Origin: Parvularcula maris
Lineage (GTDB): Bacteria > Pseudomonadota > Alphaproteobacteria > Caulobacterales > Parvularculaceae
Direction of reading: 5' to 3'
DNA length: 64,000 bases
Assembly (NCBI RefSeq): GCF_024505085.1
Contig: NZ_JANIBC010000001.1
Location: 124,001-188,000, forward strand
The notes under the pieces are model-generated. The model was not told where the DNA came from. It did not search any database and worked only from the letters and a program-made list of their open reading frames with translations. The stretch's first letter is position 1. Every line of letters begins with the position of its first letter. The position numbers were made by a program, and so were the translations under genes. Below, one piece after another: positions 1-64,000 of the stretch.

Positions 1-160
1 GGTCGATGGTCAAACCACGGCGCACTACGCCTCGGAGATGCTGGAGGGCCGCGGGGTGACCATCACCGGCATGGCCAGGGGCGTGCCGGTGGGCGGCGAG
101 CTCGATGTGCTGGACGAAGGAACCTTGGCTGCTGCACTAAAAGCCAGGCGGCCGGTGTAA
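1..160 (+). CDS. recR: Recombination protein RecR, C-terminal fragment (5' end outside window)
   Basis: The first 53 codons, read from base 2, end in TAA at 158-160. They give the RecR C-terminus, including the conserved stretch '[18 protein letters not shown]' followed by a basic ARRPV tail. RecR acts with RecF and RecO in loading RecA at single-stranded gaps. The visible part belongs to the Toprim-to-C-terminal segment that follows the zinc finger. Only about a quarter of the usual ~200 residues is present because the window begins inside the gene. A family A hairpin repeat starts one base after the stop codon. Confidence 0.93.
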
Positions 161-161
161 G

Positions 162-239
162 CGTAGGGCGGAACGCAAAGCTTTCCGCCTGCAACGATAG
201 CGCCCTTGAACGGCGGATGGCTTCGCAATCCGCCCTACG
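162..239. repeat. Family A hairpin repeat, copy A1
   Basis: Imperfect inverted repeat with outer arms CGTAGGGCGG (162-171) and CCGCCCTACG (230-239) around internal ...TTCCGCC / GGCGGAT... segments. It starts one base after the recR stop. Its right end runs into the GGAGG that serves as the ribosome binding site of the next gene, so the repeat edge helps to form that signal. Confidence 0.85.
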
Positions 240-247
240 GAGGAAAC

Positions 248-607
248 ATGAAAGCCTACTTTGCCCTCTTGTCCGCTTTTGCTTCCCTCGTCGCCACAGC
301 CTTCGCTGGCGAGGTCGAGATCGTCGGTGTCGAGATCGACCACCTGCGTGAGCAAAGCTTCCGCGTCTCCGTCACCCTCCGCCATGATGACGAGGGTTGG
401 GGTCACTACGCCGATAAGTGGGAAGTGTTGAACGCCGATGGCGAGAAGCTCGGCGAGCGGGTCCTCGCCCATCCCCATGTGGATGAGCAGCCCTTCACCC
501 GGTCGACCACCATGACCATTCCTGAGGGTGTGGAGGAGGTGACCATCCGTGCACGGGACAGCGTGCATGGCTGGGCGGAAGAAACGGTGACAAAGGAAGT
601 GCCGTAG
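248..607 (+). CDS. Small secreted protein of unknown function
   Basis: 119 residues. I chose ATG 248 over the upstream in-frame ATG 206 because it has GGAGGAAAC just upstream and yields a clean signal peptide (MKAYFALLSAFASLVATAFA, cleavage expected after AFA). The mature part, about 99 residues, is acidic, lacks cysteines and ends in a predicted beta-rich segment (TMTIPEGVEEVTIRARDS), so it may be a small beta-sandwich exported to the periplasm. I do not recognise the family. The TAG stop at 605-607 lies inside the arm of repeat A2. Confidence 0.75.
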   Translation: MKAYFALLSAFASLVATAFAGEVEIVGVEIDHLREQSFRVSVTLRHDDEGWGHYADKWEVLNADGEKLGERVLAHPHVDEQPFTRSTTMTIPEGVEEVTIRARDSVHGWAEETVTKEVP

Positions 608-678
608 GGCGGGCGGCGAAGCCGACCGCGCTGCTACGGTAAGAAACTGGCTCGCGGCCGGCTCCAACGCCCGCCTAC
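603..678. repeat. Family A hairpin repeat, copy A2
   Basis: Left arm CGTAGGGCGGGCG and right arm CGCCCGCCTAC enclose about 50 bases. The element fills the whole junction between two convergent genes. Its left arm contains the stop codon of the plus-strand gene and its right end touches the stop codon of the minus-strand gene. Confidence 0.8.
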
Positions 679-1004
679 TAGGCCTTAGGGTCGAATGGAA
701 CGAACCGAATGTCGTAGGCGTGGTTGGTTTCTGTGGGAGGGATGGAAGGGTCAGTTCGGTAGAAATCAATCTTACCGTCCAGAGCAAACCCTACTTCTGT
801 GCTGACGCTTCGGAATAGGTCGAAGGCGGTGTCGTCGTCCTCTGCCCACATTCGCATCGACGTGACTGCCGGACCCAGTGGAGGTTCAAAGCCATGCTTC
901 TGCTCCAGTACTGCACCTGCGGCCATCAACGTATAGTGCGTAAGCGGTGTTTTGAGCCGACCGTAGCGGAGTTTGAGTTTCCAGTCGGTCGGCTCATTAG
1001 TCAT
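678..1004 (-). CDS. Hypothetical cytosolic protein co-transcribed with ahcY
   Basis: 108 residues, with ATG at 1002-1004, one base after the ahcY stop codon (1006-1008). It is therefore very likely translated from the ahcY message by termination-reinitiation. The protein is soluble and rich in charged and aromatic residues, with no signal peptide, membrane segment or cysteine. I recognise no family. The pattern 'ISTEVGF..DGKIDFYRTDP' near residues 68-88 suggests an alpha/beta fold only weakly. Proximity to ahcY hints at a role tied to methyl-cycle expression, but that is inference. Confidence 0.7.
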   Translation of the reverse strand: MTNEPTDWKLKLRYGRLKTPLTHYTLMAAGAVLEQKHGFEPPLGPAVTSMRMWAEDDDTAFDLFRSVSTEVGFALDGKIDFYRTDPSIPPTETNHAYDIRFVPFDPKA

Positions 1005-1005
1005 T

Positions 1006-2406
1006 CTAGTACCGGTAGTCTTCGCCCTTGAAGGGGCCGTTCTTCTGCACGCCGATATAGTCCGCCTGCTCCTGGCTCAGCTCGCTGAGGTTCGCGCCGA
1101 CATGGGCGAGATGGAGGCTGGCGACTTTCTCGTCGAGGTGCTTCGGTAGGACATAGACCTGGTTCTTGTACTTACCGTCGTCATTGTTCGCGAAGAGCTC
1201 GATCTGGGCCAGGGTCTGGTTGGTGAAGCTGGCCGACATGACGAAGCTGGGGTGCCCTGTCGCGTTGCCTAGGTTCACGAGGCGGCCTTGGCTGAGGAGG
1301 ATGATCCGCTTCTCATCGGTCAGGTGCACCATGTCCACCTGGTCCTTGATATTCGTCCACGGATAGTTCTTCAGCGCATCGACTTGGATCTCGTTGTCGA
1401 AATGGCCGATATTGCAGATGATGGCCATGTCCTTGGCCTCGCGCATATGGTCAGCTGTCAGAACGTCTTTGTTGCCCGTGGCGGTGACCACGATGTCCGA
1501 GCGGGGCATGGCCTGCTCCATGGTGACGACCTCGTAGCCGTCCATGGCCGCCTGGAGGGCGCAGATGGGGTCGACCTCGGTCACCATGACCCGGCAGCCC
1601 GCGCCGCGAAGGGACGCAGCCGAGCCCTTGCCGACATCGCCGTAGCCCGCGACGGTGGCGACCTTGCCGGCCATCATGACGTCGGTGCCCCGGCGGATGG
1701 CGTCGACCAGCGATTCCTTGCAGCCGTACTTGTTGTCGAATTTCGACTTGGTGACCGAGTCGTTCACGTTGATCGCGGGGAAGGGGAGGGTGCCTTCCTT
1801 CGCACGCTGATAGAGGCGCATGACGCCGGTGGTGGTTTCCTCGGTGACGCCTTTGATCGAGGCTTTGACCTTGGAGTAGAAGCCGGGGTCGCGCTCTAGG
1901 CGGCGCTTGATCGTGGCGAAGAAGGCCTCCTCTTCCTCGTTGGAGGGGTTTTCAAGCACGGAAGGATCGCTCTCGGCCTGGCTGCCGATCAGGATCAGCA
2001 TGGTGGCGTCGCCGCCATCGTCGAGGATCATGTTGGCATAGGAGCCGTCCGGCCACTCCCAGATCCGATCGCAGAAGTCCCAGTACTCCTCCAGCGTCTC
2101 GCCCTTATGGGCGAAGACCGGCGTCCCCGACGCGGCGATGGCGGCGGCGGCATGATCCTGGGTGGAGAAGATGTTGCAGCTCACCCAGCGCACCTCGGCG
2201 CCGAGGGCCTCGAGGGTACGGATCAGCACTGCCGTCTGGATGGTCATGTGCAAGGAACCCGCGATGCGCGCGCCCTTGAGCGGCTTCGATTGGCCGTATT
2301 CGGCGCGGGTCGCCATCAGGCCGGGCATCTCGTGCTCGGCGATGGCGATCTCCTTCTCACCGAACTCGGCAAGGCTGATGTCTTTGACGGCGTAGTCCTG
2401 GGCCAT
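1006..2406 (-). CDS. ahcY: Adenosylhomocysteinase (S-adenosyl-L-homocysteine hydrolase)
   Basis: Cytosolic NAD-dependent enzyme that splits S-adenosylhomocysteine into adenosine and homocysteine, removing the inhibitory product of methyltransferases. The 466 residues match the usual bacterial length. Visible landmarks are the N-terminal substrate region '[20 protein letters not shown]', the '[13 protein letters not shown]' loop, the catalytic lysine region '[14 protein letters not shown]', the NAD-binding glycine motif '[12 protein letters not shown]', the 'NIGHFDNEI' segment and the terminal Lys/Tyr tail ending in YRY that reaches into the partner subunit. ATG 2406 is preceded by GGAGGA. A perfect palindrome 48 bases upstream is a likely operator. 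A 108-residue gene follows after one base. Confidence 0.98.
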
Positions 2407-2453
2407 GGGTCCTCCTGATCATCCTGGCCGGGGCGGTAGCAGGGCAGGGAGGG

Positions 2454-2475
2454 GATATAAAGCTTTCTTTATATC
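2454..2475. promoter_or_regulatory. Palindromic operator upstream of ahcY (SahR/SamR-like site)
   Basis: Perfect inverted repeat: 9-base arms GATATAAAG and CTTTATATC with a 4-base spacer CTTT, in the 119-base divergent region between ahcY and the PH-domain gene. It lies 48 bases before the ahcY start. An AT-rich perfect palindrome in such GC-rich DNA is unlikely by chance. ArsR-family regulators of the S-adenosylhomocysteine cycle (SahR type) are known to control ahcY in Proteobacteria through palindromes. Assigning this site to such a regulator is inference; the regulator gene is not in the window. Confidence 0.65.
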
Positions 2476-2525
2476 GCTCTGGCTCCTACCACACCATTCG
2501 AGGGCACGGAAAGGAAGATCGCCGG

Positions 2526-3116
2526 ATGCGCAAAGACCGGAACCGAGGAAAGAACCAGGATGAGTTCGAGAGGTTCCTTGATCCAGGGGAATTGATTCTA
2601 TGGCGTGGCGAAGCAGGAAGTGGTGTGGCCTTCTCGCCCTTCGATGCCTTTCTCATTCCGTTCGCGCTTGTTTGGACCTCTGTGCCCCTATCCATGATTG
2701 GGTTGACCTCGACTGGCATGGCGTCACAGTCGAACGACATTGATGCCTTCTTTATACCCTTTACTATCGTTCCTCTTCTGTTCGTAATATTCGGATGTTA
2801 TCTCCTGTTTGGTCGCTTTCTTATTGATATGAGGAGGCGATCCAAAACTTCGTATGCTTTGACGAATGATCGAGCTCTTATTTTTAAACCGGGAGGTTCC
2901 CTCGAGGCTAGAGCCATTAATCCTTCTACTGAGCTAACATTGAAAACTGGTCGAAAAGGTTCGTTGACCTTTGGTTCCTCCACCTTAAACTTCTTCGATC
3001 CAATGGCTCAAATTGCTATGTTGACTGGGCAGAAGGCAGGGTTTGTTTTCGAGCGGATTGATGACGCCGAAAAGGTCTACCGTCTAGTGAGAAACCTTCA
3101 GAAAGAACAGCAATAG
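2526..3116 (+). CDS. Two-helix membrane protein with bacterial PH-like domain, AT-rich gene
   Basis: 196 residues: a soluble start, two hydrophobic helices (about 38-60 and 76-102, separated by a polar loop), then a beta-rich C-terminal domain with the pattern 'TSYALTNDRALIF...' typical of bacterial PH (bPH2/YdbT-type) domains, where 'YALTN.R.li' opens the fold. Function in bacteria is generally unknown; these proteins sit in the inner membrane with the PH domain in the cytosol. ATG 2526 follows AAAGGAAGA. Base composition is near 45-50 percent GC, far below all neighbours, and codon use is correspondingly different (many AAA, ATT, CTT), which points to recent horizontal acquisition. It is divergent from ahcY. 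Confidence 0.75.
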   Translation: MRKDRNRGKNQDEFERFLDPGELILWRGEAGSGVAFSPFDAFLIPFALVWTSVPLSMIGLTSTGMASQSNDIDAFFIPFTIVPLLFVIFGCYLLFGRFLIDMRRRSKTSYALTNDRALIFKPGGSLEARAINPSTELTLKTGRKGSLTFGSSTLNFFDPMAQIAMLTGQKAGFVFERIDDAEKVYRLVRNLQKEQQ

Positions 3117-3181
3117 CTTTCGTCTGCTGGTCGTCCTTACCGACGGGCCTACAATCAACGGGCGACCTTAGGAGCAGATCC

Positions 3182-4060
3182 ATGAACAACAGCGCCTTTC
3201 TGCCATCGGCAGCCTACCGCCTCTACGACCGCTACTGCCACGGTGAGATCGACCGGAGAGCCTTCTTCGATGGGCTCGGCCGGGTGGCGGGGGGCGCTGC
3301 AGCCGCCTCGGCCATGGCGGCGGCGCTTCTGCCGAACTACGCCCTGGCGCAGCAGGTCAAACCCGACGACCCCCGCATCAGGACCGAGCGCTTCTCCTAC
3401 GACTCGCCTGACGGCGCCGGGAAGATGCAGGGGCTCCTGGCGCGTCCGAAGGAGGTGATCGAGGTCCCGGCCGTCCTGGTCGTGCACGAGAACCGCGGGC
3501 TCAACCCTTACGTCGAGGACGTGGCGCGCAGGCTCGCGCTGGAGGGGTATGTGGCGCTGGCCCCCGACGCTCTGTTCCCGCTAGGCGGCTATCCGGGCAA
3601 TGACGATGACGGCCGCGCCATGCAGCGCGAGCGGGACCGCGCCGAGATGGTGGCGGACTTCCGCGCCGGTGCCCTCGCCGTGAGGGGCCACGAGCAGTCG
3701 ACCGGTAAGCTCGGCGCGGTGGGTTTCTGCTTTGGCGGTTATGTGGTGAACGAGCTTGCCGTGACCATGCCTGAGCTCGATGCCGCCGTGCCCTATTACG
3801 GCGGCTGGCCAGAAGCATCGCAGGCGGAGGATCTGTCGGCGGCGCTGATGGTGCAGCTCGCGGGCCTCGACGACCGTGTGAATGCGGGCTGGCCTCCTTA
3901 CGAGGAAGCGCTGCTCGAAGCGGGCAAGAGCTACTCCGCCCATATCTATGAGGGTGTGAACCACGGCTTCCACAACGACTCGACCAGCCGCTACGACGAA
4001 GAAGCCGCTGAGCTTTCCTGGGAGAGGACGCTGGCCTTCTTCAAGGAGCAGCTCAGCTAG
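3182..4060 (+). CDS. Dienelactone hydrolase family protein, probably exported
   Basis: 292-residue alpha/beta hydrolase. The catalytic cysteine lies in 'GFCFGGY' (Cys183); the acid is probably in 'LAGLDDRV' and the histidine in 'EGVNHGFHND', giving the Cys-Asp-His triad of dienelactone hydrolases. The N-terminus carries 'IDRRAFFDGLG' followed by an Ala/Gly-rich hydrophobic stretch and 'ALAQ', which resembles a Tat signal set after a short cytosolic lead; this family often has such a leader. The likely role is hydrolysis of lactones or esters in the periplasm; the true substrate is unknown. The gene overlaps the convergent DAAO-like gene by 8 bases, so no terminator can lie between them. Confidence 0.88.
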   Translation: MNNSAFLPSAAYRLYDRYCHGEIDRRAFFDGLGRVAGGAAAASAMAAALLPNYALAQQVKPDDPRIRTERFSYDSPDGAGKMQGLLARPKEVIEVPAVLVVHENRGLNPYVEDVARRLALEGYVALAPDALFPLGGYPGNDDDGRAMQRERDRAEMVADFRAGALAVRGHEQSTGKLGAVGFCFGGYVVNELAVTMPELDAAVPYYGGWPEASQAEDLSAALMVQLAGLDDRVNAGWPPYEEALLEAGKSYSAHIYEGVNHGFHNDSTSRYDEEAAELSWERTLAFFKEQLS

Positions 4061-5051
4061 GCAGCACTTTGGAGGCGATCGCGAAGGCCTCTTCGTACTC
4101 TTCTTGCGAGGGGGTCTCGTCATCCACCCCCTCGCCCCAGCCGTCGCCGCCGCGCTTTTGTAGCAAGGTGGTGTCGGCGCGGCGGTAGGCCGTGATCCCT
4201 TGATAAGAGATGGCGACGGGCGGCGCATGACGGCGGGACATCCAGGCGATCTGCCCACGGACGGGGATCAGGCTCTCGTCGCCGAACAGCGCCTTGGCGC
4301 CGTAGCCCGCTGCGTTAACGACGATGGGCTGGGGTAGGCTTTCCAGCTCCTGCCTGTCGCGGAAGCGGCGAATGGAGAGCTGCCCGCCCGCCGCCTCGAA
4401 CTGCGCCCTGATGGCCTGAACGTAACCGGGAATGTCGAAGCCGAGACGCTGGGTACGGACGGCGTAGCGGGCACGCAGGCCAAGCTCTGCAGTGCTGACC
4501 TCGCGCGGGGCGGGTGTCAGCTCTTCCAGGCGCCGTTCCAGCGGGCCTAGCCGCGCCGACGGTGCGTCGTCGTCCAGCTCGAAACGGGCGGTCATCGCGG
4601 CCATGCCGGTGAAGCGCAGGTGACGGCGATAGGCCGTCCGTGCCCACCCCTCCCACCTAGCGGCGAAGCCTTCGTCTCGGCGCATGGTCAATCGGCTGTC
4701 GGGCGTCCAGAAGCCGGTGGCGAAGGCAGACCGGGTGCGGAGGGGCGGCTCGGCGGTGTAGATGGTGACATGGCACCCTGCTTCTTGCAGCGTGAGCGCG
4801 GTCGTCAGTCCGATGGCGCCCGCACCGATGACGGCGACGGGCGCTGCCTCGCCCACCAGACGCCGCACTTCCTCCGCACACCCCCAGGAAAGCGACCAGC
4901 CTGCTCCCCCATGGCCGTAATGGTGGATCAGGCGTTTGGAGCCAAGCGCCTCCTCTTCGATGCGAGGACCGTCGGGCCGGTAGGGGCGGATGCAGACCGT
5001 TATCCGCTTAAGACGGTCAGGTGCGAAATCCGCTGCCCTGAGGTCGATCAC
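4053..5051 (-). CDS. D-amino-acid-oxidase-like FAD oxidoreductase, circularly permuted
   Basis: 332 residues of the DAO fold in a permuted order. The segment that normally closes D-amino acid oxidases comes first: 'CIRPYRPDGPRIEEEALG' (about 20-37) and 'HHYGHGGAGWSLSWGCA' (about 43-59). Only then comes the FAD dinucleotide motif 'VAVIGAGAIGLTTALTLQEA' (about 73-92) that normally opens the protein. The middle and end ('VNAAGYGAKALFGDE', 'VRGQIAWMS', 'ISYQGITAYRR') follow the usual order. It probably oxidises a D-amino acid or related amine with FAD. The start is GTG at 5051, overlapping the upstream stop by four bases (GTGA). It is the last gene of the operon that begins with the DUF885 gene. 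There is no convincing signal peptide. Confidence 0.85.
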   Translation of the reverse strand: MIDLRAADFAPDRLKRITVCIRPYRPDGPRIEEEALGSKRLIHHYGHGGAGWSLSWGCAEEVRRLVGEAAPVAVIGAGAIGLTTALTLQEAGCHVTIYTAEPPLRTRSAFATGFWTPDSRLTMRRDEGFAARWEGWARTAYRRHLRFTGMAAMTARFELDDDAPSARLGPLERRLEELTPAPREVSTAELGLRARYAVRTQRLGFDIPGYVQAIRAQFEAAGGQLSIRRFRDRQELESLPQPIVVNAAGYGAKALFGDESLIPVRGQIAWMSRRHAPPVAISYQGITAYRRADTTLLQKRGGDGWGEGVDDETPSQEEYEEAFAIASKVLPS

Positions 5052-5941
5052 CGCCTGCGCATCTCGGCGATAGCGCGCAATCCCTCGCGATAGGTAGGGT
5101 AGGTCAGCGTACCCACCAGCTCACGAAGCCGACCGTTCCCGAGCCGCTTGCTCTCCGCGTAGAAGCTCCTTGCCATGGGCGATAGCTCCTCTTCGATGTC
5201 CTCGAAGCGCTGAAGGGGCGGTGGTTCGATACCGAGCAGCTCGGCGGCGAAGGTGATCGGATCGGCCGGGGGCGAGGGCTCGTCATCGGCGAAGTTGACG
5301 ATCGCGGGCGGGTTCTCCGCTTCGGCCAAGGCATACAGCCCCCTGACGATATCGTCCCGGTGGATACGGTTGAAGACGTGGCCCGGCTTTTCCAGCCGCC
5401 TCGTCAGTCCTGCCCTTGCGCCCGTGGTGTCGCCCGAAAGGCTGTCCACCGCGCTACGCCCCGGCCCGTAGATACCCGCCAATCGGCAGAGGGTGAGGGT
5501 GGCGCCGTTCTCTTCGGCAAAATCGGCCCACGTCCTCTCAGCGGCGAGCCGGGCCTTGCCCCGCTCCGTTCCGGGACGGCACTCCATCTCCTCATCGACC
5601 CAACCGCCGCCGTGGTCGCCGTAAACGCCGGAGGAGGAGAGATAGAGGATTTGAGGCGCTCTGATGAAAGGGCGAGGCCCGAACCCTTGGAGCGCGTGAA
5701 GAGCGGGGCATCCGTCGTCACCGGGCGGTGTGCTGACGACCAGAAGGTCCGCCTCTTCGATCCTGTCGCGGGGCAGGTTGCCGCCCGCTCCCCAGACCAG
5801 GGGGCTGACGCCGGTGCCTGCGATCTGCATGGCTTTTGAAGGCGAGCGGGTGGTGCCCGCAACGTTGCAGCCTGCAGAGGCCAGCTTCGCGGCGAAGGGG
5901 GCCGCAGTGTAGCCGAGCCCGAGGACGAGAACGTCGGTCAT
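5048..5941 (-). CDS. Atypical NAD(P)-dependent extended SDR (YeeZ-like)
   Basis: 297 residues with a Rossmann start 'VLVLGLGYTAAPFAAKLAS' whose glycine pattern (GxGYxxxP) is that of atypical SDRs such as YeeZ. 'YLSSSGVYGDHGGGWVDE' (about 100-117) is the conserved Ser/substrate segment and 'CRLAGIYGPGRSA' the later SDR landmark. The usual catalytic YxxxK is replaced by 'ERGKARLAAER', so classic SDR chemistry is doubtful; the protein may reduce an unusual substrate or bind a sugar nucleotide without turnover. ATGA overlaps join it to the phosphatase gene before it and GTGA to the DAAO-like gene after it, showing tight translational coupling. Confidence 0.82.
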   Translation of the reverse strand: MTDVLVLGLGYTAAPFAAKLASAGCNVAGTTRSPSKAMQIAGTGVSPLVWGAGGNLPRDRIEEADLLVVSTPPGDDGCPALHALQGFGPRPFIRAPQILYLSSSGVYGDHGGGWVDEEMECRPGTERGKARLAAERTWADFAEENGATLTLCRLAGIYGPGRSAVDSLSGDTTGARAGLTRRLEKPGHVFNRIHRDDIVRGLYALAEAENPPAIVNFADDEPSPPADPITFAAELLGIEPPPLQRFEDIEEELSPMARSFYAESKRLGNGRLRELVGTLTYPTYREGLRAIAEMRRR

Positions 5942-6372
5942 GTCGCGAGCTGCGAGAGGATGCGGTCCGAGGCTTCCTCCAGAAGGTCGAGCACGTGTTC
6001 GAACCCGTCCTCGCCGCCGTAATAGGGGTCGGGGACATCCTGGTCCATCAGCTTGGAGACCCAGGCTGTCCAGCCCGGCAGGCGCAGCTCTTCGATGTCC
6101 GCGAGGTTGCTGTCGTCCATGGCGTAGATGGCGTCGAAGTCGAAACCGTCACCGTCGGAGAACTGCCGCGCCCGCAAGGTTGAGAGGTCGTAGCCGCGCT
6201 TTTTTGCAGCGGCCACCATGCGGGGGTCAGACGGCCCGCCCACATGCCAGCCGCCTGTTCCGGCGCTGTCCACCTCTATGTTGAGGCCCCGAGATGCGGC
6301 GCGGGCCCGGAACACACCTTCCGCGGCGGGGGAGCGGCAGATGTTTCCCAGGCAGACGAACAGCACCTTCAT
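5938..6372 (-). CDS. Low-molecular-weight protein-tyrosine phosphatase
   Basis: 144 residues. The P-loop 'CLGNICRS' starts at Cys7, the nucleophile that forms the phosphocysteine, with Arg13 binding phosphate. The general acid lies in 'DVPDPYYGG' near residue 117. Length and architecture match the standard LMW-PTP family. In bacteria these enzymes dephosphorylate tyrosine kinases of polysaccharide export or arginine-phosphorylated proteins; no kinase is nearby, so the partner is unknown. It overlaps the upstream DUF1622 gene and the downstream SDR gene by four bases each. Confidence 0.95.
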   Translation of the reverse strand: MKVLFVCLGNICRSPAAEGVFRARAASRGLNIEVDSAGTGGWHVGGPSDPRMVAAAKKRGYDLSTLRARQFSDGDGFDFDAIYAMDDSNLADIEELRLPGWTAWVSKLMDQDVPDPYYGGEDGFEHVLDLLEEASDRILSQLAT

Positions 6373-6732
6373 GCAGCGGCGCCCTCTTCGCTTGGCTCGG
6401 CGTCCATCTGCAGCTCCTCCAGCTCACGGTTGAGGAAGAAGGAGATCAAAGTACGCACGGCCACGACGATGGCGAGCACGATGACGTCCTCCAGGGTGCG
6501 GTTGACGATGGTGAAGAGGATGTCGGCCACGATCATGAACTCGAGGCCAGCGAGGATATAGGTGCCGAGCCGCAACCTCGCCTCGGCGAAGGCGGAGGAG
6601 ACGCGGCGCTTGCCCATCACCCCTCGGTTCAGAATGGTCCACAGGAAGAGCGCCGCGCCCGAGATAAGGAGCAGCGCCGCAATCGCCTCGATGACGAAGC
6701 CCGCCGCCTGAAACAGAAAGGCCGCGAACGCC

Positions 6733-6749
<17 letters not shown>
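6369..6749 (-). CDS. DUF1622 family inner-membrane protein
   Basis: 126 residues from ATG 6749, which I chose because the longer upstream reading is an out-of-frame shadow of the DUF885 gene. Three hydrophobic helices are visible: about residues 8-32, 50-75 and 80-102. The central charged stretch 'RLRLGTYILAGLEFMIVADI' is characteristic of DUF1622. The family is a small integral membrane protein of unknown role, found across Proteobacteria and Actinobacteria. The start lies 17 bases inside the end of the DUF885 gene and the stop overlaps the phosphatase start (ATGA). Confidence 0.88.
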
Positions 6750-8529
<1,780 letters not shown>

Positions 8530-8657
8530 CAGCGGACTGTAACGGTTTTTCGCTTCCCTTCGGAAGGGCTGTTCTGCAAATGTACTCGCCTAATTGCAGT
8601 TCATCGGGGCATGACGTGGCACAGCAGGCGCAGCTACTGGCGGAGGTGGCACCCGTG

Positions 8658-10820
8658 ATGCGGGTCAAGGTGCTGCTGCCCCTGCCCATGGGGGCAGGCT
8701 ACGACTATGCCGTACCGGAGGATCTGAGCCTCACCCCAGGCGATATCGTCAGCGTGCCCCTCGGCCCGCGCGAGGTGACCGGCGTCGTCTGGCCAGGCGG
8801 CGCGGACGGCAAGGTCCCCGATGAGAAGCTGAAACCAGTCAAGCGCCAGTTCTCCGTGCCCCGCCTGTCGCCGCAGCTGATGGATTTCGTCGACTGGGTG
8901 GCGAGCTACTACATGGTGCCCAAGGGCGCCGTCCTGCGCATGGTGCTGCGGCGCGAGCAGGGGCTGGCCGATGTCAAAGGCAAGACCGGCTTTCGCCGCT
9001 GCGCCGTACCGCCCCATGTCAAACTGACGGCCAAGCGCAAGGCGGTTCTGGAGGCGGCAGGCGACCGGGCGCTCTCCGCCCGTGAGCTGGCCGAGGCGGC
9101 AGGGGTGACCGACGGCGTGGTGCGCTCCCTGGCCGAGGCGGGGGCGCTGGAGCCGGTGATGTTCGACCCCGACCCGCCTTTCGGCGCGCCTGATCCTGAT
9201 GCGGGGCGTAAGGAGCTTTCCCAGCAGCAGGAGGCGGGCGCCGCCGAGCTGCGTGCCCTGGTCCGCGATGGGCAGGGCACAGCGCTTCTCGACGGGGTGA
9301 CGGGCTCGGGCAAGACCGAGGTCTATTTCGAGGCTGTGGCCGAAGCCCTGCGCGCCGACCCGGAAGCGCAGGTTCTGGTCATGCTGCCCGAGATCGCGCT
9401 GACCCTTCCCTTCCTCAAACGCTTGGAAGAGCGCTTCGGTACGCCGCCCGCCCACTGGCACTCGGACGTCTCCTCTGCAGGCAGACGGCGTGTGTGGAAG
9501 CGGGTGCTCGACGGCTCGGCAAGGCTCGTGGTGGGGGCGCGCTCGGCGCTGTTCCTGCCCTGGCAGAAGCTCAAGCTCATCGTCATCGACGAGGAGCACG
9601 ACCAAGCCTACAAGCAGCAGGACGGCATCCTCTACCACGCCCGCGACATGGCCGTGGCCATGGGGGCGAGGCAGGGGTTTCCGGTGGTGCTCGCTTCAGC
9701 GACGCCGTCGCTGGAGACCGTGCACAATTGCGAGCTAGGCCGCTACAGCCGGGTACGCCTGCCCAGCCGCTATGGTCCCGCTGTGTTGCCCGATGTCGAG
9801 GTGCTCGACCTGCGCGCTGTTCCTCCGGAGGCGAACCGTTGGCTGGCTGAGCCTGCAGTAGCGGAAATCACCGAGACGCTGATTCGCGGCAAGCAGGTGC
9901 TCCTCTATCTCAACCGGCGCGGCTATGCCCCGGTGACGATCTGCAGGCGTTGCGGTGAGCGGATGACCGCGCCGGACAGCGACACTTGGCTGGTGGAGCA
10001 TCGGTACACGAACCGTCTTATCTGTCACCAGACCGGCTTCTCCATGCCCAAGCCGGAGGCCTGTCCGCATTGCCAGGCGAAGGACACGCTGGCGCCGTGT
10101 GGCCCCGGTGTGGAGCGGGTGGCGGAGGAAGCCAAGGAGCGATGGCCCGACAAGGTGGTGGAGATCTTCTCCTCCGACACCGTCGAGGCGCCAGGTTCAG
10201 CGAAAGCGCTCTTGGAACGGATGACCGCAGGCGAAATTGATATTCTGGTGGCGACCCAAGCCGCAGCCAAGGGGCACAACTTCCCTGGACTGACGTTAGT
10301 CGTCGGGGTGGACGCCGACCTCGGCCTATCCGGCGGCGACCTCCGCGCGGCAGAGCGGACCTACCAGGTGCTCTCGCAAGTCTCGGGCCGGGCGGGTCGG
10401 GCGAAGGACAAGGGCCGGGTGCTCTTGCAAAGCTACCAGCCGGACCACTCGGTGAACCTGGCGCTCACCAGCGGCGACCGGGACGCTTTCTTCGGCGCGG
10501 AGCTCCACTGCCGCGACGAGATCGGCATGCCTCCCTTCGGGCGGCTGGCATCGGTCATTCTGTCAGCGGAGGACGAGCGAAAGCTCCTAGAAGAGGCCCG
10601 CGCTCTGGCCTCCCACGTACCGCATGCCGAGGGGATCGAAGTCTGGGGCCCCGCCCCCGCCCCCTTCTACCGCCTGCGCGGTATCTACCGCCAGCGCTTC
10701 CTCATCAGGGGGCGGAAGAAGTCGAACCTGCAGGCTTTTGCCAGCGACTGGCTGGCTGGTGTGAAGGGGACGAGCGCGGTTCGGCGCGTGGTGGATATCG
10801 ATCCGTATAACTTTTTCTAG
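8658..10820 (+). CDS. priA: Primosomal protein N' (PriA replication-restart helicase) with one degenerate zinc site
   Basis: 720 residues from ATG 8658, chosen because GGAGGTGG sits 8-10 bases upstream and the protein then begins 'MRVKVLLPLP' as PriA proteins do; GTG 8655 is an alternative. PriA recognises stalled forks and reloads the replisome. Visible parts are the N-terminal 3'-binding domain, Walker A 'GVTGSGKTEVYF' (about 211-222), Walker B 'VIDEEHD' (about 309-315), helicase motifs including 'YLNRRGYAP' and 'ATQAAAKGHNFPGLTLV', and the C-terminal domain ending 'VDIDPYNFF'. Of the eight zinc cysteines, Cys429, 432, 456, 469 and 472 remain, while the positions matching E. coli C445, C448 and C466 are Ala438, Ser441 and Thr459. 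The helicase core looks intact. Confidence 0.95.
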   Translation: MRVKVLLPLPMGAGYDYAVPEDLSLTPGDIVSVPLGPREVTGVVWPGGADGKVPDEKLKPVKRQFSVPRLSPQLMDFVDWVASYYMVPKGAVLRMVLRREQGLADVKGKTGFRRCAVPPHVKLTAKRKAVLEAAGDRALSARELAEAAGVTDGVVRSLAEAGALEPVMFDPDPPFGAPDPDAGRKELSQQQEAGAAELRALVRDGQGTALLDGVTGSGKTEVYFEAVAEALRADPEAQVLVMLPEIALTLPFLKRLEERFGTPPAHWHSDVSSAGRRRVWKRVLDGSARLVVGARSALFLPWQKLKLIVIDEEHDQAYKQQDGILYHARDMAVAMGARQGFPVVLASATPSLETVHNCELGRYSRVRLPSRYGPAVLPDVEVLDLRAVPPEANRWLAEPAVAEITETLIRGKQVLLYLNRRGYAPVTICRRCGERMTAPDSDTWLVEHRYTNRLICHQTGFSMPKPEACPHCQAKDTLAPCGPGVERVAEEAKERWPDKVVEIFSSDTVEAPGSAKALLERMTAGEIDILVATQAAAKGHNFPGLTLVVGVDADLGLSGGDLRAAERTYQVLSQVSGRAGRAKDKGRVLLQSYQPDHSVNLALTSGDRDAFFGAELHCRDEIGMPPFGRLASVILSAEDERKLLEEARALASHVPHAEGIEVWGPAPAPFYRLRGIYRQRFLIRGRKKSNLQAFASDWLAGVKGTSAVRRVVDIDPYNFF

Positions 10821-10840
10821 ACGTTGCGTAGCCCTCTCAG

Positions 10841-10950
10841 CCTGTCGGCAGCTCCCCCACCCGTGGGGGAGCGAAGTAGGACCAACCCTTCAACCTGCGC
10901 CCCTCCCCCATCACATGGGTAGGTGCCCGTAGGGCGGAGGGGGCTGCTGC
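10841..10950. repeat. Family C repeat (C1) with perfect 10-base hairpin
   Basis: Lies between convergent priA and the SDR gene. It contains GCTCCCCCAC-CC-GTGGGGGAGC at 10851-10872, a perfect 10-base-arm hairpin, then a degenerate C-rich/G-rich second pair ending in GTAGGGCGGAGGGGGCTG, which shares its GTAGGGCGG with family A. A closely related element is at 36757-36949. There is no T-run, so it is not a textbook intrinsic terminator, but the stem could stop transcription from both sides. Confidence 0.75.
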
Positions 10951-11634
10951 CTACCAAGGCAGGTCCTCACCGCTGAAGCTCGTGAACGTCGCTTTGTCGC
11001 TCGGCTTCAGCCCCTCGATCACCTTGGCCAAACCCTTGGCGCTCTCCTCCGGCGAGATGTTGCCGTTCGGCCCGCCCATATCGGTCCGTACCCAACCGGG
11101 ATGCAGCGTGCCGACAGCGATGCCCTCGCCCTTCAGCTCGGCAGCAGCGCAGGTCATGGCCATATTGAGAGCCGTCTTCGAGACCCGGTAGGCCACAGCG
11201 CCTTGCGAGGCGTCGGCGATCGAGCCCATCTTGGACGTGATGGCGACGAGCTTCTTTCCTTCGGACCTGCGCGCATGGGGCAGGAAGGCCCGTAGCGTCT
11301 CGACCGTGCCCGTAAGGTTCACCTCCAGCGTGCGCGAGAGGTTCTCGGCACTGACCTTCTCAAAGCTCTGATCCTCGTCGGGCAGGCCGTAGATGCCAGC
11401 ATTGGCGATGACGATGTCGATCGGTTCGCTGATCTCCTTAGCCAGTTCGCCAAGGCGCCCGTGATCGGTGGTGTCGAGCTGGTGGATATGGACGCTGCCC
11501 GCGATGCCGCTCAGCTCACGCGCTTCCGAAGGGGTGCGGCAGCAGGCGTGAACCGTCGCGCCTTCCCCGGCGTAGTGACGGGTGAGTTCCAAGCCGATGC
11601 CTCTATTGGCGCCGGTGATCAGTACAGTGGTCAT
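10951..11634 (-). CDS. SDR family oxidoreductase
   Basis: 227-residue classical short-chain dehydrogenase. The cofactor motif is TGANRGIG (residues 7-14), followed by 'IDIVIANAGIYG' (about 75-86), the catalytic serine in 'LVAITSKMGSI' and the YxxxK pair in 'AYRVSKTALN' (Tyr about 148, Lys about 152). The substrate is unknown; similar proteins (C-factor/sniffer-like carbonyl reductases) act on carbonyl compounds using NADPH. It is monocistronic, with repeats on both sides. Confidence 0.9.
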   Translation of the reverse strand: MTTVLITGANRGIGLELTRHYAGEGATVHACCRTPSEARELSGIAGSVHIHQLDTTDHGRLGELAKEISEPIDIVIANAGIYGLPDEDQSFEKVSAENLSRTLEVNLTGTVETLRAFLPHARRSEGKKLVAITSKMGSIADASQGAVAYRVSKTALNMAMTCAAAELKGEGIAVGTLHPGWVRTDMGGPNGNISPEESAKGLAKVIEGLKPSDKATFTSFSGEDLPW

Positions 11635-11645
11635 GGAATGGTCCT

Positions 11646-11723
11646 CGTAGGGCGGCTCGCGCAGCGTACGGCCGTGTTAGAGTGAGATGTAAGAAGGCGG
11701 CACGCTGCGCGAGCCGCCCTACG
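11646..11723. repeat. Family A hairpin repeat, copy A4
   Basis: The best-preserved copy: the left arm beginning CGTAGGGCGGCTCGCGCAGC and its exact reverse complement on the right pair over 22 bases. It lies between the SDR start and the thiolase stop, ending two bases before the thiolase stop codon at 11726-11728. It is positioned as a 3'-end element of the thiolase transcript. Confidence 0.88.
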
Positions 11724-11725
11724 GG

Positions 11726-12916
11726 CTACAGCATCTCCACCGCGACAGCGGCCGCTTCACCGCCGCCGATGCAGATGCCCGCCGCGCCGCGCTTGAAGCC
11801 GCGGTACTTCAGCGCGTTGACGAGACCGGAGACGATCCGTGCGCCGCTGGCGCCGATGGGGTGGCCGAGGGCGCAGGCGCCGCCATGGACGTTCATGCGG
11901 TCATGCTCGATGCCGAGCTCCTCCATCGCCGCCATGGGCACCACGGCGAAGGCCTCGTTGACCTCGAACAGGTCGTAGTCGGACTGCCGGTGTCCTTCTG
12001 CGTCGAAGAGTTTCTGTAGCGCGCCGACGGGGGCTGTGGTGAACCAGGCGGGTTCCTGGGCGTGCGACGTCATCGCGGTGATCTTCGCCAGTGGCGAGAG
12101 GCCCCTGGCATCTGCCTCGCTCTTCCGCATCAGGACCACCGCTGCGGCGCCGTCGGAGATGGAGGAGGCATTGGCCGCCGTCACCGTACCGCCCTCGCGG
12201 CGAAAGGCAGGCTTCAAGGAGGGGATCTTCTCCCGCCGCGCCTTAAACGGCTGCTCGTCCTTATCATAGGTTGCCGAGCCGGAGCGGCTTTCGATGGTCA
12301 CGGGGACGATCTCGTCCCGGAAGGCTTCTTCGGAGGCGGCGAGCGCCCGATCGAGGGAAGCGATGGCGTACTCGTCCTGCGCCTCGCGGGAGAACTCGTA
12401 CTTGTCCGCGCACAGCTCCGCGAAACTGCCCATCAGCCCGCCCTCATAGGCGTCTTCGAGACCGTCGAAGAACATGTGGTCGATGACCTGGCCGTGGCCC
12501 ATCCGGTAGCCCGAGCGCGCCTTAGGCAGAAGATAGGGGGCGTTCGACATGGACTCCATGCCGCCTGCCACGCCGATCTTCACCGATCCGGCGGCGATGG
12601 CTTGCGCCATCTGCATGATGGTCTTCATGCCCGAGCCGCACATCTTGTTGATGGTGGTGCAGGGCACGGATTTGGGCAGGCCACCATGGATTGCAGCCTG
12701 GCGGGCGGGGGCTTGCCCCTGACCTGCGGGCAGGACGCAGCCCATGAGCACTTCCTCGATATCGTCGGGCTTGATACCCGCCCGCTTCACTGCACCGCGT
12801 ATTGCAGCAGCGCCCAGCTTAGCGGCGGGCAGGTCGGACATCTCCCCTTGAAGACCGCCCATGGGCGTGCGCGCGTGGGAGACAAGAACGATGGGGTCAT
12901 CGGTGGGAAGAAGCAT
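11726..12916 (-). CDS. Acetyl-CoA C-acyltransferase (thiolase)
   Basis: 396 residues of the thiolase II fold. The acyl-accepting cysteine is in 'NKMCGSGMKTI' (about residue 93), 'GGMESMSNAPYLL' follows, and the C-terminal catalytic His and Cys are in 'GGACALGHPIGASGARI' (about 343-359) and 'CIGGGEAAA'. The enzyme either condenses two acetyl-CoA (PHB or ketone pathway) or thiolyses 3-ketoacyl-CoA; the motif pattern suits an acetyl-CoA acetyltransferase but does not decide it. No phaB or beta-oxidation partner is adjacent. Confidence 0.93.
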   Translation of the reverse strand: MLLPTDDPIVLVSHARTPMGGLQGEMSDLPAAKLGAAAIRGAVKRAGIKPDDIEEVLMGCVLPAGQGQAPARQAAIHGGLPKSVPCTTINKMCGSGMKTIMQMAQAIAAGSVKIGVAGGMESMSNAPYLLPKARSGYRMGHGQVIDHMFFDGLEDAYEGGLMGSFAELCADKYEFSREAQDEYAIASLDRALAASEEAFRDEIVPVTIESRSGSATYDKDEQPFKARREKIPSLKPAFRREGGTVTAANASSISDGAAAVVLMRKSEADARGLSPLAKITAMTSHAQEPAWFTTAPVGALQKLFDAEGHRQSDYDLFEVNEAFAVVPMAAMEELGIEHDRMNVHGGACALGHPIGASGARIVSGLVNALKYRGFKRGAAGICIGGGEAAAVAVEML

Positions 12917-12979
12917 GGGGCACTCCGCTCAGGCTGGCTCGGCTGTTGCCGACCCCCTAGCGGAAATGATGACGCCCGG

Positions 12980-13183
12980 TCACCCGCGGTCGTCAGGCGC
13001 TCCGGGTCGTGATCGGCTCGCGAGACCAAGACAGACAAGCAGGGCAGCAATCAGCGGCCAGACAGGGGCCGATGCGGTCTCGGCGGCAGGGCTTTGGACA
13101 GCCGCCGCTGCCGTTTCCGCAGCCTGAAAGAGCACGATTGAGCTTTCGATCATGCACTGCACATAGCAGGAAATCGCCTGCAT
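12980..13183 (-). CDS. Possible small single-pass membrane protein
   Basis: 67 residues from ATG 13183, preceded by AAAGGGGC about six bases upstream. It has a hydrophobic start, an Ala/Thr-rich middle and one membrane helix (about 42-60) with an Arg-rich tail 'LGLASRSRPG'. The helix-plus-basic-tail ending is loosely like PEP-CTERM/VPxx sorting tails, without a clear motif. It lies alone between the thiolase gene and the DUF5872 gene. A long upstream extension of this frame is a shadow of the DUF5872 gene. Whether it is a real gene is uncertain. Confidence 0.35.
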   Translation of the reverse strand: MQAISCYVQCMIESSIVLFQAAETAAAAVQSPAAETASAPVWPLIAALLVCLGLASRSRPGAPDDRG

Positions 13184-13281
13184 GAAGAGCCCCTTTCTCT
13201 CAATATCTCGCGACTGCGAAGAAGGCGGACGAGAAGGAACATGCAAAGGGCGCGCCACCGCCCTTCGCGCGTTCGCAGGGT

Positions 13282-14037
13282 CTAGCTCACCGCCTCGGCC
13301 AGCTCGCCCTTGTCCATCTTCGAGCGGCCCTCGACATCCTGCTCCTTGGCTTTCTCGTACAGCTCCTCTTTCGTGTAGTCCGAAAGATTGCTGCTGCTTT
13401 GTTTGTTGAGCGCCTCGATCAGCTCGTCCTTGGACATGTCGGACCGGCCGTCGATGTCCTGGTCCTGAGCCATGTCGTAGAGCTCCTCCTTGGTTTTGCC
13501 CTGAAGGGCGTTCTCGCTGCCCTTCTTGCGGCCGTTCTCGTCGGTGGCGTCCTCGATGGCGTCCAGAAGCTCGTCCTTGGTCATGGAGGAGCGTCCCTCG
13601 ATCTCGAGGTCCTCGGCCCGCTCCATCAGCATCTCCTTGGTCGGGCCGCCGTCTTTGATCTTGGAGACCTTCTCCTTCACGTCGTCGGGCTGGTCCACAT
13701 ACTGGCCGTCGCCGTTCTTTTTCTTCTTGGTGGAGCGGGCGTACTCGTCCTCGGTGAGGAGCATGCGCACTTTTTTGGGCAGGTAGCGCTCGCCGGTCTC
13801 GCCGCTTTCTCCGCCGGACTTGGTGCCCCAGTCCTCCTCGGTCCACTCGTGAAGGTCCGTCTCGTCCTGGTCGGGGCCGTCATCCTCGTAGCCGCCGCCG
13901 CGCTTTTTGTACTTCTGCACGGCAAGCTGCGCCTTGCGCGCCGACCACTGGCCCGGATCGCCGCCCTTGTCTGATTCTTTCACCTCCTCCTTGACCTCTT
14001 CCCAGAGTTCGGGGTCGGTTTTCTTGGCTTCGGCCAT
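13282..14037 (-). CDS. DUF5872 protein with three Rho-N/SAP-like repeats
   Basis: 251 residues from ATG 14037 (GGAGAC upstream). The N-terminal half, rich in Lys/Glu/Asp, matches the DUF5872 pattern ('DPELWEEVKEEVKESDKGG', 'WSARKAQLAVQKYKKRGGGY', 'RYLPKKVRMLLTEDEY'). The C-terminal half has three copies of a 30-40-residue helix-extended loop-helix unit of the Rho termination-factor N-terminal/SAP type, opening TKEMLMERAEDLEIEGRSSM, TKEELYDMAQDQDIDGRSDM and TKEELYEKAKEQDVEGRSKM. Such units bind nucleic acids. The role is unknown; a DNA- or RNA-associated protein is inferred. Confidence 0.85.
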   Translation of the reverse strand: MAEAKKTDPELWEEVKEEVKESDKGGDPGQWSARKAQLAVQKYKKRGGGYEDDGPDQDETDLHEWTEEDWGTKSGGESGETGERYLPKKVRMLLTEDEYARSTKKKKNGDGQYVDQPDDVKEKVSKIKDGGPTKEMLMERAEDLEIEGRSSMTKDELLDAIEDATDENGRKKGSENALQGKTKEELYDMAQDQDIDGRSDMSKDELIEALNKQSSSNLSDYTKEELYEKAKEQDVEGRSKMDKGELAEAVS

Positions 14038-14095
14038 GATGTGTCTCCTCTCACCCTCGCCAACGGGGAGGAGAGGGTGCCTGTTCCAGCGGCGC

Positions 14096-14806
14096 TCAGC
14101 CGCAGACGGGGCAGCCAGGGTCGCGCTCGATCGTGACCTGGCGCATGGAGGGAGGCCGCAGCTCGGCGATGGTGAGAAGGCAGTTCGGTCCCGCATCGCC
14201 TACCAGGAAGCGGATCGCCTCCGCCGCTGCCAGGCTGCCGACCAGTCCCACCACCGGGCCGAGCACTCCGTCGCGGTCGCATACGCCGTCCTCCGCAGCC
14301 CCCTCGGGCACGAAGCAAGCGTAGCAGGGACCGGGCCGGCCGAAACGGCCGACATAGCCGGAGAAGCGGGAGGCGGCGGAGGAGATGAGCGGTATGTCCG
14401 CTTCTAGGGCAGCGCGGTTGATGATATGCCGGGCGGCGATCCTGTCGGTGCCTTCTATGACCAGGTCTGCGCCTTTGAGCAGGCTACGCGGCGTTTCAGG
14501 GCCGAACATCTCCGGGTGGGGGCGGATGTCGATCTCGCTGTTGACGGCACGCAGCCGCTCGGCCGCTGCCTCGGCCTTGGGTCTTCCAATGTCAGCCTCG
14601 GTGTAGAGGGTTTGGCGCTGAAGGTTCGACAGCTCCACCCGGTCGCCATCGACCACGGTGATCCGGCCCACCCCCGCCCCTGCGATATAGCTAAGGATCG
14701 GGCAGCCAAGCCCACCGGCGCCGATCACCACCACCTGGGCGGCAGCAAGAGCCTTCTGGCCCTGACCGCCCACCTCAGGCAGCAGAACATGATGCTTGTA
14801 GCGCAT
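14096..14806 (-). CDS. moeB: MoeB/ThiF/HesA-type adenylyltransferase
   Basis: 236 residues. ATP site 'VVVIGAGGLGCPIL' (about 25-38), then 'DGDRVELSNLQRQTLY' with the Arg finger, and 'GTDRIAARHIINRAAL'. Zinc-binding pairs are CYAC (about 175) and CPVC (232-235), as in MoeB. This family adenylates the C-terminal Gly-Gly of a ubiquitin-like sulfur carrier (MoaD or ThiS); 'GVLGPVVGLVGSLAAAEAIR' is the conserved helix. The N-terminus starts directly at 'RYKHHVLLPEVGGQGQ', about 10-15 residues shorter than many homologues. It follows dut after 20 bases in the folC-dut-moeB run. MoeB versus ThiF cannot be settled from sequence alone. Confidence 0.88.
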   Translation of the reverse strand: MRYKHHVLLPEVGGQGQKALAAAQVVVIGAGGLGCPILSYIAGAGVGRITVVDGDRVELSNLQRQTLYTEADIGRPKAEAAAERLRAVNSEIDIRPHPEMFGPETPRSLLKGADLVIEGTDRIAARHIINRAALEADIPLISSAASRFSGYVGRFGRPGPCYACFVPEGAAEDGVCDRDGVLGPVVGLVGSLAAAEAIRFLVGDAGPNCLLTIAELRPPSMRQVTIERDPGCPVCG

Positions 14807-14826
14807 GGAAGGGGTTTGCCCCGTCC

Positions 14827-15282
14827 TCAGGCTCCAGTCGAGCCGAAGCCGCCCTCGCCGCGCAGCGACTCCGGAAGGGGTTCATTCCGCTCCTCGAACA
14901 ATGCGCGTAAGTAAGGAGCGATCACCATCTGGGCGACCCGCATGCCGCGGGTCACGGTGAAGGTCTCCTGGCCGAGATTGACCAGCGGCACCTTCAGCTC
15001 GCCGCGATAGTCGCTGTCCACCGTGCCGGGCGCGTTGATGACGGTGACGCCGTGCTTGGAGGAGAGGCCGGAGCGCGGGCGCACCTGGGCCTCGGTGCCG
15101 GGGGCGAGAGCGATCTGCAAACCCGTGGGCACGAGCGCGCGCTGGCCCGGCTGCAGGACGAGGTCCTCATCCACGGCGGCGCGGAGGTCGCAGCCTGCCG
15201 AGCCCTCCGTTTCGTAGGAGGGGAGGTCTAGGCCCTCGGCATGAGGCAAGCGGCGGATGAGAACGGGGGTGTCTTGGATCAT
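14827..15282 (-). CDS. dut: Deoxyuridine 5'-triphosphate nucleotidohydrolase (dUTPase)
   Basis: 151-residue trimeric dUTPase that turns dUTP into dUMP and pyrophosphate, keeping uracil out of DNA and feeding dTMP synthesis. Motifs in order: 'GSAGCDLRA' (motif 1, about 27-35), '[13 protein letters not shown]' (motif 2), '[14 protein letters not shown]' (motif 3), '[10 protein letters not shown]' (motif 4) and the flexible tail '[10 protein letters not shown]' (motif 5) that closes over the substrate. The start overlaps the folC stop by four bases, so the two are translationally coupled. Confidence 0.97.
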
Positions 15283-16619
15283 CCGTTCTTCTTGAGCACT
15301 TCGCCCGCGAGATAAAGACTGCCGCAGATGAGAACCCTCGGCTGCCCCTCGCCGGAGCGGCCGAAGGCGTCGGCGGCGAAGGTGAGAGCCTCCTCGACCG
15401 ACCCCATGGGCTTGGCGGAGAGGCCTGCTTCTTCGGCCTGCTTGGCGAGAACCTCAGGAGAGGCCGCGGCCTTAGTGTCGGCCTTCACCGTCAGCACGAG
15501 GGAGGCAAGCCCCTCGAAAGCAGAGAGGAAGCCGCCCGCGTCCTTGTTCTTCTGCATCCCCACGACCAGGACCAGGGGTCGCGGCGCGCGCTCTTCGAGG
15601 TCGGCCAGCGCCCGCGCCAGCGCCCGCCCGGCATGGGGGTTGTGGCCGCCGTCGAGCCAGAGCTCGCCGGGATCGCCTGCGTGCTTGGTGACCAAGGCGG
15701 TGAGCGGCCCCGGCTTCAGGCGCTGTAGGCGAGCGGGCCACTCCGCCGCCTCGATCCCCATGGCGATGAGCTCCTCGGCGGGGGCGAGCCCGGCGGCCTT
15801 GAGCGCCGCCACGGCCAGGGCTGCGTTATCGATCTGGTGGCTGCCCTGAAGCCTCGGGAGCGGCAGGTCGGAGAGGCCCTGCTCGTCCTCATAGGTGAAG
15901 CCGCCGCCCTCGCGTGCCACCTGCCAGTCCTCGCCCAAGATGTGCTGATCGGCGCCCAGCGCCAAAGCGCGGCTGCGCAGCACCTCCATGACTTCGGGGC
16001 GCTGGCTGCCGGTGACCATGACCGAGCCCGGCTTGATGATGCCCGCCTTCTCGAAGGCGATCTCCTCCAGGGTTTCGCCAAGCCAGTCCTGGTGGTCGAG
16101 GCCGATGGGGGTGATGACCGTGGCCCTGGGGGCGGTGACGACATTGGTCGCGTCTAGCCTGCCACCGAGGCCTGTCTCCAGAAGCACCACATCGCCGGGT
16201 GTCTCGGCGAAGGCTAGGAAAGCCGCGGCCGTTGCGGCCTCGAAATAGGTCAGCGGCAAGTCGCCTGCGGCTGCCTCGCAGCGCCCTAGGACCAAGGCCA
16301 GCTCCTCATCGGTGATTTCCTGACCGGCCAGGGTGATGCGCTCGTTGAAGCGGACGAGATGGGGGGAGGTGTAGGTGTGAACCCTCAGGCCGCCTGCCGC
16401 GAGGATCGTGCGCATGAAGGCGAGGGTCGAGCCCTTGCCGTTGGTGCCGGCCACATGGATCACCGGGGGCAGCTTGTCCTGCGGGTCGCCGAGCCGCTGA
16501 AGCGCCGCGCGGATGCGATCAAGGCCGAGAATGATCTCGGCGGGATTGGTGTTCTCGAAGCGGGTGAGGAGGCGTTCGACCTCTGCCCTGGCGCCGGTCT
16601 GGGTCATGGGTTCGTTCAC
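15279..16619 (-). CDS. folC: Bifunctional folylpolyglutamate synthase / dihydrofolate synthase
   Basis: 446 residues of the Mur-ligase-like fold. ATP loop '[18 protein letters not shown]' (about 55-72), omega-loop region '[14 protein letters not shown]', '[15 protein letters not shown]', '[13 protein letters not shown]', carbamylated-lysine region 'EKAGIIKPG' and C-terminal '[14 protein letters not shown]'. It adds L-glutamate to dihydropteroate and to folates in the cytosol. It lies downstream of accD and trpA in the alphaproteobacterial trpA-accD-folC order, but with a 235-base repeat-containing gap before it. Confidence 0.97.
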
Positions 16620-16854
16620 AGCCTATCTCTCCCGCGCGTGGGATAGGTCGACATCTTCGATTTCGGGTGAGGGGATCGGCGAAGCCGTAGCGTCTGTGAC
16701 TTGCTGCTGCCGCAGCCTTCTCCGGTTCGAAAAGGTCCCCCGGACCTTTTCGTTTGCTACGCAAACCACCTCCGAAGCCCCCTCACCCTCGGTCCCTCTC
16801 CCGTGAACGGCAGAGGGAGGCGATAGAGGCACCCGTTTCGCCCTAATCCCCAAC
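16620..16854. repeat. Family C-related repeat region (C3) between accD and folC
   Basis: Non-coding 235 bases. It includes the perfect 11-base-arm hairpin CGAAAAGGTCC-CCC-GGACCTTTTCG at 16728-16752 and a C-rich/G-rich pair around 16782-16818 (CCCCTCACCCTCGGTCCCTC ... GAGGGAGGCGATAGAGG). The same GGTCC-CCC-GGACC core with different outer arms is at 36859-36883. It separates genes that are usually adjacent. Confidence 0.72.
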
Positions 16855-17790
16855 CTACTCAGCAGCTTCAGGCAGCTCGGCTACAGCCTCGTCCTCGACC
16901 GAAGCCTCGCCCTCGTCGTCATTGGCCGCTTCGATCACCGCCTCGGGCGCCATCAGCACGCTCAGGATGGCGCCGAGCTCCGCGGTCATCTGGCGGCGGT
17001 CGGTGACCCGGTCCACCATCCCCTTCTCGCGCAGGTACTCGGACTTCTGGAAGTCCTCGGGCAGCTTCTCGCGGATGGTCTGCTCGATCACCCGAGGGCC
17101 TGCGAAGCCGATGAGGGCGCCCGGTTCGGCCAGGTGGATATCGCCCAGCATGGCGTAGCTCGCCGTGACCCCGCCGGTGGTGGGGTTGGTGAGGACCACG
17201 ATATAGGGCAGCCCCGCCTCGCGCAGCTTCTGCACCGCGATGGTCGAGCGCGGCATTTGCATCAGGGAGAGAATGCCCTCCTGCATGCGCGCGCCGCCCG
17301 ATGCGGTGACGACGATCAGCGCAGCGCGGGCCTCCACGGCGGCGTCGGCCGCGGCGAGAAGCCCCTCGCCAATGGCCGTGCCCATGGAGCCGCCCATGAA
17401 GCGGAAGTTCTGCACGGCTACGACCGCCGCGCGCTCCCCGATCCGGCCCCGGCCCACCAGCAGCGCATCGCGCTCGCCCGTGCGCTTGCGGTAGTCCTTG
17501 AGCCGCGCGACATAGGGCTTGGTGTCCCTGAACTTGAGCGGATCGTCGGCGGTATGGGGCAGCTCGATGCGCTCCCACTTCTCACCCAGAAGGCTGTTCA
17601 GCCGGGCACCAGCGGGTAGCGGGTGATGGAAGCCGCAGGAGGGGCAGACCATCTCTTCGGCCTCTAAGTCCTTGCCGTAGGTCATCTGCTCGCAGGACGG
17701 GCACTTCGTCCACAAGGCGTCGGACTTGTCGTCTTGCTGCCGAAACATCTTCTTGATGCCCGGAGGGGTGATGTCGTCGAGCCAGCTCAT
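16855..17790 (-). CDS. accD: Acetyl-CoA carboxylase carboxyltransferase subunit beta
   Basis: 311 residues. The N-terminal zinc ribbon is Cys30, Cys33, Cys49 and Cys52; the crotonase-fold carboxyltransferase domain follows with 'VVTASGGARMQEG', 'MPRSTIAVQKLREAGLPYIV' and 'NPTTGGVTASYAMLGDIHLA', then 'ALIGFAGPRVIEQTI'. With AccA it moves the carboxyl from biotin on AccB to acetyl-CoA, the first step of fatty acid synthesis. An acidic tail of about 30 residues follows the domain. Its start overlaps the trpA stop by four bases. Confidence 0.97.
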   Translation of the reverse strand: MSWLDDITPPGIKKMFRQQDDKSDALWTKCPSCEQMTYGKDLEAEEMVCPSCGFHHPLPAGARLNSLLGEKWERIELPHTADDPLKFRDTKPYVARLKDYRKRTGERDALLVGRGRIGERAAVVAVQNFRFMGGSMGTAIGEGLLAAADAAVEARAALIVVTASGGARMQEGILSLMQMPRSTIAVQKLREAGLPYIVVLTNPTTGGVTASYAMLGDIHLAEPGALIGFAGPRVIEQTIREKLPEDFQKSEYLREKGMVDRVTDRRQMTAELGAILSVLMAPEAVIEAANDDEGEASVEDEAVAELPEAAE

Positions 17791-18584
17791 GAAACGCTCC
17801 CTTCGCCGTGGACGGCGGCGGCGATCTCCCGCGCCAGATCCAATGTGGCCTCGTGCCCCCTTACCGCAAGCGTCTTAACCAGCGCTGAGCCGACGACCAC
17901 GGCATCGGCATGTTGCGCCGCAGCACGGGCTGAGACCGCATCCTTGATGCCGAAACCGGCCGCAATGGGCAAGCTGGTGCGTTCCCTGAGCCGCGCAATG
18001 GCCTCGCCAAGCTCGTCATCGGCGGCCGAGCGGTCGCCCGTCACCCCGGCCACGGCCACGTAGTAGAGAAAGCCCGAAGCGCGCTCGAGCACGGCGTCGA
18101 TCCTGTCCTCGCGGGTGGTGGGGGTGGCGAGGCGGATCATCGAAAGACCCGCCTTATGAGCCATCATGTCGAGCCCGCTGCTCTCCTCGGGGGGCAGGTC
18201 CACGACGATCAGCCCATCGGCGCCCGCTTCGACGGCATCGCTGGCGAAGTCCGGCCCGTATTGCAGCACCGGGTTGGCGTAGCCCATCAGGATCACGGGC
18301 GTCTCATGCCCCGCCTGCCTGAAGCGGCGCACCATCTCCATCGTCTTCTTGAGGGTCTGCCCGCCAGCCAGCGCCCGCTGCCCCGCCTCGGCGATGACCG
18401 GACCGTCGGCCATGGGGTCGGTGAAGGGAAAGCCCACCTCGATCACGTCCGCCCCGGCGCCCGGCAAGGCATGAAGAAGCCCCTCGGAGGCTTCGAGGTC
18501 GGGATCGCCGCCCATGATGAAGGGAATGAAGGCACGGCGGCCTTCGGCGCGGAGCCGGTCGAAGGTAGGGGTCAGTCTGGTCAC
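17787..18584 (-). CDS. trpA: Tryptophan synthase alpha subunit
   Basis: 265-residue TIM barrel that splits indole-3-glycerol phosphate into indole and glyceraldehyde-3-phosphate; indole is channelled to TrpB. Catalytic Glu is in 'VIEVGFPFTDPMADGPVI' (about 47-64), the second acid in 'GLIVVDLPPEE' and the phosphate-binding segment is 'PIAAGFGIKD'. Length is normal. It precedes accD with a four-base overlap. The usual neighbour trpB lies 4.9 kb away because other genes intervene. Confidence 0.97.
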   Translation of the reverse strand: MTRLTPTFDRLRAEGRRAFIPFIMGGDPDLEASEGLLHALPGAGADVIEVGFPFTDPMADGPVIAEAGQRALAGGQTLKKTMEMVRRFRQAGHETPVILMGYANPVLQYGPDFASDAVEAGADGLIVVDLPPEESSGLDMMAHKAGLSMIRLATPTTREDRIDAVLERASGFLYYVAVAGVTGDRSAADDELGEAIARLRERTSLPIAAGFGIKDAVSARAAAQHADAVVVGSALVKTLAVRGHEATLDLAREIAAAVHGEGSVS

Positions 18585-18663
18585 GGGCGCTCCATGGATA
18601 AAGAGCGCGGGACTTGCAAGCCGCCGCCCTCCTCAAACTGAGAAGGGCGGGTCGGCGCTGCGC

Positions 18664-20388
18664 TCACTCTACGGGCGGAAAGACCACATCCGTATAGTCG
18701 ATGGTGACCGTGCTGAGGCCGCTGGTGGCGTAGTGCCAGGTGTAGTCCCTCGGTCCCGCCTTCACCTTGTCCGAGCTCGCCCAGTCCCTGTAGAACATGG
18801 TGTTCAGCGTGATCTCGGCTTCGGTATGCTGCCGGTCCGAGATGTTCAGGATGCCCATCTTGATATTGGTGGGGTCCCATTCGTCGCGAAGGCTGCGGCG
18901 CTCGCCGTGCTTGGCGATGAAGTCGGCCACGGTGAACTCGATCGCATCAGGGGCGTAGACCTCGTCCGTATCGCAGACCATCGTATCACCTTCCGCCTTG
19001 CACTCGTCGGGCAGGTTCAAGGTGGGAAGGGCGTGGTAGACTTCCGTGCTGTCCGCGGCGTCGAGGAGTCCCATCATGTAGAGGAAGATCTCTGACCAGC
19101 GTCCGTCCTCATCGTCCACGGGGGCGAGGCGGAATACATCTTCAGTGGAAGTTGCTTCGAGATCGACTGAGTACTTCGTCGTTTCAGGAGGGAAGCGGAC
19201 GACGATCTCCTTCAGGTCTCCGTCACCCCTGTACCACATCGGCCCCTGCAGCGTGCCGTCGGTGGTGTTCTGCCCTTCGATGTGGACACCGTCGCCGAAG
19301 TTCCAGGCGCCATCTTCCGTGGACGGGAAGTTTCTTGTTTCGATGCCCAGCAGAGCATGACCGATCTCGTGGGTCATGCCGCCTTCGAAGGTGTGAGCGG
19401 CGAAGTTGACGCCCATCAGTTCGGGGTGGGCCGCACCGTCAACCATGACATGGAAATTGTTCTTCACCCCGGTCTCGAGACCGATGTTCTCGACCCAGTC
19501 GTTGGCTCTCGCGTAGTTCGCGCCAGCGAAAGGCTGGCTGGTGTCGCGGGTCTGGATAGTGAACAGGTCGAAGACGTTACCGGCAATGCCCCAAGCGTAG
19601 AGATAGGGCGTGCCCCGGTCCGGGTTCGAGAGCTCCCAGAACGCCTCGGTGCGCACGGCGTACTCGTCGCCGATGGAGAGGAAGAAACCGGCGTCGTTCA
19701 TCCGCACGCCGTCCATCACGTCACGCACCTCGACCGTGCCTCTCAGGGCGGGGTTCAGGAAGGTCGTGTGGTCGCGCCTGACCCAGTCCTCGACCAGCGT
19801 GAAGCGGGCTTCGAGGCAGGAGGCGGTGAAGACGCCGTCCCCCGCCGTCAGGTCGCCGTTCGTTCCGTCGTCATAGAGGTAGGGGTCGATATCGCCGCCC
19901 ATGTCTTTCATGGGAAAGCCCTGGCCGAACTCGGACACACGCATGCGCGATGCCCCTGAACCGTCGCGGCGGTAGTAGGTGAAGGTCTCGTCCATGAAAA
20001 TCGTACCGGGCTCCGTCAGACGGACGGCATCCGTGTGGCTGTCGATCATCGCTTGGGTGGTCAAGGCGTGGCTGGGAGAAACGTTCTCACCGAGCAAGCA
20101 CGAGCCCACCCGCGAAGGCTCCCACGCTTTGTCGAAGGTGGTGTCCTCGGCATTGACGACAGGCAGAATACCGGGGTTGGCGAAGACCGCGCCTTCAGCG
20201 GCGGATGCCGGGGGAGTCGGATCGGGCTCGGGTTCAGGCGTCGGCTCCGGAGCTGGCGTCGGATCGGACGGCGCAGGCGCTGAGGGCTGCGGGGTCGATT
20301 GGCTTCCCCCACCGCCGCCGCCGCAGCCGGCCAACAGAAACGCGACAGCGCTTGCCGACAGCGCGGCCTTTACAGGAAAACTGGTCAT
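18664..20388 (-). CDS. Secreted lipoprotein with HExxH zinc-protease motif
   Basis: 574 residues from ATG 20388, preferred over GTG 20418 because it gives a standard lipoprotein signal: MTSFPVKAALSASAVAFLLA then the lipobox cysteine, followed by a polyglycine run and a Pro/Glu linker of about 45 residues. The next region contains 'DPYLYDDGTNGDLTAGDGVF', a pattern typical of choice-of-anchor X-like domains. The centre has 'MTHEIGHALLGIET', a zincin active-site motif (HExxH plus GxxG). I do not recognise a named peptidase family. It lies in the block that separates trpA from trpB. Confidence 0.8.
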   Translation of the reverse strand: MTSFPVKAALSASAVAFLLAGCGGGGGGSQSTPQPSAPAPSDPTPAPEPTPEPEPDPTPPASAAEGAVFANPGILPVVNAEDTTFDKAWEPSRVGSCLLGENVSPSHALTTQAMIDSHTDAVRLTEPGTIFMDETFTYYRRDGSGASRMRVSEFGQGFPMKDMGGDIDPYLYDDGTNGDLTAGDGVFTASCLEARFTLVEDWVRRDHTTFLNPALRGTVEVRDVMDGVRMNDAGFFLSIGDEYAVRTEAFWELSNPDRGTPYLYAWGIAGNVFDLFTIQTRDTSQPFAGANYARANDWVENIGLETGVKNNFHVMVDGAAHPELMGVNFAAHTFEGGMTHEIGHALLGIETRNFPSTEDGAWNFGDGVHIEGQNTTDGTLQGPMWYRGDGDLKEIVVRFPPETTKYSVDLEATSTEDVFRLAPVDDEDGRWSEIFLYMMGLLDAADSTEVYHALPTLNLPDECKAEGDTMVCDTDEVYAPDAIEFTVADFIAKHGERRSLRDEWDPTNIKMGILNISDRQHTEAEITLNTMFYRDWASSDKVKAGPRDYTWHYATSGLSTVTIDYTDVVFPPVE

Positions 20389-20483
20389 GATCGTACTGCC
20401 CCTTACCGCCGTACTCACGGCGCTGTGACGTTAGATCACAACGGTTAGGCGGCAGCAAGATGGATGCACCGGCTTGGACAAGG

Positions 20484-22835
20484 CTAATGGGTTGAGCCGA
20501 TAGGGCTTCCCGGCGGGATGACCGGCTCTTCGGGCACGCGGCTGCGGCTCATGGCGGGGGCTTGGAGGTGGCTCTCGATCTCAGCGGCGAGGAAGGCCGA
20601 TTGGGCGTCCGGCCTTCGGTCGAGGAACGCTGCCAAGCTCCGCAGCGCCGATTGCAGCTCGGCACGGACCGCCGTCGAGAGGCCGTCCCCATCCGCTGTA
20701 ATGAGCGCCGCCACCAGCCGCGCCTCGACGAGGCGGGCGAGGGCCTCCTCCTGCCCGTTAGTGCTCTCGGCGTTCAGCGTGCGGCGGATGAGGGTGTCCA
20801 GCACTTCCGCCACCGACGGGTTGTCGCTCCGCCGTGCGTGGAACTGCGCGAGCCGCTCCAGCCTCGCCGGTGCCAAGATGGCGCCGAGGGTGATGTCGGC
20901 GGAGGCCTCGGCGGCGCTCATCAGGTCGAAGACCGCGCCGGTCTCGCTGCCGAACTGCTCCCTCGCGGAAGCGAAGGGCATGGCTCCTGCGCCCGGCGGA
21001 AGCTGAGCGAGGAGGTCTTCGCTGACGGCTAGGAAGGAGGGCGTCAGGGTACGCATAACCGCATCTAGCGCTTCTCGCTGCTGTTCGGCGGGTACGACCT
21101 CAACCGGCGTAGGGTCGCCGCCTGCCTGTCCGTAGGCGAAGCTTGCCCCGCCGATGGATTTGGCGGCGGCGGCGGTCTGGTAGCGGTGGTAGAGATAGAT
21201 CGGCACCAGCACCTGGCGAAGGCGGTCGGCGGCCTGACCCTCGGCCACACGGTCCTCACCGAAATTCTCGAGGGCAATGCGGCGCACCTCAATCACATTA
21301 GCAAGCTCCGCCACCGGATCATTGCCGTTGTCCCAGACGGCGGCTTGGGGATGAGCCGTACCCGCGCCCCTGCCATGGCCGTCCTGGATGAAGGGCAGGC
21401 CCTTCTCGCGTGCCTCCTCGATCAGCGTAACGGCATCCTCCCCGCCATAGAGCCAGCGCACGGTGAGTTTGTCCCACTCGCCGAGGCCGGTGTCATAGAC
21501 CTGGCTGAAGTCGAGCTCGCCGTTCCGTGCGATGACGAAAGGCGCAGGGTAGTCCATGACTGAAGAGCGATCGGCAGTGCTGGCCGCGAAGTTGTGGCCG
21601 AAGCCGAGGGCGTGGCCGACCTCATGGGCCGCAAGCTGACGAATGCGGGCGAGGCTCATCTCGGTGGGGTCGTCCGCGTTGCCGCTGCCCGTGGCGCCTG
21701 TGCCTGCCAGCCCTTCGAAGATCATCCGGTCCTGGCGCACGCGCTGGGAGCCTAAGATGACGTTGCCCTTCAGCATCTCGCCGGTGCGGGGGTCCGCCAC
21801 GGCGCCGCCATAGGACCAGCCGCGGGTCTGCCGGTGCACCCAGCGGATCACGTTGTAGCGGATGTCGCTGGGATGAATGCCCTCGGGCAGCTCCTCGACG
21901 CGGTACATATCGGGTAGACCCGCCGCCTCGAAACCCTCCGCCCACCAACCGGCGCCTTCGATGAGGGCGGACTTGACCGGTTCGGGCGCGCCTCGGTCCA
22001 CATAGAAGACGATGGGTTCGCCCTCTTCAATGCGGTGGCGCAGGGCGAAGGCGCGGGGGACCTCTTCGTTCAGGGGTGCGGAGTAGTCGTAAACCACCGC
22101 CTCGAACGTACCGAAGCGAGCATCCGCAGGCTTCATCTCGTAGCCCTCACCCGGTAGCCTCGCGAGGGTGTGGTGGAGGGTCAGGGTGACGGCCTTGGCA
22201 TAGGGTGCGGTACGCTGAATCTCCGTCTGTGGCTCGTTGCCTGAGAAAGTCAGCTCGACGTCGATCTCGGTGTTGTCGTCGAAGCCCAGAACCGAGCCCT
22301 GGGAAAGCATGGAGCGCTCCTTGTCGAGGCTGAAGCCGTCCAGCACCTCGCCGATGCCAAGAAGGTCGGAGAGGAAGAGATCGGTCACATCGACCCTGAC
22401 CCCGTTATCGGTCACCTCTTCGGCGGTCTTGGAGAAGAGGATTGAGCGGCCGAAGCTCTCTTCCACTGCGCGGCGCTCGTCCTCGTTCTCGGCACTGGCG
22501 CGGAAGGCGCTGTTCTCCGCCTCCACGGTCACGCGGCTACCGTTCGTCCGGAAGCGGATCACCCGGCCCCGCTCCCCGAAGCCCCGGTCGAGGCCGATAG
22601 GGTTCGACCCCAGCCCAGCGGTCAGGGACATGGCGTGGATGGCGCGCAGGTTCACCCCGTTCTCGTCCGCAGGCGGCAGGGTCGCGATCAGCCTGCCGTC
22701 CTCGGTCAGCTCCAGGGGGAGGAAGCCGGAGACGCTCTCGGCGATCTCCGTTTCGTCGTCCTGGTTCTCGGGCGTATCGGCGCCGCTGCAGGCCATCAGC
22801 ATCGCGGCAGCGCTTATGAGAAGTAGGTTGCGCAT
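20484..22835 (-). CDS. Zinc-dependent metalloprotease lipoprotein (DUF5117/DUF4953 type)
   Basis: 783 residues from ATG 22835 (GAGGGG nine bases upstream); ATG 22844 is an alternative with no room for a binding site. MRNLLLISAAAMLMACSG is a lipoprotein signal. The first half is the beta-rich DUF5117-like region; the second carries the metzincin motif 'AAHEVGHALGFGHN' (about 400-413) with the third His ligand, then 'SSVMDYPAP' whose Met may form the Met-turn. The architecture matches a family of large secreted zinc proteases common in Bacteroidetes and some alphaproteobacteria. It follows the other HExxH lipoprotein's start by 95 bases in the same direction, so the two may be co-transcribed. 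Confidence 0.9.
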   Translation of the reverse strand: MRNLLLISAAAMLMACSGADTPENQDDETEIAESVSGFLPLELTEDGRLIATLPPADENGVNLRAIHAMSLTAGLGSNPIGLDRGFGERGRVIRFRTNGSRVTVEAENSAFRASAENEDERRAVEESFGRSILFSKTAEEVTDNGVRVDVTDLFLSDLLGIGEVLDGFSLDKERSMLSQGSVLGFDDNTEIDVELTFSGNEPQTEIQRTAPYAKAVTLTLHHTLARLPGEGYEMKPADARFGTFEAVVYDYSAPLNEEVPRAFALRHRIEEGEPIVFYVDRGAPEPVKSALIEGAGWWAEGFEAAGLPDMYRVEELPEGIHPSDIRYNVIRWVHRQTRGWSYGGAVADPRTGEMLKGNVILGSQRVRQDRMIFEGLAGTGATGSGNADDPTEMSLARIRQLAAHEVGHALGFGHNFAASTADRSSVMDYPAPFVIARNGELDFSQVYDTGLGEWDKLTVRWLYGGEDAVTLIEEAREKGLPFIQDGHGRGAGTAHPQAAVWDNGNDPVAELANVIEVRRIALENFGEDRVAEGQAADRLRQVLVPIYLYHRYQTAAAAKSIGGASFAYGQAGGDPTPVEVVPAEQQREALDAVMRTLTPSFLAVSEDLLAQLPPGAGAMPFASAREQFGSETGAVFDLMSAAEASADITLGAILAPARLERLAQFHARRSDNPSVAEVLDTLIRRTLNAESTNGQEEALARLVEARLVAALITADGDGLSTAVRAELQSALRSLAAFLDRRPDAQSAFLAAEIESHLQAPAMSRSRVPEEPVIPPGSPIGSTH

Positions 22836-22977
22836 GGTGGTCATCCCCTCGTCCCGGCCACGCTACGCAAGGCGGGGAGGGGCGACAAGGCTGCGTTCCA
22901 CCAATCGCCATGGAGGATAAAGCTTATCGGGACTGAACATATGACGGCGGGAGGGCGGTCCGGTTAGGCTACGTTTC

Positions 22978-23343
22978 ATGGAGATACTTACCCGCATCGC
23001 ATGGGCCGCTCTCGCCCTTCTGCACCTCGCTCCCGCTGCCGTTCTGTTCATCCCCTCGATGGTAAGCAGGCTCTACGGCGCCGATCCATCAGGGGATGTG
23101 GGCGTGCTCCTGGTCCATCGCGGGGCGCTGTTCCTGGCGGTGGTGCTGGTATCGCTACTCGCCGTCTTCGACCCTAGCGCGAGACGCGCTGCCAGTCTGG
23201 TTGCGGCAGTCAGTATGCTGGGTTTTATAGTGGTCTATGCGAGAGCGGGAATGCCTGAGGGCGCGCTGGCCAAAATCGCTGTAGCCGACGCTATGGGTTT
23301 GGTCCCGCTGGCGCTGGTTCTGTGGACGGCTTGGAGGGGGTAG
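22978..23343 (+). CDS. Small four-helix inner-membrane protein
   Basis: 121 residues almost entirely of hydrophobic helices (about 5-27, 42-63, 69-87 and 98-117) with short loops and 'LYGADPSGDVGVLLVHRGAL' between the first two. Similar proteins occur in alphaproteobacteria and some are mislabelled as phosphopantetheine adenylyltransferase in databases; nothing here resembles that enzyme. The function is unknown. It is divergent from the metalloprotease gene and convergent with trpB. Confidence 0.78.
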   Translation: MEILTRIAWAALALLHLAPAAVLFIPSMVSRLYGADPSGDVGVLLVHRGALFLAVVLVSLLAVFDPSARRAASLVAAVSMLGFIVVYARAGMPEGALAKIAVADAMGLVPLALVLWTAWRG

Positions 23344-23357
23344 GTCTTTTGCTCCGT

Positions 23358-23454
23358 CTTCCCATGGTCGCGTAGCGATCCGTGAGACCCATCTCCTAAA
23401 GAGTGTTCCAGGTGGGCCGTTCGGAGTTGGGTCCCACGGACAAGCCGTGGGAAG
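23358..23454. repeat. Family D repeat, copy D1
   Basis: Sits between the convergent small membrane gene and trpB. Ends are CTTCCCATGG and CCGTGGGAAG, with inner TAGCGATCC..GACCCATCTCC and GTTGGGTCCCACGG blocks that pair. Both this copy and D2 (49165-49274) are preceded by CTTTTGC, so the repeat unit may extend a few bases to the left. Confidence 0.75.
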
Positions 23455-23475
23455 GCGTCTCAAAAGAAGACGAGC

Positions 23476-24726
<1,251 letters not shown>

Positions 24727-24818
24727 GGCGGTCTCCGTAGAGAGGCGCTGTAGCGAGCTGTTGCCTTCTTGGAAACACCTGCAAGATGGGGCCATTCTCC
24801 ACACCTCGAAGGGCAGCT

Positions 24819-25223
24819 ATGACCTCGCAGTACCTCTCCAACATCGCCCTCGTTGTCAGGGACTACGATGAGGCCATCGCCTACTACACCGGAAAGCTAG
24901 GCTTCGAACTTCTTGAGGATACGAGGCTGTCGGCGACCAAGCGTTGGGTCAGGGTTGCGCCGCCCGGCGGAGCCCAGACGGCACTCCTTCTCGCCAAGGC
25001 CTCAAGCCCTGAGCAGGAGGAAGCCATCGGACGCCAGACCGGGGGGCGGGTGTTCCTCTTTTTGGAGACCGACGATTTCGAGCGCGACTACCGGCGCTAT
25101 CACGAGGCCGGCGTGGCTTTCGTGGAGAAGCCGCGCGGGGAGGAGTACGGCCGGGTGGTTGTTTTCGAGGACCTCTACGGCAACCGCTGGGACCTCATCG
25201 GGCGGCGCGGGCGGCCTGGGTGA
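24819..25223 (+). CDS. VOC family (glyoxalase/dioxygenase-fold) protein
   Basis: 134 residues from ATG 24819 (GAAGGGC upstream). Two beta-alpha-beta-beta-beta units typical of the vicinal oxygen chelate fold: 'NIALVVRDYDEAIAYYTGKLGF' type opening and 'VFEDLYGNRWDLI' closing, where Glu and a nearby His would bind metal. Substrate unknown. It runs opposite to the trp genes and its end overlaps the trpF end by 29 bases, so it looks like an insertion into the trpF-trpB junction. Confidence 0.88.
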   Translation: MTSQYLSNIALVVRDYDEAIAYYTGKLGFELLEDTRLSATKRWVRVAPPGGAQTALLLAKASSPEQEEAIGRQTGGRVFLFLETDDFERDYRRYHEAGVAFVEKPRGEEYGRVVVFEDLYGNRWDLIGRRGRPG

Positions 25224-25851
25224 AGGCGGCGATCAGTTCCGCATCCTTGACGCCCTTCTCCCGCTCCACCCCGGACGAGACATCCACCCCGGCAAAGCTT
25301 GGATGCTTCTGCATCCGGCTCACGGCCTTACCGACATTGCCCGGCGTCAGGCCGCCTCCGAGCAGGAACTTACGCTCGCCCCTATACCCGTCCAGCAAGC
25401 CCCAGTCGAAGGCCTGGCCGTGACCGCCCTGCTGCGCTGAGCCGTCAGGCGGCTTGGCGTCGAAGAGCAGGGCACTGCCCGAGCGCCCATCCGCTGCCTC
25501 AGCCTCTTTCGCCTCCGAAACGGCCACGGCGCGCAAAACCGGTAGGCCGATCTCCGCTTCGACCCGCTCGGCAAAGGCGTCGTCCTCCTGCCCGTGGAGC
25601 TGCACCCGGTCGAGACCCACGGCCTGGTGGGTAGCGGCGACCTCCTCGAACGCGTTGTCCGCGAAGAGGCCCACCACCTCGGCCCGACCGAAGAGGACGT
25701 CCCGCACCTGCCGCGCCTCCCGCAGAGAGACATGGCGCGGGCTCTGACGGGCAAAGACGAGTCCGCCTAGCTGCGCGCCTGCCTCCACGGCAGCGTTCGC
25801 GTCCTCCGGCCTGCGAAGGCCGCAGATCTTGATCAGCAGCGGCTGGGCCAT
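25195..25851 (-). CDS. trpF: Phosphoribosylanthranilate isomerase
   Basis: 218 residues from ATG 25851, which overlaps the lapA stop (TGATG). TIM-barrel enzyme performing the Amadori rearrangement of N-(5-phosphoribosyl)anthranilate. The catalytic cysteine is in 'LIKICGLRRPEDA' (Cys10) and the aspartate in 'LLFDAKPPDG' (about 131). 'LGGGLTPGNVGKAV' binds phosphate, and 'GVDVSSGVEREKGVKD' is the C-terminal signature. The ihfB-lapA-trpF order is the standard alphaproteobacterial one. Confidence 0.96.
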   Translation of the reverse strand: MAQPLLIKICGLRRPEDANAAVEAGAQLGGLVFARQSPRHVSLREARQVRDVLFGRAEVVGLFADNAFEEVAATHQAVGLDRVQLHGQEDDAFAERVEAEIGLPVLRAVAVSEAKEAEAADGRSGSALLFDAKPPDGSAQQGGHGQAFDWGLLDGYRGERKFLLGGGLTPGNVGKAVSRMQKHPSFAGVDVSSGVEREKGVKDAELIAAFTQAARAAR

Positions 25852-26189
25852 CAGCGAAGGGCGGGGAGGGTGGTGCCGCGGCGTCCGGTAGCAGGCGTAT
25901 CGCCTGCCTGCTTCGCCTCGCGCTCCAGCTCGGCAATGCGGCGGCGCTGCTTGCGCGATTTGCGCCGTGTCTTGCCCATGGAGATCCACATGCCCATCGC
26001 CCCCAGGATGAAGCCGATGAACAGCGTTCCGGAAAGGGCCATCCAAAGGGGCGCGGTAACCGATGCCGCGGGGTCCTCGAGCGAGAGAGGGTCGAAGCTG
26101 ACCGTGACCGGCATCCTGTTCGCGAACAGGAAGGCGACCAGCAGAACGGACAGCAGGAACAAGAAGAGGTTGGTGATGAACCGCGACAT
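25851..26189 (-). CDS. lapA: LapA family (DUF1049) inner-membrane protein
   Basis: 112 residues: two hydrophobic helices (about 5-24 and 50-72) with a short loop, then a basic, coiled C-terminal region (KTRRKSRKQRRRIAELE) expected in the cytosol. LapA/YciS works with LapB in controlling lipopolysaccharide synthesis in enterobacteria; in alphaproteobacteria only the LapA-like protein lies here, between ihfB and trpF. The stop overlaps the trpF start by one base. Confidence 0.85.
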   Translation of the reverse strand: MSRFITNLFLFLLSVLLVAFLFANRMPVTVSFDPLSLEDPAASVTAPLWMALSGTLFIGFILGAMGMWISMGKTRRKSRKQRRRIAELEREAKQAGDTPATGRRGTTLPALR

Positions 26190-26261
26190 GCCCGCTATGT
26201 GGCCGGGTTGCAGGTCAAAGGAAAGGTGGCTTGTTGCGTCATCTGCACCGGCGCAGCCTGA

Positions 26262-26549
26262 CTAGCGGTCGTCCTCGTTCAGGCGCTCGCGAATCTCCTT
26301 GCCGGCCTTGAAGAAGGGCACCCACTTCTCCTCCACATCGACGGCATCGCCGGTGCGGGGGTTGCGCCCCTGCCTAGCCTCGCGGTGGCGGACGGAGAAG
26401 GCGCCGAAGCCGCGCAGCTCCACGCGGTCGCCGCTTGCCAGCGCCTCGGTGATCTCTTCGAAGATGACGCCCACGGCCTGTTCGACATCCTTGGCGAAAA
26501 GGTGCGGGTTCTCGTCGGCGAGTTTCTGGATGAGCTCAGACTTGATCAC
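26262..26549 (-). CDS. ihfB: Integration host factor beta subunit
   Basis: 95 residues of the HU/IHF fold: '[17 protein letters not shown]' opening helix, '[20 protein letters not shown]' (about 43-62) for the beta-arm base, then the DNA-intercalating 'NPRTGDAV' with its proline, and '[15 protein letters not shown]' at the end. With IhfA it bends DNA by about 160 degrees at specific sites. It is the first gene of the ihfB-lapA-trpF run. Confidence 0.95.
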
Positions 26550-26994
26550 GCTTGCGCTCCGGCGGGTCTGCGTTCCTCTTGCGGAGACCGAGGGACGAGG
26601 CGGCTAAACTTAGGATAACTTCTGAAGCACGTTCGTAGCCCACCGGTCAACGGCCCGGCGAGCGGTACTGTCCACTGTCGAGAAGCTGTGAACCACGAGA
26701 ATACTGAGCTGTAAGGACCCTCATCGTGAGCGGATAGGTCCTGTACGTGGTTTTGTGCACGGAGTCCAACCGGTTCCGAAACGATATCTTTGCGACGTCG
26801 TGCCGCACAATCCCATGGTGGTATAAAGGCGAGGTCAGGAAAGAAGCGAGAGATCTCGCTTGAACGTGATGCCGGGGATGCCGCCCGGCGCTGACCTGCC
26901 GCATCGGAAAACCACCGTCTGGCCGGGAAAAGAGCGAGACGCCGCGGGGCTTCTGAACTAACTGCCTTCGAGAAAAAGCATCGCAAGGGGTTCC
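26550..26994. other. 445-base non-coding region between ihfB and ubiE
   Basis: Divergent intergenic region with visibly lower GC than its surroundings. No open frame in it shows protein-like composition; long frames there are shadows reaching in from ubiE. It should carry both promoters. I saw no repeat family member and no tRNA, tmRNA or RNase P consensus. In relatives this spot often borders rpsA, sppA or mutM; none is present. Confidence 0.5.
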
Positions 26995-27744
26995 ATGCCG
27001 CAGGAGAAGACCGTCCCGTTCGGCCAGCGCGACGTCGCACCGGAGGAGAAAGCGCCGCTCGTCGGCGAGGTCTTCCGCTCGGTGGCCACCAGCTACGACG
27101 TCATGAACGATCTCATGTCGGGCGGGATGCACCGTGTGTGGAAGTCCGTCACCATCGACCGCATGAACCCCCAGCCGGGTCACCATCTGATCGACGTAGC
27201 GGGCGGGACCGGCGACATCGCAGGCAGCTTTCTGGACCGGGCGAGCCTGCGCGAGCCTCGGGGGCGTAAGCCGGCCGACGCGGTGGTCTGCGACATCAAC
27301 CACGCGATGCTCAAAGCCGGGGCCGGGCGCTCTCCTGCCGCGCGCATCTGCGGGGATGCCGAGAGGCTGCCCTTCGCGGACCGTCTCTTCTCCCACTACT
27401 CGATCGGCTTCGGCATCCGCAACGTAACGGACAGGGCGGCGGCCTTGCGCGAGGCGCACCGGGTACTGGGGTATGGCGGCAGGCTCTTCGTGCTCGAGTT
27501 CAGCCAGCCCCCCCAGGACGGCTTCCGTACCCTCTACGACCGCTACTCGGACGTGGTGATCCCGCGCTTGGGAGAAGCCGTCGCCGGTGATCGGGAGAGC
27601 TACCAGTATCTCGTGGACTCCATCCGCCGCTTCCCCGGACCGGAAGCCCTTGCCCGCGAGATCGAGGAGGCGGGCTTCCGCCGGGTCCGGTTCGAGCGCT
27701 TCACCGGGGGGATCGCGGTCCTCCATATGGCCGCCAAGATCTGA
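26995..27744 (+). CDS. ubiE: Ubiquinone/menaquinone biosynthesis C-methyltransferase UbiE
   Basis: 249-residue class I SAM methyltransferase that C-methylates demethoxy-ubiquinol (and demethylmenaquinol where present). 'VFRSVATSYDVMNDLMSGGM' (about 25-44) and 'DVAGGTGDIAGSFL' (SAM motif I) are UbiE signatures, as are 'RNVTDRAAALREAHRVL' and 'GRLFVLEFSQP'. The stop overlaps the ubiB start by one base (TGATG), so the two form an operon for aerobic quinone synthesis, matching the respiratory sdh genes in this window. Confidence 0.97.
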   Translation: MPQEKTVPFGQRDVAPEEKAPLVGEVFRSVATSYDVMNDLMSGGMHRVWKSVTIDRMNPQPGHHLIDVAGGTGDIAGSFLDRASLREPRGRKPADAVVCDINHAMLKAGAGRSPAARICGDAERLPFADRLFSHYSIGFGIRNVTDRAAALREAHRVLGYGGRLFVLEFSQPPQDGFRTLYDRYSDVVIPRLGEAVAGDRESYQYLVDSIRRFPGPEALAREIEEAGFRRVRFERFTGGIAVLHMAAKI

Positions 27745-29249
27745 TGCTCCGGACCCTACGGAACTTCCTCCGCCTCCTCGGCGCGGGCTTCGTCCTGGCG
27801 CGGCACGATGCGCTGATCCCGCGCGAGTTCGATCACCAGGTGCCCCCTGGGGTGCGGCTCTTCGGCTGGCTGACCAGGATCGGTACGCGGACGAAAGGGC
27901 GAAGGCCAGGACAGCGCCTCGCCGATGCCCTGGCGGGACAGGGACCGGCCTACGTGAAGTTCGGCCAGCTCCTGGCGACCAGGCCGGACATTGTCGGCGC
28001 TGAGATCGCGGGCGACCTCGGCAGGCTTCAGGACAGGATGCCCCCCTTCCCCCTAAACGAGGCCAGGGAGGAGATCAGCCGTACCTTGATGCGGCCGGTG
28101 GACGAGCTGTTCCAGTCCCTGTCCGAGCCCGTGGCCGCCGCCTCCATCGCGCAGGTCCATCAGGGGGTGACGACGGACGGCAGGAAGGTGGCAGTCAAGG
28201 TGCTCCGCCCACGTATCGAACGCAAGGCCAAGCGCGAGTTCGAGGTCTTGGCCCTCGGTGCGCGCATCGTGGAGGCCGTCGTGCCCGCCTCGCGGAGGCT
28301 CGAGCCGCGCAAGTTCATCGAGACCCTGAGGCACAGCTCCGAACTCGAGCTCGATCTGCGGCTCGAAGGGGGCTCCGCCTCGGAGCTGAAGGAGAACCTG
28401 CGTGGTTTCTCCGGCGTGGTGGTGCCAGAGGTCGACTGGCAGCGGACGGCGCGCCGCGTCCTGACCACCGAGTGGGTGGAGGGGGTGCCGGTCTCGGACC
28501 CAGAGAGCCTTGCCCGAACGACGGCGGACCGGCGGGCGCTGGCGGTGACGGCCATGCGCTGCTTCCTCACCCAGGCTCTGGACCACGGCTTCTTCCACGC
28601 CGACATGCATCAGGGGAACCTGTTCGTGGACGGGCAGGGGAGGCTGGTCCTCGTCGACTTCGGGATCATGGGCCGCCTCGACCGGCGGGCGCGCCGCGCC
28701 TTTGCCGAGATCATCTACGGTTTCATCAGCCGCGACTACATGCGCGCGGCCAAAGCCCATTTCGACGCGGGCTACGTGCCCGAGCACTTCAACGTCGAGG
28801 CCTTCGCCACGGCGCTCAGGGCCGTGGGCGAGCCGATCTTCGGCAAGAAGGCGGACGAGCTTGACATGTCGCGCGTGCTGCAGCAGCTCTTCGACGTCAC
28901 CGACGTCTTCGACATGCATCTGAGGCCCGAGCTGGTGCTCCTGCAGCGGACCATGGTGGTGGTGGAGGGGGTGGCGCGGGTCCTCGACCCCGAGATCGAC
29001 CTCTGGGACACCGCAGAGCCCATCGTCCGCGACTACGTGAAAAGAGAGGTCGGCGCGAGGGCCATCCGTGAGCAGATCAAGGAGAACGGCGCTTCGGCGG
29101 CCAAGCTGTTCGAGCACTTCCCCGAGTTCGCCGACGCGGCGAGCCGGCTCGCTTCCGATCTCAGCGAGGGCGGCATCAGCCTGTCCGACGACACGATCGT
29201 CAGGCTGGCCAGGGCGCTCAAGGGCAAGCCCCTGGATCAGCAGCGCTAG
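27744..29249 (+). CDS. ubiB: UbiB-family atypical kinase/ATPase, lacking C-terminal membrane helices
   Basis: 501 residues. The KxGQ motif is in 'AYVKFGQLLATRPDI' (about 70-84), the Ala-rich loop replacing the P-loop in 'VAAASIAQVHQG' (about 131-142), the VAIK-type lysine in 'KVAVKVLRPRI', and the catalytic and DFG regions in 'HADMHQGNLFVDG' and 'VLVDFGIMGRLD'. UbiB assists coenzyme Q synthesis, probably by extracting hydrophobic precursors from the membrane. Many homologues end in two membrane helices; this one ends in an amphipathic 'GGISLSDDTIVRLARALKG' with no hydrophobic stretch long enough to span. Confidence 0.94.
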   Translation: MLRTLRNFLRLLGAGFVLARHDALIPREFDHQVPPGVRLFGWLTRIGTRTKGRRPGQRLADALAGQGPAYVKFGQLLATRPDIVGAEIAGDLGRLQDRMPPFPLNEAREEISRTLMRPVDELFQSLSEPVAAASIAQVHQGVTTDGRKVAVKVLRPRIERKAKREFEVLALGARIVEAVVPASRRLEPRKFIETLRHSSELELDLRLEGGSASELKENLRGFSGVVVPEVDWQRTARRVLTTEWVEGVPVSDPESLARTTADRRALAVTAMRCFLTQALDHGFFHADMHQGNLFVDGQGRLVLVDFGIMGRLDRRARRAFAEIIYGFISRDYMRAAKAHFDAGYVPEHFNVEAFATALRAVGEPIFGKKADELDMSRVLQQLFDVTDVFDMHLRPELVLLQRTMVVVEGVARVLDPEIDLWDTAEPIVRDYVKREVGARAIREQIKENGASAAKLFEHFPEFADAASRLASDLSEGGISLSDDTIVRLARALKGKPLDQQR

Positions 29250-29253
29250 AGCC

Positions 29254-29340
29254 AATTCCGATCGAATTGTCTCTAGGTTCTTTTCGGTGGTCGCACTTTC
29301 TAACGCCCAACCGGTATCCACTTGGTCGGAAAGTGCTCTA
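29254..29340. repeat. Family E imperfect palindrome (alphaproteobacterial AGAGC..GCTCT type)
   Basis: Begins GCCAATTCCGATCGAATTG and closes with CGGAAAGTGCTCTA. This resembles a dispersed repeat frequent in Rhizobiales-like genomes whose ends read AGAGCAATTCCGATC and TGCTCT. Only one copy is visible in the window. It lies between convergent ubiB and the outer-membrane protein gene. Confidence 0.55.
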
Positions 29341-29345
29341 GCGCA

Positions 29346-29374
29346 TAAAAAAGCGGCGCCGCGAGGGCGTCGCT
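29346..29374 (-). terminator. Rho-independent terminator of the outer-membrane protein gene
   Basis: On the minus strand AGCGACGCC-CTCGC-GGCGCCGCT forms a 9-base stem with one A-C mismatch and a 5-base loop, followed by TTTTTT. It starts 25 bases after the stop codon of the barrel protein gene. Confidence 0.85.
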
Positions 29375-29398
29375 CTCTTCATCACTTCGAAGCGGAAC

Positions 29399-30178
29399 TT
29401 AGAAGGAGACGCGGTAGCCGATCTCGGCGATGAACTGATCGACATCGACGTCGAGATCGCTGTCGAGGCCGAGCGTGCCGCCGGTGGAGACCTCAGCGGT
29501 CTGAGCACCGCGGTAGCGGAAGCCGGCGTGAAGGACGCGGGTATCGGTCAGGTCGTAGTCCACACCGAGCATGGCCTGGTAGGCGAAGTTCACCTCGTCA
29601 TCGTCGACGAAGTCGAGACCGGACGGATCGTACTCGACATTGATGCGCATGACGCCAATGCCGACGCCGACATAGGGGTGCACGCGCTCGTTCGGCACGG
29701 TGATGTCGTAGTAGCTGTTCACCATGGCGGCGATGGTAGTCACTTCGCCTTGGGCATCCTCGAGGACGCGGCCGATGGTTACGCCGACTTCGTCTTCCGC
29801 GCCGAGCAGCGCGCCGACATCGAGGCCGGACAGGTCTGCGCCGAGAGCCTGAAGGTCGTCATGGTCCTGGACGTCGTTGCGCGAGTAGCTGAACTCGAGC
29901 TCGGAGCGGAACGGGCCGTAGCTCGTGGTCTTGCCGATGGCGAGCGAGAAGAAGCCGCCGATCTCGAAGTCGCTTTCGAAGCGGTAGGCCGCGTCGCTGG
30001 TCAGGGTGCCTTGGTCGAGGCCCAGAACGAAGTTCTCGTTCACGTCGCCCGAGTTCGAGCTGTCGCCCATGAACACGGCGCCCACGTTACCCTGGATATA
30101 GTAGTCCTGAGCCTGCGCGGTAGAACCAGCGACCAGGGCCGCGCCCGCGACCGTTGCGAGCATCACATATTTCGGCAT
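29399..30178 (-). CDS. Outer-membrane beta-barrel protein
   Basis: 259 residues. Signal peptide MPKYVMLATVAGAALVAGST with cleavage after AQA. The mature part alternates hydrophobic and polar residues in about eight strands and ends in 'FIAEIGYRVSF', the terminal-Phe signal recognised by the BAM complex. 'HPYVGVGIGVMRINVEY' and 'YQAMLGVDYDLTDTRVLHAG' are typical of the OmpA-like/OmpW-like small barrel group (surface antigen Msp4 type). Acidic extracellular loops contain an unusual run of Asp. Probably an abundant surface protein: the ribosome binding site is strong and a terminator follows. Confidence 0.88.
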   Translation of the reverse strand: MPKYVMLATVAGAALVAGSTAQAQDYYIQGNVGAVFMGDSSNSGDVNENFVLGLDQGTLTSDAAYRFESDFEIGGFFSLAIGKTTSYGPFRSELEFSYSRNDVQDHDDLQALGADLSGLDVGALLGAEDEVGVTIGRVLEDAQGEVTTIAAMVNSYYDITVPNERVHPYVGVGIGVMRINVEYDPSGLDFVDDDEVNFAYQAMLGVDYDLTDTRVLHAGFRYRGAQTAEVSTGGTLGLDSDLDVDVDQFIAEIGYRVSF

Positions 30179-30396
30179 CTTGTCCTCCTCAAACGCCCCC
30201 TGCCGGGTTACGGGCGCTGCAAAACCTTGCGCCCATCAACCGGCGCACCACGGATAAAGCCTTCAACGTTGCGCATTCAAGACAGTTCCCGCAACTGATC
30301 TGCGGAATCAGGCGAATTAGGCAAAAAGGCAACAGAGGAGCGCAGCATGGTTACCGCGCCAGCGTTGCCTTTCATGCCGGTGGAGATGGTAAACGG

Positions 30397-31620
30397 ATGC
30401 AGGAGCGAGAGCAGCCCATAGGCGCTGAACGCCGCGTACTTCTTGTGGTTGGCGGGGGTATCGCCGCCTACAAGGCGCTGGAGCTGGCGCGCGAACTCGG
30501 CAAGCGGGGCGTGCAGGTGACGCCGCTCTTAACCAAAGGGGGGGCTGAATTTATCACCCCACTGTCGCTTTCAGGTCTCACTGGAAACAAGTGCTACACC
30601 GACCTCTTCTCCCTCACCGACGAGGTCGAGATGGGCCATATCGAGCTCTCGCGCTCCGCCGATCTCGTTCTGGTTGCACCGGCCACGGCCAATATCCTCG
30701 CCAAGGCCGCTGGCGGGATCGCCGACGACCTCGCCACCACCATGCTCCTCGCCACCGACAAGCCGGTGATGTTCGCCCCGGCCATGAACGTGAAGATGTG
30801 GGAGCACGCCGCGACAAGGCGCAACATCGCCCAGCTCAAGGAAGACGGCTGCCGCTTCGTCGGCCCCGACGAGGGCGCCATGGCCTGCGGCGAGTGGGGG
30901 GAGGGGCGCTTCGCCGAGCCCTCCGTCATCGCCGACGCCGCCGAGAAGCTGCTGCCTGCGCCGGGTGGTCCCTTGCGCGGCAAGAGGATCGTCATCACCG
31001 CCGGCCCCACCCACGAGCCCCTCGATCCCGTCCGCTTCATCGGCAACCGCTCCTCGGGCAAGCAGGGCTACGCCATCGCCGCCGCCTGCCGCCGGGCGGG
31101 GGCGGAGGTGACGGTGGTCAGCGGCCCCGTCTCGCTCCCCGCCCCCTCCGGCTGCGAGATGGTGCGGGTCGAGACCGCGCGTCAGATGCTCGCTGCCTGC
31201 GAGGAGCTGATGCCCTCCGACGTCTTCATCGCCTGCGCCGCGGTGGCCGACTACCGCCCGGCCCTTGAGACCAAGCACAAGGTCAAAAAGGAGCGCGGCG
31301 GGCTGACGGCCATCGACCTGATCGAGAACCCCGACATCCTGCGCGAGATCGCCTCCAGATCCGCGAACCGCCCTGGACTGGTCATCGGTTTCGCCGCCGA
31401 GACGGACGACGTTCTCGGCCACGCCGAGAGCAAGATGAAGCGAAAGGGCTGCGACTGGATCGTGGCCAACGACGTCTCGCCGGGGCGCCCCGCCATGGGC
31501 GGCGATCAGAACGAGGTGACGGTGCTCGGCTTCGAAGGCGACAAGACCCTGCCTCTGATGAGCAAGGATGCGCTCGGCGACATGCTGGCGGCGATGATCG
31601 GCCGGGCGCTCGGCGGCTAG
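30397..31620 (+). CDS. coaBC: Bifunctional phosphopantothenoylcysteine decarboxylase / phosphopantothenate-cysteine ligase
   Basis: 407 residues from ATG 30397 (GGTGGAGATGG upstream; earlier in-frame starts are non-homologous). CoaC half: FMN flavoprotein start 'VLLVVGGGIAAYKALELA', 'LVLVAPATANILAKAAGGIA', 'APAMNVKMWEH' and the catalytic Cys in 'GAMACGEWGEGR'. CoaB half: 'VITAGPTHEPLDPVRFIGNR', 'AAVADYRP' and the lysines of 'KHKVKKE' that bind CTP. It converts 4'-phosphopantothenate and cysteine to 4'-phosphopantetheine for coenzyme A. Confidence 0.97.
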   Translation: MQEREQPIGAERRVLLVVGGGIAAYKALELARELGKRGVQVTPLLTKGGAEFITPLSLSGLTGNKCYTDLFSLTDEVEMGHIELSRSADLVLVAPATANILAKAAGGIADDLATTMLLATDKPVMFAPAMNVKMWEHAATRRNIAQLKEDGCRFVGPDEGAMACGEWGEGRFAEPSVIADAAEKLLPAPGGPLRGKRIVITAGPTHEPLDPVRFIGNRSSGKQGYAIAAACRRAGAEVTVVSGPVSLPAPSGCEMVRVETARQMLAACEELMPSDVFIACAAVADYRPALETKHKVKKERGGLTAIDLIENPDILREIASRSANRPGLVIGFAAETDDVLGHAESKMKRKGCDWIVANDVSPGRPAMGGDQNEVTVLGFEGDKTLPLMSKDALGDMLAAMIGRALGG

Positions 31621-31687
31621 GCTGCTGTTTCTCAGCCTTGTGCCCGCCCCCCTCCGTCGTCCAGCCTGACGGAAAAGGGAGAGCGAC

Positions 31688-32092
31688 ATGGCAAGGATCG
31701 TCGGACTAGGCGGGGTCTTCTACAAGGCGAAGGACCCCGAAGCACGAAAGGCCTGGTACCGGAAGCATCTCGGCCTCCATGGCGGCGACGGCTATCCCGG
31801 CGTGGAGATGCGCTGGCGCCGCCCCGACGCCCCTGACCACCAGGAGATGTCGCTCGTCTCCTTCTTCCCGACCGACACGGACTATCTCGGCGACAAAGGC
31901 CACCCCTTCATGCTGAACTTCGTCGTCGAGGACATTGAGGGCTTCGCAAGCAAGCTGAAGGCGGAGGGTGTCGAGGTCAGCGACATCGTCGACGAGGGCT
32001 ACGGCAAGTTCGCCTGGTTCAGCGACCCCGACGGCATCAAGATTGAGATCTGGGAGCCCGCCCAGCCCATGCCGGATCTGCCTACGCCCTAG
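31688..32092 (+). CDS. VOC family protein
   Basis: 134 residues with a glyoxalase-like fold: 'LGGVFYKAKDPEARKAWYRK' (about 7-26) opens the first module, 'LNFVVEDIEGFASKLKAEGV' the second, and 'FSDPDGIKIEIWEP' (about 112-125) closes it with a probable Glu ligand. The substrate is unknown. It starts 67 bases after coaBC and may be in its transcript. The last four bases overlap the convergent PhoD-like gene. Confidence 0.88.
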   Translation: MARIVGLGGVFYKAKDPEARKAWYRKHLGLHGGDGYPGVEMRWRRPDAPDHQEMSLVSFFPTDTDYLGDKGHPFMLNFVVEDIEGFASKLKAEGVEVSDIVDEGYGKFAWFSDPDGIKIEIWEPAQPMPDLPTP

Positions 32093-33219
32093 AAAGCGAT
32101 TTGCTTCACCCTTAAGGCTTCACCGGACATGCCGCGTACGGAGAGGCGGACCGTGCTCGCCTGCCAGTCGATCTCCATCTCGCCGAAGTTCTCGACATAG
32201 ACGGGCAGCCCCTGCCGGTAGGGACCGGGCTCATGGGCGGTCTCGCCGCGCCGCGTGCGACCGGCGCTCTGCGGTGCGTTCAGCGAGGACGCCGTCATCT
32301 CGTGCAGGGTGAAGGGCAGCACATCCTCACGGGCGTAGAGCCCGCCTAGGTGACGGTCGCCGGAGACGGCGACGATGTTGGTAGCGCCGCTCTCTTCGAT
32401 GATGCCGTAGAGCCTCTCGCGGGCGCCGGGGAGGGTCCGCCACGCCTCCCAGCCGTGCCCCTCGGCGAGGATCTGGATCGAGCTGACCAGCACACGGAGG
32501 TCGGCGGGCTCGCGCAGCACCTCGGCCAGCCAGGCCTCCTGTACCGCGCCAAGCATCTGCGCACCCGGATCGTCCTTGGGCAGGTAGCGCTCCTTCCCCG
32601 GCGCGCCCCGCTCGTCGGTGGCGAGGAGGTCGTCGCGGAAGTAGCGTGTATCGAGGAGGATGATCTGCACACGCTGACCTTCGGGACCATAGGTCTTGGC
32701 CGTGTAGACCCCCTCGCGCGAGCGCCGCTCGTCATTCGGGTCGATGTCCCAGGCCCGCATGTAGATGTCTTCGGCAACCTCCTTACGCGGGTAGCTGCCG
32801 CCCTGATCGTTGAGGCCGTAATCGTGATCGTCCCAGACCGTCAGCATGGGCACGGTCTTGCGAAGCGCGGTGAACTCCTCATGCTGACCGAGCGTGTTGT
32901 AAGCCTCGACCAGCTCGGTCATCCTCGCATCACCTAGGTCGCGCACATCGCCGTAGACATTGTCGCCCAGCATCACAGCGAGATCAGGCTGCTGCTCCGC
33001 CATCGCAGCCAGAATAGGCGCGGGCTCCTTCTGACGCAGGCAGGAGCCGAACACGATCCGGCTCATCGGCGCGCTCTCCGGCGCTGCCAGCAGCGCCATG
33101 GGCTCGACCCTCTCCCATGGCGCCCTCTCGCGCGTGTCGATTTCGAGATCGACATCGCCGCGCACGACGCAGGCGGAGAGAAGGGGCAGGAGGGCGGCGG
33201 CGGCAAGGAGGCGTGTCAT
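32089..33219 (-). CDS. PhoD-like alkaline phosphatase/phosphodiesterase lipoprotein
   Basis: 376 residues. The N-terminus MTRLLAAAALLPLLSAC is a lipoprotein signal. The metallophosphatase core shows 'RIVFGSCLRQ', 'AVMLGDNVYGD' (about 83-93), 'VWDDHDYGLND' (about 128-138), 'LLDTRYFRDD' and 'AVSGDRHLGGLY' (about 284-295), matching the PhoD family that binds Fe/Ca at the active site. Likely action: release of phosphate from phosphodiesters or phospholipids in the periplasm. It is one of a run of exported hydrolases on this strand. Confidence 0.92.
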   Translation of the reverse strand: MTRLLAAAALLPLLSACVVRGDVDLEIDTRERAPWERVEPMALLAAPESAPMSRIVFGSCLRQKEPAPILAAMAEQQPDLAVMLGDNVYGDVRDLGDARMTELVEAYNTLGQHEEFTALRKTVPMLTVWDDHDYGLNDQGGSYPRKEVAEDIYMRAWDIDPNDERRSREGVYTAKTYGPEGQRVQIILLDTRYFRDDLLATDERGAPGKERYLPKDDPGAQMLGAVQEAWLAEVLREPADLRVLVSSIQILAEGHGWEAWRTLPGARERLYGIIEESGATNIVAVSGDRHLGGLYAREDVLPFTLHEMTASSLNAPQSAGRTRRGETAHEPGPYRQGLPVYVENFGEMEIDWQASTVRLSVRGMSGEALRVKQIAF

Positions 33220-33248
33220 GCCGCCCGCCCTAGCTCTCCTTTATGACA

Positions 33249-34655
33249 CTATTCCGACGCTTGCGGCTGGGCTTGCGCCCGGAAGCCGCCGGGCGTGTTG
33301 GCCGCCATCCAGGTGAAGGCAGCGTAGACCGCGACGTTCTGGGCCAGCTCGTCCTCGTCGATCTTGTCCAACGTGTCGTCAGCGGTGTGGTGGAGGTCGA
33401 AATAGTCCCAGCCGTTCTGGCGCAAGGTCACCACCGGCACGCCTGCCGCGGCCAGAGGTGAGACGTCTGGTCCGCCGCTCGCCTGGTTGTTGCCGAGCGC
33501 CACACCAGCGCGGGCCAGCACACGGATCATCTGCTGACGGAGCGGCAGCTTGTCCTCGCCGAAGCGCGTATCCATCTGCCAGATCTCGCGGGCGCCGAAG
33601 TCGCTCTCGGCAGCCATGGCGTGAAGCGGCAGCTCGTCCCGGTGCGCCTCGGCATAGGCGCGGGCGCCTAGAAGGCCCACCTCCTCCGCCCCCCAATAGA
33701 CGAGGCGGATGGTGCGAAGCGGCTTCTCGCCGGTCTCGCTGACATGGTCGAGGATCAGCTTGGCCGCCCCCGTGGTGATGCCCACGCCTGCGCCGTCGTC
33801 GATGGCGCCGGTGCCGAGGTCCCAGCTATCGAGGTGCCCGCCGATGACGACGATCTCGTCCGTCTGCCCCTTGATCTCGGCGATGACATTGCCCGAGGTG
33901 ACCTCGCGCTTGGTCTTGACGCCGATGTCCAGGCTCACCGTGACCGGCCCCAGCTCCATGGCGCGGGCCAGTTGCTCCGCATCGGGAAAGCTGAGCGCCG
34001 CCGCCGGGATCTTCGCGTCTTCATCTGCATAGCGCATGGCGCCGGTATGGGGGAAGCGGTGCCGGTCCGTGCCCACCGAGCGGATCAGCGCCGCCGCCGC
34101 GCCCCTTTTCGCTCCCTCATTGGCGGCGCCCGAACGCTTGCGCACCGCGACGCCGTAGCCCGAGCCGTCCTGGGTACGGGTCATGCCCTCGTCCACGAAG
34201 ACGATCTTGCCGCGGAGCGAGCCGTCCATCGGCGCTTCGATCAGATCGTCGAGGCTTTCGAAGCGCACCACCTCGCCTGACACCCCGCCGCGCCCCGTGC
34301 CGATGGAGCCGCCGAGCGCTGTGATCTCCAGCTCCTGAGGGAAGGGCGTCTCGATGGCCGCGTATTCGTAGCTGCGTTCCCAATAGGGCATGGTAAAGGT
34401 CTCGGTACGGACGTTCGAGAAGCCGAGTTCCTCGAGGTAGCCCTCAGCCCATTCGCGTGCCCGTTCCTCGGCCTCCGAACCGCCGAGCCTCGCCCCCACG
34501 CGGGTGGTGAGCTGTTTGACGGTCTCATAGCCGACGCTGTCCTCCATCCCCGCTTCGAGCAGCGCCTCGGCCTCTTCGCGCACCTCGTCCGGAATGGTCT
34601 GCGCCTGGGCAGCGGTAAGGCAGAGGGCGGAGGCGGCGAGGAGCAAACGTTTCAT
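33249..34655 (-). CDS. M28 family zinc aminopeptidase/carboxypeptidase, secreted
   Basis: 468 residues with signal peptide MKRLLLAASALCLTAAQAQ. A protease-associated domain (about 130-235, 'LRGKIVFVDEGMTR...AAAALIRSVG') is inserted before the peptidase core. Zinc ligands are in 'VIGGHLDSWDLGTGAIDDGAG' split across His and Asp (His about 272, Asp about 283), 'YWGAEEVGLLGARAY' (catalytic Glu, Glu ligand), 'AESDFGA' and 'FDLHHTADDTLDKID' (last His). Domain order fits plasma glutamate carboxypeptidase-like M28 enzymes. It starts 30 bases upstream of the PhoD-like gene, so the two probably share a transcript. Confidence 0.93.
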   Translation of the reverse strand: MKRLLLAASALCLTAAQAQTIPDEVREEAEALLEAGMEDSVGYETVKQLTTRVGARLGGSEAEERAREWAEGYLEELGFSNVRTETFTMPYWERSYEYAAIETPFPQELEITALGGSIGTGRGGVSGEVVRFESLDDLIEAPMDGSLRGKIVFVDEGMTRTQDGSGYGVAVRKRSGAANEGAKRGAAAALIRSVGTDRHRFPHTGAMRYADEDAKIPAAALSFPDAEQLARAMELGPVTVSLDIGVKTKREVTSGNVIAEIKGQTDEIVVIGGHLDSWDLGTGAIDDGAGVGITTGAAKLILDHVSETGEKPLRTIRLVYWGAEEVGLLGARAYAEAHRDELPLHAMAAESDFGAREIWQMDTRFGEDKLPLRQQMIRVLARAGVALGNNQASGGPDVSPLAAAGVPVVTLRQNGWDYFDLHHTADDTLDKIDEDELAQNVAVYAAFTWMAANTPGGFRAQAQPQASE

Positions 34656-34746
34656 GGGAGAGGTGTCCGCGTCTGAGGGGCCGGGGTCAAGGGTTCCTCT
34701 GAACCACCGCTATCGCGGACAAAAGTATTACGACAGAGGCTATAGC

Positions 34747-34858
34747 GTCATCCCGGCCGTAGCGAAGCGGAGAGCCGGGACCCATGGACCTTCATTCCGC
34801 AACCCATGACGGTCCAGTTCATAGATCCCGGATAAGCCTGACGGCTTTCCAGGATGAC
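34747..34858. repeat. Family B repeat, copy B1
   Basis: Ends are GTCATCCCGG and CAGGATGAC. Inside are AGCCGGGACCCATGGACC and GGTCCAGTTCATAGATCCCGG, which pair. It lies at the 3' side of the esterase gene, upstream of the M28 gene. Related copies: 38044-38179, 44604-44716, 49760-49880. Confidence 0.82.
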
Positions 34859-34886
34859 GGAGGTTGAGAACCTCCGAACATACCCC

Positions 34887-35723
34887 TCACTCGCCTTCGA
34901 AAAACGCCTTCATATCTGCGACCACCGGCGCTTTCTTCGTGAGCGGCACGGCAACGATGATCTCGATATGGTCGATGCCGTCATAGACCACCGATCTTGT
35001 GCGGATGCCCTGCTCCGACAGCAGTGCCTCCATTCTAGCGGCGTTGCGCGGATGGACCACCTCGTCATCGGCGCCGTGCAGGAAGAGCATGGGCGGGGTA
35101 TCGGCGGTGACGCGGTTCACCGGCTGGGTCGCTTCGAGGTCCTTCGCACTGCCGAAGGCTGCCTTGGTGACCCTCCCATCGAGGGGCAGGAAGTCGTAAG
35201 GCCCCGCCAGCCCCGCCACGGCGTCGATAATCGCCGGGCTCTTGCCCTCCGCTTCCAGAAACTCCGGCGCCGCGGCCACCTGCACCGCGTTATAGGCGCC
35301 CGCGGAGTGGCCCGCGAGGAACAGGCGCTCGGGGTCGCCGCCCCAGCGCCCAGCGTTCTCGTGCACGAAGGCGACGGCCTTGGCGGTGTCGGCCATGAAC
35401 GCGTCATAATCGTGCTCCGGCGCTAGGCGGTAATTGATGACGGCGGTCACATAGCCCTCGGCAGCGAACCTTCGCCCCAGCCAGGGGTAGTCGTCCTTGC
35501 TGCCGGTCTCCCAGGAGCCGCCATGGATGAAGACGAGGACCGGGTGGGGGCCTTCCGCCGACGGTGTGTAGACATCGAGCCTTTGCCTTTCGAGCCCGCC
35601 GTAAGCGATGTCACGCTCCACCTCCCACTGGCCGCGCAGCTTGGGCGCGTAGGCGTCGAGGAGCTGCGGCCCCGAACAGGCGGTGAGGAACAGGGCTAGG
35701 GCGGGGAGAAGTGAAAGACGCAT
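34887..35723 (-). CDS. Alpha/beta hydrolase lipoprotein (carboxylesterase, BD-FAE-like)
   Basis: 278 residues. MRLSLLPALALFLTACSG is a lipoprotein signal. Oxyanion motif 'VLVFIHGGSWETGSK' (about 64-78), nucleophile elbow 'GHSAGAYNAV' (Ser about 141), acid in 'LHGADDEVV' and histidine in 'GIDHIEII'. The HGGxW variant is typical of the feruloyl-esterase-like and kynurenine-formamidase-like group. The substrate is probably an ester; its identity is open. It belongs to the minus-strand series of exported hydrolases. Confidence 0.9.
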   Translation of the reverse strand: MRLSLLPALALFLTACSGPQLLDAYAPKLRGQWEVERDIAYGGLERQRLDVYTPSAEGPHPVLVFIHGGSWETGSKDDYPWLGRRFAAEGYVTAVINYRLAPEHDYDAFMADTAKAVAFVHENAGRWGGDPERLFLAGHSAGAYNAVQVAAAPEFLEAEGKSPAIIDAVAGLAGPYDFLPLDGRVTKAAFGSAKDLEATQPVNRVTADTPPMLFLHGADDEVVHPRNAARMEALLSEQGIRTRSVVYDGIDHIEIIVAVPLTKKAPVVADMKAFFEGE

Positions 35724-35775
35724 GAGGGAACCCTGGCCGCTGATGCCCGCCGCTGCAAGGGCGCGGCAGGCCTTC

Positions 35776-36142
35776 CTACCGCGGTGCGTTCCGGCCGATG
35801 AAGAGCTGCCACAGAAGCGCCGCCAGCGGCAAGGCGGCGAGGCTGGCCACGACGTCCAAGGGGTCGACCGTCCGTTCCGGGATCAGTACCTGAAGCGCCT
35901 CATAGCCCACCGCGCCGAGGCCCACCCACATGGCGTTGGCGAGGGGCTGCTTGGACCTGAAGCCCAGGAAGAAACAGCAGAAGCCGAAGGCGTAGAAGAA
36001 GCTCGGGCTCCAGGCGTCGAAGGCGAAGAGGGTGAACGGACTATCCGGCTCAGCAGGCCGGACGATCTCCTGAACCCCCGCCGCTGCGAGCCAGGACAGC
36101 CGCCACGAGGAAACCGGGGCGTATCCACCGCAAGACCTTCAC
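35776..36142 (-). pseudogene. VanZ-like membrane protein gene with apparent frameshift
   Basis: No uninterrupted frame covers this gene. A GTG at 36142 overlaps the GNAT stop (GTGA) and opens 'MKVLRWIRPGFLVAAVLA', a first membrane helix. The frame then runs to a stop, but the +1 frame continues as 'AAAGVQEIVRPAEPDSPFTL', 'FYAFGFCCFFLGF', 'MWVGLGAVGYEALQVLIPER' and a last helix 'VVASLAALPLAALLWQLFIG', ending at TAG 35776-35778. That downstream part has three more helices in a VanZ-like pattern. The shift lies near 36075-36100, close to a GGGGG run. It may be a true mutation, a sequencing error or, less likely, programmed shifting. Confidence 0.6.
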
Positions 36143-36714
36143 CGCGCTGCCAAGGCGGAGCGCGCCGTGGCCCAGATGTCGATATGGCCGATCGGAGGAA
36201 GATTGAATGTCTCGGTCGTCTTCTCACTGCCGAGCTTCTTCGCCACACGCTGGGACGCCGCGTTGGTAGGCGCAATAGTGTGAACGACCTGGCGAAGCCC
36301 AGGATACCGTTCAAATGTCCAACGGCAGGCTGCGAGGGCTGCCTCTACCGCATAACCCCTTCGCCCTCGGCGAGGGTGGATGGTCCAGCCGATCTCGAGC
36401 CCTGGCCACCCGTAGGGCTGCCAAGGACCGACGCGACCTATGAGAAGCCCGGTGCTTTTCTCGACCACCGCCATGAAGCTGTGACCGACGAGGTCCCAAT
36501 GGCCTTCAATCATGGCGATATGCCTCGCCGAGTCGGCCAATGTAGCGGGGCCGGGGATCAGCGTCCGCTCCACGGCGGGCTGGTTCATCATCTCGTGGTA
36601 GGCGGGGGTGTCGGAAAGCCGGAACCGCCGCAGGATCAAGCGCTCCGTACGCGATACTTCCGCACCGGGGGCGGGACGATACTGCCGAGAGACCGGTTTG
36701 TCTGCGCTGTTCAT
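36139..36714 (-). CDS. GNAT family N-acetyltransferase (RimJ/RimL-like)
   Basis: 191 residues. 'TERLILRRFRLSDTPAYHEM' (about 23-42) is the RimJ/RimL-type opening; the acetyl-CoA loop is in 'IHPRRGRRGYAVEAALAAC' (about 116-134), followed by 'TIAPTNAASQRVAKKLG' (about 149-165), the standard motif B region. It transfers an acetyl group to an amine of an unknown substrate, possibly an N-terminal or antibiotic amine. Its stop is shared with the GTG start of the VanZ-like gene. Confidence 0.9.
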   Translation of the reverse strand: MNSADKPVSRQYRPAPGAEVSRTERLILRRFRLSDTPAYHEMMNQPAVERTLIPGPATLADSARHIAMIEGHWDLVGHSFMAVVEKSTGLLIGRVGPWQPYGWPGLEIGWTIHPRRGRRGYAVEAALAACRWTFERYPGLRQVVHTIAPTNAASQRVAKKLGSEKTTETFNLPPIGHIDIWATARSALAAR

Positions 36715-36756
36715 AGTACTGGCTTACACCAGTTCAAGCCGATGCGCACTGCTCCC

Positions 36757-36949
36757 CCTCAGCCTACCGGCAGCTCCCCCTCGGGGAGGGGGAGCGAGAT
36801 AGAGGGTAGGCGCTGGTTTGGTTTTCCTCCCCCGCCACTGCCGTGGCCTTCTTCGCTTAGATTTGGTCCCCCGGACCAAATCTTCCACCTAGGGTGAACC
36901 AGCTACGAAGTGGGGGAGGTGCCCGAAGGGCGGAGGGGGCAGCGGCAAC
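36757..36949. repeat. Family C repeat, copy C2, with covarying hairpin
   Basis: Opens CTCAGCCTACCGGCAGCTCCC and ends GGGCGGAGGGGGCAGCGG, mirroring C1. The middle holds the perfect 11-base-arm hairpin AGATTTGGTCC-CCC-GGACCAAATCT (36859-36883). Its core equals that of 16728-16752 while its outer arms differ and still pair. It lies at the 3' end of mdh. Confidence 0.78.
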
Positions 36950-36968
36950 GCCCCATAAGACAAACCCC

Positions 36969-38179
<1,211 letters not shown>

Positions 38180-38182
38180 GGA

Positions 38183-39481
38183 TTAGAGCCGCTCGCCCCG
38201 CCAGGCCACGCCTTGCCAGTCCATGAGCAACACGATCTCGCCGCTCTCCTGCCGCACAAACGTGAAACTCTCCGGGGAGGCCGGGTCGGCGAAGAACACC
38301 GTCTCGCTCTCCGCCTGAAGCTCACCGGCGAGCTGGCCGTTCTGGTAGACCGCCAGCCCATCCTCGGTCGCCTCGACCCGCAGCTTCAGACCGCCCGCCT
38401 CGGCGAAGAGGTAGGTGCCCTCGTACTGCTTTCGCAGCTCGAACGGCACGGACACCGCCGTTCGCGAGACCGTCTCGATCAGCTCGTAGGGTTCACCGTC
38501 CACCAGCGCCCGGAGGTCCTTCGTCATCCGCCCGAAGGCGACCTCGTCGTAGTTGGCGAGGAACACCACCCCGTTCAGGGTCTTGCGGTCGACCTCGCCC
38601 CAGGCCCGCTTGCCGGTCGAGCCGCCAGCATGGGCGATCATGCCCTCATCATTGGCGAGCTCCCCGGCGAAAGGGCCGCTGGCGGCGAAGAGGAGGAAGC
38701 GGTGGATGTCCTCGGCGGTCGCGAACAGGATCGCCGTTTTGAAGTCGCCATCGTCTTCCGTGTAGGGCACCTCCATGATCTCGCCGTCCTCGAGCTCGTG
38801 ACCCGAGGCGAAGGCCGTGAGGTTGTCTCTGCCCGAGTAGAAGCGGGCACCCGCCCCCGCCATCCCGGCGGGCTCGAAGATCGCCTTCTCGACATGCCGG
38901 ACGAAGCTCTCCCCCGTCACCTCGCCAATGATGAGGTAGAGAAGCTGGTAGCCCACATTGGAGTAGCGGCTGTCCGTGCCGGGCTCGAACTCCAACGCCT
39001 CGCCGCGGATCGCCCAGAGGATGTCCGCCGGGCTCATCTCGGTGGAGGGCTTGGACAGGTAGGAGAACTCGCGCGGGAAGCCGGAGGTGTTGTCCATCAG
39101 GTGCTGGATAGTGATCCGGTCGCCCTGGGGAACGCCGCTCACATAGCGGCTGACGGGAGCATTCCGGTCGATCTTTCCCTCCGACTCGAGCTGCAGGACG
39201 GCGAGCTTGGCCACCAGCTTGGAGAAGGAGCGCATGTCGAACTGGCTCGCCATGGTCACCGGCATGGAGGCGGGGACCTCGCCGGGGACGGTGTAGGCGC
39301 CCTCATGGAACACCTCGCCGCCGCGCGACAGCATGACCGTGCCGTTGAAGGCGCCGTGCTCAGCCGCAGCGCTGAGATAAGCGTCGGCCTCGGTATCGAA
39401 GGGGGCGGGCTTGCTATCCGGTGCGGCGGCGCAGGCGGCGAGGGTTGCAGCGAAGGCGAGGCCGAGAACGGCAGGTCTCAT
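38183..39481 (-). CDS. Serine hydrolase of the beta-lactamase/transpeptidase fold, lipoprotein
   Basis: 432 residues. MRPAVLGLAFAATLAACA is a lipoprotein signal. The class C beta-lactamase-like core shows the nucleophile in 'RSFSKLVAKLAVL' (SxxK, about 84-87), the YxN motif in 'DSRYSNVGYQLLY' (about 171-173) and 'IAHAGGSTGK' (HxG, about 282-287). A C-terminal lipocalin-like region of about 100 residues ('YEGTYLFAEAGGLKLRVEAT') is often attached to such esterases and D-aminopeptidases. The substrate is unknown: peptide, ester or lactam. Confidence 0.9.
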   Translation of the reverse strand: MRPAVLGLAFAATLAACAAAPDSKPAPFDTEADAYLSAAAEHGAFNGTVMLSRGGEVFHEGAYTVPGEVPASMPVTMASQFDMRSFSKLVAKLAVLQLESEGKIDRNAPVSRYVSGVPQGDRITIQHLMDNTSGFPREFSYLSKPSTEMSPADILWAIRGEALEFEPGTDSRYSNVGYQLLYLIIGEVTGESFVRHVEKAIFEPAGMAGAGARFYSGRDNLTAFASGHELEDGEIMEVPYTEDDGDFKTAILFATAEDIHRFLLFAASGPFAGELANDEGMIAHAGGSTGKRAWGEVDRKTLNGVVFLANYDEVAFGRMTKDLRALVDGEPYELIETVSRTAVSVPFELRKQYEGTYLFAEAGGLKLRVEATEDGLAVYQNGQLAGELQAESETVFFADPASPESFTFVRQESGEIVLLMDWQGVAWRGERL

Positions 39482-39663
39482 CTGAACTCCGTGTCATTTT
39501 TTGTTATGACCGACACTTTGGACGCCGCGCCGCTCTTTTGAAGGGGCGTTGAGCGCAAATCCGCTCAAACGAAGCGGTTTTCCCACGCGCTTGCGAATTG
39601 CGCTTCGGAACGAAGCCTGCGGCCGCCCCGTTCCTACGCCAGCTAACCCCATAGGAGGCAAAC

Positions 39664-39825
39664 ATGGCCGATCTACTTCGTATCATCCTCTCGATCCTCA
39701 TCCCGCCGCTCGGCGTCGCGCTGCAAGTCGGCTTGGGCGCGCAGTTCTGGATCAATGTCGTCCTGACGCTGCTCGGCTACATCCCCGGCGTCATCCACGC
39801 GATCTACATCATCCTGACCCGCTAG
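39664..39825 (+). CDS. YqaE/Pmp3 family small membrane protein
   Basis: 53 residues from ATG 39664 with AGGAGGCAAAC upstream. The sequence is two membrane helices: 'LLRIILSILIPPLGVALQVG' and 'FWINVVLTLLGYIPGVIHAI', ending YIILTR. The PPLGV and GYIPGVIHA motifs are the Pmp3/YqaE signature. These proteolipids affect membrane potential and salt or cold tolerance in yeast and plants; the bacterial role is less clear. A GTG-started DUF4112 gene follows four bases later. Confidence 0.93.
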   Translation: MADLLRIILSILIPPLGVALQVGLGAQFWINVVLTLLGYIPGVIHAIYIILTR

Positions 39826-39829
39826 TCCG

Positions 39830-40264
39830 GTGCTCAAGGGCAAGGTGAAGACCGGCCCCGACAGGGGCCGCCGAGGCCGGAACCCTGCCGAACCCGAGGT
39901 GCTGCCGCCCGAAGTGGCACGCCTCGACCGGCTGGCCGACCTCATGGACAGCCGGTTCAGCTTTCTCGGCATCCGTTTCGGTCTCGACAGCATTCTCGGC
40001 CTGATCCCAGGGGTGGGTGACGCCGCCGCCTTAGGGATGTCGGGCTACCTCATCGCCGAAGCTGCCCGCGCTGGGGCCAGCAAGGGCACGCTCGTCAAGA
40101 TGGCAATGAACAGCGGCGTCGATGCTGTGATCGGCTCCGTGCCCCTTATCGGCGACGCCTTCGACGTGGTCTTCAAGGCCAACCGCCGCAACGTCGCCCT
40201 CGTCCGCCGCGAGATGCTCCGCCGCCACGAAGAGCGGCTGGACGGCGAAGTCAGCATTGGTTGA
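39830..40264 (+). CDS. DUF4112 domain-containing membrane protein
   Basis: 144 residues, GTG start four bases after the Pmp3 stop, so coupled translation is likely. After a basic leader come 'ARLDRLADLMDSRFSFLGIR' (about 30-49), 'FGLDSILGLIPGVGDAAALG' and 'SVPLIGDAFDVVFKANRRN' (about 104-122), the DUF4112 hallmarks: two membrane hairpins with G-D motifs. Function unknown. The pairing with Pmp3 suggests a shared envelope role; that is inference. Confidence 0.9.
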   Translation: MLKGKVKTGPDRGRRGRNPAEPEVLPPEVARLDRLADLMDSRFSFLGIRFGLDSILGLIPGVGDAAALGMSGYLIAEAARAGASKGTLVKMAMNSGVDAVIGSVPLIGDAFDVVFKANRRNVALVRREMLRRHEERLDGEVSIG

Positions 40265-40270
40265 TCAAGC

Positions 40271-40347
40271 CGTAGGGCGGCTCGCGGAGCGTGCCGCCTT
40301 TGCCAGCTCCAACCGTTCAGGCGGCACGCTGCGCAAGCCGCCCTACG
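40271..40347. repeat. Family A hairpin repeat, copy A5
   Basis: CGTAGGGCGGCTCGCGGAGC and its near-exact reverse complement (GCTGCGCAAGCCGCCCTACG) enclose about 40 bases. It fills the junction of the convergent DUF4112 and AGCS genes, ending two bases before the AGCS stop codon. Confidence 0.87.
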
Positions 40348-40349
40348 CT

Positions 40350-41876
40350 CTACCCCTTACCAAGCGGCGTCGCCTCCTCCGAAGCCTCCTGCGCCGCAGC
40401 CATGGCTTCAGCCTTGGTGCCGTTCTTTTTGGCTTCGAAATAGTCCTTGGTCATTTTGAAGATCACCGGGCTGAGCACGATCAGCGCGATCAGGTTCGGC
40501 GCCGCCATGAGGCCCGTCAGCGTGTCGGCGATGAGCCAGAACAGGTTGACGATGTTCGCCACGCTGCCCTCGAAGGCGATCGAGAGCGCGCCCAGAAACA
40601 CCACCACGATCCAGGAGATGCGGAAGGGCAGCACCGATTTCTCCGAGAAGAGATAGGCGCAGCAGCGCTCGCCGTAGTAGCTCCAGCCGAGAATGGTGGT
40701 GAAGCCGAAGACCACGAGGCCCAAGGTCACGATATGGCGCCCGATGCCCGTCAGGGTGGCGTCGAAGGCGGCGATGGTCAGCGGCGCGCCGGTGTCGCAT
40801 CCCGCCGGCTGGCCGTCTGCCTGGAAGACCTCTAGGGTCAGGGTAGAGGGCAGGCACCCGTCTCCCACCACGCCCGAGGTGAGGATGATGAGCGCCGTGA
40901 TGGTGCAGACGATCAGCGTGTCGATCACCGTGCCCAGCATGGCGATGATGCCCTGGTTCACCGGGTCCGAGTTCTTCGCCGCCGCGTGGGCGATGGGGGC
41001 CGAGCCCTGGCCCGCCTCGTTGGAGAAGATGCCGCGCGCCACGCCCTTCTGCATGGCCAGCATCAGAAGCCCGATGGAGATGCCTGTGCCCGCCGCGTCG
41101 ATGCCGAAGGCGCGGGAGAAGATGCGCGCGAAGGCCGTCGGCACCTGGTCGGCATTGAGCAGCACCACGATGAGCCCCGCGCCTAAGTAAGCGATGGCCA
41201 TGATCGGCACGAGCTTCGAGGCCACGCCCGCGATCCGCTTCACCCCGCCGAGGATCACCGCCGCAGCGCCCGCTGCTAGAAGGATCGCCATGATGACCGG
41301 CATCGCGCCGTAGATCGCGCCCTCCTCGCCGCCGCCGTAAGTGGCCCGCACGGCGTCGGAGATCGACTGCGATTGGATCAGCGCGCCCGTGCCCCAGGAG
41401 GCCAGAACGCCGAAGACGGCAAAGGTACCGCCTAGCCATACCCAGCCCGAGCCCATACCGTTCTTGATGTAGTACATCGGCCCGCCGACATAGTTGCCGT
41501 TGGCGTCCTTCTCCCGGTAGCGCAGAGCCAGCACGCCTTCGGAGAACTTGGTGGCCATACCGACGATGGCCGTGACCCACATCCAGAAGACCGCACCCGG
41601 CCCGCCAATGGCGATGGCGGCGGCGACCCCTGCGATATTACCGGTGCCAATGGTCGAGGAGAGCGCCGTCATCAGCGCGGCGAAGGGGCTGACATCCCCC
41701 GCGCTCGCCCCCTCGCGCTTACGGAACAGCTCGGAGAAGGCGTAGCCGAGCTTCCTCACCGGCATGAACCGGAGCCCCACCGTCAGGAAGATCCCCGTCA
41801 GAAGAAGGAGGGGAAGAAGGAAAAACTGGCTCCAGACAAAGCCGTTCGCGGCTCTGATCAGACCTTCAAAGTCCAT
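40350..41876 (-). CDS. Alanine/glycine:cation symporter family protein
   Basis: 508-residue inner-membrane transporter with about eleven helices. AGCS signatures are 'LSSTIGTGNIAGVAAAIAIG' (about 70-89), 'GPGAVFWMWVTAIVGMATKF', 'NYVGGPMYYIKNGMG', 'GIFSNEAGQGSAPIAHAAAK' (about 287-306) and 'ILGWSYYGERCCAYLF'. It imports alanine, glycine or related amino acids with Na+ (or H+). It is divergent from the DUF305-LVIVD gene. An amino-acid importer fits the many exported peptidases in the window. Confidence 0.94.
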   Translation of the reverse strand: MDFEGLIRAANGFVWSQFFLLPLLLLTGIFLTVGLRFMPVRKLGYAFSELFRKREGASAGDVSPFAALMTALSSTIGTGNIAGVAAAIAIGGPGAVFWMWVTAIVGMATKFSEGVLALRYREKDANGNYVGGPMYYIKNGMGSGWVWLGGTFAVFGVLASWGTGALIQSQSISDAVRATYGGGEEGAIYGAMPVIMAILLAAGAAAVILGGVKRIAGVASKLVPIMAIAYLGAGLIVVLLNADQVPTAFARIFSRAFGIDAAGTGISIGLLMLAMQKGVARGIFSNEAGQGSAPIAHAAAKNSDPVNQGIIAMLGTVIDTLIVCTITALIILTSGVVGDGCLPSTLTLEVFQADGQPAGCDTGAPLTIAAFDATLTGIGRHIVTLGLVVFGFTTILGWSYYGERCCAYLFSEKSVLPFRISWIVVVFLGALSIAFEGSVANIVNLFWLIADTLTGLMAAPNLIALIVLSPVIFKMTKDYFEAKKNGTKAEAMAAAQEASEEATPLGKG

Positions 41877-42065
41877 AGGGGAATACTCCGGGGGGTACGT
41901 CTCTGCCTCAAGGGCCGGACGCTAGGGATGGCCGGGGCATCTGTCCACTAACGCGTGCTGCGACGCACGGTAGTGCCCTTGGGCGACCCGGCCGCTGCCG
42001 CTGCCGTTTGAACTGAAGGGCTCCGAGCGGTAACCTCCGGTCAAACCTTGCTTGAGGAGCAGCCC

Positions 42066-44594
42066 TTGTCCGTCATCATTCATCTTCGCCTTGCCTCCGT
42101 GAGCCTTCTGGCCCTCACCGCCGCCGCCCATGCCCAGGACGCCCCCATCGTCCAGCCGGGCGCTCCTGGCGAGGACGCGCGCGAGCTCTCCGCGGACGAG
42201 GCGGTGAAGGTCGCCTCCTCCAGCTACACCGAGGCGGATGTCCGCTTCATGCAGGACATGATCCCGCATCACGGCCAGGCTCTGGAGATGGCTGTCCTCG
42301 CGCCCGACCGGACCAATAACGAGGAGGTCCTCGACATCGCCGAGCGTATCCGCACCGGCCAGGAGGGTGAGATCACCTTCATGCAGGGGTGGCTTCGCGA
42401 GCGCGGCGAGGATGCCCCCGGCGCAATGAGCGCCCATGACGGCCACATGGAGGGCATGGACCACTCCGCCCACGGCATGGACGGCGATCAGCCCGGCCAT
42501 ATGACCGAGATGGCCATGTCGCACGCAGCCATGGGCATGGCGACGCCGGAGCAGATGAAGGAGCTCGAAGCCTCCGAAGGGACCGACTTCGACCGGCTGT
42601 TCCTCACCCTGATGATCCCCCACCACCAGGGCGCGATCCGTATGGTCGACCAGCTTCTCAGCCAAGCGGGCTCGGCCTACGACCCGCGCCTCTACGAGTA
42701 CGTCTCGGACATCAAGGCTGACCAGTCCGCCGAAATCCGTCAGATGAACGCCATGCTCTCGGGCCTCTCCGAGGACGACCGCGTGGGTCTCGAACCCGGC
42801 TTCCGCGATGCGGGCGAGGCGTCCATGAACATGAAGCTCGTGGCGAACCTGCCCAAGCCGCGCGGCTTCTTCGACCCCGAGAACCCCTCGGGCCTGCCGC
42901 CGAAGATCGAGCCCGAAACCGAAGAGACGCCTGCTGACGAAGAGGCGGAGGAAGCCGAAGAGGACGAGGACGGCGAGCCCGTCCGCACCGCTGAGGACAA
43001 CGAAGATAGCAAGACCCAGTGGGGCGAGCGCTGGCCGCTTCTCTCCTTCTGGAACACCGACATGGCCTTCTCCGGCGACATGCTGGTGGCCGGTAACTAT
43101 CACGGCTTCAACATCTACAAGCTCGACGAGGAGGGCATGCCGAGCCTTCAGTCCTCCGTGGTCTGCCCAGGCGGCCAGGGCGACGTTTCCGTGGTCGGCG
43201 AGCTTCTCATCATGTCCGTCGAGCAGACCCGAGGGCGCAAGGATTGCGGCCTCCAGGGCATCCAGGAGGATGTCAGCGAGGATCGCTTCCGCGGCCTTCG
43301 CATCTTCGACATCTCCGACCCGAAAGCACCGAAGCAGGTGGGTCAGGTCCAGACCTGCCGCGGCTCCCACACCCACTCCGTGGTCTCGGCGGACCGTAGG
43401 CGGATCGTCGTCTACAACTCCGGCACCTCCTCCGTGCGTGACGGCGAGGAGCTGGAGGGCTGCACGGCGGGCATGCCCGGCAACCAGGATACGGCGCTCT
43501 TCTCGATCGACGTGATCGAGATCCCCGTGCGCAGGCCGTCCCGTGCACGGATCACCTCCTCTCCCCGCGTCTTCGCAGGCGAGGACGGCAGGGTCGCGGG
43601 CCTATGGGAGGGCGGTGACCACGGCGAGGGCACCCAGCGCACCTCGGTCACCAACCAGTGCCACGACATCACCGTCTTCCCCGAGCTTCAGCTCGCGGCG
43701 GGCGCGTGCTCGGGCAACGGCATCATCCTCGATATCTCCGACCCGCTGAACCCCAAAAGGATCGATGACGTCACCGATCCGGGCTTTGCCTACTGGCACT
43801 CGGCCACCTTCAACAATGACGGTACGAAGGTTCTGTTCACAGACGAATGGGGCGGGGGCACCCAGCCGCGCTGCCGGGCGTCCGACCCCATGACCTGGGG
43901 CGCCGATGCCATCTACGAGATCAAGGACGGCAAGCTCGAATTCCAGTCCTACTACAAGATCGACGCCCCGCAGTCGGATCAGGAGAACTGCGTCGCCCAT
44001 AACGGCTCGATTATCCCCGTGCCCGGACGCGACCTCTTCGCCCAGGCCTGGTACCAGGGCGGGCTCTCCATCGTCGACTTCACGGATGCTGCGAAGCCGC
44101 AGGAGATCGGCTATTTCGACCGTGGTCCCATCCACGACGAGCGCATGGTGATCGGCGGCTACTGGTCGACCTACTACTATGACGGTAAGATCTACGGTAC
44201 CGAGATTATCCGTGGTCTCGATGTTTTGGAGCTGACCCCCAGCGAGCACCTGTCGGAGAACGAGATCGCCGCCGCCAAGCTCGCCGTCGAGCGCGACGCC
44301 TTCAACCCGCAGGACCAGCACCCGGTCGAGTGGCCCGCCCACCCGGTCGTGGCCCACGCCTATCTCGACCAGCTCGAACGCTCCGGCGACATGGACGAGG
44401 AGGCCTCCGCCCCCTTACGCGCCGCGCTCGACCAGTCCGCCTCCGTCATGTCTCAGGACAAGAGCGACGGCGACCTGGCGTCGGAACTGGCCGAACTCGC
44501 CGAGGGCATCGAGGCGAAAGGCGAGGGCATGACCGCCAAGCGCATGGCCGCGCTGAAAGAGACCATGGAGGGCATCGCGGCGGAGCTGCGGTAA
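42066..44594 (+). CDS. Secreted DUF305 x2 - LVIVD beta-propeller fusion protein
   Basis: 842 residues from TTG 42066; GAGGAG at 42054-42059 lies six bases before it and the start gives the signal peptide 'SVIIHLRLASVSLLALTAAA' then HAQ. Two DUF305 helical units carry 'FMQDMIPHHGQALEMAV' (about 61-77) and 'FLTLMIPHHQGAIRMV' (about 179-194), linked by a Met/His-rich stretch (HDGHMEGMDHSAHGMDGD..), a likely copper site. An Asp/Glu linker (about 265-300) leads to a beta-propeller of LVIVD-type repeats ('GLRIFDISDPKAPKQVGQV', 'IILDISDPLNPKRID'). The last ~100 residues are helical. It is probably a periplasmic or surface protein handling metals; function is unproven. Confidence 0.88.
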   Translation: MSVIIHLRLASVSLLALTAAAHAQDAPIVQPGAPGEDARELSADEAVKVASSSYTEADVRFMQDMIPHHGQALEMAVLAPDRTNNEEVLDIAERIRTGQEGEITFMQGWLRERGEDAPGAMSAHDGHMEGMDHSAHGMDGDQPGHMTEMAMSHAAMGMATPEQMKELEASEGTDFDRLFLTLMIPHHQGAIRMVDQLLSQAGSAYDPRLYEYVSDIKADQSAEIRQMNAMLSGLSEDDRVGLEPGFRDAGEASMNMKLVANLPKPRGFFDPENPSGLPPKIEPETEETPADEEAEEAEEDEDGEPVRTAEDNEDSKTQWGERWPLLSFWNTDMAFSGDMLVAGNYHGFNIYKLDEEGMPSLQSSVVCPGGQGDVSVVGELLIMSVEQTRGRKDCGLQGIQEDVSEDRFRGLRIFDISDPKAPKQVGQVQTCRGSHTHSVVSADRRRIVVYNSGTSSVRDGEELEGCTAGMPGNQDTALFSIDVIEIPVRRPSRARITSSPRVFAGEDGRVAGLWEGGDHGEGTQRTSVTNQCHDITVFPELQLAAGACSGNGIILDISDPLNPKRIDDVTDPGFAYWHSATFNNDGTKVLFTDEWGGGTQPRCRASDPMTWGADAIYEIKDGKLEFQSYYKIDAPQSDQENCVAHNGSIIPVPGRDLFAQAWYQGGLSIVDFTDAAKPQEIGYFDRGPIHDERMVIGGYWSTYYYDGKIYGTEIIRGLDVLELTPSEHLSENEIAAAKLAVERDAFNPQDQHPVEWPAHPVVAHAYLDQLERSGDMDEEASAPLRAALDQSASVMSQDKSDGDLASELAELAEGIEAKGEGMTAKRMAALKETMEGIAAELR

Positions 44595-44603
44595 CCCACA
44601 ACC

Positions 44604-44716
44604 GTCATCCCGGAAAGCCGTCAGGCTTATCCGGGACCCATGGACCCACGCGTTGTGATGGACGCTACGTTTGGTCCATGGGTCCCGGCTCTCCGCTTCG
44701 CTGCGGCCGGGATGAC
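44604..44716. repeat. Family B repeat, copy B3
   Basis: GTCATCCCGGAAAGCCGTCA at the left and CTGCGGCCGGGATGAC at the right, with GGGACCCATGGACC and GGTCCATGGGTCCC facing each other in between. It lies nine bases after the stop of the DUF305-LVIVD gene and, with A6, fills its junction with convergent zapE. Confidence 0.85.
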
Positions 44717-44730
44717 GTCTGCTATATAAG

Positions 44731-44807
44731 GTAGGGCGGCTCGCGTAGCGTGCCGCCGTTCAGGGCTCGGACGGTTGCAGGCGGCACGCTATGCGCGCGC
44801 CCCTACG
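44731..44807. repeat. Family A hairpin repeat, copy A6
   Basis: GTAGGGCGGCTCGCGTAGCG and GGCGGCACGCTATGCGCGCG form the arms. The right end CCCTACG (44801-44807) contains the zapE stop codon (TAG on the minus strand, 44803-44805), so the element supplies the end of the zapE reading frame. Confidence 0.82.
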
Positions 44808-45936
44808 CATCCTCATCCGCCCGGTGCTCTTCCTTCAGATACCCCTCGCTGCGCATCTCATAGAGCCTAGACGCCGTGCGCTCGAACTCGAAGGCCAGTT
44901 TGCCGTCCGTATAAAGCTCATCGGGCTCGGCCGCCGCCGAGCAGACCAGCTTGCAGCGGTGGTCATAGAGCGCATCGATCAGCGTACGGAAACGAGAAGC
45001 GGCATCCGCATTCTCCGGCGTGAGCTTTGGGATGTTGTCGAGAAAGACCGCGCCGTAGCGCCGCGACAGCGCCAGATAGTCCGGCGCCCCCAACGGCCGC
45101 TCGCAGAGCTCAGCGAAACTCGCCCGCGCCGTATCTCCCGCGGCCTGCGGTATCGTCAGCTTCCGTCCGCCCACCGACAGATCATAGGGCTTCGGCTCCT
45201 TACCCATGAGCTGGCTGGCGAAGGTCTTGTCCATGCACGCCTCCGCCTCCGGCCCGAGCGGCGAGAAATAGACGCCCAGCCGTTTGAGCCCGGCCAGCCG
45301 GTAGTCCTCCGCCGCGACGATCTCATGCACGGTGAGGGTGCTCTCGATCAGCTTGATGAAAGGCTCGAACAGCTCACGGTTGATGCCGTTCTTGTAGAGC
45401 TCCGAGGGCGCACGGTTCGAAGTGACCACGAGATTGCCGCCGCGTTCGAAATAGGCCTCGAAGAGTCGCCCCAGAAGCATGGCGTCGGCGATGTCGGTCA
45501 CCTGCATCTCGTCGAGGCAGAGAAGCTCCGCCCCCTGAAAGACGTGCTTCGCCGCATGGGGGATGGGATCGTCGAGCTCCGCCCGCCTAGCCCTTGCCGG
45601 ATGGCGCCGCCGCTCACGGTCATCCATGCCGCGCCAGTCGCGGATGAAGCTGTGCATCTCCTCCATGAAGACATGATAGTGCCGCCGCCGCGTGGGCAGG
45701 TCGGGCGCCAGCCTGGCGAAGAGGTCCATCAGCAGCGTCTTACCCGCCCCCACCCCGCCGTAAAGATAGAGCCCTCCCGCCTCGCGCGGGTTCTGCCAGG
45801 GCAGGCGGCGGCCGTTCTCGGCGCGCAAGCCATCTTCCAGACGGCCCAGCGCTTCGGCCGCCTCGGCTTGGGCCGGGTCGGCGCGCAGCTCGCCCCTCTC
45901 CACCAGCTCTTCATATGTACTCAGCGTGTGCGACAT
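44803..45936 (-). CDS. zapE: Cell division protein ZapE (AFG1-like ATPase)
   Basis: 377 residues from ATG 45936; the longer frame to 46041 has no homologous leader and would run into the divergent gene. Walker A 'YGGVGAGKTLLMDLFAR' (about 58-74), Walker B 'LLCLDEMQVTDIADAMLL' (about 139-156), sensor 'NLVVTSNRAPSELYKNGI' and the Arg-finger region 'ELFEPFIKLIES'. In E. coli ZapE binds FtsZ and supports division under stress; AFG1 acts in quality control of respiratory proteins. Alphaproteobacteria commonly keep it next to mdh; here about 6.9 kb separates the two. Confidence 0.94.
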   Translation of the reverse strand: MSHTLSTYEELVERGELRADPAQAEAAEALGRLEDGLRAENGRRLPWQNPREAGGLYLYGGVGAGKTLLMDLFARLAPDLPTRRRHYHVFMEEMHSFIRDWRGMDDRERRRHPARARRAELDDPIPHAAKHVFQGAELLCLDEMQVTDIADAMLLGRLFEAYFERGGNLVVTSNRAPSELYKNGINRELFEPFIKLIESTLTVHEIVAAEDYRLAGLKRLGVYFSPLGPEAEACMDKTFASQLMGKEPKPYDLSVGGRKLTIPQAAGDTARASFAELCERPLGAPDYLALSRRYGAVFLDNIPKLTPENADAASRFRTLIDALYDHRCKLVCSAAAEPDELYTDGKLAFEFERTASRLYEMRSEGYLKEEHRADEDA

Positions 45937-45964
45937 GGTCCGCTTCGGGTTATGGGAAGCCAAG

Positions 45965-46942
45965 ATGACTGACAATTCCGAACTCTCCCTTTTAATGATC
46001 GAAGAGGCCCACCGGCTGATCGCGCCGCACATCCTCCGCACCCCGCTCCTGCGCGCCGACGCCCTGGACGAGGCGGCGGGGGGCCGGGTCTATTGCAAGG
46101 CCGAGTGCCTGCAGCTCACCGGCTCCTTCAAGCTGCGCGGCGCCCTCAACCATCTTCTTTCGCTGACCGAGGAGGAAAGACACAAAGGCGTCGTCGCCTA
46201 CTCCTCCGGCAACCATGCCCAGGGGGTGGCGAGGGCCGCCAAGATCGCGGGCGCCCCCGCCGCCATCGTCATGCCCGCCGATGCGCCGCTCGCCAAAAGA
46301 GAGCGCACCGCCAGGGACGGGGCGGAGGTCATCCTCTACGACCGCGAGACCGAGAGCCGCGAGGAGATCGGCGCGAAGCTGGCAGCGGAACGAGGCGCCA
46401 AACTCGTGCCCCCCTACGACCATCCCCTCACCATGGCGGGCCAGGGTACGGCTGGGCTCGAGCTTGCCGAAGACATCCCCGACGCCCCCGACCAGGTGCT
46501 CATCTGCTGCTCCGGCGGGGGCCTCGCCGCAGGCATCGGCACCGCCGTCCGGGCGAGCTACCCCAATGCCGAGATCATCACCGTCGAGCCGGAAGGTTTC
46601 GGCGACATGGCCGCCACCCTCGAAAGCGGTGAGCGCCGCCGCAATCCGGCGAAGGGCGGCTCGATCTGCGACGCGCTCCTGGTCGAAACCCCCGGCGAGC
46701 TGACGCTCCCTGTCCTCCAGACCCTAGGCGCCCGCGGCGTCACCGTCACCGACGACGACGCCCTGGCCGCCATGGCCTTCGCCATGCGCGAGCTGCGCGT
46801 CGTCCTCGAGCCCGGCGGCGCGGTGGCCCTCGCCGCAGTCCTCTCCGGCAAGGTCCAGACCAAGGGCAGGACAACCGCCCTCATTCTCTCCGGCGGCAAC
46901 GCCGATCCCGAACTCCTCCTGCAGGCGCTCAAGAGCAATTGA
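45965..46942 (+). CDS. Threonine/serine dehydratase family PLP enzyme
   Basis: 325 residues from ATG 45965. The PLP lysine is in 'LTGSFKLRGALNHL' (about 53-66), followed by 'VAYSSGNHAQGVARAAKIAG', the phosphate-binding loop 'CCSGGGLAAGIGTA' (about 181-194) and C-terminal 'VVLEPGGAVALAAVLSGKV'. There is no regulatory ACT domain, so it is the catabolic/serine-racemase-like type rather than biosynthetic IlvA. It probably deaminates threonine or serine, or racemises serine. It is divergent from zapE. Confidence 0.92.
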   Translation: MTDNSELSLLMIEEAHRLIAPHILRTPLLRADALDEAAGGRVYCKAECLQLTGSFKLRGALNHLLSLTEEERHKGVVAYSSGNHAQGVARAAKIAGAPAAIVMPADAPLAKRERTARDGAEVILYDRETESREEIGAKLAAERGAKLVPPYDHPLTMAGQGTAGLELAEDIPDAPDQVLICCSGGGLAAGIGTAVRASYPNAEIITVEPEGFGDMAATLESGERRRNPAKGGSICDALLVETPGELTLPVLQTLGARGVTVTDDDALAAMAFAMRELRVVLEPGGAVALAAVLSGKVQTKGRTTALILSGGNADPELLLQALKSN

Positions 46943-47030
46943 GACCTGCAACAGAGAGGAACCTTCTAGGAGGTGTTCGTTAGCCTTGTAGCAATAGGCG
47001 CAGCGCGTCTCGCTGGCCGAAGGATAGAAC

Positions 47031-47657
47031 ATGCTCAACAGAACCAACGGTCTGGCGCTCAGCGCCGCCGCCCTCGCCATCGCGGCCTGCTCCAGCATCG
47101 GCAACGAGCCCACCGCCTCCACCGCTTCCAGCGACGTGGTCCGGCCCGAGGTCAGCTCCGACTTCGAGTACCCGACCTACAAGCGCGAAACCATCATCGA
47201 CGAGGCCGAGAACGCCTTCGGCCAGTTCTCCGCCGAACTCGCCGAAGTGGTAGACGGCATCTTCAACCGCCGCGGCGGCGGCCCCCAGGCCTTCATCGCC
47301 GGTGAGGAAGTCGGCGGCGCCATCGGCGTCGGCCTCACCTACGGTAAGGGCATGCTGTACCGCCCCAACCAAGAGCCGATCGAGGTCTTTTGGCAAGGCC
47401 CGTCCCTCGGTTTCGACCTCGGCGGTGACGCCTCCAAGGTCTTCATCCCGGTCTACGATCTCGGCCCGACCGAGAACCTCTACCGGCGCTATCCCGGCGG
47501 CGGCGGCAACGTCTACTTCGTCGGCGGCGTCGGCGGCGAGGCCATGACCCAGAAGGGCGTGACCGTCGTCCCCATCCGCTCCGGCATCGGCGCCCGCGCC
47601 GGCGTCTCGGTGGAGTACATCAAGTTCACCCAAGAGCGGGACGTGAACCCGTTCTAA
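47031..47657 (+). CDS. eipA: EipA-like DUF1134 envelope protein
   Basis: 208 residues. MLNRTNGLALSAAALAIAAC is a lipoprotein-like signal ending in AAC-S, so the protein is exported. The conserved DUF1134 core begins at 'ETIIDEAENAFGQFSAELAE' (about 53-72), continues with 'GGAIGVGLTYGKGMLYRP', 'WQGPSLGFDLGGDASKVFIP' (about 122-141), 'GGNVYFVGGVGGEAM' and ends 'VVPIRSGIGARAGVSVEYIK'. EipA of Brucella is a small periplasmic beta-barrel-like protein needed for envelope integrity. The symbol is by family similarity. A strong terminator follows. Confidence 0.88.
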   Translation: MLNRTNGLALSAAALAIAACSSIGNEPTASTASSDVVRPEVSSDFEYPTYKRETIIDEAENAFGQFSAELAEVVDGIFNRRGGGPQAFIAGEEVGGAIGVGLTYGKGMLYRPNQEPIEVFWQGPSLGFDLGGDASKVFIPVYDLGPTENLYRRYPGGGGNVYFVGGVGGEAMTQKGVTVVPIRSGIGARAGVSVEYIKFTQERDVNPF

Positions 47658-47683
47658 GAGCCTTCGGCTCTGCGAACTGCAGG

Positions 47684-47711
47684 AAAGGGGCCTGTTGTCA
47701 GGCCCCTTTTT
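47684..47711 (+). terminator. Rho-independent terminator after eipA
   Basis: AAAGGGGCCTG-TTGT-CAGGCCCCTTT, an 11-base perfect stem with a 4-base loop and a T-run TTTTT. It begins 26 bases after the eipA stop. The next gene, on the same strand, starts 34 bases beyond, so that gene must use its own promoter within or near this stretch. Confidence 0.92.
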
Positions 47712-47745
47712 GCTAGGTGCCAATATCATTCATCTAGGGCAGGCC

Positions 47746-49041
47746 ATGACCACCAAACGCAACTACCTCTTCGTCTCCACCGACGGCCTCCATGTGGACT
47801 GCGCCTGGCGCATCCAGCGTGAAGGACACGAGGTTCGCTACTGCATTCAGAACCAGGCCGAAGCCGATATTGGCGACGGCTTCGTGCCCAAGGTCGATGA
47901 CTGGCGCGAGCATACGGACTGGGCCGATGTGATCGTTTTCGACGACGTGCTCGGCGAGGGGGAAAAGGCAGCCGCCCTACGCGCCGAGGGCCACGCGGTC
48001 ATCGGCGGCACGCCCTACACGGACCGTCTCGAAGACGACCGCAGCTTCGGCCAGGACGAGCTGAAGAAGGCGGGGGTGAACATCCTTCCCTATAAGGAGT
48101 TCACGGACTTCGACAGCGCCATCGCCCATGTCCGCCAGCATCCCAAGCGCTACGTCATCAAGCCTTCCGGCGAGGCACAGAACATCAAGCGGCTGCTCTT
48201 CGTGGGTATGGAGGAGGACGGCTCCGATGTCGTCCGTGTGTTGGAGGCCTATAAGCGTGTCTGGTCGGAGACCATCAAGGTCTTCCAGCTCCAGCAACAG
48301 GTGACCGGCGTCGAGGTCGCGGTGGGCGGCTTCTTCAACGGCTCCGAGTTCATGGAGCCGATCAACATCAATTTCGAGCACAAGAAGCTCCTGCCCGGCA
48401 ATGTCGGCCCCGCCACCGGCGAGATGGGCACCTCGATGTTCTGGACGCCGCCCAACCGCCTCTACCGCGAGACCCTGGCCAAGATGGCGCCGAAGCTCAA
48501 AGAAGAGGGCTTCGTCGGCTATATGGACGTCAACTGCATCGTCAACGGCCACGGCATCTACCCGCTCGAGTTCACCGCCCGCTTCGGCTACCCCACCATC
48601 CAGATCATGTCCGACGGCCTGAACATGCCGCTGGCGGACCTCTTCCATCAGATGGCCGCCGGCAGCGAGAAGAAGTTCAAGGCGAAGAAGGGCTTCCAGG
48701 TCGGCGTCCGCCTCGTCGTCCCGCCCTACCCCTTCAAGGATAAAGAGACCTTCGAGAGCTACTCGAAGGGCGCCGCCATCGTCTTCAAGCGTCCGCAAAC
48801 GGAAGGCATCCACATCCACGACGTCCGCCGGGTCAATGATGAGTGGCTGGTCACCGGCGGGGCAGGGCTAGCGCTCGTCGTCTCAGGCCTCGGCCCCACC
48901 ATGAAGGACGCCCAGAAACAAGCCTACGGCCGTATCAAGAACATCCTGATACCGAACATGTACTTCCGCGACGACATCGGCGACCGCTGGGCCGACGACA
49001 GCGACCGCCTGCACACATGGGGGTATCTGCGGGAGGTGTAG
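47746..49041 (+). CDS. PurD-like ATP-grasp ligase
   Basis: 431 residues from ATG 47746. It resembles phosphoribosylamine-glycine ligase but diverges from standard PurD: the start 'NYLFVSTDGLHVDCAWRIQR' lacks the usual GxGGRE loop of PurD. The ATP-grasp part shows 'RYVIKPSGEAQNIKRLLFVG' (about 142-161), 'VTGVEVAVGGFFNGSEF' (Glu, about 188-204), 'LLPGNVGPATGEMGTSMFW' and 'DVNCIVNGHGIYPLEFTARFG' (metal-binding Glu, about 262-282). The C-terminal end 'DRWADDSDRLHTWGYLREV' is distinctive. It may be an alternative PurD or a ligase with another substrate. Confidence 0.8.
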   Translation: MTTKRNYLFVSTDGLHVDCAWRIQREGHEVRYCIQNQAEADIGDGFVPKVDDWREHTDWADVIVFDDVLGEGEKAAALRAEGHAVIGGTPYTDRLEDDRSFGQDELKKAGVNILPYKEFTDFDSAIAHVRQHPKRYVIKPSGEAQNIKRLLFVGMEEDGSDVVRVLEAYKRVWSETIKVFQLQQQVTGVEVAVGGFFNGSEFMEPININFEHKKLLPGNVGPATGEMGTSMFWTPPNRLYRETLAKMAPKLKEEGFVGYMDVNCIVNGHGIYPLEFTARFGYPTIQIMSDGLNMPLADLFHQMAAGSEKKFKAKKGFQVGVRLVVPPYPFKDKETFESYSKGAAIVFKRPQTEGIHIHDVRRVNDEWLVTGGAGLALVVSGLGPTMKDAQKQAYGRIKNILIPNMYFRDDIGDRWADDSDRLHTWGYLREV

Positions 49042-49043
49042 CC

Positions 49044-49122
49044 CGCACGGCGGAACGCGAAGCTTTCCGCCGTTCGGCGCAGTACCCAGGCACGGCGGCA
49101 CGCTGCGCGAGCCGCCCTACGG
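49044..49122. repeat. Family A repeat, chimeric copy A7
   Basis: The left half (CACGGCGGAACGCGAAGCTT) is of the A1 subtype, the right half (GGCACGCTGCGCGAGCCGCC, then CTACGG) of the A4 subtype. It looks like a recombinant of the two. It begins three bases after the PurD-like stop. Confidence 0.75.
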
Positions 49123-49164
49123 TTTCATCTCTTCCCTCCGAGGTACAAGGCCCCTCTTTTGCGC

Positions 49165-49274
49165 CTTCCCATGGTCGCGCAGCGATCCATGGGACCCATC
49201 ACCCGACGGACTAAGCCGTACTCAAACGGCAGGAGATGGGTCCCACGGTCTACGCTTCGCTACGCCGTGGGAAA
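49165..49274. repeat. Family D repeat, copy D2
   Basis: CTTCCCATGGTCGCGCAGCG then ATCCATGGGACCCATC at the left, and GAGATGGGTCCCACGG then TACGCCGTGGGAAAG at the right. It is close to D1 at 23358-23454 in sequence and arrangement. Confidence 0.82.
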
Positions 49275-49295
49275 GCGGATGAAGAAACCGCTGCC

Positions 49296-49376
49296 CGTAG
49301 GGCGGCTCCCGGAAGCGTGCCGCCAATCCTAGGCGGACTGCCTCAAGGCCGATCACCTTCGGTGTTCCGCCCTACG
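49296..49376. repeat. Family A repeat, copy A8
   Basis: CGTAGGGCGGCTCCCGGAAG opens it; GGTGTTCCGCCCTACG closes it. The right half matches the A9 subtype (GGCGGATCACCTACGGTGTT) rather than A4, again a mixed copy. Confidence 0.8.
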
Positions 49377-49759
49377 GATGTGGTGGCGAACTTATCCCCG
49401 CCCTCTCCCCGTCGCGTATGTTCCTCTTGTCGCAGCAGACGTTCGGGGCGGGAGGCGCCATCCTACTCGGCTTGCTGCCTTGGTGGGGCTTCGGGGCGGG
49501 TGGTCCTGGGGGCGGCGCAGCAGATGCTCGTCCGCTTACCGTCTGCCCGCAAGCTGGACCCGAGCAGGGCGAGCTAAGGATTGGCCCCTGTTCAGAGCCT
49601 TACCAAGCGGGCGCGCGGCGTTGGGGAATGGGCTCCCCTCAGGCCAAAGCACCTTTCACAGTTACACACCCACGCGGCGGCCGCGCCGCGCGCCGGGTCC
49701 CCGTTCCGATGAACTGTCCGCGACAAGCGGATGGTTGTGTTGCCCAGCCTCCTACCGCC

Positions 49760-49880
49760 GTCATCCCGGCCGAAGAGCCGGGACCCATGGACCAGTCAGC
49801 TCTGACAAACGCAACGGACCGAACGGCACGCACCGCCGGTCCATGGATCCCGGATCGCGCTGGCGCGCTTCCGGGATGAC
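49760..49880. repeat. Family B repeat, copy B4
   Basis: GTCATCCCGGCCGAAGAGCC and CGCTTCCGGGATGAC ends, with GGGACCCATGGACC facing GGTCCATGGATCCCGG. It ends 19 bases before the sdhB stop codon. Confidence 0.87.
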
Positions 49881-49899
49881 GGGGGAAGGAGATGACCTC

Positions 49900-50721
49900 C
49901 TAAGCCACCCTCTCGCCGCGCCGCGCCACCAGCATCGCCTTGATCTCGGAGATCGCTTTGGCCGGGTTCAGCCCCTTAGGGCAGACCTGGACGCAGTTCA
50001 TGATGGTGTGGCAGCGGTAGAGCTTGAAGGTGTCGTCGAGCTGGGCGAGGCGCTCGTCGGTGCGATCGTCGCGGCTGTCCTTGATCCACCGGTGGGCCTG
50101 GAGGAGGGCCGCCGGGCCGAGATACTCCTCGTCTTCGGCTCCGCCCTCCTTATTGCCGTTCCACCAGTAGGAGGGGCAGGCCGTCGAGCAGGAAGCACAC
50201 AGAATGCACTCGTAGAGGCCGTCCAGCTCCTCGCGGTCCTCCTGGCTCTGCAGGTGCTCTTCCTCGGGGATGTCGTCAGCCTGAAGGAAGGGCTGGATCG
50301 AGGCGTGCTGCTCGTAGAACTTGGTGAGGTCGGTGACGAGGTCCTTGACCACCGGCATGTGCGGCAGGGGGTAGATGTTGATGTCGCCGCGCCCGAGCTC
50401 ATCGAGCCCCGTGGTGCAGGCGAGGCCGTTCTTGCCGTTGATGTTGAAGGCGCAGGAGCCGCAGACGCCCTCGCGGCAGGAACGCCGGAAGGCCACCGTG
50501 GGGTCGAGCTCGGATTTGATCTTGATGAGGAGGTCCAGCACCATGGAGATGCCCTTGGTGTCGACCTCATAGCTGTCCACCCGCGGGTTCTCGCCGGTAT
50601 CGGGGTCGTAGCGGTAGATCTTTACCGTCCGTAGCGCCGCATCCTCGCCGGTCTTCTCGGTCCGATAGGACTTGCCGTCCTGTTTGATCTTCGAGTTACG
50701 CGGAAGAGTGAGTTCGACCAT
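49900..50721 (-). CDS. sdhB: Succinate dehydrogenase iron-sulfur subunit
   Basis: 273 residues. The [2Fe-2S] cysteines are in '[20 protein letters not shown]' and the following Cys (about 74-95), the [4Fe-4S] set in '[12 protein letters not shown]' (about 167-178) and the [3Fe-4S] set in '[17 protein letters not shown]' (about 228-244). It passes electrons from SdhA-bound FAD to ubiquinone in the membrane. Here sdhB is separated from sdhA by three other genes in the same direction and is the last gene of the run. Confidence 0.97.
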
Positions 50722-50817
50722 GGGGGAGAGGGGCTCCGGTAGATGCGGCGTGCTTGTCGCTCAGGCAGGTAAAGGCTTTGCTGCCGGGATGCAAAGGGCG
50801 AATCGGCGCGGGGGGCC

Positions 50818-51645
50818 TCAGTCGCGAAGGGCGATCACCCGCATCCCCGGCTTGGTGTGGAAGGGGAGGAAGTGCCTACCGAAGCCCGTCCGCTTCAGAA
50901 GCGCGCCCATCCCGGCCTTGGTAAAGAGATGGATGTGCTCCGGCGGCTTCACCGAGTGCCAGTCGAGAAGCGCCTTCGGCCGCCTGAAATGCCCGGCATC
51001 CGGCGTCGTGAGGTAGAGAACGCCCTTCGGGGCCAGCCGCTCACGGCAGAGCGTAAGGAAGCCTTCGGGGTCCGGCACATGCTCGATCACCTCGGCGCCG
51101 TAGATCATCTCGAAGGGCTCCGTGACAGGGACGTCCTGCAGCATGCCCTTATGGAAGCAGATCTCGGGGTAGAGCTCTTGCCCCTTGGCCACCGCATCGG
51201 GGTCGATCTCGACGGCATGGGCCTCGAACCCCTTGCGCCGCGCAGCCTCCGCCGCGGTGCCGATCGAGGCCCCGACCTCCAGGAAGCGGCGCTTCGGCCC
51301 GTTCGGCTTGGGGCTCAGCGGGGTGAGGAGCCGCAGCCGTTTGCGGGCGCGGGCCACCTTCTTCTCCGCCTTGGCCATGAAGCCGGAGGTCGCGTGATAG
51401 GCGGTATAGAACCGAGCGAGCTGGTCGTCGCTGGGCAGCGGGTACATGCTGACCGAGCCGCATGAGCTGCAGGACAGAAGCTCCGGTCTGTCCTCCGCCA
51501 CGCCGCAGCTCCGGCCTGCCTCGAGGCGCATAGGGCCGTCGGGGCGGCGCGAAAGGCTCTCCTCCCACGCCTCCCAGCTCGCCGCCAACTCGCGCTCGAG
51601 GCTTCGGCAGAGGGGGCAGGGGGGATAGCCGGGCTCGCTCGTCAC
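50818..51645 (-). CDS. SAM-dependent methyltransferase with N-terminal zinc motif
   Basis: 275 residues, GTG start at 51645. The N-terminus has CPLC (about 10-13) and CSSCGSVSMYPLPSDDQL (about 59-76), a split Cys pair typical of methyltransferases that act on polysaccharide or polyketide chains. The class I core has 'RFLEVGASIGTAAEAARRKG' (motif I, about 119-138), 'MIYGAEVIEHVPDPEGFL' (about 180-197) and 'LAPKGVLYLTTPDAGHF'. The substrate is unknown. It sits inside the sdh gene run between sdhA and sdhB; nothing in the sequence ties it to succinate dehydrogenase. Confidence 0.88.
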   Translation of the reverse strand: MTSEPGYPPCPLCRSLERELAASWEAWEESLSRRPDGPMRLEAGRSCGVAEDRPELLSCSSCGSVSMYPLPSDDQLARFYTAYHATSGFMAKAEKKVARARKRLRLLTPLSPKPNGPKRRFLEVGASIGTAAEAARRKGFEAHAVEIDPDAVAKGQELYPEICFHKGMLQDVPVTEPFEMIYGAEVIEHVPDPEGFLTLCRERLAPKGVLYLTTPDAGHFRRPKALLDWHSVKPPEHIHLFTKAGMGALLKRTGFGRHFLPFHTKPGMRVIALRD

Positions 51646-51650
51646 CGCCT

Positions 51651-52199
51651 TCAGTCCCTGAGCCGGACCCTGATCGTCCTGCCCAGGGGTTCGATCTCCA
51701 TCCGCCTTCCGCCAAGGGCGGCCCGCTTGATGGTCACCCGCTGGACGCGGTCGCGTCGGCTTTCGGAGATGGTCGTGCTGTCACTGTCGAGCTGGTCCCA
51801 GATCTCACCGTTATCGAGGCGCACCGTCAGCTTGCCTCGCGTACCGAAGCGCAGCTCGGTCACGACCGCATCATAGGGGAAGCTGGGCTTGGCCGCGCGA
51901 GAAGCGTCTCTCGCTTGCTGCCTGGCTCTGGCCAGTTCAGCCTCTGCGGCCCTGGCCCTCTCATCCGCGGCTTCGGCTGCACGGCGCGCCTGGTCGAGCT
52001 CGGCGGACCGAGCGGGCGGGGGCGCTACCACCTTCGCGGCAGGAGCGGGAGCGGCCACCTGACGCCGCCCCTTATCCTCGCGTCCCGCGGCATCGAAGCA
52101 GCGCAACCGTTCCAGGCTGTCCTCCACATCGACACAGGCTCGGTAGGCATCCACCGGTGCGGTCTGCAGTGCGACGGCGGCAATCAATAGAGACAGCAT
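51651..52199 (-). CDS. Secreted coiled-coil protein of unknown function
   Basis: 182 residues. A short hydrophobic start (MLSLLIAAVALQTAPVDA) acts as signal. 'YRACVDVEDSLERLRCFDAA' (about 19-38) contains two cysteines in the pattern C(x)n..RL.C(F/Y)D found at the start of many periplasmic proteins. An Ala/Glu/Arg coiled coil (about 66-102) follows, then a beta-rich C-terminal domain 'YDAVVTELRFGTRGKLTVRL'. I recognise the general layout from alphaproteobacterial hypothetical proteins but no function. The methyltransferase GTG follows its stop by five bases. Confidence 0.8.
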   Translation of the reverse strand: MLSLLIAAVALQTAPVDAYRACVDVEDSLERLRCFDAAGREDKGRRQVAAPAPAAKVVAPPPARSAELDQARRAAEAADERARAAEAELARARQQARDASRAAKPSFPYDAVVTELRFGTRGKLTVRLDNGEIWDQLDSDSTTISESRRDRVQRVTIKRAALGGRRMEIEPLGRTIRVRLRD

Positions 52200-52265
52200 G
52201 ACTTGTCCTCGTTCCCCAATAGCTCGCTACAGTCTGGACGAGAACCGACCGGACCGCAAAGCGGT

Positions 52266-52598
52266 TCAGCGGCGGAAGGCCAGGGTAAGGACGGCAGAGA
52301 CCAGGAGCCTGATCACCGCCGTCACCAGGAGAAAGGTCACCGTGGCAGGCATCAGCTTGGTGTCGCGGTAGGTCTCGATGAGGAGAACGGCGTCGTCCTG
52401 CCCCCGAAACCAGGTGAGAAGGAGGCTGGCCAGGGAGGTGAGGGCCGAGTGGACCGGACCGGCGGCAAGCTCGGCGGTCTTCCACACCGTGGAGCCTGCA
52501 AAGGCCAGGTCGATTGCGATGACGGTCAGGGTCACGGCAAAGGTCAGCGCGCCTAGAAGGAAGCCGTTCACGCCGCAGCGCCTGTCGATAAGTGTCAT
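52266..52598 (-). CDS. Hypothetical two- to three-helix membrane protein
   Basis: 110 residues. Hydrophobic helices at about 12-34, 44-61 and 84-106, with a polar loop 'WFRGQDDAVLLIETYRDTKL' between the second and third. There is no family I can name. It follows sdhA by 95 bases in the same direction and is the first of three non-sdh genes between sdhA and sdhB. Confidence 0.72.
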   Translation of the reverse strand: MTLIDRRCGVNGFLLGALTFAVTLTVIAIDLAFAGSTVWKTAELAAGPVHSALTSLASLLLTWFRGQDDAVLLIETYRDTKLMPATVTFLLVTAVIRLLVSAVLTLAFRR

Positions 52599-52693
52599 GC
52601 TGTCCCCCTTTGCCGCTCAGGACAGGAGGACAGCTTGAAAAGAAGAGCGGCGCAAGCCCGAAGTCTGACTAGGCTCAGCGATGGCGATGGGGG

Positions 52694-54496
52694 TCAGTAC
52701 ACCCGCTTCTTGGGCTCGATATAGCTGATCTCGTTCGAGAGGGTCCAGGTGTGGACCGGCCGGTAGTCGATGTCGCTCTCGCCATCTTCGAACCAGGCGA
52801 TGGTGTGCTTCATCCAGTTCTCGTCGTCGCGCTCGGGGAAGTCCTCGCGGGCATGGGCCCCGCGGCTCTCCTCCCGGTTGGCGGCGCTGTCGATCGTGAC
52901 GATGGCCTGAGCGATGAGGTTGTCGTATTCCAGCGTCTCCACGAGGTCTGTGTTCCACACCATGGTGCGGTCGGTGACGGAGATGTCCTCCGTGCCGCGA
53001 TAGACTTCGCGGATCTTGCCCTGGCCCTCTTTGAGGGTTTCGCCGGTGCGGAAGACGGCAGCGTCGTTCTGCATCACCTTCTGCATCTGCAGGCGCAGCT
53101 CCGCCGTGCCGGTGGAGCCTTCGGCGTAGCGGAAGCGGTCGAGACGGCTGAGCGCCTTCTCCTCCGAGGTGTTGCGCAGCTCGGGAACCGCCGTGGACGG
53201 ATCGACGATCTCCTTGCAGCGAAGGCCCGCCGCGCGCCCGAAGACCACGAGGTCGATGAGGCTGTTCGAGCCCAGACGGTTCGCGCCGTGCACGGAGACG
53301 CAGCCCGCCTCGCCGATGGCCATGAGGCCGGGCACGACCGAGTCCGCGTTGCCGTCCACCTTGGTCAGCACCTCGCCATGATAGTTGGTGGGGATGCCGC
53401 CCATATTGTAGTGGACGGTGGGGATGACCGGGATCGGCTCTTTGGTGACGTCCGCCCCGGCGAAGATCTTCGCCGTCTCGGAGATGCCGGGCAAACGCTC
53501 GGCCAGGGTCTCCGCCGGGATGTGGTTGAGGTTGAGGTGGATGTGGTCGCCGTCCGAGCCGACGCCCCGTCCCTCGCGGATCTCCATGGTCATGGCCCGG
53601 CTGACCACGTCGCGGGAAGCGAGATCCTTCGCCGACGGAGCATAGCGCTCCATGAAGCGCTCGCCTTCGGAGTTGGTGAGGTAGCCGCCCTCGCCGCGCG
53701 CACCCTCCGTGATCAGACAGCCCGCGCCGTAGATGCCGGTGGGGTGGAACTGCACGAACTCCATGTCCTGCAGCGGCAGGCCCGCGCGCAGCACCATGGC
53801 GTTGCCGTCACCGGTGCAGGTATGAGCCGAGGTGGCCGAGAAATAGGCCCGTCCGTAGCCGCCGGTGGCGAGGATCGTCATCTTAGCGCGGAAGCGGTGG
53901 ATCGCGCCGTCGGCGAGGTTCCAGGCGAGAATGCCCTTGCACTCGCCGTCTTCCATCAGAAGGTCGAGGGCGAAGTACTCGATGAAGAACTGCGCCTGCT
54001 GGCGCACCGCCTGGCCGTAGAGCGTGTGCAGGATGGCGTGGCCTGTCCGGTCGGCGGCGGCGCAGGTGCGCTGCACGGGACCTTCGCCGTAGTTCTTGGT
54101 CATGCCGCCGAAGGCGCGCTGGTAGATCTTGCCCTCTTCGGTGCGGCTGAAGGGCACGCCCCAGTGCTCGAGCTCGTACACGGCAGCGGGAGCGTTCTTG
54201 CAGAGATACTCGATCGAGTCCTGATCGCCCAGCCAGTCCGACCCCTTGACGGTGTCGTACATGTGCCAGCGCCAGTCGTCCTCGCCCATATTGCCGAGCG
54301 ATGCCGAGATGCCGCCCTGGGCCGCCACTGTATGGCTCCGTGTGGGGAAGACCTTGGTCACGCACGCCGTCTTCAGCCCCGCCTCTGCCGCGCCGAGGGT
54401 GGCGCGGAGGCCCGAGCCCCCAGCGCCCACCACGACGACGTCGTAGGCATGGTCGATGATCTCGTAGGACTTCTTCGGCGTGTAGGTCGTGGACAT
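52694..54496 (-). CDS. sdhA: Succinate dehydrogenase flavoprotein subunit
   Basis: 600 residues from ATG 54496; the longer frame to 54565 only overlaps sdhD. '[20 protein letters not shown]' (about 18-37) binds FAD, '[19 protein letters not shown]' contains the His that links FAD covalently, and '[20 protein letters not shown]', '[18 protein letters not shown]' and '[20 protein letters not shown]' form the active site. The C-terminal helical domain is complete. It oxidises succinate to fumarate. It is followed by three non-sdh genes before sdhB. Confidence 0.98.
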
Positions 54497-54515
54497 ACGG
54501 GCGTTCCTGAATGCT

Positions 54516-54854
54516 CTAGGCGATGAGGGTGATGGCGATGACCGATCCGACGCCCAATATCCCAATGAGGAGGGCGTAGACCGAGTTCAGCGTATGGGTC
54601 AGGGACCGGGTCCCCTTCTTGTGCAGGTAGTCATCGATGATGTCGCCAATGCCGATGGACATGTGCAGCGGCACCGAGATGAACCATGCGACCAATAGCG
54701 CCGCGATCCACCAGGTGGAGAAGGCGGCCAAGGCCTCTTCGCGGGTGGAGCCAATCATGGTGATCGCGAAGATCACCAGGAAGATCGTCAGCGGCACCTG
54801 GATCATGGCGGTCATGCGCTGGCGGGCGAAATGCTTGGTGGCGGAGCTGGCCAT
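54516..54854 (-). CDS. sdhD: Succinate dehydrogenase membrane anchor subunit
   Basis: 112 residues with three membrane helices (about 14-35, 45-65 and 88-111). '[20 protein letters not shown]' (about 59-78) carries the conserved His and the Asp-Tyr pair that helps bind heme and quinone. The start overlaps the sdhC stop (TGATG). With SdhC it anchors SdhAB in the inner membrane and forms the ubiquinone site. Confidence 0.93.
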
Positions 54855-55303
54855 CAGTTGGCTCCTCCCAGGGTGAAACCGGCGAAGAAGATGATGGCGG
54901 TGAGGACGGGGGCGAGAAGGAAAACCGCCCAGCCTGAGTTGCTGCTGGCGGCACGGGAGATACCCTTACCGGCATCGAAACCGAGATAACGCAGCCCGTT
55001 CAGCATGTGGAACATGACCGAGAGGGTGAAACCGGCGAGGATCACCAGCCCGAACCACGAGCCGAGAAAGCCGGTCACGGCATCGTAGAAGCTCTCGGAG
55101 ATCGCCGCCGACGCCACCCACAGCACCAGAAGCGCCATCCCGGCAGCGTTCGCACCGCCGGTGATGCGCTGCGTGATCGACGCGGCCATGGTCACGGTGA
55201 ACTTCCACACCTGAAGGTGCGGCGACATCGGCGCGTTCTGGCCGGGAATGAAACTTACCTGGCGGACGGCGTCCTCAGGGGCTCGGGCTGCGGTATCGGA
55301 CAT
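54854..55303 (-). CDS. sdhC: Succinate dehydrogenase cytochrome b556 subunit
   Basis: 149 residues from ATG 55303 with GGAGAAG upstream. 'MSPHLQVWKFTVTMAASITQ' then RITGG is the family opening in which SxxHRxTG is normal; here the His is Gln while Ser and Arg of the quinone site remain. Helices lie at about 52-74, 80-105 and 125-146. 'VMFHMLNGLRYLGFD' keeps the first His (heme ligand in E. coli) but has Tyr for the second. It is the first gene of the sdhCDA run. Confidence 0.94.
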   Translation of the reverse strand: MSDTAARAPEDAVRQVSFIPGQNAPMSPHLQVWKFTVTMAASITQRITGGANAAGMALLVLWVASAAISESFYDAVTGFLGSWFGLVILAGFTLSVMFHMLNGLRYLGFDAGKGISRAASSNSGWAVFLLAPVLTAIIFFAGFTLGGAN

Positions 55304-55405
55304 AGCTTCTCCAGCGCGTTTGCTACCCAATGCCCCAACATGGTGCAAAGCGGCAAGTCCGCGCGGCGGCGGGATAGGAGAAAGTCGTGGAGGAGGGGTG
55401 AAGGT

Positions 55406-56602
55406 TCAGCGCGCCGTCTCACCCAAAGGAGGCATCGGCAGACCCATCCGCTCCTCGACCAGTCCGCGGTAGTAGTCCGCCAACAAAGGCTCGTCGCCGA
55501 TGGCCTCGATGATCCTGGTCATGGCTGGCCATCCATTGGCGCCGTTGACGAAGATCACCGCCCCCCGGCCCGTATCGGGAGAGACATAGACGAAGGCGTT
55601 CTCCCCGAGGTCCGAGCCGGAATGGCTGAGCACCGCATGATCGTCCCAGGAGAAGCTGTGCCAGCCCGCGCTGTGCCCGTAGCTGTCCGGGCAGCGTAGC
55701 CAGTCGAACGATGCGCACCGATAGACCGGGTCGCTGTCGAGACTGCCTCGTACGAGCGTACGGACCTCCCAATCCGTACTCAGTGCCGAGCTCTTCTCGG
55801 AGAGGGCGGCGATCAGCTTGGCGAAAGCCGGAACGGTCACGACGAGGTCGTCCGCCGCGCTGTTCGCGTCCCCCGCCGCAAGACCAGGATTGGTCGCGGC
55901 AATCGTCGTCCACTCACCTTCAGCAGTCATGGGCACGCTCATCCGCCCCTTGGCCCAATCAGGCACGACGCCGAGCGAGATGTCCTCGATCCCAAGAGGC
56001 TCGAGCACCTCCTCGCGGGCCAGCCGCGCGAGAGGCTTGCCGGTCTTCGCTTCTGCGTAGCGGGCGACCAGTTCGATACCGGCGCCCGAATAGCTCGTCT
56101 TCGTGCCAGGGTCATGGTCGAAGGCCAGCTTTCCGTCTTCGTAGCGGTAGGCCCAGTTGAGAAGACCACCCCGGTGCGCCAGCAACATACGGGGCGTCAG
56201 AAGCTCGTAGCGCTCGTCCTGGGACAGGTCGGGATGGCTCACATAGGGCGAGATGGGTTCGTCGAGATCAATCTCCCCTGCCTCGTGAAGGGAGAGCATG
56301 GTCTCGGCCGTGAGGACCTTTGCGACGGATGCGACGTTGAAGGCGGTCTTCTCGGTGACGGGCGTGCCGGGCGCCTGCTCGCCGTAATATCCCTGCCAGA
56401 CCAGATTGCCGTTCTCGACGACAGCGATGCCGATCCCAGCCACGCCTTGCGCTTCGATGAGGCCGGGGACGAGCCGGTCCAGAACGGCCCCGTCGAAGGC
56501 GGGCTCACCACCCCTTTCGGTTCCTCGTGCGGCGCCGTCCTGATCCTCGCCCGCCGTGCAACCGAGGAGAAGAGCGATCATCGACAGAGCTTGCAATCTC
56601 AT
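55406..56602 (-). CDS. Serine hydrolase (beta-lactamase family), lipoprotein
   Basis: 398 residues from ATG 56602; an upstream frame extension is not credible. MRLQALSMIALLLGC is a lipoprotein signal. Nucleophile and lysine in 'FNVASVAKVLTAETMLSL' (SxxK, about 93-96), YSG in 'TKTSYSGAGIELVARYAEAK' (about 168-170) and 'AVLSHSGSDLGENAF' (HxG). This is the class C beta-lactamase/D-aminopeptidase/esterase fold. Two cysteines in 'YRCASFDWLRCPDSYG' may form a disulfide. Substrate unknown. It is the second such enzyme in this window and divergent from the YbjN gene. Confidence 0.9.
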   Translation of the reverse strand: MRLQALSMIALLLGCTAGEDQDGAARGTERGGEPAFDGAVLDRLVPGLIEAQGVAGIGIAVVENGNLVWQGYYGEQAPGTPVTEKTAFNVASVAKVLTAETMLSLHEAGEIDLDEPISPYVSHPDLSQDERYELLTPRMLLAHRGGLLNWAYRYEDGKLAFDHDPGTKTSYSGAGIELVARYAEAKTGKPLARLAREEVLEPLGIEDISLGVVPDWAKGRMSVPMTAEGEWTTIAATNPGLAAGDANSAADDLVVTVPAFAKLIAALSEKSSALSTDWEVRTLVRGSLDSDPVYRCASFDWLRCPDSYGHSAGWHSFSWDDHAVLSHSGSDLGENAFVYVSPDTGRGAVIFVNGANGWPAMTRIIEAIGDEPLLADYYRGLVEERMGLPMPPLGETAR

Positions 56603-56772
56603 TCGTTGTTTCCAGTCGCCAAGGGTCACGACCGCTACACCAACCCCGCTCCGCATGGTCAATTACCCGAAGCTCGTTTCACCCCCCGGCCAGACTGGAA
56701 AGTTCGATGGACAGGCAAGCCTGCCCTTGCCATGCTGGCGCCCTCAGGGGTCACCGGAAGGGCAGTCGCATC

Positions 56773-57282
56773 ATGTTCAGGCTCGCAGCCGCGGGGGCGG
56801 CGCTTTCACTTCTTCTCACAGCATCGGCAGCGGCGCAGGACCTCCGCCCGGTCACCGAGAACATGACCGCCGCCGATATCGAGCGCGTGCTTAAGGAAGC
56901 AGGTCTCAACCCGACGATGACCGAGGATGCCGCAACGGGCGCGCCGGTGGCGACGGGCAATGCCGACGGGGTGATCTTCGTCCTGCGCGCCGTGGACTGC
57001 GCAGGCACGCCCCAACGCTGCCAGCAGCTCGTCCTCTTCGCCAATTTCGAGCTGCGCCGCGACATCACCGAGCGCGACTTCCGCGTGGTCAACGGCTTCA
57101 ACGACAGCGCCGCCAACGGCCGCGCCTATGTCCTGGAAGGCGCGGGCCAGGTGGGGGTCGACTACGTCATCGACCTCACCGGCGGGGTCACCGCCGAGCA
57201 CATTCAGGGGCGCCTCGGCAAGTGGCCGGAGATCATCGGCACCTTCCGTGAGCAGATGGTGGGTGCTTATACGGGGGTGTGA
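56773..57282 (+). CDS. Secreted YbjN-domain protein
   Basis: 169 residues from ATG 56773. The signal peptide is MFRLAAAGAALSLLLTASAA, then AQD. The YbjN-like fold is suggested by 'MTAADIERVLKEAGLNPTM' (about 30-48), 'DGVIFVLRAVDC' and 'LVLFANFELRRDITERDFRV' (about 86-105). Two cysteines (about 76 and 83) may be bridged. YbjN proteins bind to type III secretion chaperone-like partners in some bacteria, but the exported alphaproteobacterial version has no known function. Confidence 0.87.
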   Translation: MFRLAAAGAALSLLLTASAAAQDLRPVTENMTAADIERVLKEAGLNPTMTEDAATGAPVATGNADGVIFVLRAVDCAGTPQRCQQLVLFANFELRRDITERDFRVVNGFNDSAANGRAYVLEGAGQVGVDYVIDLTGGVTAEHIQGRLGKWPEIIGTFREQMVGAYTGV

Positions 57283-57289
57283 CGCTGTC

Positions 57290-57307
57290 CTCCCCTGATA
57301 GGGGGAG
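57290..57307. repeat. Short CTCCCC/GGGGAG hairpin between convergent genes
   Basis: CTCCCC-TGATAG-GGGGAG, a 6-base stem between the YbjN gene stop and the typA stop. It resembles the core of family C but is truncated; there is no T-run. Confidence 0.45.
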
Positions 57308-57315
57308 AAGGCTTC

Positions 57316-59160
57316 CTAAGCCGCATCCTCTTTCGCACGCCTCTTGCGCATATGCGGCTCGAGCTCTCTCTTCCGCAGGCGGATGGTCTTGGGCGTGACC
57401 TCGACCAGCTCGTCATCGCCGATATAGCTGATGGCGGCCTCTAAGCTCAGCTTGCGCGGCGGAGTGAGGCGGACGGCGTCGTCCTTACCGGCGGCGCGGA
57501 TATTGGTGAGCTGCTTAGCCTTGAGGGGGTTCACGTCGAGGTCGTCGGGCTTGGCGTTCTCGCCGATGATCATGCCTTTGTAGACCTTCTCGCCGGGCGA
57601 GATGAACATGATGCCGCGCTCTTCAAGGTTCCAAAGGGCGTAGGGCACCGCCTCGCCGTCGCCGTTGGAGATGAGGGCGCCCTGACGACGCGCCTCGATC
57701 TGACCCTTATACGGAGCATGTTCGAGATAGGCGCGGTTGACGACGCCGGTGCCGCGCGTGTCGGTGAGGAACTCCGAGTGGTAGCCGATGAGCGCGCGGG
57801 CCGGGGCGTGAAGGATGATCCTGGTCTTGCCGCCGCCTGAGGGCTTCATCTCGACAAGCTCGGCCTTTCTTTGGGTCAGCTTCTCGATGACGACGCCCGT
57901 ATGCTCCTCATCGACGTCGATGGTGACCTCCTCGATGGGCTCGAGGGTCCGTCCGTTCTCGTCCTTTCGCGTCACCACGCGGGGTCTGGAGACGGCGAGT
58001 TCGAAGCCCTCGCGGCGCATGTTCTCGAGAAGGACGCCGAGCTGCAGTTCGCCGCGGCCAGCGACCTCATAGGCGTCGCCGCCCTCGGTCTCGGAGACCT
58101 GGATCGCGACATCGCCCTCGGCTTGGCGGAAGAGGCGTTCGCGGATGACCCGGCTCTGCACCTTGTCACCCTCGCGGCCAGCCAGCGGGCTGTCGTTCGG
58201 CGCCACACGGATCGAAAGGGTCGGCGGGTCGATGGGCTGGGCGGGAAGCGCGTCGTTCACGGAGAGATCGCAGAGCGTATCGGCGACGGATGCCTTCTGG
58301 AAACCGGCCAGGGCCACGATGTCGCCAGGCTGCGCCTCGTCGATGGGCTGGCGAGCGAGGCCGCGGAAGGCTAGCACCTTGGTGATCCGTACGCGCTCGA
58401 TCTCCGAGCCGTCCGCGTCGAGCGCCTTGAGGGTCATGCCGGGCTTGACGCTGCCCTGGTTGACCCGCCCCGTCAGGATACGGCCGAGGAAGTTGTCGGC
58501 CTCAAGGGTGGTCGCCAGCATCTGGAACGGCTTCGTGCCAGCGTCGTCGGCGACTGGGGGCGGGGGGACGTGAGCGACGATGCGCTCGAACATCGGCGTC
58601 AGGTCCTGGCGCGCGCCGTGCTCTTCCTCATCGGCCCAGCCGTCGCGGCCGGAGGCGTAGAGGACGGGAAAGTCGAGCTGCTCGTCCGAAGCGCCGAGCG
58701 CCGCGAAGAGATCGAAGGCGGCATCGAGCGCCGCATCAGGCTCCGCCTGCGGACGGTCCACCTTGTTGAGGCAGACGATGGGGCGGAGGCCCAGCGCAAG
58801 GGCTTTCGACAGCACGAACTTGGTTTGGGGCATCGGCCCCTCGGCGGCGTCGATCAGCAGCACGCAGCCATCGACCATGGAGAGGATGCGCTCCACCTCG
58901 CCGCCGAAATCGGCGTGGCCGGGGGTGTCGACGATATTGATGCGGACGGGCTCGCCCCCCTTGTCCCAGAGGACGGAGGTAGCCTTGGCGAGGATGGTGA
59001 TGCCGCGCTCACGCTCGATGTCGCCCGAGTCCATGGCCCGCTCGGCCATCTCCTGGTGCGCTTCGACGGTGCCGGACTGGCGCAGCATCTCGTCCACGAG
59101 GGTGGTCTTGCCGTGGTCGACATGCGCGATGATCGCAATATTGCGGAGTTGTTCGGTCAT
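57316..59160 (-). CDS. typA: Ribosome-associated GTPase TypA/BipA
   Basis: 614 residues from ATG 59160; the frame extension to 59196 is not homologous. GTP site '[17 protein letters not shown]' (about 9-25), switch region '[15 protein letters not shown]', '[18 protein letters not shown]' (about 71-88) and '[14 protein letters not shown]'. EF-G-like domains II, III and V follow, then the TypA-specific C-terminal domain with '[18 protein letters not shown]'. It binds the 70S ribosome at the EF-G site and is needed under stress and low temperature. Confidence 0.97.
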
Positions 59161-59229
59161 GGCCGGGCCAGTGACCGCTTTTTGTGCACTGCGCAAGAAA
59201 AAGCTTGGAGAGGCTTAGCGCTCCGCAGC

Positions 59230-59520
59230 TCAGTCCCGCTTGAAGGCCGAGCCGATCCGGTTGAGGACCATCTTCGGCGCGGCGGCTACGCGGCCCAGCG
59301 TGCTTCCTGCGCTCGGCTCGGGCGGCGCCTCGTTGGAGAGGATCTGGCCGTCCTCGCCGTGGAGGATCAGGCGCACGCCGTTGCGGCCCGCCATCTCGCG
59401 GCCGCGCTTCATCGCGTCCTTACAGCGGTCGAAATGCGCCGAGGCGCGAGAGGCGCCGGCCCGTTTGACGTCCCAGCCCGCCTCGTCGCTGCCGGTGATG
59501 TGGTAGTTTCCGTCGCTCAT
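59230..59520 (-). CDS. DUF2188 domain protein
   Basis: 96 residues. 'GNYHITGSDEAGWDVKRAGA' (about 4-23) and 'KRGREMAGRNGVRLILHGED' then GQI (about 38-60) match the DUF2188 layout (two beta hairpins with an intervening helix, ending in HGxDG). The C-terminal 30 residues are basic and Ala-rich. The function is unknown; DUF2188 proteins often appear next to stress genes. It lies alone between typA and the acyl hydrolase gene. Confidence 0.82.
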   Translation of the reverse strand: MSDGNYHITGSDEAGWDVKRAGASRASAHFDRCKDAMKRGREMAGRNGVRLILHGEDGQILSNEAPPEPSAGSTLGRVAAAPKMVLNRIGSAFKRD

Positions 59521-59571
59521 GCCGCACCTCCTTACCGGGCTGAAACGGTCAGAGGCGAGCGATGGTTCCCT

Positions 59572-60912
59572 TTAGGGCATGAAGCCGTGCTCGGTGAGGA
59601 AGAGGATCGTGGCGGTCAGGAAGGCAGGCTCGACGGTATCGGTCTTGAGGAACGCGCCGCCGCCGGGCAGCGCGGCGCGCTGATCGCCATGTTCGAGCGT
59701 ATGGCCGATACCCGGCACGACGATGGTCCGCAGCGTTCCTCCAGCCTCTTCGATAGCGTTCAGTGCTTCCAGGTTCTCGCGCAGCGGAACGATCGGGTCA
59801 TCCGCTCCGAAGACAGCCAGGTAGGGGACGCTTTCGAGCTCTGACAACAAGGCCGAGGGGTCGTAGCGGAAGCGGCGCAGGAAAAGCCCGTCCATCTCGC
59901 CGGGAGAGGAGGGCAGGTCGTCGTTTGCGAACATGCCGGCGTACCACCCCTCCGCCTCGGCCTGCTCCCTGATGGCGGCAAGCCGTTCATAGGCTGCGTC
60001 GTCGCCGAGCCGGGGGTCGGTGAGGATGCGGACCGCCTCCTCGGCAAGCGCTGCGGTCTGTGGAGGAAGGCCGTTCGCCTTGGCATAGGGGCGGGCGGAG
60101 CCGAGCTGCTGCTGTCTGATCGAGGTGGCGGGGCCTATCCAGGTGATGAGGAAGGCGGGCTTGGGGCCTCGGCCAGCCAGGCGCTTCTCCGTCAAACCTT
60201 GCGCGGTCCAGGCTCCTGCCGAGATGCCGCGAAGACCGATACGCGCAGCATCCGTCCGGCGGTGGCGGGCGAGGGCGAGGAACGCGGCTTCGGCGTCGGC
60301 CACGGTGCTCTCATGGCTCGCCTCTTCGCAGGTGCCGCCGCTCTCGCCAGCACCGCGTTTGTCGAAGGTGATCGCCGACATGCCGCGCAGAGCGTACTGC
60401 TTCGCCTCGCCCAAGGAGCGCGTGCCGCAGCCTCGCCCGTGAAGAAGCACGATGCCCGCGCTTGCCTTCACGCGGGAGGGAAGAACGACCGTGCCGGAGA
60501 ACTCGGTGCCGTCTCGGCTGGTGAAGCGCACCTCCTCAAGCTCAATGGCCAGGGGCGGCGGGGGCGGGACCGGCTTGAGATGCACCCGGACGCTGCCTTC
60601 GTCGCGCGCCACCTCGCCGACGAGCTGGCCGAAGCGGGGGTCCCGCTGCAGCACGGCGTCGCCGCCATAGAACCCTTCGATGACGATGCCTTCTTCGGTC
60701 ACGCGCACGAGGTCGGCGGAGGGCTCGTACCAGAGCCATTCGGGGAAGCGGGAGACGGCGGTGACAGCCTCGCCGTCCGCCCTCACCTCCATCTCGACCA
60801 CGATCGGCGTGCCGTCCTGGATGATCGCGCCGGTATAGTGTCCTGCCAGGGGGCGTGCACCCTCCGTCTGGAGCGTCAGCAGCGCGGCCAGCGCGGCGAT
60901 CATCATCGACAT
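59572..60912 (-). CDS. Secreted alpha/beta hydrolase (acyl-CoA thioesterase/BAAT-like)
   Basis: 446 residues with a short signal (MSMMIAALAALLTLQTEGA). A beta-rich N-terminal domain of about 135 residues is followed by the hydrolase core: 'GIVLLHGRGCGTRSLGEAKQ', 'ITFDKRGAGESGGTCEEASH', nucleophile 'IGLRGISAGAWTAQ' (Ser about 227), acid in 'AVFGADDPIVPLRE' and histidine in 'VPGIGHTLEHGD'. The layout resembles large exported hydrolases of the BAAT/dienelactone group. The substrate is unknown. It is divergent from the DUF2721 gene. Confidence 0.87.
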   Translation of the reverse strand: MSMMIAALAALLTLQTEGARPLAGHYTGAIIQDGTPIVVEMEVRADGEAVTAVSRFPEWLWYEPSADLVRVTEEGIVIEGFYGGDAVLQRDPRFGQLVGEVARDEGSVRVHLKPVPPPPPLAIELEEVRFTSRDGTEFSGTVVLPSRVKASAGIVLLHGRGCGTRSLGEAKQYALRGMSAITFDKRGAGESGGTCEEASHESTVADAEAAFLALARHRRTDAARIGLRGISAGAWTAQGLTEKRLAGRGPKPAFLITWIGPATSIRQQQLGSARPYAKANGLPPQTAALAEEAVRILTDPRLGDDAAYERLAAIREQAEAEGWYAGMFANDDLPSSPGEMDGLFLRRFRYDPSALLSELESVPYLAVFGADDPIVPLRENLEALNAIEEAGGTLRTIVVPGIGHTLEHGDQRAALPGGGAFLKTDTVEPAFLTATILFLTEHGFMP

Positions 60913-61017
60913 GGCTTCTCCCTCTCCGCGCCAGGGAAGAGATCGCCGCGGGCAGGGTCAAGCCGAGGACGCAGCGCTTCTTGACCGCTACCTCCAAGCC
61001 AGCGCAGGGACCTTTCC

Positions 61018-61479
61018 ATGGAGAACCTCCCCATCGCCGAGGCCATCAGGTTGGCCGTGGCGCCGATCTTCCTTCTGGCGGGGATCGGTGCGCTCCTCAA
61101 CGTCATGACCGCGCGGCTCGGGCGGGTGGTGGACCGCGCCCGGCTTCTCGAAGGCATGATCGAGGCGGGGGAGGAGGCCGACCTCCTCATGCGCCACCAG
61201 GTCGAGTTGGCGGTGCTGGGCAGCCGGATCAGGGCCGCCAACCGGGCGATCTACACCACCTCGATCTCGGCGCTCTTCGTCTGCTTCGTGGTCGCGCTGC
61301 TCTTCGTGGAGGAGCTGACCTCCAGCATTCCCGTGGCGGCGGAGGCCATTGCGGCGCTCTTCATCCTGACCATGGCGTTCCTCACCCTGGGGCTCGCTTT
61401 CTTCCTGCGCGAGATCGCTGTGGCCTCGCGTTCGCTGCAGGTGCGTTCAGAGCTTTTGGGGGAGCAACGTTTGCGCTGA
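61018..61479 (+). CDS. DUF2721 family membrane protein
   Basis: 153 residues: 'IAEAIRLAVAPIFLLAGIGA' (about 6-25) with 'LLNVMTARLGRVVDRARLLE' after it is the DUF2721 signature. Two more helices lie at about 81-100 and 108-132. A charged helical segment (about 45-75) links the first and second. Function unknown. The next gene begins 35 bases downstream on the same strand. Confidence 0.9.
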   Translation: MENLPIAEAIRLAVAPIFLLAGIGALLNVMTARLGRVVDRARLLEGMIEAGEEADLLMRHQVELAVLGSRIRAANRAIYTTSISALFVCFVVALLFVEELTSSIPVAAEAIAALFILTMAFLTLGLAFFLREIAVASRSLQVRSELLGEQRLR

Positions 61480-61514
61480 AGGAGTGTTCGCGAGGCGATC
61501 TTAGGGAGAGTTCC

Positions 61515-62387
61515 ATGCGCTTTGACGATTTCGGCCAGTCCGACAATATCCGCAACCGGCGCGGCGAGGGGGGATCGAGCCTCGGCGGGGCGGGGCTGGT
61601 GGGTCTCTTCTACCTGTTCCGTATGGTGTTCAGCCGGTTCGGCATCATCGGCGTGGTGGTCCTAGGCGCGGGCCTCTTCTTTCTGTCGGGGACGGGACTC
61701 AGCCCGCTCGGCTCGAACTCCTCCGGCTCGCACGAGGCCGCAACGTCCGAGTACGATCAGCTCGTCGGCGCGGTGCTCCTCTCCACCGAGAACGTCTTCA
61801 ACGACGTGTTCCAGGAGGAGGGGCTTGGCGACTATCCCGAGCCGATCCTCAACCTCTTCGCCGGCCGGATCACGACGAGGGGCTGCGGCGGCGCGACCTC
61901 GGCGGTGGGGCCGTTCTACTGCCCGGCGGACAGCCAGGTCTATATCGACACGAGCTTCTTCGACGAGCTGTCCCAGCGTTTCGGCGCGCCGGGCGACTTC
62001 GCCCAGGCCTATGTCATCGCCCATGAGGTCGGCCACCATATCCAGAACGTCACCGGCATCTCCGACCAGGTGCGCTCCGCCCAGCAGCGGGCCAGGGGCG
62101 ACGCCGAGCGCAACGAGTACTCCGTGCGCCTGGAGCTGATGGCGGACTGCCTCGCGGGCGTGTGGGCGGGGCGGACGCAGATCCAGCTCGAGCAGGGCGA
62201 CATCGAGGAGGCTCTGCGCGCCGCCGCCGCCATCGGCGACGACACGCTGCAGCGGAGATCGTCAGGCCGCGTCGTGCCCGACAGCTTCACCCACGGCACG
62301 AGCGAGCAGCGCCAGCGCTGGTTCGCCACGGGCTATCAGGCACGGGACATGTCGGCCTGTGATACGCTGAATACGGATCGGTTGTAG
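61515..62387 (+). CDS. Neutral zinc metallopeptidase, YpfJ type
   Basis: 290 residues from ATG 61515. A short cytosolic lead 'MRFDDFGQSDNIRNRRG' is typical of the family. One hydrophobic stretch (about 42-60) anchors it in the membrane. The rest is periplasmic: 'CGGATSAVGPFYCPADSQVY' (about 120-139), the zincin motif 'VIAHEVGHHIQNV' (about 164-176) and 'ELMADCLAGVWAG' (about 205-217), whose Glu/Asp complete the metal site. The family is predicted to be a zinc protease; its substrate is not established. Confidence 0.92.
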   Translation: MRFDDFGQSDNIRNRRGEGGSSLGGAGLVGLFYLFRMVFSRFGIIGVVVLGAGLFFLSGTGLSPLGSNSSGSHEAATSEYDQLVGAVLLSTENVFNDVFQEEGLGDYPEPILNLFAGRITTRGCGGATSAVGPFYCPADSQVYIDTSFFDELSQRFGAPGDFAQAYVIAHEVGHHIQNVTGISDQVRSAQQRARGDAERNEYSVRLELMADCLAGVWAGRTQIQLEQGDIEEALRAAAAIGDDTLQRRSSGRVVPDSFTHGTSEQRQRWFATGYQARDMSACDTLNTDRL

Positions 62388-62394
62388 GGAGCGC

Positions 62395-62622
62395 ATGGAC
62401 ACAGAGCACGCGAAGTACTGTCTGGAAGGAACAACCTGCCTACCAGACAACTTCGAGCCTTGCTGCGACATTTTCGCTGGTCATACGGCGACTTGCGCCT
62501 TCGACCTTCGATACGAGTGGTGGGGCGCGGCGAAAGGCTGGTACATCCGTATCGCGGACGATGCCGGAGGAGGGGGGATCACAATCGCCTGGTGTCCCCA
62601 CTGCGGCACCCCCCTTTCCTGA
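62395..62622 (+). CDS. Small cysteine-rich probable zinc-binding protein
   Basis: 75 residues, starting seven bases after the protease stop. Cysteines at about 9, 15, 23, 24, 34, 67 and 70. The last pair is in 'IAWCPHCGTPLS', a rubredoxin-like knuckle, and 'CCDIFAGHTATCAFDLRYEW' is in the middle. The layout resembles short proteins of the DUF6980 type. No function is known. Co-transcription with the YpfJ-type gene is likely from the spacing. Confidence 0.72.
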   Translation: MDTEHAKYCLEGTTCLPDNFEPCCDIFAGHTATCAFDLRYEWWGAAKGWYIRIADDAGGGGITIAWCPHCGTPLS

Positions 62623-62739
62623 GCGCCTACGGACGAAGAAAGCGGTCATCTCGGGGCCGCGTAGCAGAGCTCGAGATCCAGAATCGAAGCGGTTTGATGA
62701 CGAGATGGTCCCAAAAAGACCGAACCTGACCGATGATGG

Positions 62740-62773
62740 ATTCCGGGCTCACCCTCCGGGTGCCCCGGAATGA
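62740..62773. repeat. Short family B-like hairpin (B5)
   Basis: ATTCCGGGCTCACCC and GGGTGCCCCGGAAT pair, with a TCC loop and one bulge, followed by GAC. It resembles the alphaproteobacterial ATTCCGG..CCGGAATGAC element and one end of family B. It lies between a plus-strand gene and the convergent M2 gene, just ahead of A9. Confidence 0.6.
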
Positions 62774-62791
62774 CTTCGACTTAGACCGCCT

Positions 62792-62870
62792 GTAGGGCGG
62801 AACGCGCAGCGATCCGCCACTTCAGTGGGTAAGGTTGCTAGGCGGATCACCTACGGTGTTCCGCCCTACG
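62792..62870. repeat. Family A hairpin repeat, copy A9
   Basis: GTAGGGCGGAACGCGCAGCG then ATCCGCC on the left, and GGCGGATCACCTACGGTGTT then CCGCCCTACG on the right. It ends two bases before the M2 peptidase stop codon. Sequence is of the A1/A8 subtype. Confidence 0.85.
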
Positions 62871-62872
62871 TT

Positions 62873-64000
62873 TTACCAGCCGCAGCTTCTGTCCTCGTTC
62901 TGCTCGCCCAGATAGTCCATCAGCGGGCGGAAATACTCGACCATGGCCGAGGCGTCCATCTCGCGGGTGCCGGTGAACTCTTCGAGGCTGTCCTGCCAGG
63001 GCTGTGAATTGCCCTTCTCCAGCATCGCGTTGAACTTAGCGCCAACCTCCCCGTTGCCGTAGAAGGAGCAGCGGTGAAGCGGGCCTTCCCAACCGGCCTG
63101 GTCGCAGGCGGCCTTGTAGAACTGGAACTGCAAGATGCGGGCGAGGAAGTAGCGCATGTAGGGCGTGTTGCCCGGAATGTGGTATTTCGAGCCCGGATCG
63201 AAGGCGTCGGCAGGACGATCGTTGGGCGGACGAATACCCTGGTACTCTTCGCGCAGCGCCCACCAGCCCTCGTTCCACTGATCGGGCTGAAGCTCACCGG
63301 AGAAGACCTGCCAGCGCCATTTGTCGACCAGGAGGCCGAAGGGTAGGAAGGCCGCGCCGTCGAGCGCCTTCTGCATCAGGATGGGAAGGTCCGCGTCCTC
63401 CGAAGGAAGCTCGTCCAGAAGCCCCACCTGCTGCAGATAGGCAGGGGTGATGGAGAGGGCCACCATGTCACCGATGGCTTCGTGGAAGCCGTCGTTCGGG
63501 TCGTTTCTGAACAGATAGTCCTGACCCGCATAGGCGCGCTGGTAGATGTTGTGACCGAGCTCATGGTGCATGGTCTGGAAGTCGTCGGCGTTGACCTCCG
63601 TACACATCTTGATGCGGATATCCTCCTCGCTGTCGAGGTTCCAGGCCGAGGCGTGACAGACCACTTCGCGGTCGGCGGGCTTGGTGATCTGGCTGCGCTC
63701 CCAGAAGGTCTCGGGCAGGTCGTCGAAACCGAGCGAAGTGAAGAAGCCCTCCGCCGTCTCGGCGATCTTCAAGGGCGTGTAGTCCTGAGCTTCCAGAAGT
63801 GCGCCGATATCGACACCCTCAGCCTCGAGACCTTCAGGCTTGACGAGGTCGTAGATCGAACCCCAGCTCTGTGCCCACATATTGCCGAGGAGATCGGCGC
63901 GGATCGGCTGGTCGAGGGGCACGACCTCGTCGCCATACTCCTCGTTGAGCTCGTATTTCACCGCGCAGTGAACATTCTCGTAGAGCGGCTTCACCTGGTC
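62873..64000 (-). CDS. M2 family peptidyl-dipeptidase (angiotensin-converting-enzyme-like), C-terminal part
   Basis: 376 codons, open to the window edge. The frame enters as 'DQVKPLYENVHCAVKYEL', an internal ACE segment, so the apparent start near 63994 is not real. The zinc motif is 'QTMHHELGHNIYQ' (HExxH), with the third ligand in 'FHEAIGDMVALS'. 'YMRYFLARILQFQFYKAAC' is the conserved C-terminal helix, near the chloride- and substrate-binding arginines. The full protein should be about 600-650 residues and secreted. It removes C-terminal dipeptides. The stop lies two bases beyond repeat A9. Confidence 0.95.
   Translation of the reverse strand, partial: DQVKPLYENVHCAVKYELNEEYGDEVVPLDQPIRADLLGNMWAQSWGSIYDLVKPEGLEAEGVDIGALLEAQDYTPLKIAETAEGFFTSLGFDDLPETFWERSQITKPADREVVCHASAWNLDSEEDIRIKMCTEVNADDFQTMHHELGHNIYQRAYAGQDYLFRNDPNDGFHEAIGDMVALSITPAYLQQVGLLDELPSEDADLPILMQKALDGAAFLPFGLLVDKWRWQVFSGELQPDQWNEGWWALREEYQGIRPPNDRPADAFDPGSKYHIPGNTPYMRYFLARILQFQFYKAACDQAGWEGPLHRCSFYGNGEVGAKFNAMLEKGNSQPWQDSLEEFTGTREMDASAMVEYFRPLMDYLGEQNEDRSCGW

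Follow-up and report, generated by a model that had tools for sequence, protein, structure and literature searches.

Palindromic repeats resembling REP and REPIN elements lie behind gene ends and gather at convergent junctions in Parvularcula maris

Why do hairpin repeats crowd the junctions between convergent genes in the 64,000-nt stretch of Parvularcula maris DNA analysed here (the window), and is that position selected? Genes were defined with our own caller without curated annotation, so that gene ends rest on this caller. The window includes 12 convergent junctions, of which nine are spaced and three overlap by 8, 29 and 4 bases, matching the overlaps of 4-29 bases described in the original prediction, and 11 divergent junctions, one of which overlaps. 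The prediction held that every spaced convergent junction carries a member of one of five hairpin families and that divergent junctions carry none. Searches with nhmmer profiles of families A, B, C and E (E<1e-3) produced matches in six of the nine spaced convergent gaps, in five of 25 co-directional gaps, and in none of the ten divergent gaps of at least 20 bases (Table 1). The full-length repeats in the six convergent gaps belong to four families, which upholds the view that several families, A, B, C and E, share the same kind of site. The five co-directional gaps that also are filled by repeats were absent from the prediction.

The other three spaced convergent gaps contain a degraded copy, a single-copy hairpin plus a terminator, and nothing above chance, respectively. 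The degraded A-like repeat of gap 608-677 has BLAST ties to three other gaps. The ubiB/OMP hairpin, previously counted as a fifth family, matched itself only in an nhmmer search of 1.264 Mb of the genome and on that evidence is not a repeat family. Folding of the YbjN/typA stem compared with 20 shuffles was not above chance (z -1.45). Thus, the claim for the nine junctions stands for six full-length copies and one degraded copy, but not for ubiB/OMP or YbjN/typA. Similarly, divergent gaps are devoid of profile-matched repeats, but two of the eight that could be folded (30179-30396 and 39482-39663) beat all 20 shuffles. The folding test excluded the 858-base gap before sdhB as too long. Rfam at gathering scores gave no match within the window.

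Table 1. Repeats, hairpins and predicted terminator in the window, with position, strand and basis of assignment.
Feature	Location	Position	Strand	Basis
Family A, GTAG-tagged paired REP (REPIN-like)	Co-directional gap	162..239	-	nhmmer E 1e-16; one long hairpin, -51 kcal/mol
Degraded A-like hairpin	Convergent gap 608-677	603..677	.	GTAGGGCGG directly past 603; z -5.2, 0 shuffles as good
Family E (CTCCCCC...GGGGGAG)	priA/SDR convergent gap	10837..10910	+	nhmmer profile; relatives
Family A	Co-directional gap	11646..11723	+	nhmmer profile
Family C (CGTCTTCCCATGG...)	22978/trpB convergent gap	23358..23457	+	nhmmer profile; relative G009
Single-copy hairpin (former fifth family)	ubiB/OMP convergent gap	29250..29343	+	Gap fold z -4.4
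Predicted ordinary intrinsic terminator	OMP gene	29347..29374	-	GC stem and minus-strand T run; fold; terminator scan positive on that strand
Family B (CGTCATCCCGG...)	Co-directional gap	34746..34860	+	nhmmer profile; G009/G004 comparison
Family E	Co-directional gap	36759..36833	+	nhmmer profile; G004 comparison
Family B	Co-directional gap	38044..38180	-	nhmmer profile
Family A	Fills DUF4112/AGCS convergent gap	40271..40347	-	nhmmer profile; G009/G004 comparison
Family B	DUF305/zapE (AFG1-like ATPase) convergent gap	44603..44717	+	nhmmer profile; genes by Pfam
Family A	DUF305/zapE convergent gap	44731..44807	+	nhmmer profile
Family A	PurD-like/sdhB convergent gap	49047..49121	+	nhmmer profile
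Family C	PurD-like/sdhB convergent gap	49165..49277	+	nhmmer profile
Family A	PurD-like/sdhB convergent gap	49296..49376	-	nhmmer profile
Family B	PurD-like/sdhB convergent gap	49759..49882	+	nhmmer profile
Short stem	YbjN/typA convergent gap	57283..57315	.	z -1.45; 2/20 shuffles as good
Family A	Convergent gap before M2 peptidase gene	62792..62870	-	nhmmer profile; gene by Pfam

Family A is GTAG-tagged, B CGTC-tagged, C less clearly CGTC-tagged, and E untagged. Family A, with 32 non-redundant copies in 1.264 Mb of which 31 are placed in gaps, is an imperfect palindrome with GTAG ends (CGTAGGGCGG...CCGCC units) whose two inverted units fold as a single hairpin of -51 to -69 kcal/mol in the six copies that were folded. 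The CGTCATCCCGG motif of family B occurs at 221 sites in the genome compared to a single reversed-pattern control site. Among six copies of family C, two start with CGTC and four with CGCC or CGCT. Both B and C are head-to-head dimers in which inverted arms, for example CGTCATCCCGG and CCGGGATGACG, bound one element; folding reveals sub-hairpins, which may correspond to the 8-9 bp stem, 4-5 base loop and CCA tail of CGTC repeats, for which four consensus families are published.

Beyond the window, the placement of the repeats was examined across a further 1.2 Mb of this genome. Profile searches detected repeats in 50 of 125 convergent, 46 of 387 co-directional and 14 of 183 divergent gaps, with Mantel-Haenszel odds ratios for convergent gaps, stratified by remaining gap length, of 5.1 against co-directional and 9.2 against divergent gaps. 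When gap types were shuffled inside length strata, 18.2 +/- 3.6 occupied convergent gaps were expected and none of 5000 permutations reached the observed 50, so that the convergent excess survives length matching on a larger genome stretch, as had been set as a check. Neither absolute form of the claim is general: 75 of the 125 spaced convergent gaps are without a full-length copy (48 of 123 are without a repeat common to at least three other gaps in a looser BLAST count), and 14 divergent gaps are occupied, ten of which are at least 400 bases long and eight of which have at least 400 free bases. The window itself is a weak guide: at outside-window rates, ten divergent gaps would all be empty with P = 0.45, which is unremarkable, and at least six of nine convergent gaps would be filled with P = 0.10, which is only mildly unusual. 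Nevertheless, the strong bias in the independent 1.2 Mb and its recurrence in genomes G038 and G009 refute chance or an annotation artefact of one window, to which we attach almost no weight.

The repeats lie shortly after stop codons. Among gaps that have 100-400 free bases, 14 of 49 convergent gaps, which have two 3' ends each, and 23 of 176 co-directional gaps, which have one, are occupied, equating to 0.143 and 0.131 repeats per 3' end, or about one per seven ends in either arrangement. This near equality indicates that the rule of placement is 'behind a gene end', and repeats that lodge there gather at convergent junctions and are scarce at divergent ones. Within co-directional gaps, 42 of 48 elements lie nearer the stop codon before them than the start codon after them, and 35 of 37 tested for relative position are in the upstream half, with no clear strand bias in these gaps (A 6:7, B 9:14, C 2:2, E 7:6).

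Orthologous junctions were compared in the relatives P. mediterranea and P. lutaonensis (genomes G009 and G004). At all four comparable repeat-bearing convergent junctions the stop codons of relatives overlap or are 1-27 bases apart without the repeat. Among loci that carry a repeat here and whose orthologous gene pair is adjacent in a sampled relative, the site is empty there at four of four convergent and five of six co-directional ones. Thus, at most comparable loci relatives lack the repeats and their genes abut or are closer. The priA/SDR stops are 1-3 bases apart in three relatives, and the 22978/trpB orthologues overlap by 4 bases in G009. The gap at 34746-34860 corresponds to 50 bases in G009 and 40 in G004 without the element, and at 36759-36833 the G004 genes overlap by 1 base. 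For DUF4112/AGCS, 30 loci included five with both genes matched: the junction here (85 bases), G009 and G004 (27 and 24 bases, without the element), and the distant matches in G002 (65/60% identity; 973 bases between extended ends) and G008 (41/58% identity; -179), which are outside the empty-site count. As insertion itself produced the spacing at the four comparable junctions, the statement that non-overlapping junctions all hold a repeat is partly circular. Selection of the position, as argued from the filling of every spaced junction, is therefore not supported in that form, given also the 75 gaps without a full-length copy and the near-equal rates per 3' end.

The CCGCCCTACG motif is present at 143 sites here (23 reversed-pattern controls) and at no more than 52 in any of nine same-genus genomes, in which CGTCATCCCGG sites number at most 29. 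These counts point to a lineage-specific, recent expansion of repeats in a Parvularcula-type genome, which is new here together with the repeat-free orthologous junctions. Our profiles applied to 200 kb of G038, a genome of another family, detected just eight copies (2/26 convergent, 5/78 co-directional and 1/31 divergent gaps), and de novo repeats were used for this genome instead. These occupy 8/25 convergent, 11/75 co-directional and 1/31 divergent gaps. Repeats in G009 occupy 4/26, 7/174 and 0/77, respectively. The few de novo repeats of G003 show no convergent bias (0/23, 4/95 and 1/52). One family B copy is shared with G009 and G004, and the gene ahead of it encodes a protein which we take to resemble ribosomal protein L27. 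The three sequences of this copy were inspected by eye for compensatory change and presented no clear outer-stem pair; hence, structural constraint is not claimed for it.

Long inverted intergenic repeats were reportedly described by Chen and Shapiro in 2003 in Caulobacter, which is in a related alphaproteobacterial order, a likeness by description and not by sequence. The preference of GTAG- and CGTC-tagged REPs for convergent and unidirectional genes was published in 2013 (Di Nocera, De Gregorio and Rocco, PMC3733652). In that account these repeats have end tags, pair head to head as dimers which may form a single hairpin, comprise several families per genome, and are mostly near 3' ends between convergent and unidirectional genes, as are the repeats here; CGTC repeats are biased to alphaproteobacteria and have no known transposase. 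Unlike them, family E is untagged and empty orthologous sites are shown here; the word Parvularcula is absent from the main text of that paper. Family A, an inverted pair of GTAG-headed palindromes, resembles REPINs as outlined by Bertels and Rainey (2011, PMC3116915), and the genome has a Y1 transposase gene (RAYT-like, Y1_Tnp; C4:86964-87458) flanked by GTAG palindromes. However, the flanking repeat on either side is of the GTAGGGTGGACGC type, a relative of family A and not full family A: a half-A model found nothing at C4:85500-89500, and a single A core motif is nearby at C4:86719. Stem-loops were enriched in convergent gaps and past stop codons in the analysis of Petrillo et al. (2006, PMC1590033), which reads them generally as terminators or RNA elements, whereas many here are dispersed repeats. 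Such placement is already familiar for repeats of this type; this genome adds a new lineage, in which recent insertion is clearly indicated.

Overall, the hairpins probably belong to several families of mobile palindromes of the REP/REPIN type, short and non-autonomous, that multiplied recently and survive behind gene ends. The earlier suggestion of mobile palindromes accords with the REP/REPIN-like families and the empty orthologous sites. Copies landing within genes or ahead of start codons would be purged, leaving survivors behind gene ends, and a convergent junction would offer two gene ends and no promoter. Transcribed repeats may form strong RNA hairpins in both directions that might protect 3' ends or weaken read-through, as a by-product or secondary use more than an established reason for the placement. 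Counting against this reading are the repeats of G003, mobility that is deduced from sequence, a transposase flanked by a relative of family A with just one A core motif near, CGTC repeats that lack any known transposase, and gene ends taken from our own caller. Moreover, passive survival predicts that occupancy follows free space, yet 14 of the 85 convergent junctions with <30 free bases bear a repeat. The density there, ~24 per kb of free space against ~1 per kb where gaps measure 200-400 bases, argues for targeting of gene ends or benefit.

Benefit is the essence of the proposal that the hairpins are bidirectional terminators or 3'-end stabilizers which end or protect both convergent transcripts, are kept by selection and are interchangeable between families; we accord it limited credence. 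Besides over-occupancy of tight seams per base, it draws on how strongly the gaps outside the window fold: all 20 shuffles were outdone by 40 of 46 convergent gaps that bear a repeat and could be folded, by 44 of 72 convergent gaps without one, and by 17 of 157 divergent gaps. However, T-rich edges (at least five T in seven) are confined to a single element out of 134, and the GC stem with T run on both strands of a bidirectional intrinsic terminator is not the form of these elements; per 3' end, convergent gaps with 100-400 free bases are also occupied hardly more often than co-directional ones. Among 13 comparable convergent junctions, repeats are at four of ten that are tight and terminator-free in relatives and at none of three that are spaced with a terminator, a contrast in favor of the proposal but too small for a test. 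Convergent gaps contain U-tract terminators less often here (23/134) than in stretches of four relatives from the same genus (33/73), but these terminators are equally common with (9/50) and without (13/75) repeats, and the deficit may reflect base composition as the values for G034 and G038 (69-70% G+C) are 1/14 and 1/26. Replacement of terminators by repeats is therefore not claimed; termination by the repeats is possible but unproven. Targeted insertion by a mobilizing enzyme that prefers gene 3' ends, such as terminator-like hairpins, single strands or polymerase stalled at converging transcription, is improbable. Occupancy that is limited by seams and not proportional to space is consistent with it, as is the arrival of the priA/SDR element between nearly touching stops, but neither a target motif nor a target-site duplication was demonstrated, and a placement common to several families would require either more than one enzyme or a single common cue.

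A further reading, which we consider doubtful, is that insertion concentrates on seams where convergent genes abut and thereby turns selfish palindromes into domesticated insulators. The priA/SDR element damaged neither protein, tight seams carry repeats at over ten times the rate of wide gaps per free base, and there was no prior terminator in the four cases comparable with relatives. If true, seam insertion would be a route to insulators that separate colliding transcription units, loosening genome packing. On the favored reading of mobile repeats that survive behind gene ends, the by-eye rule of hairpins at all face-to-face ends shrinks to the known rule of REPs behind gene ends plus the circularity of a repeat that creates its own gap. 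The empty sites in Parvularcula make the question of whether 3'-end REPs are tolerated or useful testable at orthologous junctions that differ by the repeat.

Profiles of the hairpin repeat families A, B, C and E were built from copies in the window, iterated, and scanned over 1.264 Mb of the genome (3.19 Mb, 48 contigs) of the host, which is judged to be a Parvularcula-type alphaproteobacterium. The 1.2 Mb outside the window served as an independent test set. The search recovered 134 non-redundant elements (B, 43; E, 37; A, 32; C, 22), two of which (one A, one E) lie outside gaps and were excluded from gap counts. Genes were called with a Markov model built for this analysis which short atypical genes can escape; frame 2526–3116 in the window, without a Pfam match, was uncalled and the divergent gap before 3182 was therefore counted as 775 bases.

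The window (contig 1, 124001–188000) has twelve convergent junctions, nine of them spaced and three overlapping, and eleven divergent ones. The original prediction placed a member of one of five hairpin families in every spaced convergent junction and in no divergent one. Full-length copies were detected with the profiles in six of the nine spaced convergent gaps, and BLAST of the gaps revealed a degraded copy in a seventh. However, the hairpin between ubiB and the OMP gene is unique, its profile matching only itself in 1.264 Mb, which on this evidence removes the fifth family, and a folding test of the YbjN/typA gap gave nothing above chance. Copies were present in 5/25 co-directional gaps and in 0/10 divergent gaps of the window. 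One divergent gap includes an A+T-rich perfect inverted repeat that looks like an operator and lies outside the repeat families (table).

Outside the window, among gaps of at least 20 bases, the profiles identified elements in 50/125 convergent, 46/387 co-directional and 14/183 divergent gaps, and the absence of repeats from divergent junctions thus held for the window but not beyond it. Ten of the 14 occupied divergent gaps are at least 400 bases long and may contain uncalled genes. Random placement of the 117 elements by free space predicted 16.6 convergent, 56.4 co-directional and 43.9 divergent elements, whereas 53, 48 and 16 were observed. When gap types were permuted within strata of remaining length, 18.2 occupied convergent gaps were expected compared to the 50 seen, a value reached in none of 5000 permutations. 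A profile-free BLAST count, which scored gaps of at least 25 bases when they had sequence in common with three or more other gaps, yielded 75/123 convergent, 78/380 co-directional and 25/183 divergent gaps. The convergent bias is therefore real and strongly confirmed, but the all-or-none pattern of the window does not generalise, and the original observation is confirmed in part.

Core motifs of families A and B number 143 and 221, respectively, against maxima of 52 and 29 among the nine genomes searched from the same genus; both families have expanded recently in this lineage. For thirteen convergent junctions a sampled relative has orthologues of both genes side by side (16 comparisons), a requirement that may favour tight junctions. 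Four of these junctions bear repeats, and in relatives the corresponding genes overlap by four bases or are separated by 3 to 27, without a repeat. At priA/SDR, the three relatives with both genes matched have the stops separated by 1, 2 and 3 bases; a wider survey of DUF4112/AGCS added two matches, both distant, whose extended ends lie 973 and −179 bases apart and which are not counted among the empty sites. The protein ends of PriA, SDR, TrpB and AGCS are conserved; DUF4112 and the product of the left gene at 196875 on contig 1 differ from their counterparts in the final residues. At six of the other nine junctions the genes are tight in relatives too (separations of −25 to 5 bases); the remaining three have both spacing and a terminator in the relative. 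Six repeat-bearing co-directional loci were also compared: five are empty in the relatives, and the sixth has a copy common to relatives. The median change in gap length was 0 (quartiles −7, +1) in 128 repeat-free comparisons, co-directional and convergent pooled. Insertion makes the spacing at these loci, and counting only non-overlapping convergent junctions therefore enriches by construction. This undercuts the argument that the position is selected as all spaced junctions are filled. A family B copy immediately downstream of a gene resembling that for ribosomal protein L27 occupies the same place in the same-genus genomes G009 and G004, and is an old copy retained across species.

Features located in the genome
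Feature	Location	Description
RAYT-like Y1 transposase gene and flanks	contig 4, 86800–87560	GTAGGGTGGACGC palindromes on both sides
Family B copy shared with G009 and G004	contig 1, gap 263409–263640	
Operator-like inverted repeat	window, 2454–2475	GATATAAAGCTTTCTTTATATC, 9-base arms, upstream of 1006–2406 gene
Gene with internal repeats	window, 13282–14037	three ~83-base repeats (13292, 13412, 13559), 71–75% alike

At 100–400 free bases, occupancy was 14/49 convergent, 23/176 co-directional and 5/123 divergent gaps, which, per gene 3′ end, is 0.143 in the first class and 0.131 in the second. Co-directional elements lie a median of 25 bases from the upstream stop versus 93 from the next start, with 42 of 48 nearer the former; no clear strand preference was evident among these copies. 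Within convergent gaps, element position was no different from random (median distance to the nearer stop 17 bases, versus 16 randomised). Thus, the repeats associate with gene ends, of which a convergent gap has two. The classes part in narrow gaps: with <30 free bases, occupancy was 14/85 convergent versus 5/377 co-directional gaps, the latter probably being largely operon-internal. The density at these tight seams (per kb of free space, ~24 occupied versus 1.2 at 200–400 free bases) is unexplained by passive survival, which leaves room for targeting or benefit.

Hairpins also were assessed regardless of repeats by comparing each gap short enough to fold with 20 dinucleotide shuffles. Outside the window, 84/118 convergent, 113/361 co-directional and 17/157 divergent gaps surpassed all 20 (convergent versus divergent, Fisher P 8e-26). 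In same-genus relatives nearly without these repeats (1/73 convergent gaps holds one), the values were 37/70 convergent versus 20/180 divergent, distributed unevenly in the former (G009, 19/27; G003, 11/22; G004, 4/16; G006, 3/5). Hairpins at convergent ends therefore are general, and the repeats are one way to have them; excerpts of Petrillo et al. (2006; PMC1590033) likewise present such hairpins as a general property.

Family A is an inverted palindrome pair with GTAG ends, as in GTAG REPs, and family B possesses the tag of CGTC REPs; C resembles B but is variable, and E has no tag. In excerpts of Di Nocera et al. (2013; PMC3733652), both REP types are described mainly between convergent and unidirectional genes, near 3′ ends, and CGTC REPs as mostly alphaproteobacterial. 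The class of phenomenon is already known. No open-access paper on palindromic repeats in Parvularcula was found by title or abstract opening. Among the open-access papers listed on REP elements and convergent or overlapping genes, or on bidirectional terminators between convergent genes, none addressed the insertion point. The sole Y1-transposase match in the genome is a 164-residue gene. The palindromes beside it, relatives of family A by eye, have a few further copies in the sampled 1.2 Mb and seem to constitute an additional REP family akin to A.

De novo repeats followed the same order of gap classes in G038, a high-G+C genome from another family of the order (8/25 convergent, 11/75 co-directional, 1/31 divergent), and in G009 (4/26, 7/174, 0/77). 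The few in G003 (0/23, 4/95, 1/52) did not, and the gap-sharing BLAST measure detected none in G004 or in G034, from the same family as G038. CGTCATCCCGG sites number 114 in G038 versus 11 in G034, a separate expansion in G038. In G016, a 78% complete genome of the host's own family, CCGCCCTACG occurs at 31 sites; several of these form inverted pairs ~61 bases apart, and this may be another separate family A-like expansion.

Because a T-rich edge is present in 1/134 elements, the repeats are not canonical intrinsic terminators. Terminator-like sites occur in 9/50 convergent gaps with a repeat and 13/75 without, and are scarcer here (23/134) than in relatives (33/73). Base composition may be the cause, as such sites are also few in two high-G+C genomes from another family. 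A terminator role is a candidate function of the repeats, which are best read as mobile elements surviving behind gene ends.
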